Shown here: one piece after another, positions 1 through 64,000 of the stretch
Position numbering within the stretch: position 1 is the first letter of the stretch
Layout: each line of letters opens with the position of its first letter
Assembly (NCBI RefSeq): GCF_050947875.1
Contig: NW_027460335.1
Location: 8,323,928 to 8,387,927 of the forward strand
DNA: 64,000 nt
Direction of reading: 5' to 3'
From: Dermacentor variabilis
Taxonomy: Eukaryota > Arthropoda > Arachnida > Ixodida > Ixodidae
Made by a program: the position numbers and the translations under genes
Notes under the pieces: generated by a model
Database searches by the model: none
Told to the model about the DNA's origin: nothing
The model's input: the letters and a program-made list of their open reading frames with translations, nothing else

Positions 1-962
1 CTTCAAAGATGAAAAAGGAAAGCAGAAGTTGCTGTCTACGGAAGCATTACCTGTGAATGGTGAGCGATGTTTGGTGATTGACCCACGCAACCAAGACGTA
101 CGCATGAAGCTCTACTGGCTGCTGCACACCACACCAGATGAGGACGTGCGAGCGGCGTTGGCACCCTTCGGAACAGTGACCGAGATGTGAAAGGAAAAGT
201 GCCGTGTAGCCGGATGCAGTGACAAACGATCGCACACAAGACTCGTGTCCTTATACTTGAAACCTGGCCTCACCACAGAAGATTTTGCGCATCAGCTACG
301 TGTCGACGAGGACCATGCACTCGTGTTGGTGCCTGGCAGAGCTCTGCCTCCGGTGTCACGGCACCGGTAACATACGACGCGAGTCCCATGTTTTACGTTG
401 CGGGATCTGTCGTCGCTTCGGCCACGAAGTTACCCAGTGCGTGCGAAGTTACGCGACTGTGACAGGGTTTGGCAAGAGCGACGTGATCAACGAACACCTA
501 ATGGACCAAGCTGATGCAGAGGACACAGCTGGGGAGGGCGAGGTCCAGCCTAACTCTGACGAGACGCCAGCCGCTACGAGCCATGACAAAGAGCAGCAGG
601 AGGAAGCCAGCAAAGAAGAAAATATGGCACAGAAGCAGGCGACAGAAAGCAGCAAAGAAGGCGAAGCTGTGCTCGGAACCGCCGAGGAGACCATGGACGA
701 CAGCCCTGGAATCGTTGGGGGCAGCGCAGAGGCGCTGAATAGCGGCCACTCTACAGCTCTCTCAAAAAAAAACCGAGATGAAAGCGTTGGAAATGCTGGA
801 AAAGGAGAAGACCTGAGTGCAGCTGAAGGACCGCCTGCCAAGACTACCACCTCTCGGCGGCTTTCGCTGAAGCCCAAACCGAACGTCCCACCGCACAAGA
901 GGACACCGCCTGCAGTGCCCCTCCCTTGGGTGGCCCGCTGGTTGGTAGTAAATAACGAATGA
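1..962 (+). pseudogene. A1 ORF1 remnant (CCHC gag-like), 5' incomplete
   Basis: C-terminal two thirds of the ORF1 nucleic-acid-binding protein. The first part reads through a TGA near 187 (A12 has TCA there). A 5-nt loss near 330, relative to A12, shifts frame just before the first zinc knuckle. From there the frame is open to 962 and shows two CCHC knuckles (CLRCHGTGN.., CGICRRFGHEVTQC), in the first of which the His is changed to Asn. An acidic/Gln-rich linker follows, then the basic motif RRLSLKPKPNVPP near the C terminus, which is conserved in every ORF1 of this family. No usable start codon lies in the window. Non-functional. Confidence 0.85.
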
Positions 963-993
963 ACTGAGGGTGGACGTGTACATTGCAGTTTCC

Positions 994-3900
994 ATGATGT
1001 GTGCCGACAAGGAGGACGCGAGGGCTTCGACCAGTGTGGCGGAGCCATTTAACGATGTCGTCCAGTCCAGGGCTGTAAGTCCGTTAGCAGTAAAATTGCA
1101 TCAGGTGCCAAGTAGTCCATCTGTCCCTCAGCTTTCTAAACATGGCTTCAAAATAGGGACACTCAGTGTGCGTGGCCTGTCGACGAGAAAGCGGCAAGCT
1201 CAGCTTAAAAGGCTGTTAATGGACCACGACATTGATATTCTTGCAGTTCAGGAAACAACAATTGAAGGTGAGGAACAGACGGATAGAACGGTTGAAGTGT
1301 TTAAATCAAATTACAATGTTTGTGTTAGTCATGCTAATGGGAAGTCTGGAGGAAGTGTTATTTTTCTGCGTAACACTGTCGGTATTATTGAGGAGACTGT
1401 AGTAGCACTCGATAATGGCCGATTAGTTATGTGTGGCCTGTCTTGCAGTGAAGTAGACTGGAGAATTATCTGTATTTACGCCCCGAACAAATCAAGCGAG
1501 CGAAAGGTATTCTTTGAATATATGGCCACCTTCATAAGTTGTGATAGGAGAATTCTTTTATTACTTGATTTTAATTGTGTATATTTGCCCAAGGACACCT
1601 CTAAAGTTGCGTTCATGAATGACAAGAGTGCAGAAATGCTCAGATCCACCATTCAAGAGTATGACCTTGTTGGTGTGGGTGGTGTACTACGTGAAAACCA
1701 AGTAATGTTCACTCATTTTCAAGGGCGGAGTCACGCAAGGCTCGATAGGGCGTGTGTGCCCGCGGAACTGGTACCCACTTGTAATCAGTACACGGTTAAA
1801 CATGTTAGCTTTAGTGACCACAGTTTAGTGATGTTCACAATCGGTTCTAAAGTGAAGGAGTATCGTTTTAATTGGCAGCTGTGGAAGCTCAATGAAAAGT
1901 TGCTACAGGACGAAAGATTCGTCGACGAAGTAACGGAAAGAATTAAAGAATTGCGCGCAAGAGAACCTAAACGTTGGTTCTATGCGTGGGATCAATTTAA
2001 AAGCGAGGTTAAAAATATAGCAATTCAAAGGGCGTGTGTATTGAGCCGCCAGGCTAAACAGCGAGAAAAAGAACTAAACAGTACGCTGAAGTATCTTGTA
2101 GATGTTGAAAGCGCAGTCCCTGGGCATGTTACAACTTAAACAAAAACAAAAACAAAAGAGCAGCTGGAACCCATTCAGACTGAAAGATACGAGGCAGCGG
2201 TAGTAAGATAACGCGCCGAGCGAATTTGGTTAGATGAAGCCCCGACGAAACGGGCACTCGCAGACGAGAAGAGATATGCGACAAAGAAACAAATTAAGGA
2301 AATTTGCTATCGCGGCGTTCTTTCACGTGATCAAGAAACCATTCGAAGCGCTTTCGACGAAAGGTATTCTAATTTGTTTAACAGTAAAGTAGAAATAATT
2401 GAGGAGTTCAAGACACATCTTTTGCCACTCGTGCCAGCACTGCAGGACGAAGTAAAGACGGAACTCGAGAAACCTATAAGTATTGAAGAGTTAGAACGAG
2501 CAATCGATGAGCTTAGTTAGACAAAGGCTCCGGGGCCCGACGGCCTAGGGCCTAGCTTCTACAAGTTTTTCAAGCGTCAAATGGCGGAAATACTCTACAC
2601 CATCATAACTGAAGCGTACGAAGTTAAACGACTGCCTCCATCTTTCAGTTCCAGCCATATCGTATTGATACCAAAGACTGATGAGCCTGCCAAGTTGCAG
2701 TCGATGGAAGCATATCGACCAATTAGTTTCACGAACGTTGATTGTAAGATGCACATGAAGGTCCTGGCCAAAAGGCTTCAGTCAGTTATTACATCTGTTG
2801 TTGGCCCACATCAGACATGTGGTGTTAAGGGGAGAAAGATATTAACAAACATCCACACAGCGAGAAGTGTTCTCGAGTGCTGTGACGTAACCCTCGGACA
2901 CGAGGCAATGGTACAGTTAGGCCTCGAGAAAGCCTTCGATAACGTTGCCCACAGTATATTGTTTCCGCTGCTCGAACATATCAACATCGGAAAAGTTCTT
3001 CAAGAAGGGGTGCGAATGGCATACGCAGACTACAGTGCAAGGCTGATAATTAACAACAAGCTGAGTTCTAGTATACCGGTTCGGTCGAGTGTGCGTCAGG
3101 GATGCCCGGCCTCGCCCTTGCTATTCGCCATATTTCTAGAGCCATTCTGTTTAAAGGTGTTGCACAACAAGAAGGTCAATGGATTCCGACTTCATATGCA
3201 CGAAGTTAAAATCCGGTCATATGCTGATGGCATAGCGATATTTTGTGGCGATCATGACAGCATTGTTGAGGCAGTGAAAGACGCAAAAATGTTCTGTAAA
3301 CTTACTGGTAGTGCCATAAGCTGGTAGACAAGCATTGGTTTTTGGCACGGAGAATGGGAAAGTACGCCTGCTTATGTGGAAAACATCAAATTCATTCAGA
3401 GGCCCTCTCGATATCTAGGAGTCCCATCGGAACACTACCGCGATGGAAAAACGCATTGGGTAGGTGAAATAGAACGAGTCAAACCACAGACGGTGAAGTG
3501 GGGAGGTCACAACCTGTCTGTTCGCACGAGCAACTGTGTGTAATTTGTTTCTGGTAGCAAAGGTGTTCTACCTACTGCAAGTTTTATGTATATCCAGAGT
3601 ATGCGTGCAGAAGTAGCACCGAATTTTGCTGTTTGTATATGGGGATCATCATGGAAGCGCACAACTCGTTTAAATTTGTTCATCCCATGCTCAAAGGAGG
3701 CTTGGGCCTATCTCATTTATTCCTAAAGCAGGTAGTTTCAAGTTTTTGTTTTTTACGAGACCAATGAGATGGTTCTTTGCGGTCCGTAATTCAATGGCGA
3801 TTGTGTGATGCGTTGCCCGATATCATTGTGACATCACATGCTGGACCTAAGGAAGCGATCAAAGGCTTTTGGTCAGAGGTGGTGTATGCTTCTCTCCTCC

Positions 3901-4522
3901 TCAGTGCCCATTTTTACGCAGATTACTTGCATACTGCAAAACGAAAACGATTGTATAAAGACTTATTAGATATTATGTGCCCAGTGCCTGTGTACCGAGC
4001 TCTGTATAACTTAGGACACGAAAAGTACGTAATGAACCGGGTGAGAAAGATTCCTGTGCAGGCGACCACTAAATCATTTTTCTTTTGTTTGCACACTGGT
4101 CGCTCCCTGTCAAGCCGTGGCTCCAAGAGGAAGGATTCTTCCTTCCTTGCAGCGTTAACTGCAACATTTGCCAAAAGCCTGAAACAATAGAGCACATATT
4201 CCTAGACTGCTGGGATTCAGTATTTCTGTGGGACATTCTCCAGCGAGCAATTAAGAAGGATTTACCGTTGACCACATTTGGTATTAAGTTCTTGCTGTTG
4301 ACTGACTTAGAGGGAGTGCCGTGTGATATGGTGATGCTCCTCTGCATGCACAGCGTGTGGAAAACTAGGATGGCTGCAAGAAATGAGGAGGTGAATCCAA
4401 GACCAGCCAGGGACTATTTCATTGACAATATTATTTATGTGCGCGAAGTCTTAAAAACCCAAACAGAGCCACCAGACTAGCTACCTTTCCTTGATCAGCT
4501 AGTGATGATCAAGCAATATTAA
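994..4522 (+). pseudogene. A1 ORF2 pseudogene (APE-RT), delta subfamily
   Basis: Begins at a plausible ATG (994) shortly after ORF1 ends. The N-terminal APE endonuclease is open to 2139 (GTLSVRGLS, VQETTIEGEE, FSDHSLV), but the metal-binding loop reads LLLDFN where the other copies read LLGDFN. It is then interrupted by TAA near 2209, TAG at 2518, TAG at 3326, TAG near 3613 and a frameshift near 3525. The RT is recognisable (APGPDG, RPISFTNVDCK, QLGLEKAFD, RQGCPASPLLF) but the catalytic YADD box is YADG (about 3220-3231), also in A12. The C-terminal knuckle region (CNICQKPETIEHIFLDCW) is out of frame at 4150-4210, and a TAG at 4478 precedes the end. Dead polymerase. Confidence 0.9.
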
Positions 4523-4638
4523 CTAAGCTCCACATTCGAATGCGCAGCGGTTCCTTTTTTGACATCACTCCATATGTTCAATTCAGAGATTGAATTCGTG
4601 CTTTGTATATCCGCATATGTACAGTTCTCAAAACAGGA

Positions 4639-4644
4639 AATAAA
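4639..4644 (+). terminator. Poly(A) signal of A1
   Basis: AATAAA 9 nt before the end of the element. The delta context is aacaggAATAAAG; other subfamilies have a conserved GGCAATAAA at the same place. Confidence 0.7.
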
Positions 4645-4659
4645 GAAAAAAAGACTCAA

Positions 4660-4751
4660 TCCCCAGTGGCGCAATTGGTTAGCCCACGGTATTTATACTT
4701 CAGTCCTCGTGAGCCATGCCGCGGTTGTGAGTTCGAGCCTCACCTGCGCAA
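4660..4751 (+). pseudogene. Degenerate tRNA-Ile(UAU)
   Basis: Full-length unit directly behind A1. The acceptor 3' strand CTGCGCA gives two mismatches with TCCCCAG, the D stem reads GCCC instead of GCGC, and the base before the anticodon loop is changed (GTATTTATAC). The A and B boxes are mostly kept. Probably not a functional tRNA. Same lesions as 62491-62582. Confidence 0.8.
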
Positions 4752-4856
4752 TGTTCCTTTATATTCGACATTCGACAAAAAAGTCCTCATACGCACGCCG
4801 ATTTATTATTCCATTGTTACCGGATATATGCGCACTTAGGTTCCGGCTGCACTCAA

Positions 4857-4948
4857 TCCCCAGTGGCGCAATTGGTTAGCGCACGGTACTTATACGACAG
4901 TTCTCGTGAGCCATGCCGGGGTTGTGAGTTCGAGCCTCACCTGGGGAA
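4857..4948 (+). tRNA. tRNA-Ile(UAU), intron-containing, intact
   Basis: Best-formed gene of the array and the reference for the others. The acceptor stem TCCCCAG/CTGGGGA has 7 pairs and discriminator A. The A box is TGGCGCAATTGG, the D stem GCGC/GCGC, the anticodon stem CGGTA/TGCCG (one G-U) and the loop CUUAUAA with anticodon UAU. An 18-nt intron (CGACAGTTCTCGTGAGCC) follows the base 3' of the anticodon, the canonical position. The T stem is GTGAG/CTCAC with loop TTCGAGC, and the B box is GTTCGAGCC. An intron here is a known feature of animal tRNA-Ile(UAU). It would decode AUA codons after splicing and A-to-I-independent maturation. The sequence is identical to the gene at 57318-57409. Confidence 0.93.
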
Positions 4949-5053
4949 TGTTCTTTTATATTCGGCATTCGAGAAAAAAGTTCTCATAAGCGCGCCAATT
5001 TATCATTCCACTGTTACCCGATATATGCTCCCTTTGGTTTCTGCTGCACTCAA

Positions 5054-5145
5054 TCCCCAGTGGCGCAATTGGTTAGCGCACGGTACTTATGCGACAGTTC
5101 TCGAGAGCCATGCCGCGGTTGCGAATTCGAGCCTCACCTGGGGTA
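5054..5145 (+). pseudogene. Degenerate tRNA-Ile(UAU)
   Basis: The anticodon is followed by G instead of A (TTATGCGAC), the first acceptor pair is T/T (CTGGGGT), and the T stem is GCGAA. Boxes A and B remain. The spacer after it is cut 24 nt downstream by the 5' end of A2. Confidence 0.75.
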
Positions 5146-5176
5146 ATGTTCTTTTGTATTCGACATTCGGCAACTG

Positions 5177-5961
5177 ATGAACCGGTTCTTCTTTTTTCGA
5201 GACACAAATGACCCATTTCTGCGCACCGTGATTCAAATGAGGCTGTCAAGAGCACTTCCCGAATTTGTAGTAGGTACGGGAATAATGCCAGGATCTGTCC
5301 GCGGTTTCTTTCGGGCAATAGTTGACAGTGTTTCTTTTTTTGCGTGTTCGTTTTTCAAGTGAATATTTGTGGACTGCAAAATGGAAAATGTTATACCGTG
5401 ATTTGTGTGATAGTGTTTTGCTTGTACCCATGTACAGAGCCGTGTACAGTGGAGGCCCAGGCCTAGACGTACTGAAAAGGGTGAAGATGATGCCAGTTCA
5501 ACCAGCCACGAAATCTTTCTTCTTTAAATTACATACCGGTACCTTATCTGTTAAAATCTTCCTGGAAAAACGTGGGTTCTACGTGCCATGGGGAACCCAC
5601 TGCCTTATTTGTAAAAAACCGGAAAGCATAGATTATGTCTTCATCCACTGTTGAGAAGGGGTTTTTTCTGGGACATGTTGCAAAGGACATTAAAGAAGGA
5701 GTTACCGATAGATCCACACGCACTCAGGTTTCTGGCAGTAAATGATGACGAAGGATTCCCGTACGACCTTATCATGCTTACGGGCCTCCACTGTTTATGG
5801 CGTGCAAGAATGGCGGGCTACCATTGTGACCCGGATGCCCGACCGGCGCGTGTATACTTCGAGAATGCATGAAGCGATATGTAGAAGTGCAGAAGTTGCA
5901 ACAGCCTGTTCCTGAGTGGCTGTCGAGGGTTGAACCCCTGACAGCGCTCAAGGAATTTTAA
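5177..5961 (+). pseudogene. A2 ORF2 C-terminal fragment
   Basis: Covers the post-RT region only, from NRFFFFRDTNDPF to the end ALKEF. It has a frameshift in a T run near 5335-5345, an in-frame TGA at 5652 where related copies have Trp (HCW), and a frameshift near 5866. The C-terminal CCHC knuckle (CLICKKPESIDYVFIHC) is visible. The TGA is shared with A8. Confidence 0.85.
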
Positions 5962-6107
5962 TACGACAATGTCATGCCACAGTAGTGGACGGCAACGAAT
6001 GTGTTCATTACTGTTTCTCGTTCGGTTTTTGTATTCATTATTCTTTCTTTCGTTTTTGTGTATATCATTTAAGGAATGTGTGTTGTGGTGACATGTCGAG
6101 GACTGGC

Positions 6108-6113
6108 AATAAA
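6108..6113 (+). terminator. Poly(A) signal of A2
   Basis: AATAAA inside the conserved 3' end CGAGGACTGGCAATAAAG, six bases before the tRNA target resumes. Confidence 0.75.
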
Positions 6114-6119
6114 GAAAAA

Positions 6120-6205
6120 GTGGCGCAATTGGTTAGCGCACGGTACTTATACGACAGTTCTCGTGAGCTATGCCGGGGCTGTGAGTTCGAGCCTCACCTG
6201 GGGAA
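6120..6205 (+). pseudogene. tRNA-Ile(UAU) lacking 5' acceptor strand
   Basis: Starts at GTGGCGC directly after the A2 tail, so TCCCCA is absent. The rest (A box, anticodon UAU, intron, B box, CTGGGGA) is intact. It could be transcribed from its internal promoter but cannot form the acceptor stem unless the preceding A-rich tail substitutes. Confidence 0.8.
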
Positions 6206-6310
6206 TGTTCTTTTATATTCGACATTCGAGAAAAAAGTCCTCATACGTACGCCAATTTATCATTCTATTGTTACCCGATATATACTCACTTAGGTTTCTG
6301 CTGCACTCAA

Positions 6311-6402
6311 TCCCCAGTGGCGCAATTGGTTAGCGCACGGTACTTATATGACAGTTCTCGTGAGCCATGCTGGGGTTGGGAGTTTGAGCCTCACCTGGGG
6401 AA
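6311..6402 (+). pseudogene. Decayed tRNA-Ile(UAU)
   Basis: Full length with perfect acceptor stem and UAU anticodon. The T stem/loop is mutated (GGGAGTTTGAGCC): a mismatch in the stem and C to T in the B box. Confidence 0.75.
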
Positions 6403-6507
6403 CGTTCTTTCATATTCTACATTCGAGAAAAAGGTCCTCATACGCACGCCAATTTATCATTCCATTGTTACCCGATATATGCTCACTTAGGTTTCTGCTG
6501 CACTCAA

Positions 6508-6520
6508 TCCCCAGTGGCAC
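6508..6520 (+). repeat. Left target duplication of A3
   Basis: TCCCCAGTGGCAC. The same 13 bases, including the unusual A (most units read GGCGC), restart at 11374 after the 3' tail of A3. This shared private base is the clearest target-site duplication in the window. Confidence 0.88.
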
Positions 6521-6561
6521 CATTCTGCTTCCGGCTCACGAGCTGAACGGATCGCGGGATC

Positions 6562-7806
6562 ACGAGCTCCAGTGGAGCGGCTTATGCGGCTGTTAGCCGC
6601 GGCAACAGGCTTTCGACATCGGACGATAAGGATTACCAGATTATTTTGCCTCGGCTACCTACAGTACGCATCGTGTTAAACACAGTTTTTTTGCACGGCG
6701 ACACTCGTGTTCGCCCGTTTCGTGTAGAGGATTTTCGGGACGCGCTTCAAGCTCTTGGTATGCTCTTTGGCGTCGTCGCCCTTGGAGCGTACGAAATCAG
6801 CCACGTATGGGCGGTGACGACGAAGACAGCCGAGGCGGCCCGAAAGCTGGCTGCACTGAAGGAGCTTCAGGTCAAGGGGCGTCGCTGCCTGGTCATCGAC
6901 CCTAAAGAACAGCAGGTGAAGCTTCGTCTTCACTGGCTTCTTCATGGTGTGGATGATGAAGAGGTAAAGACTGCGCTGGCTTCCTTTGGCAAAGTCACGG
7001 AAGTAACCCGGGAGCGCTGGCGAGTGGATGGCGTTTCCGACAAGGGCTCGACAACCCGAGCTGTGCTGCTGCAGCTGAAGGCTGGACTGAAAGTCGACGA
7101 CCTGCCCCACCAGATCCGCGTCGCCGGCGAGCTTGCGCTGGTCGAAGCCCCAGGTCATCCTGTGCAGTGCCTGCGCTGCCGGGGACCTGGTCACGTTCGT
7201 CGAGAATGTAAGGTTCCCCGTTGCTCCCGGTGCAGGCTTTTCGGACACAGCGACACGGACTGTGTACGTTGATACGCAGTAGCCGCGGGGTCGGCGGAGA
7301 GCGAGCCGTTGACATCAGACCACATGATGGACGTGACCGAGGCCGAGGAAGCGGCCAAGGGAGCTGGAAGCGGCAATGCGGTGGCAGAAGCGAGCGGGAC
7401 GACGACGCCGAATAAAGGAGGACCGAATAATGTCCCTCCTCCCGACGAGCCAGAAACCGCACTAATCAGCGTCAGGGTGGCCCAGAAAGAAAATGAGAGC
7501 CGCCAGCCGGCTACTGATTCTACGGATGCAGCGGAAAACGACAACGCGACCCCTGCTAGCGCCCGCGTCGAAAGCGTCTCGGCTACGGTGAAGAGGTCCC
7601 TGCAGCAGGAGGAGAAAGTCGACGGAAAGGCCAGCGGTGACTCCGAGGCGCCGCCGGCTAGGACGCTACCCGGAAGGCGCTCCACCCTCAAGCCTAAGCC
7701 TAACCTGGAGGCTGACCGTAGGCTCACCCCGAAGCCGACCAAAGACGAACTCGGACGACGGCCACCGGCCACCGGATGGCCACAGAGGTGTCTAGAGGTC
7801 AGCTAG
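6562..7806 (+). pseudogene. A3 ORF1 (CCHC gag-like), start lost, one nonsense codon
   Basis: Aligns along its whole length with A10 ORF1. The start codon is ACG instead of ATG (6562). The frame is then open to a TGA at 7270, just after the second zinc knuckle (DCVR*, where A10 reads DCVRSYAV), and resumes to 7806. Knuckles CLRCRGPGHVRREC and CSRCRLFGHSDTDC are both intact. The upstream part (VRPFRVEDFRDALQ, LHWLLHGVDDEEVKTALASFGKV) looks like two RRM-like folds, which I infer from length and pattern only. The basic motif GRRSTLKPKPN is present. A small duplication near 7765 alters the last residues. Confidence 0.88.
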
Positions 7807-7823
7807 ACGTTAAGGTGAGCACC

Positions 7824-7853
7824 ATGCTCCGGGCCTTCTCCCCTCCCGTCTAA
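7824..7853 (+). other. Mini-ORF between ORF1 and ORF2 of A3
   Basis: ATG in CACCATGC context followed by nine sense codons (MLRAFSPPV) and TAA, seven bases before the ORF2 ATG. The same mini-ORF lies in A10 (42995-43024) and a related one in A5 (15477-15503, MLRAYLIL). Confidence 0.55.
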
Positions 7854-7860
7854 ATCAGTA

Positions 7861-10800
7861 ATGGCTATCAACCCGTCGCTTAGCCTCGGCACGCTAAACG
7901 TTCGAGGTCTGGCCGCCAAAAGGAAACAGAGTCAGGTGTATAGACTGCTAGTGGACCACGACCTCGACATTTTAGCAGTGCAAGAAACCAAGATGGACGG
8001 CGAGGAGGAGACCGGGAGCATGGTGCAAAGCTTCACGTACAACTACTATACGGTAGTGAGCCACGCCTTAGGGACTTCGGCGGGATGTGTCTTCTTCGTG
8101 AGGAAGCTTCCAGGCCTGGTTATAGACGGTTACTTCTCGTGCTCTTCCGGTCGACATGTCGTTTGTGATTTCAGCTATTGCGATGTCCAATGGCGCGTGC
8201 TGTGCATTTATGCGCCTAATACAGTGCAAGAAAGGGTAAATTTCTTTTTGAACTTGAAGCACCACTTCTCTGTGCACAAAACGATAGCCTGTGTTGGAGA
8301 CTTCAATTGTGTATTGAACATCGAGGATAGGTCTACGCGACGCGTAATTTACGACAAAAGCAGCGATATCATGGCGCAGATCATACACGAGTTTGAATTA
8401 GAGGATATCGCTCAGTGTTTCGGTGCTGACCGAGAAGTGAGGTACACCCACTTCCAGGGAATAAGTCATGCACGATTAGACCGTATCTATCTATCATATC
8501 AATCAGTAGAAAAATGCCAGTGCTATACAGTTACTGCCGTATCCTTTTCTGACTACTGCCTGGTAAAATGCAGGGTGGGCCGCAAAAAAGAACGAAAAGA
8601 ATTCGTCTGGGAACTGTGGAAAATGAATGCTGAGCTTCTACGGGATGATACTTTTAACGAAACGGTAGTGAATGCTCTGAATTCTTTTGGAAAAGACAGT
8701 TCTATGAAGTTGGGCGAGGAATGGGAGCTGTTGAAACAAACTATTAAAATCAAGGCGATTAAAAGAAGCAGCGTACTACGACATGAAGACAAGGCAAGAG
8801 AAAGGAATTTAAAAACATACTGGAAAAATTTGTGACGCTCGAATGCATGCAACCCGGCGCTTATCAAGAAGATATACGTGCTATTAAGAAAAAGCTCAAG
8901 GTTTTCGATGAAGAGCGTTATCGAGGCGCGCTCGTTCGTGCGAGAGCAGGAAGACTAGCATGCGGGGAAATGCCTTCGAAAAGAGCACTGGGATTAGAAA
9001 AAAAGCACTCCAGACGCAAACAGATTGAGGCCATCGAATATAACGGGGTGGTAGTAACTGATATGAAGAATATAGGGCGCGCCTTCATTGAACATTTCCA
9101 AAAGCTTTTCGCATTCAGGCACGTCAACATGCAATGTTTCAAGCACTTATTTTCGCAGCGAATGCCACAGCTGTCGAGTGACGTTAAAGAAACGTTGGAA
9201 GGCCGAATAACTGAACAGGAAGTGATAAAGGCCATCGAAGACCTGAACCTTGGCAAGTCACCAGGTCCAGACGGTCTTTGTGCCGCTTGGTACAAATCGT
9301 TCAAAAGCCACTTAGCTCCTATCTTGACCGCAGTTTTCAATGAATATTACGAAATGAAAATATTTCCACCATCCTTCGGCCAGTCCCATACAGTACTAAT
9401 ACCTAAAACAGAAGAGACCGAGAAGCTCAAGCAACTTTCCTCCTATAGACCCAAAGCGCTTACTAACTGCGACTACAAAATACTGATGAAGGTGCTGGCA
9501 CGGCGTATGCAGTCAGTCATTAAGGAAGCAGTCGGCCCACACCAGACGTGTGGCATTCGCGGAAGAACCATCTTCACTAACATTCATAAGTTGAAGTGTG
9601 TGCTGGAGTGTTGTGATGCCATGTGTGATGCAGTTGCGATCCTCCAGCTTGACTTGGAGAAAGCGTTTGATTGCGTTTCTCACGAGATATTGCTCACCAT
9701 CCTTGAACATGTTAATTTTGGCCACATAATCACTGAGGGGGTGCCCATGGCGTACCGGAGTTGCTATAGGAGACTTACAATTAATCAAACGCGGGGGCCC
9801 CCATTAACATGAAGCGCTCCGTTCGCCAGAGTTGTCCACTCAGCCCACTCCTGTTTTGTGTTTACATAGAAACGCTATGTCAGGCCATCATTGAAAATGA
9901 ATACATTAAGGGATTTTTCCCCCAAGCAGCAGAGGTGAAGTTATTGGCATATGCTGACGATGTGGCTGTATGTTGTAAAGATACGCAAAGTGTATTGAAC
10001 GCCGAGAGTATCGTCAGGCAGTTCGGTAATGCCACTAATAGCTTCGTGAACTGGCAGAAATGTTTGGGGTTTTGGCACAGGGGATGGGCGTCCACACCAG
10101 ACCACTTTTTGAACGTCACCTGGGTCACGACGCCAGTTAAGTACCTTGGCGCACCCCTTGATGCCTACAAGGACAGTAGCGAGTACTGGAAGGAGCAGAC
10201 CAAAGAAATAAAAGAAAAAGCCGACCGATGGAACGCCGGCCACCTTTCAATGTTCGCGAAAGCAACAGCGTGCAACAGTTTTCTCGTAACAAAGATCTGG
10301 TACGTAATGCAGGTCCTACAGTGCTCTCGGATTAATGTGCAGAAACTGCATCGCGTGTTCGCTGTTTTCGTGTGGGCATCGAGCTGGGAGCGATGTAGCC
10401 AAGATAATCTCTTCCGGCGCGTGAAGGATGGTGGTCTGGGGTTGGCGCACCTCTTCTTGCGTCAACTAGTAAACAGGTTCTTCTTTTTTCAAGACACAAA
10501 TGACCCATTTCTATGCACCGTTATCCAAATGAGGTTGTCAAGATCACTTCCCGAATTCGTTGTAGGCACCGAAACAATGCCAGGACCAGTTCGTGGTTTC
10601 TTTCGGGAAATAATTCAGAGTGTTTCCTTTTTGCGTGTTCGTTTTTCCAGTGCATATTTGTGGAGTGTAAAACGGAAAAAGTTATATCGTGATTTATGTG
10701 ACAGTGTTTTGCTGGTACCCATGTACAGAGCCCCGTACAGTGGAGGCCCAGGCCTAGATGTATTGAAAAGGGTGATGAATATGCCAGTTCAACCAGCCAC

Positions 10801-11254
10801 TAAATCGTTCTCCTTTAAATTACACACCGGTACTCTACCTGTTAAAATCTTTCTTGGACAACGTGGGTTCTACATGCCATGGGGAACCCACTGCCTTGTA
10901 TGTGAAAAAACAGAAAGCATAGATCATGTCTTAATCCACTGTTGGGAAGAGGTCTTTTTCTCGGACGTGTTACAAAGGACTCTAAAAAAGGAGCTACCTA
11001 TAGATCCCCACGGAATCAGGTTTCAGCCGGTATATGACGACGAAGGTTTCCCGTACGACCTGATCATGCTTACGGGCCTCCACTGTTTATGGCGTGCAAG
11101 AATGGCGGGTTGCCATTGTGACCCGAATGCCCGACCGGCTCGTCTATACACTTGTGAATGCATGCAACGGTATGTCGAAGTGCAGAAGTTGCAACAGCCT
11201 GTTCCTGAGTGGCTGTCGAGGGTTGAACCCCTGACAGCACTAAAGGAATTGTAA
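7861..11254 (+). pseudogene. A3 ORF2 (APE-RT polyprotein), two frameshifts
   Basis: Target-primed reverse-transcription enzyme. ATG at 7861 (MAINPSLSLGTLNVRG). APE motifs: LNVRG, VQETK, IYAPN, GDFNC, FSDYCLV (the usual SDH is SDY here). A 1-nt deletion near 8815 and another near 9795 split it into three frames with no other stop. RT motifs: GKSPGPDGL, SYRPKALTNCDYK, LQLDLEKAFDCV, RQSCPLSPLLF (Gly of the beta consensus changed to Ser) and YADDVAV near 9950. The C-terminal knuckle CLVCEKTESIDHVLIHC and the shared terminus ALKEL close it. Length without the shifts is about 1,131 codons, the norm in this window. Confidence 0.92.
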
Positions 11255-11356
11255 TCCGACAACGTCGAGCCACAGTTGCGGATTCATTCCTTTTTGCTTC
11301 TTTGGTCTTTGTTTATATCATTTAGGAATTTGAGTGGTGATATGTCGAGGACTGGC

Positions 11357-11362
11357 AATAAA
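11357..11362 (+). terminator. Poly(A) signal of A3
   Basis: AATAAA in CGAGGACTGGCAATAAAGG, eleven bases before the element end. Confidence 0.75.
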
Positions 11363-11373
11363 GGAAAAATAAA

Positions 11374-11465
11374 TCCCCAGTGGCACAATTGGTTAGCCCA
11401 CGGTACCTATACGACAGTTCTCGTGAGCCATGCCGGGGTTGTGAGTTTGAGCCTCACCTGGAGAA
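11374..11465 (+). pseudogene. Decayed tRNA-Ile(UAU)
   Basis: Regenerated by the A3 insertion. It carries GGCAC in the A box, GCCC in the D stem, CCTAT around the anticodon (U33 to C), TTTGAGCC in the B box and a C/A mismatch in the acceptor stem (CTGGAGA). Unlikely to be functional. Confidence 0.78.
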
Positions 11466-11576
11466 TGTTCTTTTATATTCGAGAAAAAAGTCCTCATACG
11501 CACGCCAATTTATCGTTCCATTGTTACCCGATATATGCTCACTTAGGTTTCTGCTGCACTCAATCCCCAGTGGCAC
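11374..11576 (+). repeat. tRNA-Ile array T3 (one unit plus partial)
   Basis: Single tRNA, a shortened spacer (ATATTCGAGAAAAAAG without the usual GACATTC) and a 13-bp piece TCCCCAGTGGCAC (11564-11576) joined to A4. The short spacer and CTGGAGA acceptor variant recur at T9 before A11. Confidence 0.88.
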
Positions 11577-13884
11577 CGCAGTTCACGAGAGGACTGTCTT
11601 TTTTGAATTTATTAAGCAACACCTGAACACGGAAAGGCAGCTCATTCTGTTGGGTGACTTCAATTGTGTTCTGAGCGCCGATGACAAAACTAGTGCGCGT
11701 ACTTTCAGGGATAGTAGTAAGGTCGTTCTTATTCGATTAATTGATGAATTTGCTTTAGAGGACGTGGGAGAATGCCTGGTGCGCAGGTGCCCAGTAAAGT
11801 ACACTCATTTCCAAGGTACCAGCCACGCCCGAGTCGACAGGATTTACGTGTCTGCATGTTTGGTCCCAAAGTGTCATGGCTTTGACGTAGTGCCCGCGCC
11901 CTTCTCGGATCACTGCATGGTTGAATGTTTCATAGGCGCAAAAAAGTGAAGCAGCTGTTTTCAGTGGGGTCTTTTGAAGTTAAACAACAAACTGCTCTAT
12001 GATCAAGAATTCGCTAAGGGAGCGGAGGAAGAAATTAGTAAAGTCACTGGAGGGGGAATACATGAATTGGGCCAGGAATGGGAACTGTGCAAGCAACAGA
12101 TAAAAATAAAAGGAATTGAAAGGGCGAGCTGCATACAGTACCAAGAAAAATTAAATGAAACGCAGTTAAAGTCTATGCTAGAAAAATTATTAGTTCTGGG
12201 GTGCAAGGCACCGGGGTTATACATGAAAGACGTTAGGAAAATAAAACAAAAATTATAAATTCATGATGAAGAACGCTATCGTGGAGCGCTTGTGCGCGCG
12301 AGAGCTGAACATCTTGCCGTGGCGGAGACGCCCACAAAACGGGCGCTAGGGATGGAAAAAGCGCACACAAGAAGGAACCATGTCCCTGAGGTACAATGGG
12401 CGAGCCGCACCGCAACAGATAATAGAGAAATCGGGCAAGCTTTCTTTGAGTATTACCAGGCATTGTTCGATTTGCGTTATGTCGACCTGGACCGGTTTAA
12501 AGAATCGTATCTGCGGGCTATGCCACGACTAGACGAGGAACAAAAAGCAAGACTGGACACGGCCATTAGCGAGCAGGAAGTAGAGCGTGCAATAGATAAT
12601 TTAAACCCTGGAAAATCGCCTGGGCCTGATGGCTTGAGTGCAGCCTTCTACAAAGCTTTCAAGCAACAACTAGCTCCATTGCTGACTGCGGTATTCAATG
12701 AGGCATATGAAATAAATGTTTTAGCTGTGTCGTTTGGAACGTCACATACTGTACTTATTCCGAAAACCGACAAAGTAGATAAACTTAAGCAGGTATCGTC
12801 ATACAGACCTATCGCTCTGACAAACGTAGACTACAAAATCTACATGAAGGTTCTTGCCAGGAGATTACAGACTGTTATAGGCGAAATAGTTGGCCCTCAT
12901 CAAACGTGTGGGATCAAAGGCCGTTCCATCGTTCACAACATTCACAAGGCGAGGTGTGTACTTGAATGCTGTGACGCCACATATGCACGTGTCGCACTAC
13001 TACAATTAGATTTGGAAAAGGCATTTGATTGTGTGCCACATTATATTCTGTTTTGCATCCTGGACTACATCAATATAGGTTCGGTCATCCGAGAGGGAGT
13101 GAGCTTGGCGTACCGTAACTGCACTACGAGGCTACTTGTTAATAAGTTGCTGGGGGCCCCCATAAACGTACGACGTTCGGTGCGCCAGGGTCGCTCCCTC
13201 AGCCCTCTGTTGTTTGATATATATATTGAGGCACTGTGTCTGAACATAATGCAAAGCGATGAAATTCATGGATTTAGACTACAAGCAATCGAAGTGAAAT
13301 TGCTTCCGTATGCAGACGATGTTGCAGTTCTTTGCAGGGACAAGGAAAATGTTAGTAAAACAGTTGAAAGGGTGCAGTGCTTCAGTGAGCTAACCGGAAG
13401 CCGGGTCAATTGGGATAACTGCCTGGGATTTTGGCACGGAGAATGGCCTTCAACCCCAGAAACTTTTGCCAACGTGGCTTGGGTGACAACGCCTCCGAAG
13501 TACTTGGTGGTGCCGCTGCAATTTTATAGAGACACTGATCCGTACTGGTGAGCGCAGCTGCATGAGACGCGAGAAAAAGCGGACACATGGACAAGCGCTC
13601 ATCTATCAGTGTTCGCAAGAGCTACGGTGTGCAATATTTTTTTATTAGTAAGTTGTGGTATGCAATGCAAGTGCTACACTGTTCCCGAGTAAACGTGCAG
13701 AAGCTGCACCGTGTATTTGCTGTCCTTGTTTGGGCGTCCACATGGGAGAGGTGCAGCCGCACGAACTTGTTTCGACAGGTGAAGACCGGTGGTTTAGGAC
13801 TGGGATATTTGTTTGTGCGACAGATTGTAAACAGGTTTTTATTTTTCCTTGATGTTAGAGACCCATTCCTGCGCACCGTGTGTC
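11577..13884 (+). mobile_element. Family A copy A4 (gamma), truncated at both ends
   Basis: Starts inside the APE domain directly behind TCCCCAGTGGCAC, a normal 5'-truncated insertion junction identical to that of A11. It ends abruptly at GCACCGTGTGTC|CTCAAAGTCC, where tRNA spacer takes over. It therefore lacks its 3' end and tail, and the right junction must come from recombination or deletion, not from retrotransposition. Confidence 0.85.
11577..13884 (+). pseudogene. A4 ORF2 fragment (APE end, RT)
   Basis: Begins at VFFEFIKQHLNTERQLILLGDFNC. Interrupted by TGA at 11947, TAA at 12256 and TGA at 13549, each of which is a sense codon in A11. Between them lies a long open RT segment (12292-13551): GKSPGPDGLSAAFYK, SYRPIALTNVDYK, LQLDLEKAFDCV, RQGRSLSPLLF (Cys of RQGCPLS changed to Arg), LPYADDVAVLC. 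The post-RT part ends within FLRTVC. Confidence 0.87.
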
Positions 13885-13964
13885 CTCAAAGTCCTCATAC
13901 GCACGCCAATTTATAATTCCATTGTTACCCGATATATACTCACTTAGGTTTCAGCTACACTCAA

Positions 13965-14056
13965 TCCCCAGTGGCGCAATTGGTTAGCGCACGGTACTTA
14001 TATGACGGTTCTCGTGAGCCATGCCGGGGTTGTGAGTTCGAGCCTCACCTGGGGAA
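13965..14056 (+). tRNA. tRNA-Ile(UAU), intact
   Basis: All stems pair as in the gene at 4857. The 18-nt intron is TGACGGTTCTCGTGAGCC, with TG instead of CG at its start and one A to G change. Good A and B boxes, discriminator A. Confidence 0.9.
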
Positions 14057-14161
14057 TGTTGTTTTATAATTGACATGCGAGAAAAAGGTCCTCATACGCA
14101 CGCCAATTCATCATTCCATTGTTACCCGATATATACTCACTTAGGTGTCTGCTACACTCAA

Positions 14162-14175
14162 TCCCCAGTGGCGCA
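14162..14175 (+). repeat. Left target duplication of A5
   Basis: TCCCCAGTGGCGCA, repeated exactly at 19465-19478 after the A5 tail: a perfect 14-bp duplication covering the 5' acceptor strand and the A-box start of the tRNA. Confidence 0.88.
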
Positions 14176-14217
14176 GGATTCTGCTTCCGGCAGCCGAGCT
14201 GAGCGTTCAGCGGAATC

Positions 14218-15447
14218 ATGGGCTCCAGTGGAGCAGCGACAGCGGCCACTTTTGGCCGTGGAAACAGGTTTAGCAGCGACGAAGAAACCGACTACCGGTT
14301 TATTTTGCCTCAGCTGCCAAAAGGACGAATTGTTAATAACACCGTGTTTCTACATGGTGATGTACGAGCGAGGCCGTATAAGGTCGAGGACTTTAGGGAT
14401 GCTCTTACGCCCACGGGCCTGCTACCGGAAGTTGTGTGCCTTGGCGCGTACCAAGTGAATCATGTCTGGGCAGTGACCCTCGGTGATGCTGCTGCAACAA
14501 AGCGACTGTTGGCCTTGAAAGAGATTCAGGTTAAGGGGCGGCGATGTGTTATCGTCGACACTCAGGACCAGCAGGTGAAGCTCCGGCTTCACTGGCTGCT
14601 ACACGGCGTGGAAGATGAAGATGTGCGGACTGCGTTGGCGGCCTTCGGCAAGGTGGTTGAGGTGAGCCGGGAGAAGTGGCGTGTTCAAGCTGTTGCAGAG
14701 AAATGTTCGACCACGAGGACCGTTCTTCTCAAGCTGAAGGGCGGACTGAAAGTCGAAGATATTCCTCACCAGATACGCGTTGCCGGGGAGTTGGCCTTGG
14801 TGGTGGTACCCGGTCTTCCGATGCAATGCCTACGCTGCCAAGGCACGGGACACGTCAGGCGGGACTGTAAGGTGGCGCGCGTCTCGCGTTGCAGACGCTT
14901 CAGGCACGTCGACGCCGACTGCGTCAAGACTTACGCTACTGCGACTAGCCCAGTCACGGGTGAAGAGGCGGCAGTACACGTCATGGATGCAGTTGAGACC
15001 GAAGATGCTGCTAAGGGAGCCGGAGAACAAGTGCCCCCAGGGAAGACAAGTACCACGACGGGGCCGGAGGTCGCTGACGCCAAGGTCGTCCAAGTCGCTG
15101 AGCAGGTTACTGGGCCTGCAAGGGTCGACAAGGCCAAAGATCCTGCGAAGGCAAGCGCTAGTGAAGCTGAACGGGACGACGACGAGTCAGCGATGCAACA
15201 GGGCGAGTACGCTCACGATGGGGACCGTGCCGCTGGTCTCGGTGCCGCATCCAAGCGCCCCCGTGACGAGGCCGGGGACAAGAACAACGCGGCATCCAGC
15301 ACTAGTGACGGCCCGCCGGCGAAGACGCCTCAAGGGAGGCGGTCGGTCTTCAAGCCTAAGCCAAATGTACCGCTCGAGAGAAGGCCTGGTGACAAAGTGC
15401 AGCAGACGAACACCACCGGGAAGACCGCCGGTCCCGGAGGCGGCTAG
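14218..15447 (+). CDS. A5 ORF1: CCHC gag-like nucleic-acid-binding protein, 409 aa
   Basis: Start ATG at 14218 in ATCATGG context, the first ATG of the element. Residues about 40-200 contain two RRM-like stretches (VRARPYKVEDFRDAL..; KLRLHWLLHGVEDEDVRTAL..), an inference from pattern. First zinc knuckle at residue 204: CLRCQGTGHVRRDC. The second is damaged: VSRCRRFRHVDADC, with the first Cys changed to Val and the usual Gly to Arg. An acidic low-complexity linker (about 245-370) follows, then PPAKTPQGRRSVFKPKPNVP and a Gly-rich end. In related LINEs ORF1 binds the element RNA and forms the RNP. Frame intact, but RNA binding by the second knuckle is doubtful. Confidence 0.9.
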   Translation: MGSSGAATAATFGRGNRFSSDEETDYRFILPQLPKGRIVNNTVFLHGDVRARPYKVEDFRDALTPTGLLPEVVCLGAYQVNHVWAVTLGDAAATKRLLALKEIQVKGRRCVIVDTQDQQVKLRLHWLLHGVEDEDVRTALAAFGKVVEVSREKWRVQAVAEKCSTTRTVLLKLKGGLKVEDIPHQIRVAGELALVVVPGLPMQCLRCQGTGHVRRDCKVARVSRCRRFRHVDADCVKTYATATSPVTGEEAAVHVMDAVETEDAAKGAGEQVPPGKTSTTTGPEVADAKVVQVAEQVTGPARVDKAKDPAKASASEAERDDDESAMQQGEYAHDGDRAAGLGAASKRPRDEAGDKNNAASSTSDGPPAKTPQGRRSVFKPKPNVPLERRPGDKVQQTNTTGKTAGPGGG

Positions 15448-15476
15448 CCGAGGGCTGGTCGTGAAGGGTAAGCACC

Positions 15477-15503
15477 ATGCTCCGGGCCTACCTTATACTT
15501 TAG
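15477..15503 (+). other. Mini-ORF between ORF1 and ORF2 of A5
   Basis: CACCATGCTCCGGGCCTAC.. codes MLRAYLIL then TAG, six bases before the ORF2 ATG. It is preceded by GGGTAAGCACC. The first five codons match the beta copies although the rest has diverged. Confidence 0.5.
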
Positions 15504-15509
15504 TTCAGC

Positions 15510-18500
15510 ATGGCTTCTAATCCGTCACCCGCTATTGCCACACTAAACGTAAGAGGGTTGGCGGCTAGGCGTAGGCAAAGTCAAGTCCTACGGCTGGCCA
15601 CTGACCACGACCTAGACGTTCTAGCTGTCCAGGAGACAAAAGTTGACGGAGAGGACAAGACCGGGGGCATGGTGCGGCGTTTCACGACTAGATATTATGC
15701 GGTCGTGAGCCACGCTGTAGGGACGTCCACCGGTTGTGTTCTGTTTGTTAAAAAGTTGCTTGGCCTTCTTGTTAAAAATGTATTTTCATGTCAATCCGGA
15801 AGGATTGTTTTTTGTGATTTTGGTTTTCGTGACCTTGAATTCAGAGTCATGTGCATATATGCGCCGAATGTTGTGGAAGAGCGCGCCTTATTTTTTGCGA
15901 ACCTTTTCCAGTATGTTACCACTGATAAATGCATGGTTTTGTTGGGGGATTTCAATTGTGTTTTGAGGGCTCGAGATAGAGTCAATAATGCTGGTATTCG
16001 CAAGAAAAGCAGTAGTGTGTTGACAAAGCTAATTAGGGATAATGAACTGGACGATGTCTGTGAGTGCCTGGAAGGGGAGCGGGAAGTCATGTACACGCGA
16101 TTTCAAGGTCGTAGCCATGCTCGGTTAGAATGCATATACGTATCGCAAGGCATGATTCCAAAGTTCCATAGTTATTCTGTGACACCAGTATCGTTTACAG
16201 ATCACTGCTTGGTGAAATGTCATATAGGCACGGAGAGGAAGAAAGAAGATTTTAATTGGGACCTATGGAAAATGAATGCCTTATTACTAAAAGACAAGCC
16301 ATTTGTAGAGGCAGTGCATGAGGCCGTCAGGAAAGTAAATGAGGAATATAGTGAAACAATAGCAGAAAAATGGGAATGCTTCAAACAAAACGTAAAAATG
16401 AAAGCTTTAGAAAGATCGAGCTGCTTAAAGTATGAGAAGGAAATGAAAGAAAGGCGCTTACGAAAGACACTTAAGCAGCTGATAGCGCTTGAGTGCGAAG
16501 AGCCTGGGGCGTATAAAGAAGACGTGCGAACCATTAGACAGTTTTAGTTACACGTACGTAGAGGCTTCACGTACGCAAACGTGAAAAGCCTACGTTCCTT
16601 ACGTGCATGCCATCTGAAACGCTTTTAGCTACACGCACGCGACGCACGCCAAGAGGGACCCCGTAGCTCCATCTATCGGGAAATGTGAACACGGCGGTAG
16701 CCAATCCAACTCTGTCGCCGTGTTTCGATGCGAGCCGTCTGCGCGCGAGCGGCTCGCAATGGCTTGTTCGTGATCTCGCGGAACTCCCGCGCGAAGCTGA
16801 CTACGTGCGCAAGAAACGAACGCAAAGAATTGAATCTCACGTACGTCCGTGAGAAGCGCGCGCGTCCGCTACGTTCTACGCATGCGCACTGCTCACACGT
16901 AGAAGCTCTACGTACGCAAAGCCGCTACGTACGTGTAACTAAAACTGTCTATTAAAGAAAAAATCGAGCAGCTTGACAAGGAACGGTATGAAGGAGCGAT
17001 TGTGCGCGCAAGAGCAAATGCCATAGTAGCGGGGGAGACGCCCACGAAAAGGGCGCTTGGACTTGAAAAAGCGCATGTTCGAAGGAATCACGTCGATAAA
17101 ATTCTATGGAACGGCACAATTCCTGAAGACACTAAGAGCATAGGCCAAGCGTTTCTAGAGTATTATCAGTCGCTCTATGCGTTTCAAGAAGCGAATGTAG
17201 ACGAGTTTAAAAAGGTTTTTCTCGGTCGCATGCCGCGATTGAGTGACGACACGAAAGAACGAATAGAAGGGAAAATAACAGAAAGCGAAGATCAAAAGGC
17301 GATTGATGGCTTGAACCAAGGCAAATCGCCTGGACCTGATGGCCTGGGCGCTTGTTTATATAAAGCTTTCAAGAAAGAACTGTCGCCGCTGCCAACAAAC
17401 CTGTTTAATGATGCGTATGTTAACAAAGCTTTGCCGCCTTCCTTTGGCAAAGCGCATACCATACTCATCCCTAAGAGTGATCAAGTGGATAAACTTAGGC
17501 TGGTGACATCTTACAGGCCGATATCGTTAACCAATATTGATTATACGATTTCTATGAAGGTTTTGGCAGCCAGACTTCAAAGCGTCATAAAGGAAATAGT
17601 TGCTGGTCATCAAACGTGCGGTCTCAAGGGAAGGTCGATTTTTTCAAATATTCACACGATGCGGTGCGTGCTCGAGTACTGTGACGTCACCGCGGGCGGA
17701 GTCGCAGTGCTCCAGCTCGACCTTGAGAAAGCCTTTGATTGTGTCTCTCGTAATATTTTGTTTGCCATTTTCGACCAAGTTAATGTTGGTTCCATAATCA
17801 CTGAGGGAGTGGCGTTGGCGTACCAGAACTGCACTACACGCTTAATTGTGAATAAATCATTGGGGGCCCCCATTAACGTCATGCGTTCTGTGCGTCAGGG
17901 CTGCCCCCTCAGTCCTCTTTTGTTTGGGATGTACATAGAAACTATGTGTTTGGCCATAATTGAAAATGATCAAATACGCGGTTACAGCTTGGCAAACACA
18001 GAAGTCAAACTCTTGGCATATGCAGATGACATCGCAGTGTGTTGTACAAGCAAACAAAGTGTGACGGAAACGATAAGCGTAGTGAAAAATTTTTGCGATG
18101 TGACGGGCAGTAGAGTAAACTGGCGCAAGTCGCTTGGTTTGTGGCACGGAGAGTGGTCTTCGGCCCTGGACAATTTTGCAAATGTGAGATGGATAAGAAC
18201 CCCGACCAGATATCTAGGTGTTCCCATGGACAGTTACAAAAATAGCGATGAATACTGGACGAATCAAGCAAAAGAAACTATAGAAAAAGCAGAAAGGTGG
18301 AACGGCATCAACCTGTCAATTTTTGCAAAGTCAACAGTGTCTAACATGTTTTTTATTACGAAGTTGTGGTACGTCATGCAAACGATCTACTGTTTAAGAG
18401 TAAACGTGCAAAATTTGCACAGAGTGTTCGCGGTTTTTATCTGGGGCTCTACCTGGGAAAGGTGTAGCCGAACCAATCTGTTCAGGCACCAGAAGGAAGG

Positions 18501-19323
18501 GGGGCTGGGCTTGGCGCATCTTTTTGTACAACAGCTCGTCAACAGATTTTTGTTTTTTCGGGATGTGAGTGATCCATTCCTGCGTACGGTATGCCAGCTA
18601 AGGTTGAGAGACGCTTTGCCGGCACTTATCGTTAGTACTGATAGTCTGCCGGGAACGCTTCGGGGCTACCTTAAAGAAGTTGTGGATAGTGTGCGCTTTC
18701 TTTCTGTTCGTTTTTCGTTTGATTATTTATGTGAAGTTAAAAGGAAAGCATTATATAAAGATGTTTGCGGCATTGTATTTCCAGTGCCATTGTACAGAGC
18801 GCTATACAGTGGAAGATCAGGACTGGATGTCCTTAAGCGAGTGAAAAATATGGAGGTGCCTACTGGGGTAAAGACATTCTTTTTTAAATTACACACAGGA
18901 ACGCTCTCAGTGAAGACATTCATGGAAGAACGTGGCTTGCTTGTACCCTGGGGCTCGCACTGCTTGATTTGCAAGCAACCCGAAACAATAGACCATGTCT
19001 TTTTGCATTGCTGGGCCGGAGTGTTCTTCTGGGATGTCCTACAAAGAACAATGAAGAAGGAGTTACCGTTAAATCCGCATGGCATCAGGTACTCAGCGGT
19101 AAGAAATGACGACGAGGTTCCCTTCGACCTAATAATGCTCAAAGGCCTTCATAGTTTATGGCGTGCAATGATGTCTGGGTACTACTGCGACCCGGACGCT
19201 AGGCCTGCGCGTATTTATTTCAGAGAAAGCATGTCTAGTTTCATTGAAATGAAGAAAATACAAGAATGTGTACCCGAATGGCTGTCGAGGATAGAACCTC
19301 TGACAGCTTTGAAAGAATTTTAA
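15510..19323 (+). pseudogene. A5 ORF2 (APE-RT), disrupted only by a MITE
   Basis: ATG 15510. APE residues: Asn in LNVRG (13), Glu in VQETK (42), Asp/Asn in LLGDFN (147), Asp-His in FTDHCLV (231-232). The frame is open to the MITE at 16537 and resumes in frame after it (KEKIEQLDKERYEGAIVRARA) to 19323. RT: GKSPGPDGL, SYRPISLTNIDY, LQLDLEKAFDCV, VRQGCPLSPLLF, YADD at 18019-18030. The C-terminal knuckle CLICKQPETIDHVFLHC starts at 18961, followed by WDVLQRTMKKELPLNPHGIRY, a segment conserved in all copies. No RNase H domain is seen. Without the MITE the frame is about 1,132 codons and uninterrupted. Confidence 0.93.
16537..16950. mobile_element. MITE-1, 414 bp, long terminal inverted repeats
   Basis: The left end GACAGTTTTAGTTACACGTA is the reverse complement of the right end TACGTGTAACTAAAACTGTC. 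The flanking sequence is ATTA on both sides (16533-16536, 16951-16954). Removing one copy restores ..RTIKEKIEQ.. in frame. TTA (3 bp) is an alternative duplication. The interior is rich in ACGTACG-type steps and has no ORF of note. A non-autonomous DNA transposon; superfamily not assignable by eye, though TTA would suit PIF/Harbinger. Confidence 0.85.
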
Positions 19324-19447
19324 TCCGACAACGCCAGTCCTTATAGGACTGATGGCATGTATATCCTTTCAAAATGTATTGTATTTGTTAAATGCGTATT
19401 GTAATTTTGTTCTCGATTATGTGCTTTGTACAATGTCGAAGATCGGC

Positions 19448-19453
19448 AATAAA
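19448..19453 (+). terminator. Poly(A) signal of A5
   Basis: AATAAA in CGAAGATCGGCAATAAAT, followed by a TTTTTAAAAAA tail. Confidence 0.75.
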
Positions 19454-19464
19454 TTTTTAAAAAA

Positions 19465-19556
19465 TCCCCAGTGGCGCAATTGGTTAGCGCACGGTACTTA
19501 TATGACAGTTCTCGTGAGCCATGACGGAGTGGTGAGTTCGAGCATCACCTGGGGAA
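19465..19556 (+). pseudogene. tRNA-Ile(UAU) with stem mismatches
   Basis: Regenerated by A5. ATGACGG disrupts the anticodon stem and CATCAC one T-stem pair; the B box reads GTTCGAGCA. Acceptor stem, A box and anticodon UAU are intact. Confidence 0.7.
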
Positions 19557-19661
19557 TGTTCTTTTATATTCCACATTCAAGAAAAAAGTCCTCATACGCA
19601 CGCCAATTTATCATTCCATTGTTACCCGATATATGCTCACTTAGGTTTCTGCAGCACTCAA

Positions 19662-19753
19662 TCCCCAGTGTCGCAATCGGTTAGCGCACGGTACTTATAC
19701 GACAGTTCTCGTGAGCCATGCCGGGGTTGTGAGTTCGAGCCTTACCTGGGGAA
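19662..19753 (+). tRNA. tRNA-Ile(UAU), A-box variant
   Basis: Reads TGTCGCAATCGG: G to T at the first D-stem base, which breaks one pair and departs from the A-box consensus. The T stem has TTAC for TCAC (G-U pair). Otherwise complete with intron CGACAGTTCTCGTGAGCC. The TGTCGC variant recurs at 24983, 25573 and 57128, so it is a transmitted sub-lineage. Confidence 0.7.
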
Positions 19754-19858
19754 TGTTCTTTTATATTCGACATTCGAGAAAAAAGTCCTCATACGCACGC
19801 CAGTTTATCATTCCATTGTTACCCGGTATATACTCACTTAGGTTTCTGCTACACTCAA

Positions 19859-19950
19859 TCCCCAGTGGCGCAATTGGTTAGCGCACGGTACTTATATGAC
19901 AGTTCTCGTGAGCCATGCCGGGGTTGTGAGTTCGAGCCTCAGCTGGGGAA
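19859..19950 (+). tRNA. tRNA-Ile(UAU), one T-stem change
   Basis: Complete gene with intron TGACAGTTCTCGTGAGCC. CTCAG instead of CTCAC breaks the last T-stem pair. Shared with the next unit. Confidence 0.75.
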
Positions 19951-20055
19951 TGTTCTTTTATATTCGACATTCGAGAAAAAAGTCCTCATACGCACGCCAG
20001 TTTATCATTCCATTGTTACCCGGTATATACTCACTTAGGTTTCTGCTACACTCAA

Positions 20056-20147
20056 TCCCCAGTGGCGCAATTGGTTAGCGCACGGTACTTATATGACAGT
20101 TCTCGTGAGCCATGCCGGGGTTGTGAGTTCGAGCCTCAGCTGGGGAA
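20056..20147 (+). tRNA. tRNA-Ile(UAU), one T-stem change
   Basis: Same sequence as the preceding gene, including CTCAG, showing recent tandem duplication of the 197-bp unit. Confidence 0.75.
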
Positions 20148-20256
20148 TGTTCTTTTATATTCGACATTCGAGAAAAAAGTCCTCATACGCACGCCAATTT
20201 ATCATTCCATTGTTACCCGATATATGCTCACTTAGGTTTCTGCAGCACTGCAGAAT

Positions 20257-20288
20257 GAACAGCTTCATTCTGCAGAATGAAGCTGTTC
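20257..20288. repeat. 32-bp perfect palindrome at the A6 5' junction
   Basis: Two 16-base arms (GAACAGCTTCATTCTG and its reverse complement) sit exactly where spacer meets ORF1. An extra CAGAAT precedes them at 20251-20256. One arm is the genuine ORF1 sequence (ATGAAGCTGTTC); the other is its inverted copy. Confidence 0.85.
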
Positions 20289-21260
20289 TGGCTGCTTCAC
20301 ACGACTCCCGACGAGGACGTCAGAGCAGCCTTGGCGCCGTTCGGAACGGTGACCGAAATTTCCAGGGAGCGGTGGCGAGTACCAGGGTGCGGCGACAAAG
20401 GTTCTCACACGCGTCTGGTATCGTTACGGCTGATGGCTGGTATGACCATGGAAGACATCCCGCATCAGCTACGAGTATCAGAGGACCATGCGCTCGTGAT
20501 CGTGCCAGGCAGAGCTCCGCTCTGCCTCCGATGCCGCGGCACCGGCCATATACGGCGCGAGTGCCGTGTGCCACGCTGTGGGCTCTGTCGTCGTTTCGGC
20601 CACGACGAGACCCAGTGCGTGAGAAGCTACGCTAACGTGACCGGGTCTGGCCCGAGCGACGCGTTAGACGAGCACTTGATGGATCAAGCGGACGCGGAAG
20701 AGACTGCTGGAGCGGGCGGAGACCCACGAGGCACGGAAGAGAAGCCAGTGGTCATGGCAAGCGTCAAGTGCCAACCCAGAATGGGCAGTAGCGAGGCAGT
20801 GGCCAAGAACGAAGTGCAAGGTGAACCGTCGGCAGAAAATTCTACGGTGCGTGAAAGTGGGGGCGACGCGGAGGCTGCCGAGGGCGTTCTGCGACAGGGC
20901 AACTCTGGCGCTGCCTTCATCGAAGAATCCGGCGAGCAAATGGACCACGCCAGCGCCGTTTCAAAGAGACCTCGCGAAATACCCGATCAAGATGGCAGGC
21001 TTGAGCAAGACGACGGTATCAGCAGCGAAGGGCCACCCACGAAGGCTTCCTCTTTCCGGCGGTCTACACTCAAGCCCAAGCCGAACGTTCCGCTCGAGAG
21101 GAGGCCGACGCGAGAACTTCCACCTGAGGGGCGTCAGACGCCGACCAATCTGACCAATCCGCCAGGTGGTAGGCAGACGCCGACCGTCCCACCAGACGGG
21201 CGACAGACGCCTGCTGTCCCACCAGATAAGCGGACGACGCCGACAGTTCCCCCGCGGTAG
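20277..21260 (+). pseudogene. A6 ORF1, N-terminally truncated but open, 327 codons
   Basis: The ATG at 20277 corresponds to an internal Met of the full protein (MKLFWLLHTTPDEDV), so about the first 110 residues are absent. The open frame retains the second RRM-like stretch, both intact knuckles (CLRCRGTGHIRREC; CGLCRRFGHDETQC), an acidic linker and the RRSTLKPKPNVPLERRP motif. A proline-rich repeat tail unique to this copy follows (21123-21257). Functionality without the N-terminal half is doubtful. Confidence 0.85.
21123..21257 (+). repeat. Coding minisatellite at the end of A6 ORF1
   Basis: Four imperfect repeats of about 30-36 bp coding variants of GRQTP(T/A)VPP (the last reads KRTTPTVPP). 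Absent from the other ORF1 copies. Confidence 0.75.
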
Positions 21261-21459
21261 CGGGGTGCTGTTTGGTAGAAGGCTCAGTAAGGACTAGGTG
21301 CTGCGGAACCTTTAAGTGAATGATGAGTAGCGCATTTGGTAACGTCATGCCTTCGCCGTATGAGACGGAGCTTATGATGGTGCAGGGTTCTGTTTTTGTA
21401 AGTTTGGCGGTCTTTGATTTCCAAAATGAATTGTAGTTTGCGCTTGCTCTTCTCTTTCA

Positions 21460-24400
21460 ATGGCAAATAATCATGGAATAGCAATGCGTATTGGCACGCT
21501 TAACGTACGAGGGTTAACGGCTAGACGGCGACAAGCACAATTAAGTCGCCTGATGCTGGAAAACGACATAGATATTCTTGCTGTTCAAGAAACTAAAATT
21601 GAAAGCGAAGAGCAAACGGACAAAATGGTTCAGGTTTTTAAATCGCGTTACAACACTTGTGTTTGTCATGGAGTAGGTAAGGCCGGTGGTTGTCTTTTAT
21701 TTTTGCGTAATTCAATAGGTATTGTTGAGCAGAGTGTAATGTCGGCCCAAGATGGGCGATTGGTCCTATGTGATTTCTCTTTCAATAATATTGATTGGCG
21801 AATTGTCTGTGTGTACGCTCCAAACAAAATTAGTGATAGGAAAATTTTTTTTTAACTTTGTTGAGTCACACCTGACGTGTGAAAGAAATGTTGTTCTTCT
21901 TGGTGACTTCAATTGTGTTTGCTTGTCCGAAGATAGGGTGCCCAGTAAAATAATACGGGATACAAGTGCGCATCAACTCTGCGCAATCGTGGCAGACTAT
22001 GATTTAGTAGACGTTGGAAGCATATTAAGCGGTAACAGCGTTGTTTTTACTCATTTCCAAGGGCAGAGTCACGCTCGACTAGATCGTTTGTACGTATCAG
22101 CAAACCTTGCGCGAACGGTCACTAGCTACGCAGTAAAGCACGTGAGCTTCAGTGATCACAGCCTAGTAACGTGTACATTAGGCACGAAACATAGAGGGTC
22201 TCACTTTAACTGGGAACTGTGGAAAATGAACGAAACGATCTTAAGTGATGAATGGTTTTTCAAAACGGTAAAAGGAAAAATTGACGTAATGCAAATAGAT
22301 GCTACAACAAATTGGGCTGAGCTGTGGGAGCAGTTTAAAATTGAAGTGAAAATGAGTGCGATCGAGAGGGCATGTGTGATGCGTCATAAAGCTAAACAAA
22401 GAGAGAAAGAACTGCAAAGCATGCTCGATTATTTTCTAAACGCGGAGTGCACAATACCGGGATTGTTTTCGAAACAGATTAGAGAAATTAAACGCGAACT
22501 TGAAAGGGTGGACGCTCAAATTTACCAAGGAGCCGCGATAAGAGCACGATCCGAGAGGCTGTGGCTGGGAGAGGCGCCAACTAAGCGCGCGCTCAGTGAC
22601 GAAAAGGGTTACGCATCCAAAAACATAATTAAAGAAATTTGTTTTAACAACACAATATCAAAAGACCCAGAAGTAATTGCAAAAGCTTTCGTTGAACACT
22701 ACCGAGCGTTGCTCGGTAGGCAGGTGCCCGTAACAGAAGAGTTTGTAAACACCTTTCTAACACTTCTGCCAAAATTACAAGATGAAATAAAAGAGGGACT
22801 CGAGAGACCGATCTCTGCGAAAGAAATTACAGAAGCCATAGAAGACTTGGGTAAAGGAAAGGCGCCTGGACCAGACGGCCTAGGAGCAGCTTTCTATAAA
22901 ACTTTCAAGGCAGAAATAAGCGAGATACTGCACAGTGTAATATCAGAAGCTCATGAAACTAAGCACTTGCCGCCATCATTCAGAAAAAGTCATGTTGTGC
23001 TTATACCGAAAACCACCGATACGGTAAAGCTGAAATCTGTCGCTGGATACAGGCCCATAAGTCTTACGAATTCGGATTATAAAATCTACATGAAGGTGCT
23101 CGGAAAAAGGACGCAGTCAGTTATTAAATCCATAGTAGGCCCACACCAAACATGTGGTACCAGGAATAGAACAATATTGTCGAATATTCACATCGCTAGG
23201 AGTATATTGGAATGCTGTGATGCGAACCTCGAATGTGTAGCAATGGTTCAGTTAGACCTAGAAAAAGCTTTTGACAGGGTTGCTCACAGCATACTTCTTG
23301 CCCTGCTAAAACACATTAATGTAGGCGAAGTGATTCAGGACGGAGTAGCCATGGCTTATGAGAACTGTTCCGCTCACCTTATAATCAATAAAAGACTCAG
23401 CGAAAATATACCAGTATTATCCAGTGTGCGCCAGGGGTGCCCTTTGTCGCCCTTACTTTTTGCGATTTTTCTTGAACCTCTCTGTTTGAAGGTACGAGAA
23501 AACGAAAACATTCGCGGCTACCGTCTTTTAACTCAGGAAGTAAAAATACTAGCTTACGCAGATGACATCGCACTTTTTTGCATTGACCAAGAGAGCATTC
23601 GGGAGGCAGTCAAGGATGCAAGAAAGTTTTGCAGTCTAACGGGGAGTGCCATAAGCTGGCCAAAAAGCTTAGGCTTCTGGCACGGTGAATGGGACAGCCG
23701 GCCTGCAGTGTTAGAAACAGTACCGTTCACAGATACGCCAACCAGTTATCTTGGTGTTCCTTTGGAATACTATCGCGATACCACGACGCAATGGACTGAA
23801 CAAACTGAGCGGGCTAAAGCACAAACAACGAAGTGGGGAGGCAAGAATCTGTCAATATTCACGAGAGCCACTGTCTGCAATTTATTTCTTGTCAATAAAG
23901 TGTTTTATATGTTGCAAGTTTTATGTATATCCCGAGTGTGTGTACAAAAGTTGCACAGGGTTTTTGCTATGTTCGTGTGGGGATCAGGATGGGAGCGCAC
24001 GAGTCGTCTGAATCTGTTTCACGCTGTGCAGAAAGGAGGGCTGGGTTTGTCGCATTTATTTTTGAAACAAGTAGTGTCGCGCTTCATGTTCTTGCGCGAC
24101 GAAAGCGATTGTTTTTTGCGGTGCGTTATCCAGACGCGATTAGGTGACGCACTGCCAGAATATGTTGTGACGTCGTATGGCATACGTCAAGTTGTTGTCC
24201 GAGGTTTTTTGTTTGAAGTGATAAGCTCTTTCCGTTTTCTAAAAGTACACTTTTCTTTGGAATACCTGAACACGGTCGCAAGAAAGCGATTATACCGAGA
24301 TTTAGTTAATATCATGTGTCCAGTACCAATATACCGTGCAGTATATGCACTGGGGCGTGAGCAGAATGTCTTAAAAAGAGTTAAGAAAATGCCTGTAAGA

Positions 24401-24862
24401 GCAACAACAAAAACATTTTTTTTCATGCTACACACTGGCACGCTTCCTGTCAAGCCATGGCTGCAGGAGAAGGGGATCTTTGGACCCTGGAGTGTGAATT
24501 GCCAAATATGTCAGAAACCGGAGACAATGGAGCACATATTTCTGGAGTGCAGGGACTCAGTCTTCCTTTGGGACATTCTGCAAAGGACACTAAAAAAAGA
24601 ATTTCCTTTAACACCTTTTGGAATCCGTTTTTTACCGTTTGAAGAGACAGAAGGCATGCCATGTGATATGGTGATGTTACTCTGCATGCACAGCGTATGG
24701 AAAACACGAATGGCGGTGCGTAATGAGGATGTTGACGCTAAACCAGCCAAAGAATATTTTGTTGAAAATGTATTGTACATTCGCGAAGCGTTTAAAGCGC
24801 TCAGCAAACCACCTGAGTGGTTAACAGCATTTGAAAAGCTTGGAAACATTCAGCCTTTTTAA
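21460..24862 (+). pseudogene. A6 ORF2 (APE-RT) with one homopolymer frameshift
   Basis: ATG at 21460 (MANNHGIAMRIGTLNVRGL). APE motifs: LNVRG, VQETKIES, VYAPN, LLGDFNCV, FSDHSLV. The only lesion is a run of nine T at 21845-21853 where eight keep the frame (KIFFNFVESH). Everything after it is open for about 1,000 codons: GKAPGPDGLGAAFYK, GYRPISLTNSDYK, VQLDLEKAFDRV, VRQGCPLSPLLF, YADD at 23555-23566, knuckle CQICQKPETMEHIFLEC, end NIQPF. Total about 1,134 codons. A +1 slip, a recent mutation or an assembly error at the homopolymer would all fit. Confidence 0.93.
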
Positions 24863-24966
24863 ACCAAAATTAATCGACAAGGTACACCCGCACATTGAAC
24901 TGTCTTTTTTGTTTTGTAATCGCAGCGGAGAATAGCTGTGAATCGTGTATTCGTTATAAAACAGGC

Positions 24967-24972
24967 AATAAA
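24967..24972 (+). terminator. Poly(A) signal of A6
   Basis: AATAAA in AAACAGGCAATAAAG followed by an A9 run. Confidence 0.75.
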
Positions 24973-24982
24973 GAAAAAAAAA

Positions 24983-25074
24983 TCCCCAGTGTCGCAATCG
25001 GTTAGCGCACGGTACTTATACGACAGTTCTCGTGAGCCATGCCGGGGTTGTGAGTTCGAGCCTCACCTGGGGAA
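24983..25074 (+). tRNA. tRNA-Ile(UAU), A-box variant
   Basis: Regenerated behind A6. It has the TGTCGCAATCGG variant, otherwise complete stems, intron CGACAGTTCTCGTGAGCC and CTGGGGA. Confidence 0.72.
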
Positions 25075-25179
25075 TGTTCTTTTATATTCGACGTCCGAGA
25101 AAAAAGTGCTCGCACGCACGCCAATTTATCATTCCATTGTTACCCGATATATGCTCACTTAGGTTTCTGCTGCACTCAA

Positions 25180-25271
25180 TCCCCAGTGGCGCAATTGGTT
25201 AGCCCACTGTACTTATACGACAGTTCTCGTGAGCCATGCCGGGATTGTGAGTTCGAGCCTCACCTGGGGAA
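25180..25271 (+). pseudogene. Decayed tRNA-Ile(UAU)
   Basis: The D stem reads GCCC and the anticodon stem CTGTA (mismatch with TGCCG). The acceptor and T arms are good. Confidence 0.72.
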
Positions 25272-25375
25272 TGTTCTTTTATATTCGACATTCGAGGAAA
25301 GGTCCTCATACGCACGCCAGTTTATCATTCCATTGTTACCCCGTATATACTCACTTAGGTTTCTGCTACACTCAA

Positions 25376-25467
25376 TCCCCAGTGGCGCAATTGGTTAGCG
25401 CACGGTACTTATATGACAGTTCTCGTGAGCCATGCCGGGGTTGTGAGTTCGAGCCTCACCTGGGGAA
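25376..25467 (+). tRNA. tRNA-Ile(UAU), intact
   Basis: All arms pair. Intron TGACAGTTCTCGTGAGCC. Differs from 4857 only at the first intron base. Confidence 0.92.
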
Positions 25468-25572
25468 TGTTCTTTTATATTCGACATTCGAGAAAAAAGT
25501 CCTCATACGCACGCCAATTTATCATTCCATTGTTACCCGATATATGCTCACTTAGGTTTCTGCAGCACTCAA

Positions 25573-25664
25573 TCCCCAGTGTCGCAATCGGTTAGCGCAC
25601 GGGAATTATATGACAGTTCTCGTGAGCCATGCCGTGGTTGTGAGTTCGAGCCTCACCTGGGGAA
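25573..25664 (+). pseudogene. Decayed tRNA-Ile
   Basis: GGGAATTATA replaces CGGTACTTATA, destroying the anticodon stem. The A box has the TGTCGC variant. Confidence 0.75.
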
Positions 25665-25789
25665 TGTTGTTTTACATTCGACATTCGAGAAAAAAGTCCT
25701 CATACGCACGCCAATTTATCATTCCATTGTTACCCGATATATGCTCACTTAGTTTTCTGCTGCACTCAATCCCCAGTGGAGCAATTGGT

Positions 25790-28677
25790 AGGAAACAGAG
25801 TCAGGTGTACAGACTGCTAAAAGAACCACGACCTCGACGTTTTAGCAGTGCAAGAAACCAAGGTAGACGGCGAGGAGGAGACCGGGAGCATGGTGGAAAG
25901 GTTCACGTACAACTACTATACGGTAGTGAGCCACGCCTTAGGGACTTCGGCGGGGTGTGTCTTGTTCGTGAGGAAGCTTCCAGGCCTGGTTATAGACGGT
26001 TACTTCTCGTGCTCTTCCGGTTGACTTGTCGTTTGTGATTTCAGCTATTGCGATGTCCAATGGCGCGTGTTGTGCATTTATGCGCCTAATACGGTGCAAG
26101 AAAGGGTAAATTTCTTTTTGAACTTGAAGCACCACTTCTCTGTGCACAAAATGATAGCCTGTGTTGGGGACTTCAATTGTGCATTGAACATCGAAGATAG
26201 GTCTACGTGACGCGTAATTTACGACAAAAGCAGCGATATCATGGCGCAGATCATACACTAATTTGAATTAGGGGATATCGCTCAGTGTTTCGGGGCTTAC
26301 CAAGAAGTGAGGTACACCCACTTCCAGGGAATAAGTCATGCACGATTAGACCGTATCTATCTATCATATCATTTAGTAGAAAAATGCCAGTGCTATGCAG
26401 TTACTGCCGCATCCTTTTCTGACCACTGCCTGGTAAAATGCAGGGTGGGCCGCAAAAAAGAACGAAAAGAATCCGTCTGGGAACTGTGGAAAATGAATGC
26501 TGAGCTTCTACGGGATGCTACATTTAACGAAACGGTAGTGAATGCTCTGAACTCTTTTGGAAAAGACAGTTCTATGAAGTTGGGCGAGGAATGGGAGCTG
26601 TTGAAACAAACTATTAAAATCAAGGCAATTGAAAGAAGTAGCGTACTACGATATGAAGAGAAGGCAAGGGAAAGGGATTTAAAAGCATTACTGGAAAAAT
26701 TTGTGATGCTCGAATGCATGCAACTCGGCGCTTATCATGAAGATATGCATGCTATTAAGAAAAAGCTCGAGGTTTTCGATGAAGAGCGTTATCGAGGCGC
26801 GCTCGTGCGTGCGAGAGCAGAAAGACTAGCATTGGGGGAAATGCCTTCGAAAAGAGCACTGGGATTAGAAAAAAAGCACTCCAGACGCAAACAGATTAAA
26901 GCCATCGAATATAACGGGGTGGTAGTAACTGATATGAACAATATAGGGCGTGCCTTCTTTGAACATTTCCAAAAGCTTTTCGCATTCAGGCCCGTCTACA
27001 TGCAAAGTTTCAAGCACTTATTTTTGCAGCGAATGCCACAGCTGTCGAGTGACGTTAAACAAACGTTGGAAGGACGGATAACTGAACAGGAAGTGATAAA
27101 GGCCATCGAAGACCTGAACCCTGGCAAGTCACCAGGTCCAGACGGTCTTTGCGCCGCTTGGTACAAATCGTTCAAAAGCCACCTAGCTCCTATCTTGACC
27201 GCAGTTTTCAATGAAGCATACGAAATGAAAATATTTCCACCATCCTTCGGCCAGTCCCATACAGTACTAATACCTAAAACAGAAGAGACCGAGAAGCTCA
27301 AGCAACTTTCCTCCTATAGACCCATAGCGCTTACTAACTGCGACTACAAAATACTGATGAAGGTGCTGGCACGGCGTATGCAGTCAGTCATTAAGGAAGT
27401 AGTCGGCCCACACCAGACGTGTGGCATTCGCGGAAGAACCATCTTCACTAACATTCATAAGTTGAAGTGTGTGCTGGAGTGTTGTGATGCCATGTGTCAT
27501 GCAGTTGCGATCCTCCAGCTTGACTTGGAGAAAGCGTTTGATTGCGTTTCTCACGAGATATTGCTCACCATCCTTGAACATGTTAATTTTGGCCACATAT
27601 TCACTGAGGGGGTGACCATGGCGTACCGGAGTTGCTATACGAGACTTATAATTAATCAAATGCTGGGGACCCCCCATTAACGTGAAGCGCTCCGTTCGCC
27701 AGGGTTGTCCACTCAGCCCACTCCTGTTTTGTGTTTACATAGAAACGCTATGCCAGGCCATCATTGAAAATGAATACATTAAGAGATTTTGCCTCCAAGC
27801 AGCAGAGGTGAAGTTATTGGCATATGCTGACGATGTGGCTGTATGTTGTAAAGATACGCAAAGTGTATTGAACGCCGTGAGTCTCGTCAGACAGTTTGGT
27901 AATGCCACTAATAGCTTCGTGAACTGGCAGAAATGTTTGGGGTTTTGGCACGGGGGATGGGCGCCCACACCAGACCACTTTTCGAACGTCACCTGGGTCA
28001 CGACGCCAGTTAAGTACCTTGGCGCTCCCCTTGATGCCTACAAGGACAGTAGCGAGTACTGGAAGGAGCTGACAAAAGAAATAAAAGAAAAAGCCGACCG
28101 ATGGAACGCCGGCCACCTGTCAATGTTCGCGAAAGCAACAGCGTGCAACATGTTTCTCGTAACAAAGATCTGGTACGTAATGCAGGTCCTACAGTGCTCT
28201 CGGATTAATGTGCAGAAACTGCACCGCGTGTTCGCTGTTTTCGTGTGGGCATCGAGCTGGGAGCGATGTAGCCGAGATAATCTCTTCCGGCGCGTGAAGG
28301 ATGGTGGTCTGGGGTTGGCGCACCTCTTCTTGCGTCAACTAGTAAACAGGTTCTTCTTTCTTCGAGACACAAATGACCCATTTCTACGCACCGTTATCCA
28401 AATGAGGTTGTCAAGATCACTTCCCGAATTCGTTGTAGGCACCGAAACAATGCCAGGACCAGTTCGTGGTTTCTTTAGGGAAATAATTCAGAGTGTTTCC
28501 TTTTTGCGTGTTCGTTTTTCCAGTCCATATTTGTTGAGTGTAAAACAGAAAAAATTATATCGTGATTTATGTGACAGTGTTTTTCTGGTACCCATGTACA
28601 GAGCCCCCTACAATGGAGGCCCTGGCCTAGATGTATTGAAAAGTATGAAGAAGATGCCAGTTCAACCAGCCACTAAA
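25790..28677 (+). mobile_element. Family A copy A7 (beta), truncated at both ends
   Basis: The 5' end lies at codon about 20 of ORF2, joined to tRNA base 20 (ATTGG|TAGGAAACAG), a typical truncated insertion. The 3' side stops in the post-RT region at CCACTAAA and continues directly as the second half of a tRNA (CCATGCCGGGG). The right edge is a recombination joint, not a retrotransposition end. Confidence 0.87.
25790..28677 (+). pseudogene. A7 ORF2 fragment
   Basis: The APE part is broken (TGA near 26023, TGA near 26208, TAA near 26260, plus shifts). It is open from 26307 (RYTHFQGISHARLDR) through most of the RT to 27680, where a 1-nt insertion near GGGGACCCCCC shifts frame, then open again: RQGCPLSPLLF, YADDVAV near 27830, to QPATK at the joint. 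RT motifs GKSPGPDGL, SYRPIALTNCDYK, LQLDLEKAFDCV all intact. It is closer to A10 and A3 than to any other copy. Confidence 0.88.
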
Positions 28678-28715
28678 CCATGCCGGGGTTGTGAGTTCGA
28701 GCCTCACCTGGGGAA
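28678..28715 (+). pseudogene. 3' half of tRNA-Ile
   Basis: Runs from the last intron bases (CC) through the T arm and CTGGGGAA. The 5' half is replaced by A7. Confidence 0.8.
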
Positions 28716-28813
28716 TGTTCTTTTATATTCGAGAAAAAAGTTCTCATAAGCGCGCCAATTTATCATTCCCCTGTTACCCGATATAAGCTCCCTTAGGTTT
28801 CTACTGCACTCAA

Positions 28814-28905
28814 TCCCCAGTGGAGCAATTGGTTAGCGCACGGTACTTGTACGACAGTTCTCGTGAGCCATGCCGCGGTCGCGACTTCGAGCCTCACCTG
28901 GGGAA
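28814..28905 (+). pseudogene. Decayed tRNA-Ile with anticodon changed to UGU
   Basis: The loop reads CTTGTA, so the anticodon would be UGU (Thr). The A box reads TGGAGC and the T arm GCGACTTCGAGCC, both degraded. Corresponds to 5054-5145 before A2, which has a different anticodon-loop lesion. Confidence 0.72.
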
Positions 28906-28929
28906 TGTTCATTTGTATTCGACATTCCG

Positions 28930-29720
28930 CAACTGATGAACAGGTTCTTCTTTTTTCGAGACACAAATGACCCATTTCTGCGCACCGTGATTCAAATGAC
29001 GCTGTCAAGAGCACTTCCCGAATTTGTAGTAGGTACTGGAATAATGCCAGGATCTGTCCGCGGTTTCTTTCGGGAAATAGTTGACAGTGTTTCTTTTTTG
29101 TGTGTTCGTTTTTCAAGTGAATATTTGTGGACTGCAAAACGGAAAAAGTTATACCGTGATTTGTGTGACACTGTTTTCCTTGTACCCATGTACAGAGCCG
29201 TGTACAGTGAAGGCCCAGGCCTAGACGCACTCAAAAGGGTGAAGATGATGCCAGTTCAACCAGCCACGAAATCTTTCTTCTTTAAATTACACACCGGTAC
29301 CATATCTGTCAAAATCTTCCTGGAAAAACGTGGGTTCTACGTGCCTGGGGAACCTACTGCCTTATTTGTAAAAAAACCGGAAAGCATACATTATGTCTTC
29401 ATCCACTGTTGAGAAGGGGTTTTTTCTGGGACATGTTGCAAAGGACATTAAAAAAGGAGTTACCGATAGATCCACACGCAATCAGGTTTCTGGCAGTAAA
29501 TGATGACGAAGCATTCCCGTACGACCTTATCATGCTTACGGGCATCCACTGTTTATGGCGTGCAAGAATGGCGGGCTACCATTGTGACCTGGATGCCCGA
29601 CCGGCGCGTGTATACTTCCGAGAATGTATGAAGCGATATGTAGAAGTGCAGAAGTTGCAACAGCCTGTTCCTGAGTGGCTGTCGAGGGTTGAACCCCTGA
29701 CAGCGCTCAAGGAATTTTAA
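28930..29720 (+). pseudogene. A8 ORF2 C-terminal fragment
   Basis: Open 28936-29412 (NRFFFFRDTNDPF..). A small shift in the knuckle region (VPGEPTALFVKKPESIHYVFIHC) destroys CLIC. TGA at 29410 replaces Trp as in A2. It continues to ALKEF at 29720. Confidence 0.87.
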
Positions 29721-29866
29721 TACGACAATATCATGCCACAGTAGCGGACGGCAACGAATGTGTTCATTACTGTTTCTCGTTCGGTTTTTGTATTCATTAT
29801 TCTTTCTTTCATTTTTGTGTATATCACTTAAGGAATGTCTGTTGTGGTGACATGTCGAGGACTGGC

Positions 29867-29872
29867 AATAAA
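29867..29872 (+). terminator. Poly(A) signal of A8
   Basis: AATAAA in CGAGGACTGGCAATAAAG. Confidence 0.72.
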
Positions 29873-29878
29873 GAAAAA

Positions 29879-29888
29879 GTGGCGCAAT
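29879..29888 (+). repeat. 10-bp target duplication between A8 and A9
   Basis: GTGGCGCAAT, repeated at 41492-41501 after A9. It is the start of the 5'-trimmed tRNA that A8 had left, so A9 inserted into the tRNA remnant behind A8. Confidence 0.85.
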
Positions 29889-29929
29889 CATTCTGCTTCC
29901 GGCAGCCGAGCTGAGCGGTCACCAGAATC

Positions 29930-31143
29930 ATGGCTCCAGTGGAGCAGCGACAGCGGCCACTTTTGGCCGCGGAAACAGGCTCACCGATGATAAGGATTAT
30001 GCGTTTATTTTGCCGCAACTGCCTAAAGGACAAGTGGTGATTAACACCGTGTTTTTGCACGGTGATGTACGTGCGAGACCGTACAAGGTGGAAGATTTCA
30101 GGGACGCCTTACTGCCGACGGGACTGCTTCCGGACGTGGTATGCATAGGGGCGTACCAAATCAACCACGTCTGGGCAGTGACCCTCTGCGATGCGAACGC
30201 AACGAAAAGGCTGCTTGCCCTCAAGGAACTGCAAGTAAAGGGACGACGGTGCCTCATCGTTGACCCGCAGGACCAGCAGGGGAAGATTAGACTTCACTGG
30301 TTGCTGTATGGCGTTGCCGACGAGGACGTCCGGACGGCGTTCGCGGCTTTCGGCAAGGTGGAGGAGGTGAGCCGGGAGCGGTGGCGCGTTGAAGGCATGG
30401 GAACCAAGACCTCAACGACCAGGACCGTCCTTCTCAAACTGAAGAGCAGCGTCAAGGTGGAGGACCTTCCTCACCAGATCCGCGTCGGCGGTGAGTTGGC
30501 CTTGGTCGTCGTTCCTGGTCGACCGATGCAGTGCCTGCGCTGTCACGGCACGGGACACGTCCGCCGAGAGTGCAGAGTCCCCCGCTGTTCCCGGTGCAGA
30601 CGTTTCGGCCACGTCGACGCTGACTGCGTCAAGTCTTATGCCGCTGTGACAGGCCCACCAGCTATTGACGTGGCGGCAGAGCACGTCATGGACGTGGCCG
30701 AGGCGGAGGATGCGGCTAAAGGAACCGGTGACATGGTGTCGACAGCCACAACTAGTGGGACTACTCTGGAGGAAGACGGAAAGGCGGCTGAGGCTACCCA
30801 GAAACCGAGTAGGGCGGAACAGGTCGCTACGACTGAGGGGCAGGCGACGGGAAGCGTCAGTGAAGACGCACCTGACGACGCGACCGCAATGCAGCAGGAT
30901 GAGGGCGTCGCCGACGACGACCGTACTGGGGCTCTTGCTGCTTCCGTCAAGCGCACCCACGACCAGACGAAGGACCGCGAGGATCAGGCAAACATTACTA
31001 GTGAGGGACCGCCGACCAAGACACCTCATGGGAGGCGGATGGCATTCAAGCCAAGGCCCAACATACCACCTGAAAAAGAGCCTGTCGACAAAGCGCTCAC
31101 GCCTAAGGACCCCAACAAGCCGGGAGGTCCCGGAGGCGGCTAG
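29930..31143 (+). pseudogene. A9 ORF1 (CCHC gag-like), N-terminal frameshift
   Basis: The first ATG (29930, ATCATGGCTCC) lacks one G compared with A5 (ATCATGGGCTCC), so it opens a wrong frame that stops after about 40 codons. The correct frame has no ATG upstream but is open from there to 31143. Both knuckles are intact (CLRCHGTGHVRREC; CSRCRRFGHVDADC), which A5 cannot claim. Acidic linker and GRRMAFKPRPNIP motif present. One base from coding a full protein. Confidence 0.87.
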
Positions 31144-31385
31144 GCGATGGCTAGTCGTGAGCGGTATGCACCATGCTCAGGGCCTACTTTTCTTTTAGAT
31201 CAGGATGGCTCAAATACCGTCCCTTAGGATTGCCACATTAAACGTGAGAGGGCTGGCGGCTAGTCGTAGGCAAAGTCAGGTCCTACGGTTGGTCACTGAC
31301 CACGACATAGACGTACTAGCCGTCCAGGAAACTAAGGTTGAAGGAGAGGAGGAGACCGGGAGCATGGTGCGACGTTTCACGGCTA

Positions 31386-31560
31386 TAGTCGGATACAGTT
31401 TTAGAAAAAAGGGGAGGCCCCGCCCAGATGACCGAAGCGGCGGGGTCACCGGCCATCCGGCGCACGACGTCGGTCCAGAGTGCGCGCCCATTGGTGGATG
31501 CTCGGTGCATCCGCCTCGGAGAAGTAAACGCCCCCTTTTTTCTAAAGTTGTATCCGACTA
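31386..31560. mobile_element. MITE-2, 175 bp, TA target
   Basis: Terminal inverted repeats of about 29 bp: TAGTCGGATACA.. and ..TGTATCCGACTA, with TTTAGAAAAAAGGGG / CCCCTTTTTTCTAAA inside. Flanked by TA on both sides (31384-31385, 31561-31562). Removing it plus one TA restores codons matching A5 (RRFTxRYxVVVSHAVG). A TA duplication points to the Tc1/mariner superfamily. GC-rich interior with no coding capacity. Confidence 0.87.
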
Positions 31561-31788
31561 TAGGTATTTTGTGGTGGTTAGCCATGCGGTAGGCACGGCT
31601 GGAGGGTGCGTTCTTCTTGTGAAAAAGCTGCCTGGACTGCAGATTCAAAGTATTTTTTCGTGTCAGTCAGGAAGGATTGTGCTCTGTGATATTGTTATGG
31701 GTGATGCTGAGTTCCGCGTCATATGCGTATATGCGCCGAATTCAGTAGATGAGCGCGTCCGTTTTTTTTTTTCGAACCTTACACAATA

Positions 31789-32487
31789 GGGAGTTTTAGA
31801 ATAGGGGCCCCAATAGTTTGGGGCCCCAAAGAGCTTTGCGGGTGTTAGCGTTGGGACACGTAGGAGTGAAGAGTTTTAGAATAGGGTTTCACGTTTGCGG
31901 ATAGCGTCTTGCGCTGACAGCGCCACTACGGCGTCAAAGAAAAGCTATTAGAAATAATTAAATAAAATATACCATTTTATGATAGGAATAATAATTTTGA
32001 CTTGCGTGTATTTGCGTTTAATTACAATTTAGAGGTTATTCTGTAAGCAGAAAACAGTTAGTTGCGCTTAGTTTTGAGCAAACCAACTTTACTAGCCTTC
32101 ACCAGCCAAGCTTAGCCGTGTTAGGCCTACGAGCCATAAAATCCACAATCGAATTCAATATCAGCGGCGTCTAATGAGTCAATCTTCATAACACACGCTA
32201 GTTGAGAGAAAGCGATAACCGCAGTCACTTCTCCTAGCTTGCGAACTTCACGCGTTACCGCGAATCGAACCCAGTTTTGTGCTAGGGTGAGCCGTCGCTT
32301 CGATGGGTGCCGCCATGTTTGTCGACGCAAAACTTTTGGGGCCGCTATTTGGGCTCCCGCTAAATCAGTGAAATAACGTTCCCAACGCAAAACCCAAACG
32401 CAGTTTGCGTCTTGCGCATGCGCCGTGGCTTCGACGCTATTTCTTTGGGGCCCCAAAAGGTTTGGGGCCCCTATTCTAAAACTCTCT
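31789..32487. mobile_element. MITE-3, 699 bp, long inverted repeats
   Basis: Ends GGGAGTTTTAGAATAGGGGC and its complement at 32462-32487, with a second inverted GGGGCCCCAAA segment giving about 44 bp of terminal inverted repeat. AATA flanks both sides (31785-31788, 32488-32491). Removal restores LTQYVCCNMRVMLLGDFN in frame. A shorter copy of the end motif (GAGTTTTAGAATAGGG, from 31869) sits inside, hinting at an element-in-element origin. No convincing ORF. Confidence 0.85.
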
Positions 32488-33383
32488 AATATGTATGTTG
32501 CAATATGCGCGTGATGCTGTTAGGTGACTTTAATTGTGTGATGAGCGCTGGAGACAGAGTCGGTAATGCTGGTGTGCGTGACCGAAGCAGCGAAGTGTTA
32601 TCAAATTTAATTATTGAAAATGAACTCGATGATGTTTATGAATGTCTGGAAGGGGGGCGTCAAGTGACTTTTACACGTTTTCAGGGCCGCAGCCATGCGC
32701 GTTTGGACCGAATGTACATTTCATTGGATGCAATTCCAAGATACCACGGTTACTGTGTAGTACCAGTGTCGTTTTCAGATCACTGCCTGGTGAAATGTAA
32801 CGTAGGTATAATAAAAAGGAGACATGTATTTAACTGGGATATGTGGAAAATGGATGCCTTGTTACTAAATGACCAGCCCTTTTTACAGGTAGTACGGGAT
32901 GCGGTTAATGAAGTTCAATGTGATGCTGCGGGAACAATCGTCGAGAAGTGGGAAGGTTTTAAACAAAAGATTAAAATGAAAGCGATAGAAAGATCCAGTT
33001 GTAAAAAATTCGAGAAGGAAATGAAAGAAAAGGGTTTAAGAACACTGCTTGGGCAGCTGCTAACGCTTCAGTGCAAAGAGCCTGGTGCGTACAACGACGA
33101 TGTGCGAAACGTCAAAGAAAAACTTGAACTGTTTGACAAGGAACGCTATCAAGGAGCCATCATGCGAGCACGAGCAGATGCACTAGCGGCAGGGGAGACG
33201 CCCACGAAAAGGGCGCTCGGTTTAGAGAAGGCGTATGGACGAAGAAACCATGTCGATCAGATTTTAGTGAATGGGAATGTCGTTGAAGACAGTGACAGCA
33301 TTCGGTGCGCCTTCTTTGAGTACTATCAGTCGCTCTTCGCATTTCAAGAAGCGTATGTTGAGGGTTTTAAAGCAGGTTTTCTG

Positions 33384-33396
33384 CATCGCATGCCAC
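33384..33396. repeat. Target-site duplication of element B (left copy)
   Basis: CATCGCATGCCAC, repeated without mismatch at 39015-39027. Perfect identity of 13 bp indicates a recent insertion. Confidence 0.93.
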
Positions 33397-33848
33397 CGTT
33401 CCGTTCCGTTCCAAAAACTTTTATTTCCATCAGAGAAGGAGACCCCCTACTCCCTGCCCCTGGCGCGCAGGCCTGGGGACAGGGGTGGGGGTCTCCGCGA
33501 CTAGATGCAGGCAAAGAGTTGTTGGCTCTTCGCGGCCTCTGCCGCCAGATGGATGGCTCTCCTCTGCATGGCGGGGTCCGCGCTTTGCAGAAGGGTGTCC
33601 CAGGCTTCTCTACTATTTATTCCTTCCTTGACACCTGGGGAGTCTACGCATTGCCAGATTATATGGTCGAGGGTCCCCCTCTCCCCGCATCTCTTACATT
33701 TATCGTCTATATCTTCGTCTTTCAGTACGTGTGACGCCCATACTGGATTTATGTAGTTTCCTGCTTGCAGTCTGCGCCAGGCTCTCGCCTCTCTATTTCC
33801 GAGCTCCTTGTCCGGAGGGGGGACAGTTCTACGCTGAAGCTTATAGTT

Positions 33849-36800
33849 TTAGATTATTTCTGTGTAGGTCTGTAGTCTCTCGTCTAGTTCCTTGCAAGCG
33901 GGCGGCTCTGTTCCTGCCCGGAAGTAGAGATCTCGGGCTAGGAAGTGTGCCGCCTCGTTGCCTGGGACCGACGTGTGAGCTGGTGCCCATACGAGGCTGA
34001 TTTTTCTGTCAATTTTCTTTCCTGTTAGTACTCGTATCGCTTCTGGTGCGATTCTGCCTTTTCCGTAATTGTGGATGGCTGTTTTGCTGTCGCTTATTAT
34101 GTAGCTCGCCTTGGTCCCGACACAGGCAAGCGCGATCGCTACTTCTTCCGCTGCTTCCGGATTGCGGCTGCGTATTGTTGCTGCTGAGACTGCTTCGCCT
34201 TGGCCATCTACCACCGAGGCTACTGCCGCACCCAGTTTGCCGCTGGCCGCATCCGTGTACGCCACTATCTCCCTATCTATTTCGCTGAAGCGTCTGACCA
34301 GTGCTTCGGCTCTCTTTTCCCTCCTTTCTTTGTTGAAGGTGGGGTGCATGTTTTTGGGAATTGGGCCTATCCTTAGCTGTTCTCTGATTTCTCTTGGGAT
34401 GTCACGTTTCTTTTGCATGCCTCTGTCTGTCTGCAGCCCCACCATGTTCAGGATAGCTCTGCCTGTATATGTTTGACTGAGTCTTTCCTGTTGGGCGGTT
34501 TTAACTGCTTCGGCTGTTTCTTGCCATGTATTGTGAATTCCCATTGCTAGGAGTCTCTCAGTGGAGGTGCTTATGGGTAATCCGAGTGCCCGTTTATAGC
34601 ATCTTCTGATTATCGAGTCTAATTTGTCTCTTTCTGAAGCCCGGATGTTAAGGTATGGTGTGGCGTAGCTAAGTCTGCTGATGACGTACGCTTGTACTAG
34701 CTTAACTAGGCTTCTTTCGCTTAGCCCTCTCCCCTTAAGAGCTATTCTTCTGAATATCCCGGTGACTTGTGCTGCATAACCTTCCAGTTTCCGTATGGTT
34801 TCGTCGTTGTATCCATTGCTTTGGAGTAAAAGTCCTAATATTCTTATCTTATCTACTTTGGGTACTGGTTTGCCCCCAACCGTGATGTTGAAATCGCTGT
34901 CTCCTTTCAGCCTTAATGATTTGGGGTTGTACATTAAGAGTTCCGATTTTTCTGGTGAGCAAGTAAGCCCCCTAGTTGCTGCATACTCGATTACTGTGTC
35001 CGCGGCTATTTGCAGTTTGTTTTCTATTTCCGCGTCGTTACCTTTGTTTATCCAAACATTTATATCGTCTGCATACATGCTGAAGTTTAAATTTTCTATT
35101 TTCCTTAGTTTAGCCGGGAGGCCCCTCATAGCCAGATTGAAGAGGAGTGGGGAGAGTACAGATCCTTGCGGGGTACCTCTGTTTCCCAGTTCTGTTTCTT
35201 CCGATTCCAAATCATGGTATCTAATCTTTGCCGTCCTGTTTGTCAGGAAGTTCTTTATATAGTTGTAGGTTCTGCATCCTACCCCTATTTCTTGCATTTC
35301 TGTCAGGATTGCCTCGTGTTTGACATTGTCAAAGGCTTTCTTGAAGTCTAGAGCTAGGATTGCTTTTATATCTCTTGATCTTGAGTTTATGATGTCGTGC
35401 TGAAGCCGCAGCATCACGTCCTGGGTACTTAAGCCCGGTCGGAATCCAACCATCTCATTCGGCCATAGTTCATTTCCCTCCATGAATCGGGTTAACCTTG
35501 TCTGGATTACATGTTCCATTAATTTCCCTACGCATGATGTGAGGGAGATCGGCCTGAGATTCTCTAGCTTAGGGGGCTTGCCCGGTTTGGGGATTAGTAT
35601 GATGCTAGCCTCTTTCCATTGTTTCGGGAGTTCCCCTTTCTCCCATACCTGTAGAATGTATTTGGTTATAGCTGTGATCGACTCATCGTCTAGGTTCCGC
35701 AGCATTTTGTTTGTTATCCCATCTGGGCCTGGGGCCGATTTCGTTTTAAGTCTGATTATTTCCGCTCTCACGTCTGCCTCTGTTATGGGTGCATCTAGCT
35801 CCTCATTTAGGGGTCCCCCATACTCTGGTAGGTTGGTGCGAGTCACGTTTCCTATGTATGTTTGTTTGATCTCTTCCATGAAGCTCTCGTCTGTTCCGTC
35901 GTATTTATGTCGTGTTTTGGCTAGCCTTATGTTTGTCTGCGATTTTGATTGGGTTGGGTCTAGCAGGTGTCTTAGGATGTTCCATGTTTTAGCTAAACTC
36001 ATACCTTTTTCCATGGCATCACATGTGCTACACCAGTTTTGCTCGCATAGCTGTAGTGCGTATTTTTCAATCTCTTGATTTAGTCTGGCTATTCTTCTTT
36101 TTAGATTCCGGTTCCATCTCTGTTTTTTGAGCCGGCTTTCTAGACTACCCTTTGCTTCCCACATGTGCAATAGCTTGTTGTCTGCTATAAGTGGAGCGTC
36201 TTGGCCTTCTAAAGTAACCGTTGCTTCGGTGACGTGTTTTTTAAGTGTGTCTGTCCATTCTCTTAGGTCTGTAATGATTGTGGTTGGAGATTCCTCTCGC
36301 CGCTTCCTAAATCTATCCCATTCTGTAACTTTTGGCTGTTTTAGTCGTTTTTCCTTTACTCCCTTCATTAATGTGGTGGCAATTATATAGTGATCGCTGC
36401 CTAAGTCTTGTCCTGTATTTTCCCACGTTACTGTTCTGGTGTTTTTGGAGAGTGTTAGGTCGGGTGTGGTATCTGCGGTGACGCTGTTACCTTTTCTAGT
36501 TGGGTTTCCTGGGTCGGTGTGTAGTGAGAGGTTCAGTTCCTGTATGTCCTCCCACAGCTGCCTTCCCTTGCCATCCCTTCTTTTGTATCCCCATTCCTCA
36601 TGCATCGCGTTTAGGTCTCCTACTATGAATAGGGGGTTCTTTCCAGCTGCTTTCAGGGCTTTTCGGAAGATGGCCCTAAACCTGACTTTTTTCTGTCTAG
36701 GACTTGAGTAGATGTTTAGTAGAAATAGGCTGGGCTCTTCTTTTCTACCCGTAAGCATCTCCACTAAGACTCCTTCTGTGTCCCTGGATTGAATCTCGTG

Positions 36801-37037
36801 TTCGATTGTTGCTACGTTTCTTTTCACTAGGGTTGTTACCCTCGATTTTTCCCCCTTATCGCTGTGAAACGCCTGATATCCTGGGAGGGATGCTAATTTC
36901 CCGGTTTCTTGCAACGCTATTGCTAGCGGCTTTTCTTCTAGTGTGTCTATGTAGTTTTGCAGTAGCGCTCGCTTGCGTTGGAACCCTCGGCAGTTCCATT
37001 GCCAAATGATAGACTTAATTCGTGCGTTTCTGGCCAT
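33849..37037 (-). CDS. Element B ORF2: APE-RT-RNase H polyprotein, 1,062 aa
   Basis: N-terminal APE endonuclease (residues about 8-235): WQWNCRGF, LQETGK, NIYSSPRQ, VGDLNAMHEEWGY, LGSDHYII. RT (about 400-680): KSAPGPDGITNKML, LRPISLTSCVGKLMEHV, LALDFKKAFDNV, GTPQGSVLSPLLFNL and the catalytic MYADDINVW. RNase H follows (about 935-1050): IVAYTDAASG, EEVAIALA, IISDSKTAI, VWAPAHTSVPGNEAAHFLARDL, where the last expected acidic residue is His, a change I believe is common in tick elements. No stop or frameshift over 3.2 kb. It starts within the last 23 bases of ORF1 in another frame, suggesting coupled translation. Acts in target-primed reverse transcription. Confidence 0.95.
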   Translation of the reverse strand: MARNARIKSIIWQWNCRGFQRKRALLQNYIDTLEEKPLAIALQETGKLASLPGYQAFHSDKGEKSRVTTLVKRNVATIEHEIQSRDTEGVLVEMLTGRKEEPSLFLLNIYSSPRQKKVRFRAIFRKALKAAGKNPLFIVGDLNAMHEEWGYKRRDGKGRQLWEDIQELNLSLHTDPGNPTRKGNSVTADTTPDLTLSKNTRTVTWENTGQDLGSDHYIIATTLMKGVKEKRLKQPKVTEWDRFRKRREESPTTIITDLREWTDTLKKHVTEATVTLEGQDAPLIADNKLLHMWEAKGSLESRLKKQRWNRNLKRRIARLNQEIEKYALQLCEQNWCSTCDAMEKGMSLAKTWNILRHLLDPTQSKSQTNIRLAKTRHKYDGTDESFMEEIKQTYIGNVTRTNLPEYGGPLNEELDAPITEADVRAEIIRLKTKSAPGPDGITNKMLRNLDDESITAITKYILQVWEKGELPKQWKEASIILIPKPGKPPKLENLRPISLTSCVGKLMEHVIQTRLTRFMEGNELWPNEMVGFRPGLSTQDVMLRLQHDIINSRSRDIKAILALDFKKAFDNVKHEAILTEMQEIGVGCRTYNYIKNFLTNRTAKIRYHDLESEETELGNRGTPQGSVLSPLLFNLAMRGLPAKLRKIENLNFSMYADDINVWINKGNDAEIENKLQIAADTVIEYAATRGLTCSPEKSELLMYNPKSLRLKGDSDFNITVGGKPVPKVDKIRILGLLLQSNGYNDETIRKLEGYAAQVTGIFRRIALKGRGLSERSLVKLVQAYVISRLSYATPYLNIRASERDKLDSIIRRCYKRALGLPISTSTERLLAMGIHNTWQETAEAVKTAQQERLSQTYTGRAILNMVGLQTDRGMQKKRDIPREIREQLRIGPIPKNMHPTFNKERREKRAEALVRRFSEIDREIVAYTDAASGKLGAAVASVVDGQGEAVSAATIRSRNPEAAEEVAIALACVGTKASYIISDSKTAIHNYGKGRIAPEAIRVLTGKKIDRKISLVWAPAHTSVPGNEAAHFLARDLYFRAGTEPPACKELDERLQTYTEII

Positions 37038-38748
37038 ATTGGATTTGGGTAAAGGAGTCCTCTAAGTTTTTCTGTCGCTCCGCAAGGGCAACCAGCTCGG
37101 TTCTTTGTGTTTGTAGTTCAGTTCTCTGTGCCCGTAGTTCTGCTGTTATACTTTCAAATCTTTGGTTTATATTTTTTTGTATCTGGCTGAGTGCGGTCAT
37201 GACCTGTGCCATGAAGTCTCTTTTTTCTGTCTGTATCGTTTTCATTGCGTTCCTATTCGCCTCGCATTCCTTCTTTAGTTCTGCCCACATGTCTGTTTCG
37301 TTATCTCCTTTCCGTTTAAGTGGGGGTATCCTGACTGTTTCTGATTGATCCATTTTCTCTCCTTCCATTTCCCGCTGCCTGGGTGTAGGGGGAGTGGTTT
37401 GCTGGGCTACCTGCTTGGGTTGTGCGGGTTGTGTGCGGGGAGGAGGGGATGTTGCCTTCTCTTTTGCTTTTTGCGCTTTCATAAGGTTATTTATGAGCCC
37501 TTGTAGCTCCTCTACTTTTTTCTTTAACTGTTCTATTTCTCTGTCCTTATCATCTTTGGCCTGGGAGGACCCTTCTACAAAGCTTACTTGTTTGGGCTCT
37601 CTGCTTGGATCCCTGCTTCCGCTTCGTCCCTTGCCCCATGGGTCCTTTGGGTCCCTGGATCTCGATCTCCTGCGTCCCCTGGTCTCCTGACTACCGGGGG
37701 TCAGCAAGTTTCCTTGGTGGTTTTCTCCCAGCTTGGGGAAGTCCTCCTTGAGGAGTTTCGCAGCTCCGTCCGCAGGGGGTTGCCGTTGTTGGGTCTTCAG
37801 TTCCTCCTGCTTGTCGTTCTTCTTCTCCCAGATTTTTTTCTTGATTTCGTACGGTGTTCTGTACAGCTCTTTGCATCTCTTGTCGCCGAGTGGGTGCTCT
37901 TTCCCGCAGAGCTGGCATTTGGCTTCGCATTGGTGGTCCTCCTGCGGGTTTTCTGCCCCACATCTCCGGCATTTTTTGTTGTCCGGGTTTGGGCACACGT
38001 CCGATCTGTGTCCAAAGCGACCACACGCATAGCATACCTCGTACTTTTTCTTGTACAGGACGCATCTCGTTGGCGTGGGCGACAGGTACACTTGCCTCGG
38101 AACTGTGCTTTCTTCGAAGAGGATAAGTACGGCCTTCGTTCCCTTGCCCAGCCTTCGCACTCCTAGGATTGGAGGGTTCTTCGCATTGAAGTACTCCAGT
38201 CTTTCTTTGATTTCGTCTTCAGTCCAAAATAGAGGTACGTCGTATATGACGCCTTTTCCGCTGTTCTCTGGCGCCGCCACGTATGCGTTGACGTTCACCT
38301 TTTCTTTGCCTATCGTCAGTTCTCTGAGCGCTGCATACTTATTTCTCGTCGTTTTGTCCTTTGTAGCAATGAGGATCGATTGTTGCTTCGTGTTGAACGT
38401 GATGATGTCGTTCACTCCTCTGTCACTTGTCCCGGCCGTCGCGCTGATTGCGTCAGCCACGAAAGCTCCGCCGAGTTGGAGTAATTTCTCTAGTCCCCCT
38501 TGAGGTCTCATAATTATCTTCTCGTAGTCGGGCGGAATTCTCGTATGTTGCCTTTCCACCGACTTCTCTGCCTTTCTTCTTCCCTCGCGTCGCTCCGCAG
38601 CACGCTCCCGTAGGCCTCGGTTCCCGGCGACGTGGCCGCCTTCTGCCAACTCCGCTGGTGCTATTTTTCCGCTCCTCTTCGCTTTAAACCACTGTCCCGG
38701 AATCTGCAGCTCGTCGGGATCAATTTCCGTACCTTCAACAACCTCCAT
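37015..38748 (-). CDS. Element B ORF1: CCHC gag-like protein, about 577 aa
   Basis: The frame extends to 38838, but the first ATG with a sensible context is at 38748 (MEVVEGTEIDPDELQIPGQW). The central part (about 150-230) resembles an RRM-like RNA-binding fold (GVIYDVPLFWTEDEIKERLEYF). A cysteine cluster follows: CYACGRFGHRSDVC, CRRCGAENPQEDHQC, CQLCGKEHPLGDKRC, three zinc-knuckle-like motifs. The C-terminal third is charged, with an RRRSRSRD segment, a coiled-coil-like stretch (KDREIEQLKKKVEELQGLI) and a Gln-rich end suited to multimerisation. Expected to coat the element RNA. Intact. Confidence 0.92.
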   Translation of the reverse strand: MEVVEGTEIDPDELQIPGQWFKAKRSGKIAPAELAEGGHVAGNRGLRERAAERREGRRKAEKSVERQHTRIPPDYEKIIMRPQGGLEKLLQLGGAFVADAISATAGTSDRGVNDIITFNTKQQSILIATKDKTTRNKYAALRELTIGKEKVNVNAYVAAPENSGKGVIYDVPLFWTEDEIKERLEYFNAKNPPILGVRRLGKGTKAVLILFEESTVPRQVYLSPTPTRCVLYKKKYEVCYACGRFGHRSDVCPNPDNKKCRRCGAENPQEDHQCEAKCQLCGKEHPLGDKRCKELYRTPYEIKKKIWEKKNDKQEELKTQQRQPPADGAAKLLKEDFPKLGENHQGNLLTPGSQETRGRRRSRSRDPKDPWGKGRSGSRDPSREPKQVSFVEGSSQAKDDKDREIEQLKKKVEELQGLINNLMKAQKAKEKATSPPPRTQPAQPKQVAQQTTPPTPRQREMEGEKMDQSETVRIPPLKRKGDNETDMWAELKKECEANRNAMKTIQTEKRDFMAQVMTALSQIQKNINQRFESITAELRAQRTELQTQRTELVALAERQKNLEDSFTQIQYGQKRTN

Positions 38749-39153
38749 GTTGCACGAGGTCTGGGCCCAGGTAGCGCGTCTGGGCCTCGTTAGGCCAAGC
38801 GGCCCTCGCGGCACGGTGCGGCTTCGTGAGCTCACCAAGCTGGAGAATTCGGTCCCACCTTGTTAATTCCGGTGAATCCGCCTTCGGACCTCTCTTCTCC
38901 TTGATTCCAGCCAGATGTTCACGCATTCGGTGGTCCGAGTACGCTTCGGTCCCCCGGTGTCGACGGAGCTCGTCGAACGCGCGTCCGTTCGCTTCGGCAG
39001 CCGGCGGAGGAATCCATCGCATGCCACGTTTGAGCGATGACGTAAAAAAGCGATTAGAGGAAAAAATAATGGAAGGAGAAGTCGAAAAGGCAATCGACGA
39101 TTTGAACATGGGTAAATCACCGGACCTGATGGACTCAGCGCGGGTCTATATAA

Positions 39154-39166
39154 AGCTTTTAAAAGA
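39154..39166. repeat. Target-site duplication of the SINE (left copy)
   Basis: AGCTTTTAAAAGA, repeated at 39407-39419. Perfect 13 bp. Confidence 0.9.
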
Positions 39167-39406
39167 TATAATAATAATATTTGGAGTTTTACGTGCCAAA
39201 ACCACTTTCTGATTATGAGGCACGCCGTAGTGGAGGACTCCGGAAATTTTGACCACCTGGGGTTCTTTAACGTGCACCTAAATCTAAGCACACGGGTGTT
39301 TTCGCATTTCGCCCCCATCGAAATGCGGCCGCCGTGGCCGGGATTCGATCCCGCGACCTCGTGCTCAGCAGCCCAACACCATAGCCACTGAGCAACCACG
39401 GCGGGT
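39167..39406 (-). mobile_element. tRNA-derived tick SINE (Ruka-type), 240 bp
   Basis: Read on the minus strand it starts with a tRNA-like head holding an A box (TGGCTATGGTGTTGG) and a B box (GGGATCGAATCCCGG). A unique body (GTGCACGTTAAAGAACCCC, GGAGTCCTCCACTACGGCG) follows, then a TATTATTAT tail. I recognise it from memory as the SINE abundant in hard ticks. It lies in A9 ORF2 after the frameshift, so it inserted into an already dead or dying copy. Transcribed by RNA polymerase III when active. Confidence 0.9.
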
Positions 39407-41476
39407 AGCTTTTAAAAGAGAGCTGGCGCCTTTGCTTGCACATGTATTTAATGACGCATACGAAAAGAAATCATTACCACCTTCCTTTGGAAAAACGCAC
39501 ACCATTCTAATACCGAAGAGCGATCAAATAGACAAACTCAGATTCGTGTCATCCTACAGACCGATTTCACTAACAAACGTGGATTATAAAATGTTTATGG
39601 AGGTTTTAGCTAGCAGGCTTCAAGGAGTCATCAAGGAAATAGTCGCAGACCATCAAACTTGTGGCATCAAAGGGCGATCTATTTTTTCAAACATCCATAA
39701 GATGCGATGTGTGCTCGAGTGCTGTGACGTCACCGGTGGCGGTGTTGCAGTTCTTCAGCTCGACCTAGAGAAAGCATTCGATTGTGTCGCTCACGTTATT
39801 TTGTTTGCCATCTTAGATCATGTTAATGTCGGTTCCATCAACCCTGAGGGCGTGGCCTTGGCGTACCAGAACTGCACAACAAGATTACTTGTTAACAAGT
39901 CTCTGGGGGCCCCCATTAACATCATGCGTTCCATGCGCCAAGGCTGCCCCCTCAGTCCGCTATTGTTTGCTATCTACGTAGAAGAAATGTGTGTAGCAAT
40001 TAATGAAAATGACGGAATACGTGGTTTGAGATTGGCAGCGACAGAAGTGAAGTTGCTTGCATATGCAGATGACATTGCAGTGTGTTGCACTGACAAACCG
40101 AGTGTAACGGAAACAATATCTGTAGTAAAGCATTTCTGCGCCGTAACGGGTAGCAGAGCAAACTGGGGCAAATCGCTAGGGCTGTGGCACGGGGACTGGT
40201 TTTCTGCACCCGACTATTTCGCGAACGTAAACTGGGTGAAGACTCCTACCAGGTATCTGGGTGTTCCCCTCGACAGGTATAATAGCAGCGACGAATACTG
40301 GAGGAACCAAACCAAGGAACTGAAAGAAAAAGTAGACAAATGGAAAGGTACTAAGCTGTCCATTTTTGCACGAGCGACAGTTTGTAACGTGTTTTTTACT
40401 TATAAGTTATATTACGTCTTGCAAACGCTGTATTGTTCTAAGGTAAATGTGCAAAGGCTGCACAGAGTGTTCGCAGTTTTCATCTGGGGATCAACATGGG
40501 AAAGGTGCAGCCGAACAAATTTGTTCAGAAGAGTGAAGGATGGGGGTGTGGGCCTGGCGCATATTTTTGTTCGTCAAGTTGTAAACCGATTTTTGTTTTT
40601 TCGCGATGTTCGCGATCCATTTCTGCGCGCCGTATGTCAGCTAAGGTTGAGGAACGCTGCGTGGTTATTTCAAGGAAGTGGTTGACAGTGTACACTTCCT
40701 TTCTGTTCGTTTTACAATTGATTACCTGTGTGAAGTGCAAAGGAAGACATTGTATAGAGATGTATGCTACATTGTTTTCCCAGTGCCCTTATACAGAGCG
40801 ATATACAGTGGAGGGCCAGGACAGGATGTACTTAAAAGAGTAAAACACATGCAGGTGCCACCAGGGGTAAAGACCGTCTTCTTTAAGCTACACACAGGAA
40901 CGCACTCCGTGAAGACGTTTCTGGAGGAACGGGGTTGTCTCGTACCTTGGGGGTCGCACTGCTTGATATGCAAGAAGCCCGAAAATATAGATCACGTTTT
41001 CCTACATTTCTGGGAGGCAGTTTTCTCCTGGGACGTCTTAAAACGAACCCTGAAGAAAGAGCTACCGGTGGACCCCCAAGGTATCAGGTATCTGGCCATT
41101 AAAGATGACGACGGGGTTCCCTATGACTTTGTTATGTTGAATGCTCTACACTGTATATGGCGGGCTCGTATGGCAGGGTACCATTGCGATCCTGACGCTA
41201 GGCCAGCTCGTGCTTACTTCAAAGAATGTATGTCACGATTTATTGAAATGCAGAAAATTGAAGAATGTGTACCGGATTGGCTGTCGAGGCTGAAACCCCT
41301 GACAGCCATGAAGGAATTTTAGTTTGACAAAGCCAGTCCAATATGGACAGACGACTCTATTGTGCGGTTTCTTTCCTTACGCAATTTCCGTTGTTCTTTT
41401 TTTCTCTCCAATGGTTGGAATTTGTGATACATAAGTGTGTGCTAACTCTATCGTCTGAGTGATGTCGAAGACCGGC

Positions 41477-41482
41477 AATAAA
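41477..41482 (+). terminator. Poly(A) signal of A9
   Basis: AATAAA in CGAAGACCGGCAATAAAT, then A-rich tail. Confidence 0.75.
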
Positions 41483-41491
41483 TAAAAAAAA

Positions 41492-41577
41492 GTGGCGCAA
41501 TTGGTTAGCGCACGGTACTTATACGACAGTTCTCGTGAGCCATGCCGGGGTTGTGAGTTCGAGCCTCACCTGAGGAA
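41492..41577 (+). pseudogene. tRNA-Ile(UAU) lacking 5' acceptor strand
   Basis: Begins GTGGCGCAATTGG after the A9 tail. Anticodon UAU, intron and T arm intact; 3' end CTGAGGA. Its missing bases were already lost behind A8 before A9 inserted. Confidence 0.8.
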
Positions 41578-41695
41578 TGTTCTTTTACATTCGACATTCG
41601 AGAAAAAAGTTCTCATATGCACGCCAATTTATCATTCCTTTGTTACCCGATATATGCTCACTTAGGTTTCTGCTGCACTCAATCCCCAGTGGCAC
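41492..41695 (+). repeat. tRNA-Ile array T8 (one 5'-trimmed unit plus piece)
   Basis: A tRNA without TCCCCA, one spacer, and TCCCCAGTGGCAC (41683-41695) at which A10 starts. Confidence 0.87.
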
Positions 41696-41736
41696 CATTC
41701 TGCTTCCGGCTCCCGAGCTGAACGGATCGCGGGATC

Positions 41737-42966
41737 ATGAGCTCCAGTGGAGCGGCTTATGCGGCTGTTAGCCGCGGCAACAGGCTTTCGACATCGGACG
41801 ATCAGGATTACCAGATTATTTTGCCTCGGCTACCTACAGGACGCATCGTGTTAAACACAGTTTTTTTTTTGCACGGCGACACTCGTGTTCGCCCGTTTCG
41901 CGTAGAGGATTTTCGGGAGGCGCTTCAAGCTCTTGGTATGCTCTCTGGCGTCGTCTCCCTTGTAGCGTACGAAATCAACCACGTATGGGCGGTGACGATG
42001 AAGACAACCGAGGCGGCCCAAAAGCTGGCTGCACTGAAGGAGCTTCACGTCAAGGGGCGTCGCTGCCTGGTCACCGACCCTAAAGAACAGCAGGTGAAGC
42101 TTCGTCTTCACTGGCTTCTTCATGGTGTGGATGATGAAGACGTAAAGACTGCGCTGGCTTCCTTAGGCAAAGTCACGGAAGTAACCCGGGAGCGCTGGCG
42201 AGTGGATGGCGTTTCCGACAAGGGCTCGACAACCCGAGCTGTGCTGCTGCAGCTGAAGGCTGGACTGAAAGTAGACGACCTGCCCCACCAGATCCGCGTC
42301 GCCGGCAAGCTTGTGCTGGTCGTAGCCCCAGGTCGCCCCATGCAGTGCCTGCGCTGCCGGGGCTCTGGTCACGTTCGTCGAGAATGTAAGGTTCCCCGTT
42401 GCTCCCGGTGCAGGCTTTTCGGACACAGCGGCACGGACTGTGTACGTTCATACGCAGTAGCCGCGGGGTCGGCGGAGAGCGAGCCGTTGACATCAGACCA
42501 CATGATGGACGTGACCGAGGTCGAGGAAGCGGTCAAGGGAGCTGGAAGCGGCAATGCGGTGGCAGAAGCGAGCGGGACGACGACGCCGACTAAAGGAGGA
42601 CCTAATAACGTCCCTCCTCCCGACGAGCCAGAAACCGCACTAATCAGCGTCAGGGTGGCCCAGAAAGAAAATGAGAGCGGCCAGCCGGCTACTGATACTA
42701 CGGAGGCAGCGGAAAACGACAACGCGACCCCTGCTAGCGCCCGCGTCGGAAGCGTCTCGGCACCGGTGAAGAGGTCCCTGCAGCAGGAGGAGAAAGTCGA
42801 CGGAAAGGCCAGCGGTGACTCCGAGGCGCCGCCGGCTAAGACGCTACCCGGAAGGCGCTCCACCCTCAAGCCTAAGCCTAACCTGGAGGCTGACCGTAGG
42901 CTCACCCCGAAGCCGACCAAAGACGAACTCGGACGACGGCCACCGGATGGCCACGGAGGTGTCTAG
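41737..42966 (+). CDS. A10 ORF1: CCHC gag-like protein, 409 aa, intact
   Basis: ATG at 41737 in ATCATGAGC context, 41 nt from the element start. Fully open. One extra Phe (NTVFFLHGD) from a lengthened T run that stays in frame. Two RRM-like stretches upstream of the knuckles are inferred. Both zinc knuckles are complete: residues 204-217 (CLRCRGSGHVRREC) and 222-235 (CSRCRLFGHSGTDC). Acidic linker 240-370, then AKTLPGRRSTLKPKPNLEADRR. The best complete ORF1 in the window. Confidence 0.93.
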   Translation: MSSSGAAYAAVSRGNRLSTSDDQDYQIILPRLPTGRIVLNTVFFLHGDTRVRPFRVEDFREALQALGMLSGVVSLVAYEINHVWAVTMKTTEAAQKLAALKELHVKGRRCLVTDPKEQQVKLRLHWLLHGVDDEDVKTALASLGKVTEVTRERWRVDGVSDKGSTTRAVLLQLKAGLKVDDLPHQIRVAGKLVLVVAPGRPMQCLRCRGSGHVRRECKVPRCSRCRLFGHSGTDCVRSYAVAAGSAESEPLTSDHMMDVTEVEEAVKGAGSGNAVAEASGTTTPTKGGPNNVPPPDEPETALISVRVAQKENESGQPATDTTEAAENDNATPASARVGSVSAPVKRSLQQEEKVDGKASGDSEAPPAKTLPGRRSTLKPKPNLEADRRLTPKPTKDELGRRPPDGHGGV

Positions 42967-42994
42967 CGGTCAGCTAGACATTAAGGTGAGCACC

Positions 42995-43024
42995 ATGCTC
43001 CGGGCCTTCTCCCCTCCCGTTTAA
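42995..43024 (+). other. Mini-ORF between ORF1 and ORF2 of A10
   Basis: CACCATGC context, codons MLRAFSPPV then TAA, seven bases before the ORF2 ATG at 43032; same as in A3. Confidence 0.55.
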
Positions 43025-43097
43025 ATCAGTAATGGCTACCAACCCGTCGCTTAGCCTCGGCACGCTAAACGATCGAGGTCTGGCCGCCAAAAGGAAA

Positions 43098-43110
43098 CAG
43101 AGTCAGGTGT
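43098..43110. repeat. Target-site duplication of element C (left copy)
   Basis: CAGAGTCAGGTGT, matched by CAGAGTCAAGTGT at 50134-50146 (one mismatch). The first two bases could belong to the tail. Confidence 0.85.
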
Positions 43111-43631
43111 CCCCGCAGGGGCGTCTGCGTCAGCAGGCGTTTGGTGTGTTGCGACACCACGTACCCGAGCACACGAGGGTTGGACCCTCCCGCGTGTAGC
43201 CGTGCGCGGCTTAGCCGTGTCTGGGGAAAGGGGGATCCTGGGGGTTGAGCCGATGCTGGGTGTCTGGACCTTTAAGGCCCCCCGGCGGAGGCAACACACC
43301 TCTTTGGCCTCTGCTTCATATAGACGGCACCCCCGGACTGACCCATCCGGGGGAAATCGGTAGCTGCCTTTTCCTGTCTCTCTCTCCCTCCAGCCTTCGT
43401 CTTTCTCTCACTTTTCATCTTTCCTGTCTTATCCTTCCTTCCGTTTACTTCCAAATTTTCCAGGCAAGGGGGTAACCTTGTGTGATTAGCCAACCTAGGT
43501 TATTTCATATTTGGTTATAGTGATGACGTACAGCTGGCGTTTACAGGACCTGTTCTTACAGTCCCTGTAGCGTCCCCTTGTAGGACTCCATGGTGGGTGG
43601 CTGGCGTTATTGCCGAAAATTCAATTCCTTT

Positions 43632-44911
43632 ATGGCAACATCCTTCCCTCCGCTTCCTGATCGCCCTCAGAAAAGAGGGTGCACCGATGAAGTTTTCCAG
43701 TTCCTTGGACGTCAAAGACCAAACTTCCCACGTTACCATGTCATCCACTCAGAAAAATTCGATAAACAAGTACGAAACATTTCCCCTTTTCTAGTTTCCA
43801 GGCCCTTAACTGATGTCCTTGGCCCAGGCTACCAGGTATCAAGGCTGGCAAGTGGTGATCTCCTGTTAGAGCTCCATGATCAGAAACAGTACGAAAAGTT
43901 GCCCAGTCTAGTATCATTTGGAGATGTTCCAGTAACAGTAACTCCACACCGCACTCTCAACACCACCCGCGGCGTTGTCTCGGATGACGATTTGCTCCAG
44001 CTGACAGAGGCTGAGCTCCTGGAAGGCTTCAGTGATCAGAATGTTGTCAATGTGAGAAGAGATGGAAAAGAAATTAAAACAAAGCATCTAATACTCACAT
44101 TTGGTTCAAGTATTCTGCCCGAGTCTGTAGAGGCGGGGTACACCAAGCTCCGTGTCAGACCATATGTGCCGAATCCCCTAAGATGTTTCAATGCCAGCAT
44201 TTCGGCCACAGTTCGCAGAGCTGCCGGGGCCGCCAAACATGTGCGAAATGTAGTGCCCTTGAACACGCCACTGAAGCTTGCAATAACTCTTTTCACTGTG
44301 TAAACTGTGACGGGGGTCACGCCGCGTACTCGCGGTCGTGCCCCTCCTGGAAGAAGGAAAAAGAAATTGTAACGATAAAAGTAAAAGAGAATATATCGTT
44401 CAAAGAGGCACGAAGGCGGGTAGCATACCTGCCAAAGAAAAGCTATGCCGAAGTGGCGCATCAGGGGGCAGCGCCACAACGGCCTCCGGCAACTGTCCGA
44501 CCCACAAATAGTGAGTCGGCAGTCACGCCATCTGCTACCACGGTGGTCGCAGCTAGCGCTGCTCCACCAACCGAGCAGAAGGGACTACCAACCCCGAAGG
44601 TGGGCGCAGCCGGGACTGCCCCAACCTCCCCGGCCCCTTCCAGCGCTGGCAACAGCCGGCGCAGCCAAATCCCTCAGGGAGCCCCATCGACCTCCGGGCT
44701 GGTGGGCGCAGGGGTTCTGCCCTCCAAGGCGGGACTCTCTCGGGAAACATCTCGCTCGCAAGAGCACGTGTCCAGCGCCTCACAAGAGGCAATGAACACT
44801 ACACCTATTCTCAAGGCGCACCAAGCGCCTAAGGAGCGGCGAGGCGCCCTCGAACGCTCCAGAAAGGGTAGAACCCCCGTTACAGGGCTTCGAAAGAGCT
44901 TTGTAACATAA
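43632..44911 (+). pseudogene. Element C ORF1 (three-knuckle gag-like), one frameshift
   Basis: Likely ATG 43632 (MATSFPPLPDRPQKRGC). The first frame runs to about 44188, where a single missing base breaks RCFQCQ. The second frame continues to 44911 and contains CQHFGHSSQSC (start cut by the shift), CAKCSALEHATEAC and CVNCDGGHAAYSRSC. A Pro/Ala/Ser-rich tail follows. The upstream domain (SRLASGDLLLELHDQKQYEKL) is typical of gag-like ORF1 of I-group LINEs. Non-functional as it stands. Confidence 0.87.
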
Positions 44912-46094
44912 GGCATCACCTCCGTTTCCGTAAACACAGCACCAATTTTTTCTTTAATATGGATACACAAATCATTCAATGGAATGTCAGAGGTCTTCTT
45001 AGGAATCTCGATGATCTACAAGAACTCATCCACCAAGACAATCCAAAAGTGCTGTGTTTACAGGAAACCCACTTGAAACCAAAACACACAAATTTTCTTA
45101 GACAACACGTTACTTTTCGCAAAGAACGCGATGATGCTGTCGCATCATCGGGTGGTGTTGCCATTGTAATTCAAAAAAGCATAGCGTGTCAACGTTTGCA
45201 GCTACGAACGGCCCTCGAAGCAGTGGCGGTTCGAGTTGTCCTGCTAAACAAACTCATCACTATTTGTTCACTTTACATACCCCCACATTACAAACTAAGC
45301 AAACCTGAATTTCAGTCCTTCATAGATGAATCGCCAGAGCCTTATGTTGTTCTTGGCGATTTCAATGCACACAACACCTTGTGGGGAGACTCTCGTATCG
45401 ATGCGCGAGGTCGTCTCGTTGAACAGTTCCTTTTTTCTTCTGGAGCGTGCCTTCTAAATAAGAAAGAACCCACATATTACTCTCTTGCAAACAGAACCTT
45501 TTCGTCAATAGATCTCAGTATAGTTTCCGCGTGTATACTGCCCGAACTCGAATGGGAAGTTACGAGCAATCCTTACGGGAGCGATCACTTCCCCGTACTG
45601 CTAAGAGCATCCAAAGAAAATGAATTTCCTCCACAAGCCCCTAGGTGGAAAATAGATACAGCTGACTGGGAGTAATTTAGAACACTACCTAGCATCTCAT
45701 GGGCTGATATGTCTTCTTTAGAAATTGAAGCCGCTGTGGAGTATTTTACAGCGTTCATAATAGATGCCGCATCTAAATGCATATCTGAAGGAAGCGGGTT
45801 GGCATGCAGACGGCGTGTCCCATGGTGGAACGAGGAATGTAGGATTGCTCGTAAAAAACAGAACAAAGCGTGGGGGTTGCTACGCGCTTCCTCCACTGCA
45901 GAGAATCTTATCAACTTTAAGAAAGTAAAATCTCAAGGCAGGAGAACCCGCAGGCAGGCCAGAAAAGAAAGTTGGCAGAACTTTTTATAGAGTATTAACT
46001 CGTTTACAGATGAGGCCAAAGTCTGGAACAGGGTAAATAGAATTAGAGGTCGACCAACGTACTCACTCCCTCTGGTAAATACACAGGGCGATAT

Positions 46095-47181
46095 GAATGA
46101 ATGAATGAATGAATTTATTTCCATAAATATGCAAGTTTATGGAGGATATAAGGAAAAAAGTTACAAAAGAGCAACTTGACTAGTCCTTAATCCTTCTCGT
46201 GACAGCAGCAGCAGTAAACAAACACATGGCAAAAAAAACAAAAAAAACTGTAAACGTTCTCATACAAGTGTACATACAGCAGATAGCAATAGAAAAACTA
46301 CATAACTCAATAAAAAGAAGCCTACTTATACAGACATTAAAGGCTAATAGGCACCAAAGTAATTTATTAACTTGTTTTTACTGCAAGAAAAGACATCAAT
46401 ACCATCGTTCATTAACTTATTTAATAAATGCGGTAAAGTATATGAGAGCTTTTGTTTCGCATAGTTGGTACGTGGGTATGGCACAAACCAATATTCCGGA
46501 AATCTTGTAGCATAATAGCTTCTATTTCGTGTCAAGTTGGCTATAGACCTGACGTGGTTAATGTTTTTCTGGCATTCCTTACCATATGTTAACGCTAAGC
46601 GAAAATTCAAGAGATCAGGAGCTTTAAGTATCTTTAAGTCTTTAAATAATGAATTAGTTGGAAAGTCAAATGGCACTTTGCACACAACACGAATGGCTCT
46701 TTTTTGTTGACGAAAGATACGATTAATGTTAGTGGCAGATGTTGTGCCCCAAACCAGGCAGCCGTAATTTAGGTGACAAACAAATAAAGAGTTATAGAGC
46801 AGAAGTTTTACCTTCTGTGGAATCTGTTTAATAGTAAAAAGAAGGCCTGAAACTTGAGAAAGCTTGTTTGTTAAAAAATTAGTATGACAGTTCCACGACA
46901 TGTCATGATCAAAGAAAACACCTAAGGTTTTAATGGAATTCACGAGCATGATTTTTGAAGAGCCAAGTATAATGTCATCCTTCAGGAGACCATTCTTATT
47001 CTTTGGCTTGAAATAAAGTTGCTTTAGTTTTTTTCTGTGTTGATTTTCAACCCATTTTCGAGAGACCAAGTATATAATTTCTTAAGCACACAATTCGCAA
47101 CTGTAAGCAGTGTTATAGCATTATTTGAGGAAAACAACGCGGTTGCATCATCAGCATATAAAATAAACTTGGTACACTGCA
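46095..47181 (-). mobile_element. Element D: CR1/L2-like LINE 3' fragment
   Basis: Minus-strand insertion in element C. The 3' end is (ATTC)n preceded by GGAAATAAA (46095-46132 on the plus strand reads (GAAT)n). The 5' end is truncated just before the YADD motif. ATAT occurs at both edges (46091-46094, 47182-47185), a short possible target duplication. The 3' UTR (46095-46343) has no gene. Confidence 0.83.
46344..47181 (-). pseudogene. Element D ORF2 C-terminal fragment
   Basis: Starts in frame at KFILYADDATALF, the RT active site, then LYTWSLENGLKINTEK. A shift near 47040 moves into the long frame ending at 46344: LYFKPKNKNG, SIKTLGVFFDHDMSWN, LNYGCLVWG, RQQKRAIRVV, LPHLLNKLM. This order (thumb, then a HIN-YG-VWG-QK-AIR segment) is typical of CR1/L2/jockey-type ends without RNase H. 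Confidence 0.85.
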
Positions 47182-50100
47182 ATATCAGGCAGACTCACTT
47201 GGGGAGCACTTTGAGAGCGTGTCAAGTCCAACAAATTATTCAGAATCCTTTCTCAAACACAAACAAATAGAAGAATGTAAGCCACTAATAAGGAAATGTC
47301 GAAAGAATGAACCATACAACTGTCCATTCAGTATTGCGGAGTTCAGAGCTGCCTTGAGATCATGCAAGAACTCCGCACCGGGTTCTGACAGAATCATGTA
47401 TGAAATGATCAAAAACCTAAACAATGACACCCAAGTTACACTACTCACAATTTTCAACACTATTTGGGCTGCGGGATACTTTCCAACTGCATGGAAAGAA
47501 GCAATTGTGGTCCCTGTTTCGAAGCAGGGGAAAGACCCATCCATGGTGGCAAGCTATCGCCCAATAGCTCTTACAAGCTGCCTGTGTAAGGTTTTTGAAA
47601 AAATGATTAATCGCAGACTCATACACTTCCTTGAACTCAACAATATACTTGATCCCTACCAGTGCGGCTTCAGAGAAGGCCGGTCGACAACAGATCACCT
47701 TGTACGGATTGAAGGATATATTCGGGACGCATTTGTACATAAGCAGTTTTTCATGTCAATATTCCTTGACATGGAGAAGGCATATGACACAACATGGCGC
47801 TACGGCATCTTGCGATACTTGTCCGAAATGGGCATCTGTGGCAATATGCTGAAAATAATTGAAAGCTATTTGTTGAATCGCATCTTCCTAGTGAAAATCG
47901 ACAACGTATTGTCGCGACCTTTCACACAAGAAACAGGTGTACCACAGGGAGGCGTGCTGAGTTGTACGCTCTTTTTCGTGAAGTTGAACACGCTTCGTGC
48001 TTCGCTACCACCTGCCATTCTTTATTCTGTCTACGTTGACGACATTCAAATCGGCTTCAAATCCTGTAACCTCTCAGTATGCGAGAGACAGGTGCAGCAG
48101 GGCTTGAACAAGATTTCCAAGTGGGCAGACAAAAACAGATTTAAAATCAACCCCCACAAAAGCTCTTGTGTTCTTTTTACAAGAAAGAGAGGCCTGTTTC
48201 CGGATCCTTCCTTAGAACTGTGTGGACACCAAATACCTGTCAACAAAGAGCACAAATTCCTGGGTATTATACTTGACTACATACTCACTTACATTCCACA
48301 CATTAAATATCTGAAAGAAAAATGTCTAAAAACAATGAACTTAATGAAACTTCTATCCCATACTACATGGGGTAGTGACAGGAAGTGTTTAATGAACCTA
48401 TACAAGAGCCTAATTCGGTCTCGATTGGATTATGGTGCTGTAGTATATAACTCTGCCGCCCCGAGCGCGCTAAAGATGCTAGATCCCGTTCACCATCTAG
48501 GTATCCGGTTAGCCACTGGCGCTTTCAGAACGAGCCCGATTCAAAGCTTATACGCGGAATCAAATGAATGGTCCCTCCATCTACAGAGAACTTACATCAG
48601 CCTTACATATTTCCTAAAAATCCAATCCAATCATCAACATCCATGTTTTAACACTGTTAACGATATGACCTGCACTACACTTTTCCATAATCGCCCCTCT
48701 GTAAGAAAGCCTTTCTCGCTTCGAGTGAGGGAGCTTAGTGATGAAGTGCGTGTCCCACTCCTCCAGCTTCGCCTAATGCAACCAACCAAGTTGTTACCGC
48801 CTTGGGAGTGGCAGGTCATAGAATGTGACATATCCTTTTTAGAAGTAACAAAACACGCACCAGAGATCGAAATACGAACTCATTTCCTAGAACTCCAGCA
48901 CAAGCACTCCTGCGCAGAGTTCTACACAGACGCTTCAAAGTCTAATGCCGGGGTGTCGTATGCTGCCGTCGGCCCATCCTTCTCAGAATCCGATGTACTA
49001 CATCCGGAAACAAGCATATTTACGGCCTAGGCCTACGCATTACTGTCTGCTGTGAAGCATATAAGAAAATCAAAACTCCGAAAGTCAGCGATATATACAG
49101 ACTCCCTTAGTGTCGTGAAGGCCCTGATGTCACTCTATACACACAAAAATCCAGTACTTAATGAACTATATTCTGTCTTGTGTATAGCGTACCAATCTAA
49201 CCAGCGTATCACTATATGCTGGGTGCCTGGCCATAGGAGCATTGAGGGTAACGTTCTTGCGGACGAGATGGCCACGTCAATCGCATCGCAAGCTGTTAAC
49301 CCTACCGCTCAGGTGCCTGTCACAGATCTGAGGCCTTTCTTGCGAAGGAGGCTGCGAGATCACTGGCAACACATGGGGGACGCGGAAACGGATAATAAGC
49401 TCCACCTGATAAAACCACACTTAGGATTCTGGCCCTCTACTTCAAAATCGCGCCGAACAGATGTCCTATTCTGTCGACTCAGAATAGGACACACTTTGGC
49501 ACCCATAATTATCTGCTTACTGGAAGTGAACCTCCATCCAGTGGTAGATGTGGGGAGAGGCTGACCGTGCTCCACGTCCTTCTGGAGTTTCGGGAAGCCG
49601 AATCTGAAAGAATGAGACATTTTTCCCTAGCATACAGGCAGCACATTCCTCTTCATCCTGTAATGTTCCTCGGTCCAGAACCGTTTTTAATACAGACACA
49701 GTCCTAGGTTTCCTAAGAGATGTGGTCTTACATCTTATTAGTCCCATGTATTCGTAGCGCTTCCTCACCTTAGAGAATGCCGCTGCGATAATTGTTTTGC
49801 ATAGCACATGCCTCCACGCCCTTGTTCCTCAAGGGCTCTCAGGAGGCAGCAGTGCTCTAGCATATCTTATAACCATATGTATTTTTACACATCGTATCAT
49901 TCGTTTTAAGTGCACGTTAACTGTTCATAGTACACGTCATAAGACATCGCCATAATCTTATTATACAGATTTTGCGCACATTAGCGCAACCATTTTTAAG
50001 GCCCCTCTACAGCCACGTCACACCAACTTCATCGAACTCATGATTTCACTGCAAACTCATTAACACTGACATGGCGCTCATTGGCCATACTTGGCCCTTG

Positions 50101-53100
50101 CGCCATAAAACATCAAACATTCATTCATTCATTCAGAGTCAAGTGTATAGACTGCTAGTGGAGCACGACCTCGACGTTTTAACAGTGAAAGAAACCAAGG
50201 TAGACGGCGAGGAGGAGACCGGGAGCATGGTGCAAAGGTTCACGTACAACTACTATACGGTAGTGAGCCACGCCTTAGGGACTTCGGCGGGGTGTGTCTT
50301 GTTCGTGAGGAAGCTTCCAGGCTTGGTTATAGACGGTTACTTCTCGTGCTCTTCCGGTCGACTTGTCGTTTGTGATTTCAGCTATTGCGATGTCCATGGC
50401 GCGTGCTGTGCATTTATGCACCTAATACAGTGCAAGGAAGGGTAAATTTCTTTTTGAACTTGAAGCACCACTTCTCTGTGCACAAAACGATAGCCTGTGT
50501 TGGAGACTTCAATTGTGTATTGAACATCGAGGATAGGTCTACGCGACGCGTAATTTACGACAAAAGCAGCGATATCATGGCGCAGATCATGCACGAGTTT
50601 GAATTAGAGGATATCGCGTAGTGTTTCGGGGCTGACCGAGAAGTGAGGTACACCCACTTCCAGGGAGAAGGCATGCACGATCAGACCGTATCTATCATAT
50701 CGTTCAGTAGAACAATGCCAGTGCTATGCAGTTACTGCCGTATCCTTTTCTGACCATTGCCTGGTAAAATGCAGGGTGGTCCGCAATAAAGAACGAAAAG
50801 AATTCGTCTGGGAACTGTGGTAAATGAATGCTGAGATCCTACGGGATGATACTTTTAATGAAACGGTAGTGAATGCTCTGAATTCTTTTGGAAAAGACAA
50901 TGAAGTTGATCGAGGAAAGGGAGTTGCTGAAACAAACTATTAAAATCAAGAAAATTGAAAGAAGTAGCGTACTACGATATGAAGACAACGCAAGAGAAAG
51001 GGATTGAAAAACATTTCTGCGAAAATTTGTGACGCTCGGCGCTTATCAAGAAGATATGCGTGCTATTAAGAAAAAGCTCGAGGTTTTCGATGAAGAGCGT
51101 TATCGAGGCGCGCTCGTGCGTGCGAGAGCAGAAAGACTAGCATGCGGGGAAATGCCTTCGAAAAGAGCACTGAGATTAGAAAAAAAGCACTCCAGACGCA
51201 AACAGATTAAAGCCATCGAATATAACGGGGTGGTAGTAACTGATATGAAGAATATAGGTCGCGCCTTCTTTGAACATTTCCAAAAGCTTTTCGCATTCAG
51301 GCCCGTCAACATGCAAAGTTTCAAGCACTTATTTTTGCAGCGAATGCCACAGCTGTCGAGTGACGTTAAAGAAACGTTGGAAGGACGAATAACTGAACAG
51401 GAAGTGATAAAGGCCATCGAAGACCTGAACCCTGGCAAGTCACCAGGTCCAGACGGTCTTTGTGCCGCTTGGTACAAATCGTTCAAAAGCCACTTAGCTC
51501 CTATCTTGACCGCAGTTTTCAATGAATATTACGAAATGAAAATATTTCAACCATCCTTCGGCCTGTCCCATACAGTACTAATACCTAAAACAGAAGAGAC
51601 CGAGAAGCTCAAGCAACTTTCCTCCTATAGACCCATAGCGCTTACTAAATGCGACTACAAAATACTGATGAAGGTGCTGGCACGGCGTATGCAGTCAGTC
51701 ATTAAGGAAGTAGTCGGCCCACACCAGACGTGTGGCATTCGCGGAAGAACCATCTTCACTAACATCCATAGGTTGAAGTGTGTTCTGGAGTGTTGTGATG
51801 CCATGTGTGATGCAGTTGCGATCCTCCAGCTTGACTTGGAGAAAGCGTTTGATTGCGTTTCTCACGAGATATTGCTCACCATCCTAGAACATGTTAATTT
51901 TGGCCACATAATCACTGAGGGGGTGACCATGGCGTACCGGAGTTGCTATACCAGACTTATAGTTAATCAAATGCTGGGGGCCCCCATTAACGTGAAGCGC
52001 TCCGTACGCCAGGGTTGTCCACTTAGCCCACTCCTGTTTTGTGTTTACATAGAAACGCTATGTCAGGCTATCATTGAAAATGAATACATTAAGGGATTTT
52101 GCCTCCAAGCAGCAGAGGTGAAGTTATTGTCATGCTGACGATGTGGCTGTATGTTGTAAAGATACGCAAAGTGTATTGAACGCCGTGAGTATTGTCAGAC
52201 AGTTTGGTAATGCCACTAATAGCTTCGTGAACTGGCAGAAATGTTTGGGGTTTTGGCACGGGGGATGGGCGTCCACACCAGACCACTTTTCGAACGTCAC
52301 CTGGGTCACGACGCCAGTTAAGTACCTAGGCGCACCCCTTGATGCCTACAAGGACAGTAGCGAGTACTGGAAGGAGCGGACAAAAGAAATAAAAGAAAAA
52401 GCCGACCGATGGAACGCCGGTCACCTGTCAATGTTCGCGAAAGCAACAGCGTGCAACATGTTTCTCGTGACAAAAATCTGGTACGTAATGCAGGTCCTAC
52501 AGTGCTCCCGGATTAATGTGCAGAAACTGCACCGCGCGTTCGCTGTTTTCGTGTGGGCATCGAGCTGGGAGCGATGTAGCCGAGATAATCTCTTCCGGCG
52601 CGTGAAGGATGGTGGTCTGGGGTTGGCGCACCTCTTCTTGCGTCAACTACTAAACAGGTTCTTCTTTTTTCGAGACACAAACGACCTATTTCTACGCACC
52701 GTTATCCAAATGAGGTTGTCAAGATCACTTCCCGAATTCGTTGTAGGTACGGAAATAATGCCAGGACCAGTCCGTGGTTTCTTTCGGGAAATAGTTCAGA
52801 GTGTTTCCTTTTTGCGTGTTCGTTTTTCAAGTGCATATTTGTGGAGTGTAAAACGGCAAAAGTTATATCGTGATTTATGTGACAGTGTTTTGCTGGTACC
52901 CATGTACAGAGCCCCGTACAGTGGAGGCCCAGGCCTAGATGTATTGAAAAGGGTGAAGAAGATGCCAGTTCAACCAGCCACTAAATCGTTCTTCATTAAA
53001 TTACACACCGGTACTCTACCTGTTAAAACCTTCCTTCAACAACGTGGGTTCTACATGCCAAGGGGAACCCACTGCCTTGTATTAAAAAAACAGAAAGCAT

Positions 53101-53597
53101 AGATCATGTCTTCATCCACTGTTGGGAAGGGGTCTTTTTCTGGGACGTCTTACAAAGGACTCTAAAAAGGGAGCTACCTATAGATCCCCACGGAATCAGG
53201 TTTCTGCCAGTATACCACGACGAAGGTTTCCCGTACGACTTGATTATGCTTACGGGCCTCCACTGTTTATGGCGCTCAAGAATGTCGGGTTACGATTGTG
53301 ACCCGGATGCCCGACCGGCGCGTCTGTACTTTTGTGAATCCATGCAACGGTATGTGGAAGTGATCAAGATGCAACAGCCTGTTCCTGAGTGGCTGTCGAG
53401 GGTTGAACCCCTTACAGCACTAAAGGAATTTTAATCCGACAACATCGTGCCACAGTAGCGGACGGCAACGAATGTAAATATTACTGTTCTTTGTTTCGTT
53501 TGTGTATTCATTCCTTTTTGCTTCTTTGTTCTTTGTTTATATCATTTAGGAATTTGTGTTGTGATATGTCGAGAACTGGCTATAAAGAAAAAGAAAG

Positions 53598-53689
53598 TCC
53601 CCAGTGGCGCAATTGGTTAGCGCACGGTACTTATACGACAGTTCTCGTGAGCCATGCCGAGGTTGTGAGTTCGAGCCTCACCTGGAGAA
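53598..53689 (+). tRNA. tRNA-Ile(UAU), one acceptor mismatch
   Basis: All arms are good except C/A in the acceptor stem (CTGGAGA). Intron CGACAGTTCTCGTGAGCC, variable region GAGGTT. Better preserved than its counterpart at 11374. Confidence 0.8.
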
Positions 53690-53800
53690 TGTTCTTTTAT
53701 ATTCGAGAAAAAAGTCCTCATACGCCCGCCAATTTATCATTCCATTGTTACCCGATATATGCTCACTTAGGTTTCTGCTGCACTCAATCCCCAGTGACAC
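53598..53800 (+). repeat. tRNA-Ile array T9 (one unit plus piece)
   Basis: Single tRNA, short spacer lacking GACATTC, and TCCCCAGTGACAC (53788-53800) joined to A11. Counterpart of T3. Confidence 0.88.
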
Positions 53801-56800
53801 CGCAGTTGACGAGAGGACTGTCTTTTTTGAATTTATTAAGCAACACCTGAACACGGAAAGGCAGCTCATTCTGTTGGGTGACTTCAATTGTGTTCTGAGC
53901 GCTGATGACAAAACTAGTGCGCGTACTTTCAGGGATAGTAGTAATGTCGTTCTTATTCGGTTAATTGATGAATTTGCTTTAGAGGACGTGGGAGAATGCC
54001 TGGTAAGCAGGTGCCCAGTTAAGTACACTCATTTCCAAGGTACCAGCCACACCCGACTCGACAGGATTTACGTGTCTCCATGTTTGGTCCCAAAGTGTCA
54101 TGGCTATGACGTAGTGCCCGCGCCCTTCTCGGATCACTGCATGGTTCAATGTTTCATATGTGCAAAAAAGCGAAGCAGCTGTTTTCAGTGGGGTCTTTGG
54201 AAGTTAAACAACAAACTGCTCAATGATCAAGAATTCGGTAAGGGAGCGGAGGAAGAAATTAGTAAAGTCACTGGAGGGGGAATACATTAATTGGGCCAGG
54301 AATGGGAACTGTGCAACCAACAGATCAAAATAAAAGGAATTGAAAGGGTGAGCTGCACACGGTACCAAGAAAAACTAAATGAAACGCAGCTAAAGTCTAT
54401 GCTAGAAAAATTATTAGCTCTGCAGTGCAAGGCACCGGGGTTATACATGGTCGACGTTAGGAAAATAAAACAAAAACTAGAAATTAATGAAGAAGAACGC
54501 TGTCGTGCAGCACTTGTGCGCGCGAGAGCTGCACATCTTGCCGTGGCGGAGACGCCCACAAAACGGGCGCTAGGGATGGAAAAAGCGTACGCATGAAGGA
54601 ACCATGTCACTGAGGTACAATGGGCGGGTCGCACCGCAACAGATAAGAGAAATCGGGCAAGCTTTCTTTGAGTATTACCAGGCATTGTTCGATTTGCGCT
54701 ATGTCGACCTGGACCTGTTTAAAGAATCGTATCTGCGGGCTATGCCACGACTAGACGAGGAACAAAAAGCAAGACTGGACACGCCCATTAGCGAGCAGGA
54801 AATAGAGCGTGCAATAGATAATTTAAACCCTGGTAAATCGCCTGGGCCTGATGGCTTGAGTGCAGCGTTCTACAAAGCTTTCAAGCAACACCTAGCTCCA
54901 TTGCTGACTGTGGTATTCAATGAGGCATATGGAATAAATGTTTTACCTGTGTCGTTTGGAACGTCACATACTGTACTTATTCCGAAAACCGACAAAGTAG
55001 ATAAACTTAAGCAGGTATCGTCATACAGACCTATCGCTCTGACAAACGTAGGCTACAAAAACTACATGAAGGTTCTTGCCAGCAGATTACAGAGTGTTTG
55101 TTATAGGCGAAATAGTTGGCCCTCATCAAACGTGTGGGATCAAAGGCCGTTCCATCGTTTATGACATTCACAAGGCGAGGTGTGTACTTGAATGCTGTGA
55201 CGCCACATATGCACGTGTCGCACTACTACAATTAGATTTGGAAAAGGCATTTGATTGTTTGCCACATTGTATTTTGTTTTGTATCCTGGACTACATCAAT
55301 ATAGGGTCGGTCATCCGGGAGGGAGTGAGCTTGGCGAACCGTGACTGCACTACGAGGCTACTTGTTAATAAGTTGCTGGGGGCCACCATAAACGTACGAC
55401 GTTGGATTCGCCAAGGTTGCCTCCTCAGCCCTCTGTTGTTTGATATATATATTGAGGCACTGTGTCTGAACATAATGCAAAGCGTTGAAATTCATGGATT
55501 TAGACTACAAGCAACCGAAGTGAAATTGCTTGCGTATGCAGACGATGTTGCAGTTCTTTGCAGGGACAAGGAAAGTGTTAGTAAAACAGTTGAAAGGGTG
55601 CAGTGTTTCAGTGAGCATACCGGAAGTCGGGTGAATTGGGATAAGTGCCTGGGAATTCGGCACGGAGAATGGCCTTCAACCCCAGAAACTTTTGCCAACG
55701 TGGCTTGTGTGACAACGCCTCCGAAGTACTTGAGGGTGCCGCTGCAATTTTATAGAGACACTGATCCGTACTGGGGAGCGCAGCGGCAAGAGACGCGAGA
55801 AAAAGCGGACAAATGGACAAGCGCTCATCTATTAGTGTTCGCAAGAGCTACGGTGTGCAATATTTTTTTTATTAGTAAGTTGTGGTATGCAATGCAAGTG
55901 CTACATTGTTCCCGAGTAAACGTGCAGAAGCTGCACCGTGTATTTGCTGTCTTTGTTTGGGCTCCATATGGGAGAGGTGCAGCCGCACGAACTTGTTTCG
56001 GCAGGTGAAGGCCGGTGGTTTAGGACTGGGACATTTGTTTGTGCGACAGATTGTAAACAGGTTTTTATTTTTCCGTGATGTTAGAGACCCATTCCTGCGC
56101 ACCGTGTGTCAACAACGACTCCAGGAAGTTTTGCCTGAGTATGTTGTTACAGCGCAATGTATTTCAAGAAGTGTTTGTGGTTTCTTTAGAGAAATTGTTC
56201 AAAGTGTCAAATTTCTAAGTGTACGTTTTTCGATGCAGCATTTAAGTAGCGTTAAAAGGAAAACATTGTATAGGAATGTTTGTGACGCGCTGTTTCCAGT
56301 GCCTTTGTACAGGATCATACACTCTGGAGGCCCAGGTTGCAGTGTTCTAAAAAGAGTTAAAAGAATGCAGGTGTCGCCGGGAGCCAAATCTTTCTTTTTC
56401 AAGTTACACACTGGAACTTTAACTGTTAAGTCCTTTCTAAAGGAAAGGGGTATACTTCTACCGTGGGGTTCCCACTGCCTTATATGCAAGCAGCTTGAGA
56501 CAATAGACCACGTTTTTCTTCATTGCTGGCAAAGGGTATTTTTCTGGGATGAGCTCCAAAGAAACATTAAAAAAGAATTACCGCTAGACTCTCACGGGAT
56601 CCGGTACCTGCCAACCGATAATGAGGATGGCGTCCCCTTTGACTAGATTATGCTGATGGGTCTCCACAGTATATGGCGCTCCCGAATGGCTGGCTATTTT
56701 TGTGATTCGGACGCGCGACCAACACGTATGTATTTTCGCGAAGGCGTACACAGATTCCTGGAGACTTTGAAAGTGCAAACAGATGTTCCTGAGTGGATGT

Positions 56801-56832
56801 CAAGGCCTTTGGTAGAGCTCCGGGAATTTTAA
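53801..56832 (+). pseudogene. A11 ORF2 fragment (APE end to C terminus)
   Basis: Open from VFFEFIKQHLN through LLGDFNCVL, FSDHCMV to TAA at 54288, TGA at 54594, a shift near 55098 (GVCYRRNSW), a shift near 55965, and TAG at 56644. RT motifs: GKSPGPDGLSAAFYK, SYRPIALTNVGYK, LQLDLEKAFDCL, IRQGCLLSPLLF, YADDVAVLC near 55540. Knuckle CLICKQLETIDHVFLHC intact. Ends VELREF, unlike the ALKEF of alpha and beta copies. Confidence 0.88.
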
Positions 56833-56932
56833 AGATGACAACGCCAGGCCTCAGTGGCCGTTAGGCCACTTGTGCTTTCTGGCGCACTATATATTTTGTG
56901 TACTTTTGTCGTATTCTGTGTCGAAGACCGGC

Positions 56933-56938
56933 AATAAA
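56933..56938 (+). terminator. Poly(A) signal of A11
   Basis: AATAAA in CGAAGACCGGCAATAAAA. Confidence 0.72.
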
Positions 56939-56943
56939 AAAAA

Positions 56944-57029
56944 GTGGTGCAATTGGTTAGCGCACGGTATTTATACGACAGTTCTCGTGAGCCATGCCGG
57001 AGTTGTGAGTTCGAGCCTCACCTGGGGAA
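56944..57029 (+). pseudogene. tRNA-Ile(UAU) lacking 5' acceptor strand
   Basis: Starts GTGGTGCAATTGG after the A11 tail. GGTATTTATA alters the base before the anticodon loop. Confidence 0.77.
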
Positions 57030-57127
57030 TGTTCTTTTATATTCGAGAAAAAAGTCCTCATACGCACGCCAATTTATCATTCCATTGTTACCCGATATAT
57101 GCTCACTTAGGTTTCTGCAGCACTCAA

Positions 57128-57219
57128 TCCCCATTGTCGCAATCGGTTAGCGAACGGTACTTATACGACAATTCTCGTGAGCCATGCCGGGGTTGTGAGT
57201 TCGAGCCTCACCTGGGGAA
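57128..57219 (+). pseudogene. Decayed tRNA-Ile(UAU)
   Basis: Reads TCCCCATTGTCGC and AGCGAACGG; several stem losses. UAU anticodon and B box remain. Confidence 0.75.
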
Positions 57220-57317
57220 TGTTCTTTTATATTCGAGAAAAAAGTCCTCATAGGCACGCCAATTTATCATTCCATTGTTACCCGATATATGCTCACTTTC
57301 GTTTCTGCTGCACTCAA

Positions 57318-57409
57318 TCCCCAGTGGCGCAATTGGTTAGCGCACGGTACTTATACGACAGTTCTCGTGAGCCATGCCGGGGTTGTGAGTTCGAGCCTCA
57401 CCTGGGGAA
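57318..57409 (+). tRNA. tRNA-Ile(UAU), intact
   Basis: Identical over all 92 bases to 4857-4948, intron included, although 52 kb apart. Confidence 0.93.
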
Positions 57410-57553
57410 TGTTCTTTTATATTCTAGAAAAAAGTCCTCGTACGCACGCCAATTTATCATTCCATTGTTACCCGATATATGCTCACTTAGGTTTCTGCTG
57501 CACTCAATCCCCAGTGGGATTCCACTTCCGGCCACCACAGCTGCGGACGCGGA

Positions 57554-58791
57554 ATGTCGGCTCCCGCAAGGGCGGTGTTTGCGGCCCAAAAGGGCCGCGG
57601 TATCAGGTTTATGGATGCTGCTACACAGCAGTACCAGATTATTTTGCCGCAATTGCCGAAAGGTGCGACCGTCTCTAATACCGTCTTCTTGCACGGGGAT
57701 GTCAAGGCGAGGCCCTATCGCGTAGAACATTTTCGAGACGCGCTAGCTCGTCTGCAGTTGATGTCGGAAGTGTTGGCTTTAGGAGCCTATCAAATGAATC
57801 ACGCATGGGCCTTCAAAGGACCTTCAAAGATGAAAAAGGAAAGCAGAAGTTGCTGTCTACGGAAGCGTTAACTGTGAAGGGTGAGCGATGTTTGGTGATT
57901 GAACAACGCAACCAAGACGTACGCATGAAGCTCTACTGGCTGCTGCACACCATACCAGATGAGGACGTGTGAGCGGCGCTGGCACCCTTCGGAACAGTGA
58001 CCGAGATGTCAAAGGAAAAGTGGCGTGTAGCCGGATGCAGTGACAAAGGGTCGCACACAAGACTCGTGTCCTTATGCTTGAAACCTGGCCTCACCAGAGA
58101 AGATCTTGCGCCTCAGCTACGTGTCAGCGAGGACCATGCACTCGTGTTGGTGCCTGGCAGAGCAGCGCTCTGCCTCCGGTGTCACGGCACGGGTCACATA
58201 CGACGCCAGAGCCGCGTTTTACGTTACGGGATCTGTCGTCGCTTCGGCCACGAAGATACCCAGTGCGTGCGAAGTTACGCGAATGTGACAGGGTTTGGCA
58301 AGAGCGACGTGATAAACGAACACCTAATGGACCAAGCTGACGCAGAGTACACAGCTGGGGAGGGCGAGGTCCAGCCTAACTCTAGACGAGGCGCCAGCCG
58401 CTACGAGCCATGACAAAGAGCAGCAGGAGGAAGCCAGCAAAGAAGAAAATATGGCACAGAAGCAGGCGACAGAAAGCAGCAAAGAAGGCGAAGCTGTGCT
58501 CGGAACCGCCGAGGAGACCATGGACGACAGCCCTGGAATCATTGGGAGCAGGGCAGAGGCGCTGAATAGCGGCCACTCTACCGCTGTCTCAGAAAAAAAC
58601 CCCGAGACGAAAGCGTTGGAAATATTTGAAAACGAGAAGACCTGAGTGCAGCTGAAGGACCACCTGCCACGACTACCACCTCTCGGCGGCTTTCGCTGAA
58701 GCCCTAACCGAACGTGCCACCGGACAAGAGGTCACCGCCGGCAGTGTCCCTCCCTTAGGGGGCCCGCTGGTTGGTAGTAAAGAACGAATGA
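57554..58791 (+). pseudogene. A12 ORF1 (CCHC gag-like)
   Basis: ATG 57554 (MSAPARAVFAAQKGRGIRF), 36 nt from the element start. A deletion near 57810 shifts frame after NHAWA; TGA at 57970 (A1 has CGA). Open 57997-58413 with first knuckle CLRCHGTGHIRRQS (last Cys lost) and second CGICRRFGHEDTQC. An extra base near 58384 shifts the acidic linker; TGA at 58643. The terminal basic motif RRLSLKP is cut by TAA at 58706. Confidence 0.87.
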
Positions 58792-58822
58792 ACTGAGGTT
58801 GGACGTGTTGGTTGCAGTTTCC

Positions 58823-61800
58823 ATGATGTGTGCCGACAAGGAGGACGCGACGGCTTCGACCAGTGTGGCGGAGCCATTTAACGATGTCGTCCAGTCCAGG
58901 GCTGTAAGTCCGTTAGCAGTAAAATTGCATCAGGTGCCAAGTAGTCCGTCTGTCCCTCAGCTTTCTAAACATGGTTTCAAAATAGGTACACTCAATGTGC
59001 CTGGCCTGTCGACGAGAAAGCGGCAAGCTCAGCTTAAAAGGCTGTTAATTGACCATGACATTGATATTCTTGCAGTTCAGGAAACAAAAATTGAAGGTGA
59101 GGAACAGACGGATAGAATGGTTGAAGGGTTTAAACCCAATTACAATGTTTGTGTTAGTCATGCTAATGAGAAGTCTGGAGGATGTGTTATTGTTCTGCGT
59201 AACACTGTCGGTATTATTGAGGAGACTGTAGTAGCAATCCATAATGGCCGATTAGTTATGTGTGACCTGTCTTGCAATGAAGTAGACTGGAGAATTATCT
59301 GTATTTACGCCCCGAACAAAGCAAGCCAGCGAAAAGTGTTTTTTGAATATATGGCCACCTTCATAAGTTGTGATTGGAGAATTCTTTTATTAGGTGATTT
59401 TAATTGTGTATATTTGCCTTAGTACACCTCTACAGATGTGTTCATGAACGACAAGAGTGCAGAAATGCTCAGATCCACCGTTCAGGAGTATGACCTTGTT
59501 GATGTGGGTGATGTACTACGTGAAAAACAAGTAATGGTCACTCATTTTCAAGGGTGGAGTCACGCAAGGTTCGATAGGGCGTATGTGTCCGCGGAACTGG
59601 TACCCACTTGTAATCAGTACACGGTTAAACATGTTAGCTTTAGTGACCACAGTTTAGTGATGTTCACAATCGGTTCTAAAGTGAAGGAGTGTCGTTTTAA
59701 TTGGCAGCTGTGGAAGTTCAATGAAAAGTTGCTACAGGACGAAAGATTCGTCGACGAAGTAACGGAAAGAATTAAAGAATTGCGCGCAAGAGAACCTAAA
59801 CATTGGTTCTATGCGTGGGATCAATTTAAAAGCGAGGTTATAAATATAGCAATTCAAAGGGCGCGTGTATTAAGCCGCCAGGCTAAACAGCGCGAAAAAG
59901 AACTAAACAGTACGCTGAAGTATCTGGTAGATGTTGAAAGCGCAGTCCCTGGGCATTTTACAACTTAAATAAAAACAAAAACAAAAGAGCAGCTGGAAGC
60001 CATTCAGACTGAAAGATACGAGGCAGCGGTAGTAAGATAACGCGCCGAGCGAATTTGGTTAGATGAAGCCCCGACGAAACGGGCACTCGCAGACGAGAAG
60101 AGATATGCGACAAAGAAACAAATTAAGGAAATTTGCTATCGCGGCGTTCTTTCACGTGATCAAGAAACCATTCGAGGCGCTTTCGACGAAAGGTACTCTA
60201 ATTTGTTTAACAGTAAGGCAGAAATAATTGAGGAGTGCAAGACATCTTTTGCCACTCGTGCCAGTACTGCAGGACGAAGTAAAGACGGAACTCGAGAAAC
60301 CTATAAGTATTGAAGAGTTAGAACGAGCAATCGATGAGCTTAGTTAGACAAAGGCTCCGGGGCCCGACGGCCTAGGGCCTAGCTTCTACAAGTTTTTCAA
60401 GCGTCAAATGGCGGAAATACTCTACACCATCATAACTGAAGCGTACGAAGTTAAACGACTGCCTCCATCTTTCAGTTCCAGCCATATCGTCCTGATACCA
60501 AAGACTGATGAGCCTGCCAAGTTGCAGTCGACGGAAGCATATCGACCAATTAGTCTCACGAACGTTGATTGTAAGATGCACATGAAGGTCCTGGCCAAAA
60601 GGCTTCAGTCAGTTATTACATCTGTTGTTGGCCCACATCAGACATGTGGTGTTAAGGGGAGAACGATATTAACAAACATCCACACAGCCAGAAGTGTTCT
60701 CGAGTGCTGTGACGTAACCCTCGGACACGAGGCAATGGTACAGTTAGACCTCGAGAAAGCCTTCGATAAGGTTGCCCACAGTATATTGTTTCCTCTGCTC
60801 GAACACATCAACATCGGAAAAGTTCTTCAAGAAGGCGTGCGAATGGCATACGCAGACTACAGTGCAAGGCTGATAATTAACAACAAGCTGAGTTCTAGTA
60901 TACCGGTTCGGTCGAGTGTGCGTTAGGGTTGCCCGGCCTCGCCCTTGCTTTTCGCAATATTTCTGGAGCCATTCTGTTTAAAGGTGTTGCACAACAAGAA
61001 GGTCAATGGATTCCGACTTCATATGCACGAAGTTAAAATCCGGTCATATGCTGATGGCATAGCCATTTTTTGTGGCGATCATGACAGCATTGTTGAGGCA
61101 GTGAAAGACGCAAAAATGTTCTGTAAACTTACTGGTAGTGCCATAAGCTGGTAGAAAAGCATGGGTTTTTGGCACGGAGAATGGGAAAGTACGCCTGCTT
61201 ATGTGGAAAACATCAAATTCATTCAGAGGCCCTCTCGATATCTAGGAGTCCCATTGGAACACTACCGCGATGGAAAAACGCATTGGGTAGGTGAAATAGA
61301 ACGAGTCAAACCACAGACGGTGAAGTGGGGAGGTCACAACCTGTCTATGCTCGGACGTGCAACTGTGTGTAATTTGTTTCTGGTTGCAAAGGTGTTCTAC
61401 CTACTGCAAGTTTTATGTATGTCCAGAGTATGCGTGCAGAAGTAGCACCGAATTTTTGCTGTTTATATATGGGGATCACCATGGAAGCGCACAACTCGTT
61501 TAAATTTGTTCCATCCCATGCTCAAAGGAGGCTTGGGCCTATCTCATTTATTCCTAAAGCAGGTAGTTTCAAGTTTTTGTTTTTTACGAGACCAAAGAGA
61601 TGGTTTTTTGCGGTCCGTAATTCAATGGCGATTGTGTGATGCGTTGCCCGATATCATTGTGACGTCACATGCTGGTCCTAAGGAAGCGATCAAAGGCTTC
61701 TGGTCAGAGGTGGTGAATGCTTATCGCCTCCTCAGTGCCCATTTTTACGCAGATTACTTGCATACTGCAAAACGAAAACGATTGTATAAAGACTTATTAG

Positions 61801-62353
61801 ATATTATGTGCCCAGTGCCTGGGTACCAAGCTCTGTATAACTTAGGACACGAAAAGGACGTAATGAACCGGGTGAGAAAGATGCCTGTGCAGGCGACCAC
61901 TAAATCATTTTTCTTTTGTTTGCACACTGGTCGCTCCCTGTCAAGCCGTGGCTCCAAGAGAAAGGATTCTTCCTTCCTTGCAGCGTTAACTGCAACATTT
62001 GCCAAAAGCCTGAAACAATAGAGCACATATTCCTAGACTGCTGGGATTCAGTATTTCTGTGGAACATTCTCCAGCGAACAATTAAGAAGGATTTACCGTT
62101 GACCACATTTGGTATTAAGTTCTTGCTGTTGACTGACTTAGAGGGAGTGCCGTGTGATATGGTGAGGCTCCTCTGCATGCACAGCGTATGGAAAACTAGG
62201 ATGGCTGCAAGAATTGAGGAGGTGAATCCAAGACCAGCCAGGGACTATTTCATTGACAATATTATTTATGTGCGCGAAGTCTTAAAAACCCAAACAGAGC
62301 CACCAGACTGGCTACCTATCCTTGATCAGCTAGTGATGATCAAGCAATTTTAA
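58823..62353 (+). pseudogene. A12 ORF2 (APE-RT), dead delta copy
   Basis: ATG 58823 (MMCADKEDATAS..), equivalent to 994 in A1. APE: GTLNVPGLS, VQETKIEG, IYAPNKA, LLGDFNCV intact here, FSDHSLV. Stops shared with A1: TAA near 60038, TAG at 60345, TAG at 61152, TAG near 61443. Private stops: TAG at 59420 and TAG at 60924 (RQG to R*G). YADG replaces YADD (near 61049), as in A1. The C-terminal knuckle CNICQKPETIEHIFLDCW is intact and the frame ends MIKQF at 62353. Confidence 0.9.
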
Positions 62354-62469
62354 CTAAGCTCCACATTCGAATGCGCAGCGGTTCCTTTTTTGACATCACT
62401 GCATATGTGGAATTCAGAGATTGAATTTGTGCTTTATATATCCGTATATGTACAGTTCTCAAAACAGGA

Positions 62470-62475
62470 AATAAA
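62470..62475 (+). terminator. Poly(A) signal of A12
   Basis: AATAAA in AAAACAGGAAATAAAG, as in A1. Confidence 0.7.
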
Positions 62476-62490
62476 GAAAAAAAGACTCAA

Positions 62491-62582
62491 TTCCCAGTGG
62501 CGCAATTGGTTAGCCCACGGTACTTATACTACAGTCCTCGTGAGCCATACCGCGGTTGTGAGTTCGAGCCTCACCTGCGGAA
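62491..62582 (+). pseudogene. Degenerate tRNA-Ile(UAU)
   Basis: TTCCCAG with CTGCGGA, D stem GCCC, intron TACAGTCCTCGTGAGCC-like. Counterpart of 4660-4751. Confidence 0.77.
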
Positions 62583-62688
62583 TGTTCCTTTATATTCGAC
62601 ATTCGCGAAAAAAAGTCCTCAAACGCACGCCAATTTATCATTCCATTGTTACCGGATGTATGCGCACTTAGGTTCCGGCTGCACTCAA

Positions 62689-62780
62689 TCCCCTGTGGCG
62701 CAATTGGTTTGCGCACGGTACTTATATGACAGTTCTCGTGAGCCATACCGGGGTTGGGAGTTCGAGCCTCACCTGGGGAA
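62689..62780 (+). pseudogene. Decayed tRNA-Ile(UAU)
   Basis: TCCCCTG breaks an acceptor pair, TTTGCGC changes the D loop/stem border, ATACCGG and GGGAG weaken the anticodon and T stems. The B box is kept. Confidence 0.73.
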
Positions 62781-62898
62781 TGTTCTTTTATATTCGACAT
62801 TCGAGAAAAAAGTCCTCATACGCACGCCAATTTATCATTCCATTGTTACCCGATATATGCTCACTTAGGTTTCTGCTGCACTCAATCCCCCGTGGCAC

Positions 62899-64000
62899 CA
62901 TTCTGCTTCCGGCTCCCGAGCTGAACGGATCGCGGGATCATGAGCTCCAGTGGAGCGGCTTATGCGGCTGTTAGCCGCAGCAACAGGCTTTCGACATCGG
63001 ACGATCAGGATTACCAGATTATTTTGCCTCGGCTACCTACAGGACGCATCGTGTTAAACACAGTTTTTTTGCACGGCGACACTCGTGTTCCCCCGTTTCG
63101 CGTAGAGGATTTTCGGGACGCGCTTCAAGCTCTTGGTATGCTCTCTGGCGTCGTCGCCCTTGGAGCGTACGAAATCAACCACGTATGGGTGGTGACGACG
63201 AAGCCAGCCGAGGCGGCCCTAAAGCTGGCTGCACTGAAGGAGCTTCAGGTCAAGGGGCGTCGCTGCCTGGTCATTGACCCTAAAGAACAGCAGGTGAAGC
63301 TTCGTCTTCACTGGCTTCTTCATGGTGTGGATGATGAAGGGGTAAAGACTGCGCTGGCTTCCTTTGGCAAAGTCACGGAAGTAACCCGGGAGCGCTGGCG
63401 AGTGGATGGCGTTTCGGACAAGGGCTCGACAACCCGAGCTGTGCTGCTGCAGCTGAAGGCTGGACTGAAAGTCGACGACCTGCCCCACCAGATCCGCGTC
63501 GCCGGCGAGCTTGCGCTGGTCGTAGCCCCAGGTCGCCCCATGCAGTGCCTGCGCTGCCGGGGCTCTGGTCACGTTCGTCGAGAATGTAAGGTTCCCCGTT
63601 GCTCCCGGTGCAGGCTTTTCGGACACAGCGACACGGACTGTGTACGTTCATACGCAGTAGCCGCGGGGTCGGCGGAAAGAGAACCGTTGACATCAGACCA
63701 CATGATGAAAGTGACCGAGGCCGAGGAAGCGGCCAAGAGAGCTGGAAACAGCAACGTGGCGGCAGAGATGAGCGGGACGACCATGCTGACTGAAGCAGGA
63801 CCGAATAATGTCCCTCCCCCCGACGAGCCAGAAACCACACTAACCACCGTCAGGGCGGCCCAAAAAGAACATGAGAGCCGCCAGCCGGCTATTGATACTA
63901 CTGAGGCAGCGGAAAACGACAACGTGACCCCTGCTAGTGCCCGCGTCGAAAGCGTCTCGGCACCGGTGAAGAGGTCCCTGCAGCAGGAGGAGAAAGTCGA
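62899..64000 (+). mobile_element. Family A copy A13 (beta), 3' end outside window
   Basis: Starts CATTCTGCTTCCGGCTCCC directly behind TCCCCCGTGGCAC and runs off the window in ORF1. The 5' 40 bases match A10 almost exactly. Confidence 0.9.
62940..64000 (+). CDS. A13 ORF1 (CCHC gag-like), open to the window end
   Basis: ATG 62940 (MSSSGAAYAAVSRSNRLS). No stop in 1,061 bases. Both knuckles intact (CLRCRGSGHVRREC, CSRCRLFGHSDTDC). It differs from A10 ORF1 by scattered substitutions (RVPPF for RVRPF, MLTEAGPN for PTKGGPN) and lacks the extra Phe. The terminal KPKPN motif lies beyond the window. Confidence 0.9.
   Translation, partial: MSSSGAAYAAVSRSNRLSTSDDQDYQIILPRLPTGRIVLNTVFLHGDTRVPPFRVEDFRDALQALGMLSGVVALGAYEINHVWVVTTKPAEAALKLAALKELQVKGRRCLVIDPKEQQVKLRLHWLLHGVDDEGVKTALASFGKVTEVTRERWRVDGVSDKGSTTRAVLLQLKAGLKVDDLPHQIRVAGELALVVAPGRPMQCLRCRGSGHVRRECKVPRCSRCRLFGHSDTDCVRSYAVAAGSAEREPLTSDHMMKVTEAEEAAKRAGNSNVAAEMSGTTMLTEAGPNNVPPPDEPETTLTTVRAAQKEHESRQPAIDTTEAAENDNVTPASARVESVSAPVKRSLQQEEKV

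Follow-up and report, generated by a model that had tools for sequence, protein, structure and literature searches.

Several non-LTR retrotransposons are described as integrating at tRNA loci. In dictyostelids, TRE5 inserts 40–54 bp upstream and TRE3 40–150 bp downstream of tRNA genes, and NLTR-A and NLTR-B insert 2–6 bp and 39–64 bp upstream of the mature tRNA sequence, respectively (PMC5006619, PMC5911963). Isotype-specific elements have also been reported, namely NeSL-1_TV (tRNA-Pro), LIN15_SM (tRNA-Arg) and LIN25_SM (tRNA-Glu) (PMC4640811), and Dewa is placed in the spacer of tRNA-Leu (PMC3706591). Among DNA transposons, some Dada families of P. marinus duplicate bases 8–13 in the A box (PMC3706591, PMC8869645). 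Among the literature matches listed, none described LINEs that target tRNA genes in ticks or chelicerates. Here, we describe a tick LINE lineage with an apurinic-like endonuclease (APE) that, judging from its junction sequences, very probably uses target-primed reverse transcription to enter tRNA genes of many isotypes at a fixed site in their 5' end.

The window, a 64,000-nucleotide stretch of the Dermacentor variabilis assembly, lies within a 196-kb tRNA-Ile(UAU) array of ~93 units of 197 bp (window coordinates -85,652 to +110,529). The 197-bp repeat carries a tRNA-Ile(UAU) gene of 92 bp as called by ARAGORN, on the + strand in every case; given this length, the gene probably carries an intron-like insert of ~18–19 nt. 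Array blocks, all on the + strand, are found at 4660–5169 (2.58 copies of the unit), 6119–6524 (2.06), 11372–11574 (1.07), 13888–14175 (1.46), 19463–20249 (4), 24983–25789 (4.1), 28678–28927 (rearranged, beginning at unit base 55), 41491–41699 (1.06), 53598–53796 (1.05), 56943–57507 (2.97) and 62493–62902 (2.08).

LINEs, also on the + strand, lie between these blocks. E22 (6521–11371; A3 in the first-pass annotation), E24 (14176–19462; A5) and E30 (57518–62484) are full-length, and E20 (1–4653), whose 5' end lies ~300 bp ahead of the window, is a near-copy of E30. E25 (20250–24982, with a short palindrome at its 5' junction) and E29 (53797–56942) are 5'-truncated, and the fragment E21 (5170–6118) is without its 5' part, its 5' junction falling in the spacer at unit base 115. 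The fragments E23 (11575–13887) and E26 (25790–28677) have no A-tail at the 3' junction. E27 consists of a fragment (28928–29877) whose tail leads directly into tRNA base 6, and a second part (29889–41490; A9) with intact head and tail and a different LINE nested inside. E28 (41696–53597) has a head and a tail and nested insertion(s), and E31 (62899–64000) is cut by the window end.

The first-pass annotation had placed the heads of these elements inside tRNA-Ile, at base 10–17, and the same tRNA near base 1 behind their tails. Both placements were confirmed: the six window elements with a visible 5' head (E22, E24, the second part of E27, E28, E30 and E31) begin after a tRNA base between 10 and 16, and behind the tails the tRNA continues from base about -6, 1 or 6. 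The three target-site duplications that it had cited are all present. That of E24 (TCCCCAGTGGCGCA, + strand, 14162–14175, 3' copy 19465–19478) comprises 14 perfect bases; that of the second part of E27 (AGTGGCGCAAT, + strand, 29878–29888, 3' copy 41491–41501) begins with an A that is ambiguous with the tail; and that of E22 (TCCCCAGTGGCAC, + strand, 6508–6520, 3' copy 11374–11386) carries a private G-to-A variant in both copies. E30 is likewise flanked by ACTCAATCCCCAGTGG (+ strand, 57502–57517, 3' copy 62485–62500, one mismatch). The data support an APE-encoding LINE lineage that has a precise tRNA-gene target, duplicated at the flanks, and shows the hallmarks of target-primed insertion.

Across its whole length the array is interrupted 40 times, mostly by LINEs, and the interruptions fall into 16 sequence groups. 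In 34/40 of them the tRNA picks up again between bases -7 and +8, the 3' junction lying inside one 15-bp interval of the 197-bp unit (uniform-model P ~2e-32; E04 and E17 are included in this count although they have no A-tail at the junction). Collapsed to sequence groups, 13/16 (E04 included) share this interval (P ~1e-12), and the remaining three (E13; E23 and E32; E26) are without an A-tail at the junction. At tRNA base 10, both G and T are found. Of 28 elements with both flanks anchored, 24 were usable for this base, and in 22 of these it was the same in the 5' and 3' copies, with a permutation P of 0.0005 that is optimistic because some of the elements are relatives.

Large blocks of the window are 94–96% duplicates (1–5070 resembles 57822–62902 at 96%, and 7927–13884 resembles 50134–56110 at 94%), as would be expected if a single ancestral tRNA-LINE unit had been duplicated locally, like a satellite, and had carried the association with it. 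Local duplication does account for part of the array copy number. As the sole explanation it is extremely improbable and was rejected: the 16 sequence groups, many merely ~65–75% alike, have the insertion site in common, the duplications carry unit-specific variants, and copies occur at different, dispersed tRNA loci on other contigs, each with its own duplications.

The lineage has two ORFs. In E24, ORF1 (14218–15447, + strand, 409 aa) has two predicted RRM-like folds (best Foldseek E-value 1.7e-5, with TM-scores <0.45 and a pLDDT of 59.5 for the model) and a putative zinc-knuckle motif, a weak match in which zf-CCHC scores below the Pfam cut-off; two other ORF1s had no such match. ORF2 of E24, on the + strand, comprises an endonuclease part (15510–16547, Exo_endo_phos PF03372) and a reverse transcriptase (RT) with zf-RVT (17002–19323; PF00078 and PF13966), and that of E25 retains a 1036-aa open frame (21752–24862, + strand) covering the end of the APE, the RT and zf-RVT. 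This order, an N-terminal APE, an RT and a C-terminal zinc motif, is that of L1/Tx1-type APE LINEs. Compared with solved structures, ORF2 scored 237 bits with L1 ORF2p and 107 with R2, and the best matches of the endonuclease were to L1; this L1-over-R2 score separates little, since the nested control LINE scores likewise (117 versus 71). No named Tx1 reference was among the 120 matches listed. Protein matches, taken without genome context, include Dermacentor, Amblyomma, Haemaphysalis, Rhipicephalus and Ixodes for ORF1 (best 120 of 201) and Ixodes for ORF2 (best 120 of 448). Scans of viral contigs and genome contigs yielded no locus.

Next, 3' flanks were inspected in the Dermacentor variabilis assembly for 60 related copies that lie outside this array, the best-scoring copies being sampled. 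The first set took 40 of the 44 rows outside C87, leaving out four fragment rows, and the second took 20 high-scoring rows of 56, leaving out those at C11:113 Mb. Two flanks (L046 and L067) were masked, with N behind the tail, and were dropped before counting, leaving 58 readable; the same two were left out when 5' flanks were taken for 38 of the 40 first-set copies. tRNA calls were made by ARAGORN or Rfam. In 51/58 readable flanks (33/38 in the first set and 18/20 in the second), the A-tail leads into a tRNA gene in the sense orientation. These 51 copies are not all independent: L056, L057, L058, L064, L065 and L068 have one upstream flank in common, and L036 and L038 another. Four further copies (L042, L059, L061 and L062) are followed by a tRNA-like sequence that neither program called, and three (L032, L113 and L119) by neither a tRNA nor a tRNA-like sequence. 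L032 has a duplication and so counts as a genuine insertion outside tRNA genes. For L119, no tail was found. For comparison, a different LINE was taken from the window as a control, and a tRNA lay behind 0/6 flanks when 6 of its 43 rows elsewhere were examined (Fisher P 2e-5).

The first-pass annotation had proposed specificity for tRNA-Ile(UAU), as all copies inside the 196-kb array, those of the window included, would suggest. This proposal fails outside the array: tRNA-Ile(UAU) was called behind 0/58 readable copies, the targeted tRNAs belong to 17 amino-acid families, and copies with an ORF2 95–97% identical to that of E25 adjoin Leu, Arg, Ala, Asn, Asp, Ile(AAU) and Met genes. Such specificity is very improbable for the lineage and is refuted for the sampled subfamilies; array subfamilies unsampled elsewhere could be Ile-specific. 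It had also been anticipated that copies lying mostly outside tRNA-Ile genes would reduce the association to local duplication. Copies do lie outside tRNA-Ile(UAU), but that consequence does not follow, as 51/58 adjoin other tRNA genes, in which the internal position is the same. The target is therefore the tRNA gene class, the window happening to be a tRNA-Ile(UAU) array.

Upon inspection of 46 tail junctions (a table without L118 and L110), 44 fell at tRNA base -7 to +4, exactly at base 1 in 22, and TRE-type integration at a distance was not seen. L110 had no tail by script, and by eye its tail enters tRNA base 1. Duplications were matched by script with at most one mismatch in 29/38 paired flanks, 26 of these in tRNA genes, with 23 distinct targets in all; a duplication at L034/L074 (5'-truncated) was seen by eye only and is uncounted. 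They are mostly 12–18 bp long and span about tRNA bases 1 to 12–17, for example at Leu (GTCAGGATGGCC), Lys (AGGCCCGAGTAGCTC), Gly (GCGTCGGTGGTTCAG), Asp (TCCTCGTTAGTATAGT) and Arg (GTCCGCGTGGCTTAA) genes. L050/L089 and L055/L094 have intact heads and unmatched flanks. At the 5' end, 0–7 extra bases, mostly G, precede a near-conserved head such as ATTCCACTTCCGG, as expected if a capped RNA end is copied. Column composition near the top-strand cut gave no consensus except a G-rich column at offset +1, of which we make no evidential use.

Collectively, the junctions indicate that the element inserts in the sense orientation relative to the tRNA, one strand being cut around tRNA base 1 (base 4–8 in some subfamilies) and the other at base 12–17, inside the A box. 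Where the register is base 1, the A-tail is directly followed by a complete tRNA gene, and the target is therefore rebuilt and open to another insertion. Head-to-tail pairs, in which one element lies behind another, are found at window position 29878 and likewise at L070/L030. Subfamilies that cut at base 4–8 leave no full tRNA behind.

How the site is recognised is less certain. We lean, with some reserve, towards a lineage that is directed to a class of genes, not to one sequence, and that reads the A-box region common to tRNA genes, presumably through ORF2 itself; because the duplicated stretch would often regenerate a full tRNA gene, insertion would be nearly cost-free and would leave the target unspent, and one branch may have moved to a tRNA-like repeat. 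A tentative alternative, which concerns this recognition step only and not the tRNA-gene target, is that the element is guided not by DNA sequence but by the Pol III machinery, to which it would be tethered through TFIIIC or TFIIIB at the tRNA gene in the way reported for TRE5-A and Ty3. The targeting of many isotypes with differing 5' sequences at one architectural position is consistent with tethering, and TRE5-A ORF1 is described as binding TFIIIB subunits and requiring the B box (PMC5911963). By contrast, both cuts fall within the coding region of the tRNA or at its edge, on DNA that TFIIIC would presumably cover, and the elements tabled in the literature cited integrate outside the tRNA.

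Such a lineage makes it testable whether an APE endonuclease itself recognises the A box of Pol III genes or is carried there by Pol III factors. Multi-copy tRNA arrays can be a safe home, as is ribosomal DNA for other site-specific elements, and by analogy with rDNA for R1/R2, the tandem tRNA arrays of ticks may be the niche of this lineage, with a bearing on how ticks maintain such large arrays. Site-specific LINEs are studied both as models of target recognition and as candidate gene-insertion tools, and an animal LINE that uses the 5' ends of tRNA genes of many isotypes, often without destroying the gene, would be a naturally occurring safe-harbour inserter. To our knowledge, the targets of R1/R2 and Tx1-group elements are single sequences (rRNA, snRNA, repeats), and we know of no promoter-sharing gene class among them.

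The tick lineage resembles TRE5/TRE3 and NLTR-A/NLTR-B in that all are non-LTR elements whose targets are tRNA genes in general, and TRE ORF2 is likewise described with an APE, an RT and a zinc finger. In the sources cited above, TRE and NLTR elements insert outside the tRNA, whereas the tick cuts span base about 1 to 12–17 with tRNA sequence duplicated; TRE5 is opposite to the tRNA orientation and the tick lineage is sense; and their hosts are dictyostelids, while that of the tick lineage is an animal. NeSL-1_TV, LIN15_SM, LIN25_SM and Dewa are also site-specific non-LTR elements at tRNA loci, each reported there for one isotype, in contrast to the 17 amino-acid families of the tick lineage, and the NeSL/LIN elements are discussed with the restriction-like-endonuclease group, unlike this APE lineage. 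Dada transposons are described as inserting inside tRNA genes, as the tick elements do, but with a DDE transposase, 6-bp duplications and family-specific isotypes (PMC3706591, PMC8869645). Finally, the tick lineage resembles R1/R2 and Tx1-group LINEs in the use of multicopy RNA genes as a safe site, and the Tx1 and R1 groups, as described, also use an APE (PMC4640811).

The 197-bp repeat in the window consists of a 92-bp tRNA-Ile(UAU) gene plus a spacer; every unit lies on the + strand, and the LINEs that break up the repeat are oriented the same way as the tRNA genes. With 100 kb read on either side of the window, the array spans window coordinates -85,652 to +110,529 and holds 41 blocks (~93 unit-equivalents) and 40 interruptions. 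On the 3' side, the tRNA restarts at unit position -7 to +8 in 34 of the 40 (exceptions: E13, E23, E26, E32, E35 and E38), with E04 and E17 lacking an A-tail at that junction. On the 5' side, the upstream unit ends at position -4 to 20, again in 34/40 (exceptions: E06, E08, E10, E11, E21 and E27). Clustered at 85% identity over their final 700 bp, the interruptions form 16 groups, 13 of which have the -7/+8 junction; the remaining three have no A-tail at the junction. Local duplication is plentiful in the array but does not account for the common insertion site, since the groups are often only ~65-75% alike. At the variable tRNA base 10 (G/T), the 5' and 3' flanks of the same element match in 22 of 24 cases (P = 0.0005, an optimistic value since some elements are related), as would be expected for a target-site duplication. 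Downstream of the array, ~15 kb after its final unit, four tRNA-Ser(GGA) genes stand in tandem at 281-bp spacing (L025:1660-2576).

We searched the assembly (2.48 Gb, 605 contigs) for further copies, using two window LINEs as queries. The ORF2 of E25 returned at least 46 matches (44 outside C87; 3' flanks of 40 taken) and the RT of E24 at least 58 (56 outside C87; 20 taken); both searches score the best candidates only, hence these counts are lower bounds on the genome total. Two of the 60 flanks were masked, leaving 58 readable. In 32 + 15 of them, ARAGORN called a sense-orientation tRNA gene directly after the tail, at most 14 bp away, and Rfam supplied four more (L063, L121, L124 and L126). 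Among these best-scoring copies, 51/58 thus have a tRNA gene behind the tail, not all being independent insertions: L056, L057, L058, L064, L065 and L068 have one common upstream flank, and L036 and L038 another. Four flanks (L042, L059, L061 and L062) carry tRNA-like sequence uncalled by either program, and three (L032, L113 and L119, the last with no tail found) have neither tRNA nor tRNA-like sequence.

The first-pass annotation had proposed a lineage specific for tRNA-Ile(UAU). Outside the array, no readable flank received that call; the insertion sites instead cover Ala, Arg, Asn, Asp, Cys, Glu, Gly, Ile (AAU anticodon), Leu, Lys, Met, Phe, Pro, Ser, Thr, Trp and Val. Two ARAGORN labels are odd (L034, SeC in a Ser array; L052, Gly in a Glu array); Ser, Gly and Glu are each also targeted at other loci. 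Two or more tRNA genes occur in 31/58 readable flanks of 500-1500 bp (L029-L068, L107-L126), mostly of a single isotype spaced ~140-470 bp apart; in L066 and L114, Glu and Gln labels alternate.

Two different LINEs are nested in tRNA-targeting ones, at window 33849-38838 (- strand) and 47219-49030 (+ strand). The former, used as a control, gave at least 44 matches in the same genome, one being the window's own, and neither ARAGORN nor Rfam found a tRNA in 190 bp around the 3' end in any of the six copies examined (51/58 versus 0/6, Fisher P = 2e-5, computed with some related copies among the 51). Eight loci of other RT genes showed no tRNA either, though these loci need not reach the element ends.

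The tail junction falls at tRNA base -7 to +4 in 44 of 46 tabulated rows, and exactly at base 1 in 22. The outliers are L124, whose tRNA ARAGORN missed and Rfam placed from model position 4, and L122, 14 bp off. We obtained 5' flanks for 38 copies and scored a duplication at ≥12 bp with at most one mismatch. Duplications were found in 29/38 pairs. Of these, 26 fall within tRNA genes, those of L042 and L061 in tRNA-like sequence and that of L032 in non-tRNA sequence; together they represent 23 distinct targets. They measure 12-18 bp, save one of 25 that takes in tail A's, and in tRNA genes they extend from base ~1 into the A box, to base 12-17. The element head is preceded by 0-7 additional bases, most of them G. 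Nine pairs gave no scored duplication: six (L035, L036, L038, L043, L059 and L062) did not show their 5' end within the sequence read, in L050/L089 and L055/L094 heads are present with unmatched flanks, and the 5'-truncated L034/L074 has a duplication visible by eye. Subfamilies cutting at base 4-8 (L121, L124, L126 and several in the array) leave a downstream tRNA without its first bases. A short palindrome (GCAGAATGAACAGCTTCATTCTGC) lies at the 5' junction of truncated E25 (window 20250-20285).

A tRNA-like repeat (CTCGTGGCTGAGTGGTAGCG...) common to L059, L061 and L062 is used by one subfamily at the same internal position, with a 15-17 bp duplication at L061/L100. This repeat is perhaps a tRNA-derived SINE. 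PMC3160391 describes Ruka, a tRNA-Ser-like tick SINE with Pol III promoters.

Besides its reverse transcriptase, ORF2 has an apurinic-type endonuclease and, at the C-terminus, a zinc motif. Its best match among solved structures is human L1 ORF2p (237 bits versus 107 for R2), and its endonuclease part likewise matches L1 best; this preference alone does not settle the clade, because the nested LINE used as a control also scores L1 above R2 (117 versus 71). ORF1 matches a zinc knuckle weakly and, in a model of modest quality (mean pLDDT 59.5), is predicted to contain two RRM-like folds. Its relatives in Amblyomma and Haemaphysalis have near-consecutive LOC numbers (e.g. LOC144123956, 958, 960, 966), which suggests clusters there too.

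At the level of sequence, insertion bears the marks of target-primed reverse transcription: sense orientation, two cuts at fixed tRNA positions, a duplication, a 3' A-tail and some 5' truncation. In the base-1 register, the duplication leaves an entire tRNA gene after the element, so the site can be hit a second time, as at window 29878 and at L070/L030, where an element directly follows another's tail. Tethering by Pol III factors, as known for TRE5-A, could bring the element to tRNA genes and fits the broad isotype choice. We nevertheless lean modestly towards direct reading of the A-box region, which would fit both the use of tRNA-like repeats and a cut that lies inside the tRNA, where TFIIIC would cover the DNA; tethering is somewhat less probable. 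The non-tRNA insertion L032 favours neither.

Among the matches listed in the open literature, Repbase and subscription papers apart, we found no report of such a LINE from ticks or chelicerates. No case of this kind appears in the available portions of PMC10886601 and PMC5035012. PMC4640811 names Tx1 and R1 as the target-specific LINE groups that use an APE, and reports elements near NeSL each for a single tRNA isotype. Dictyostelid TREs and NLTRs also target tRNA genes, according to PMC5006619 and PMC5911963; however, they integrate outside these genes, whereas the cuts of the tick LINE lie at or within the tRNA.
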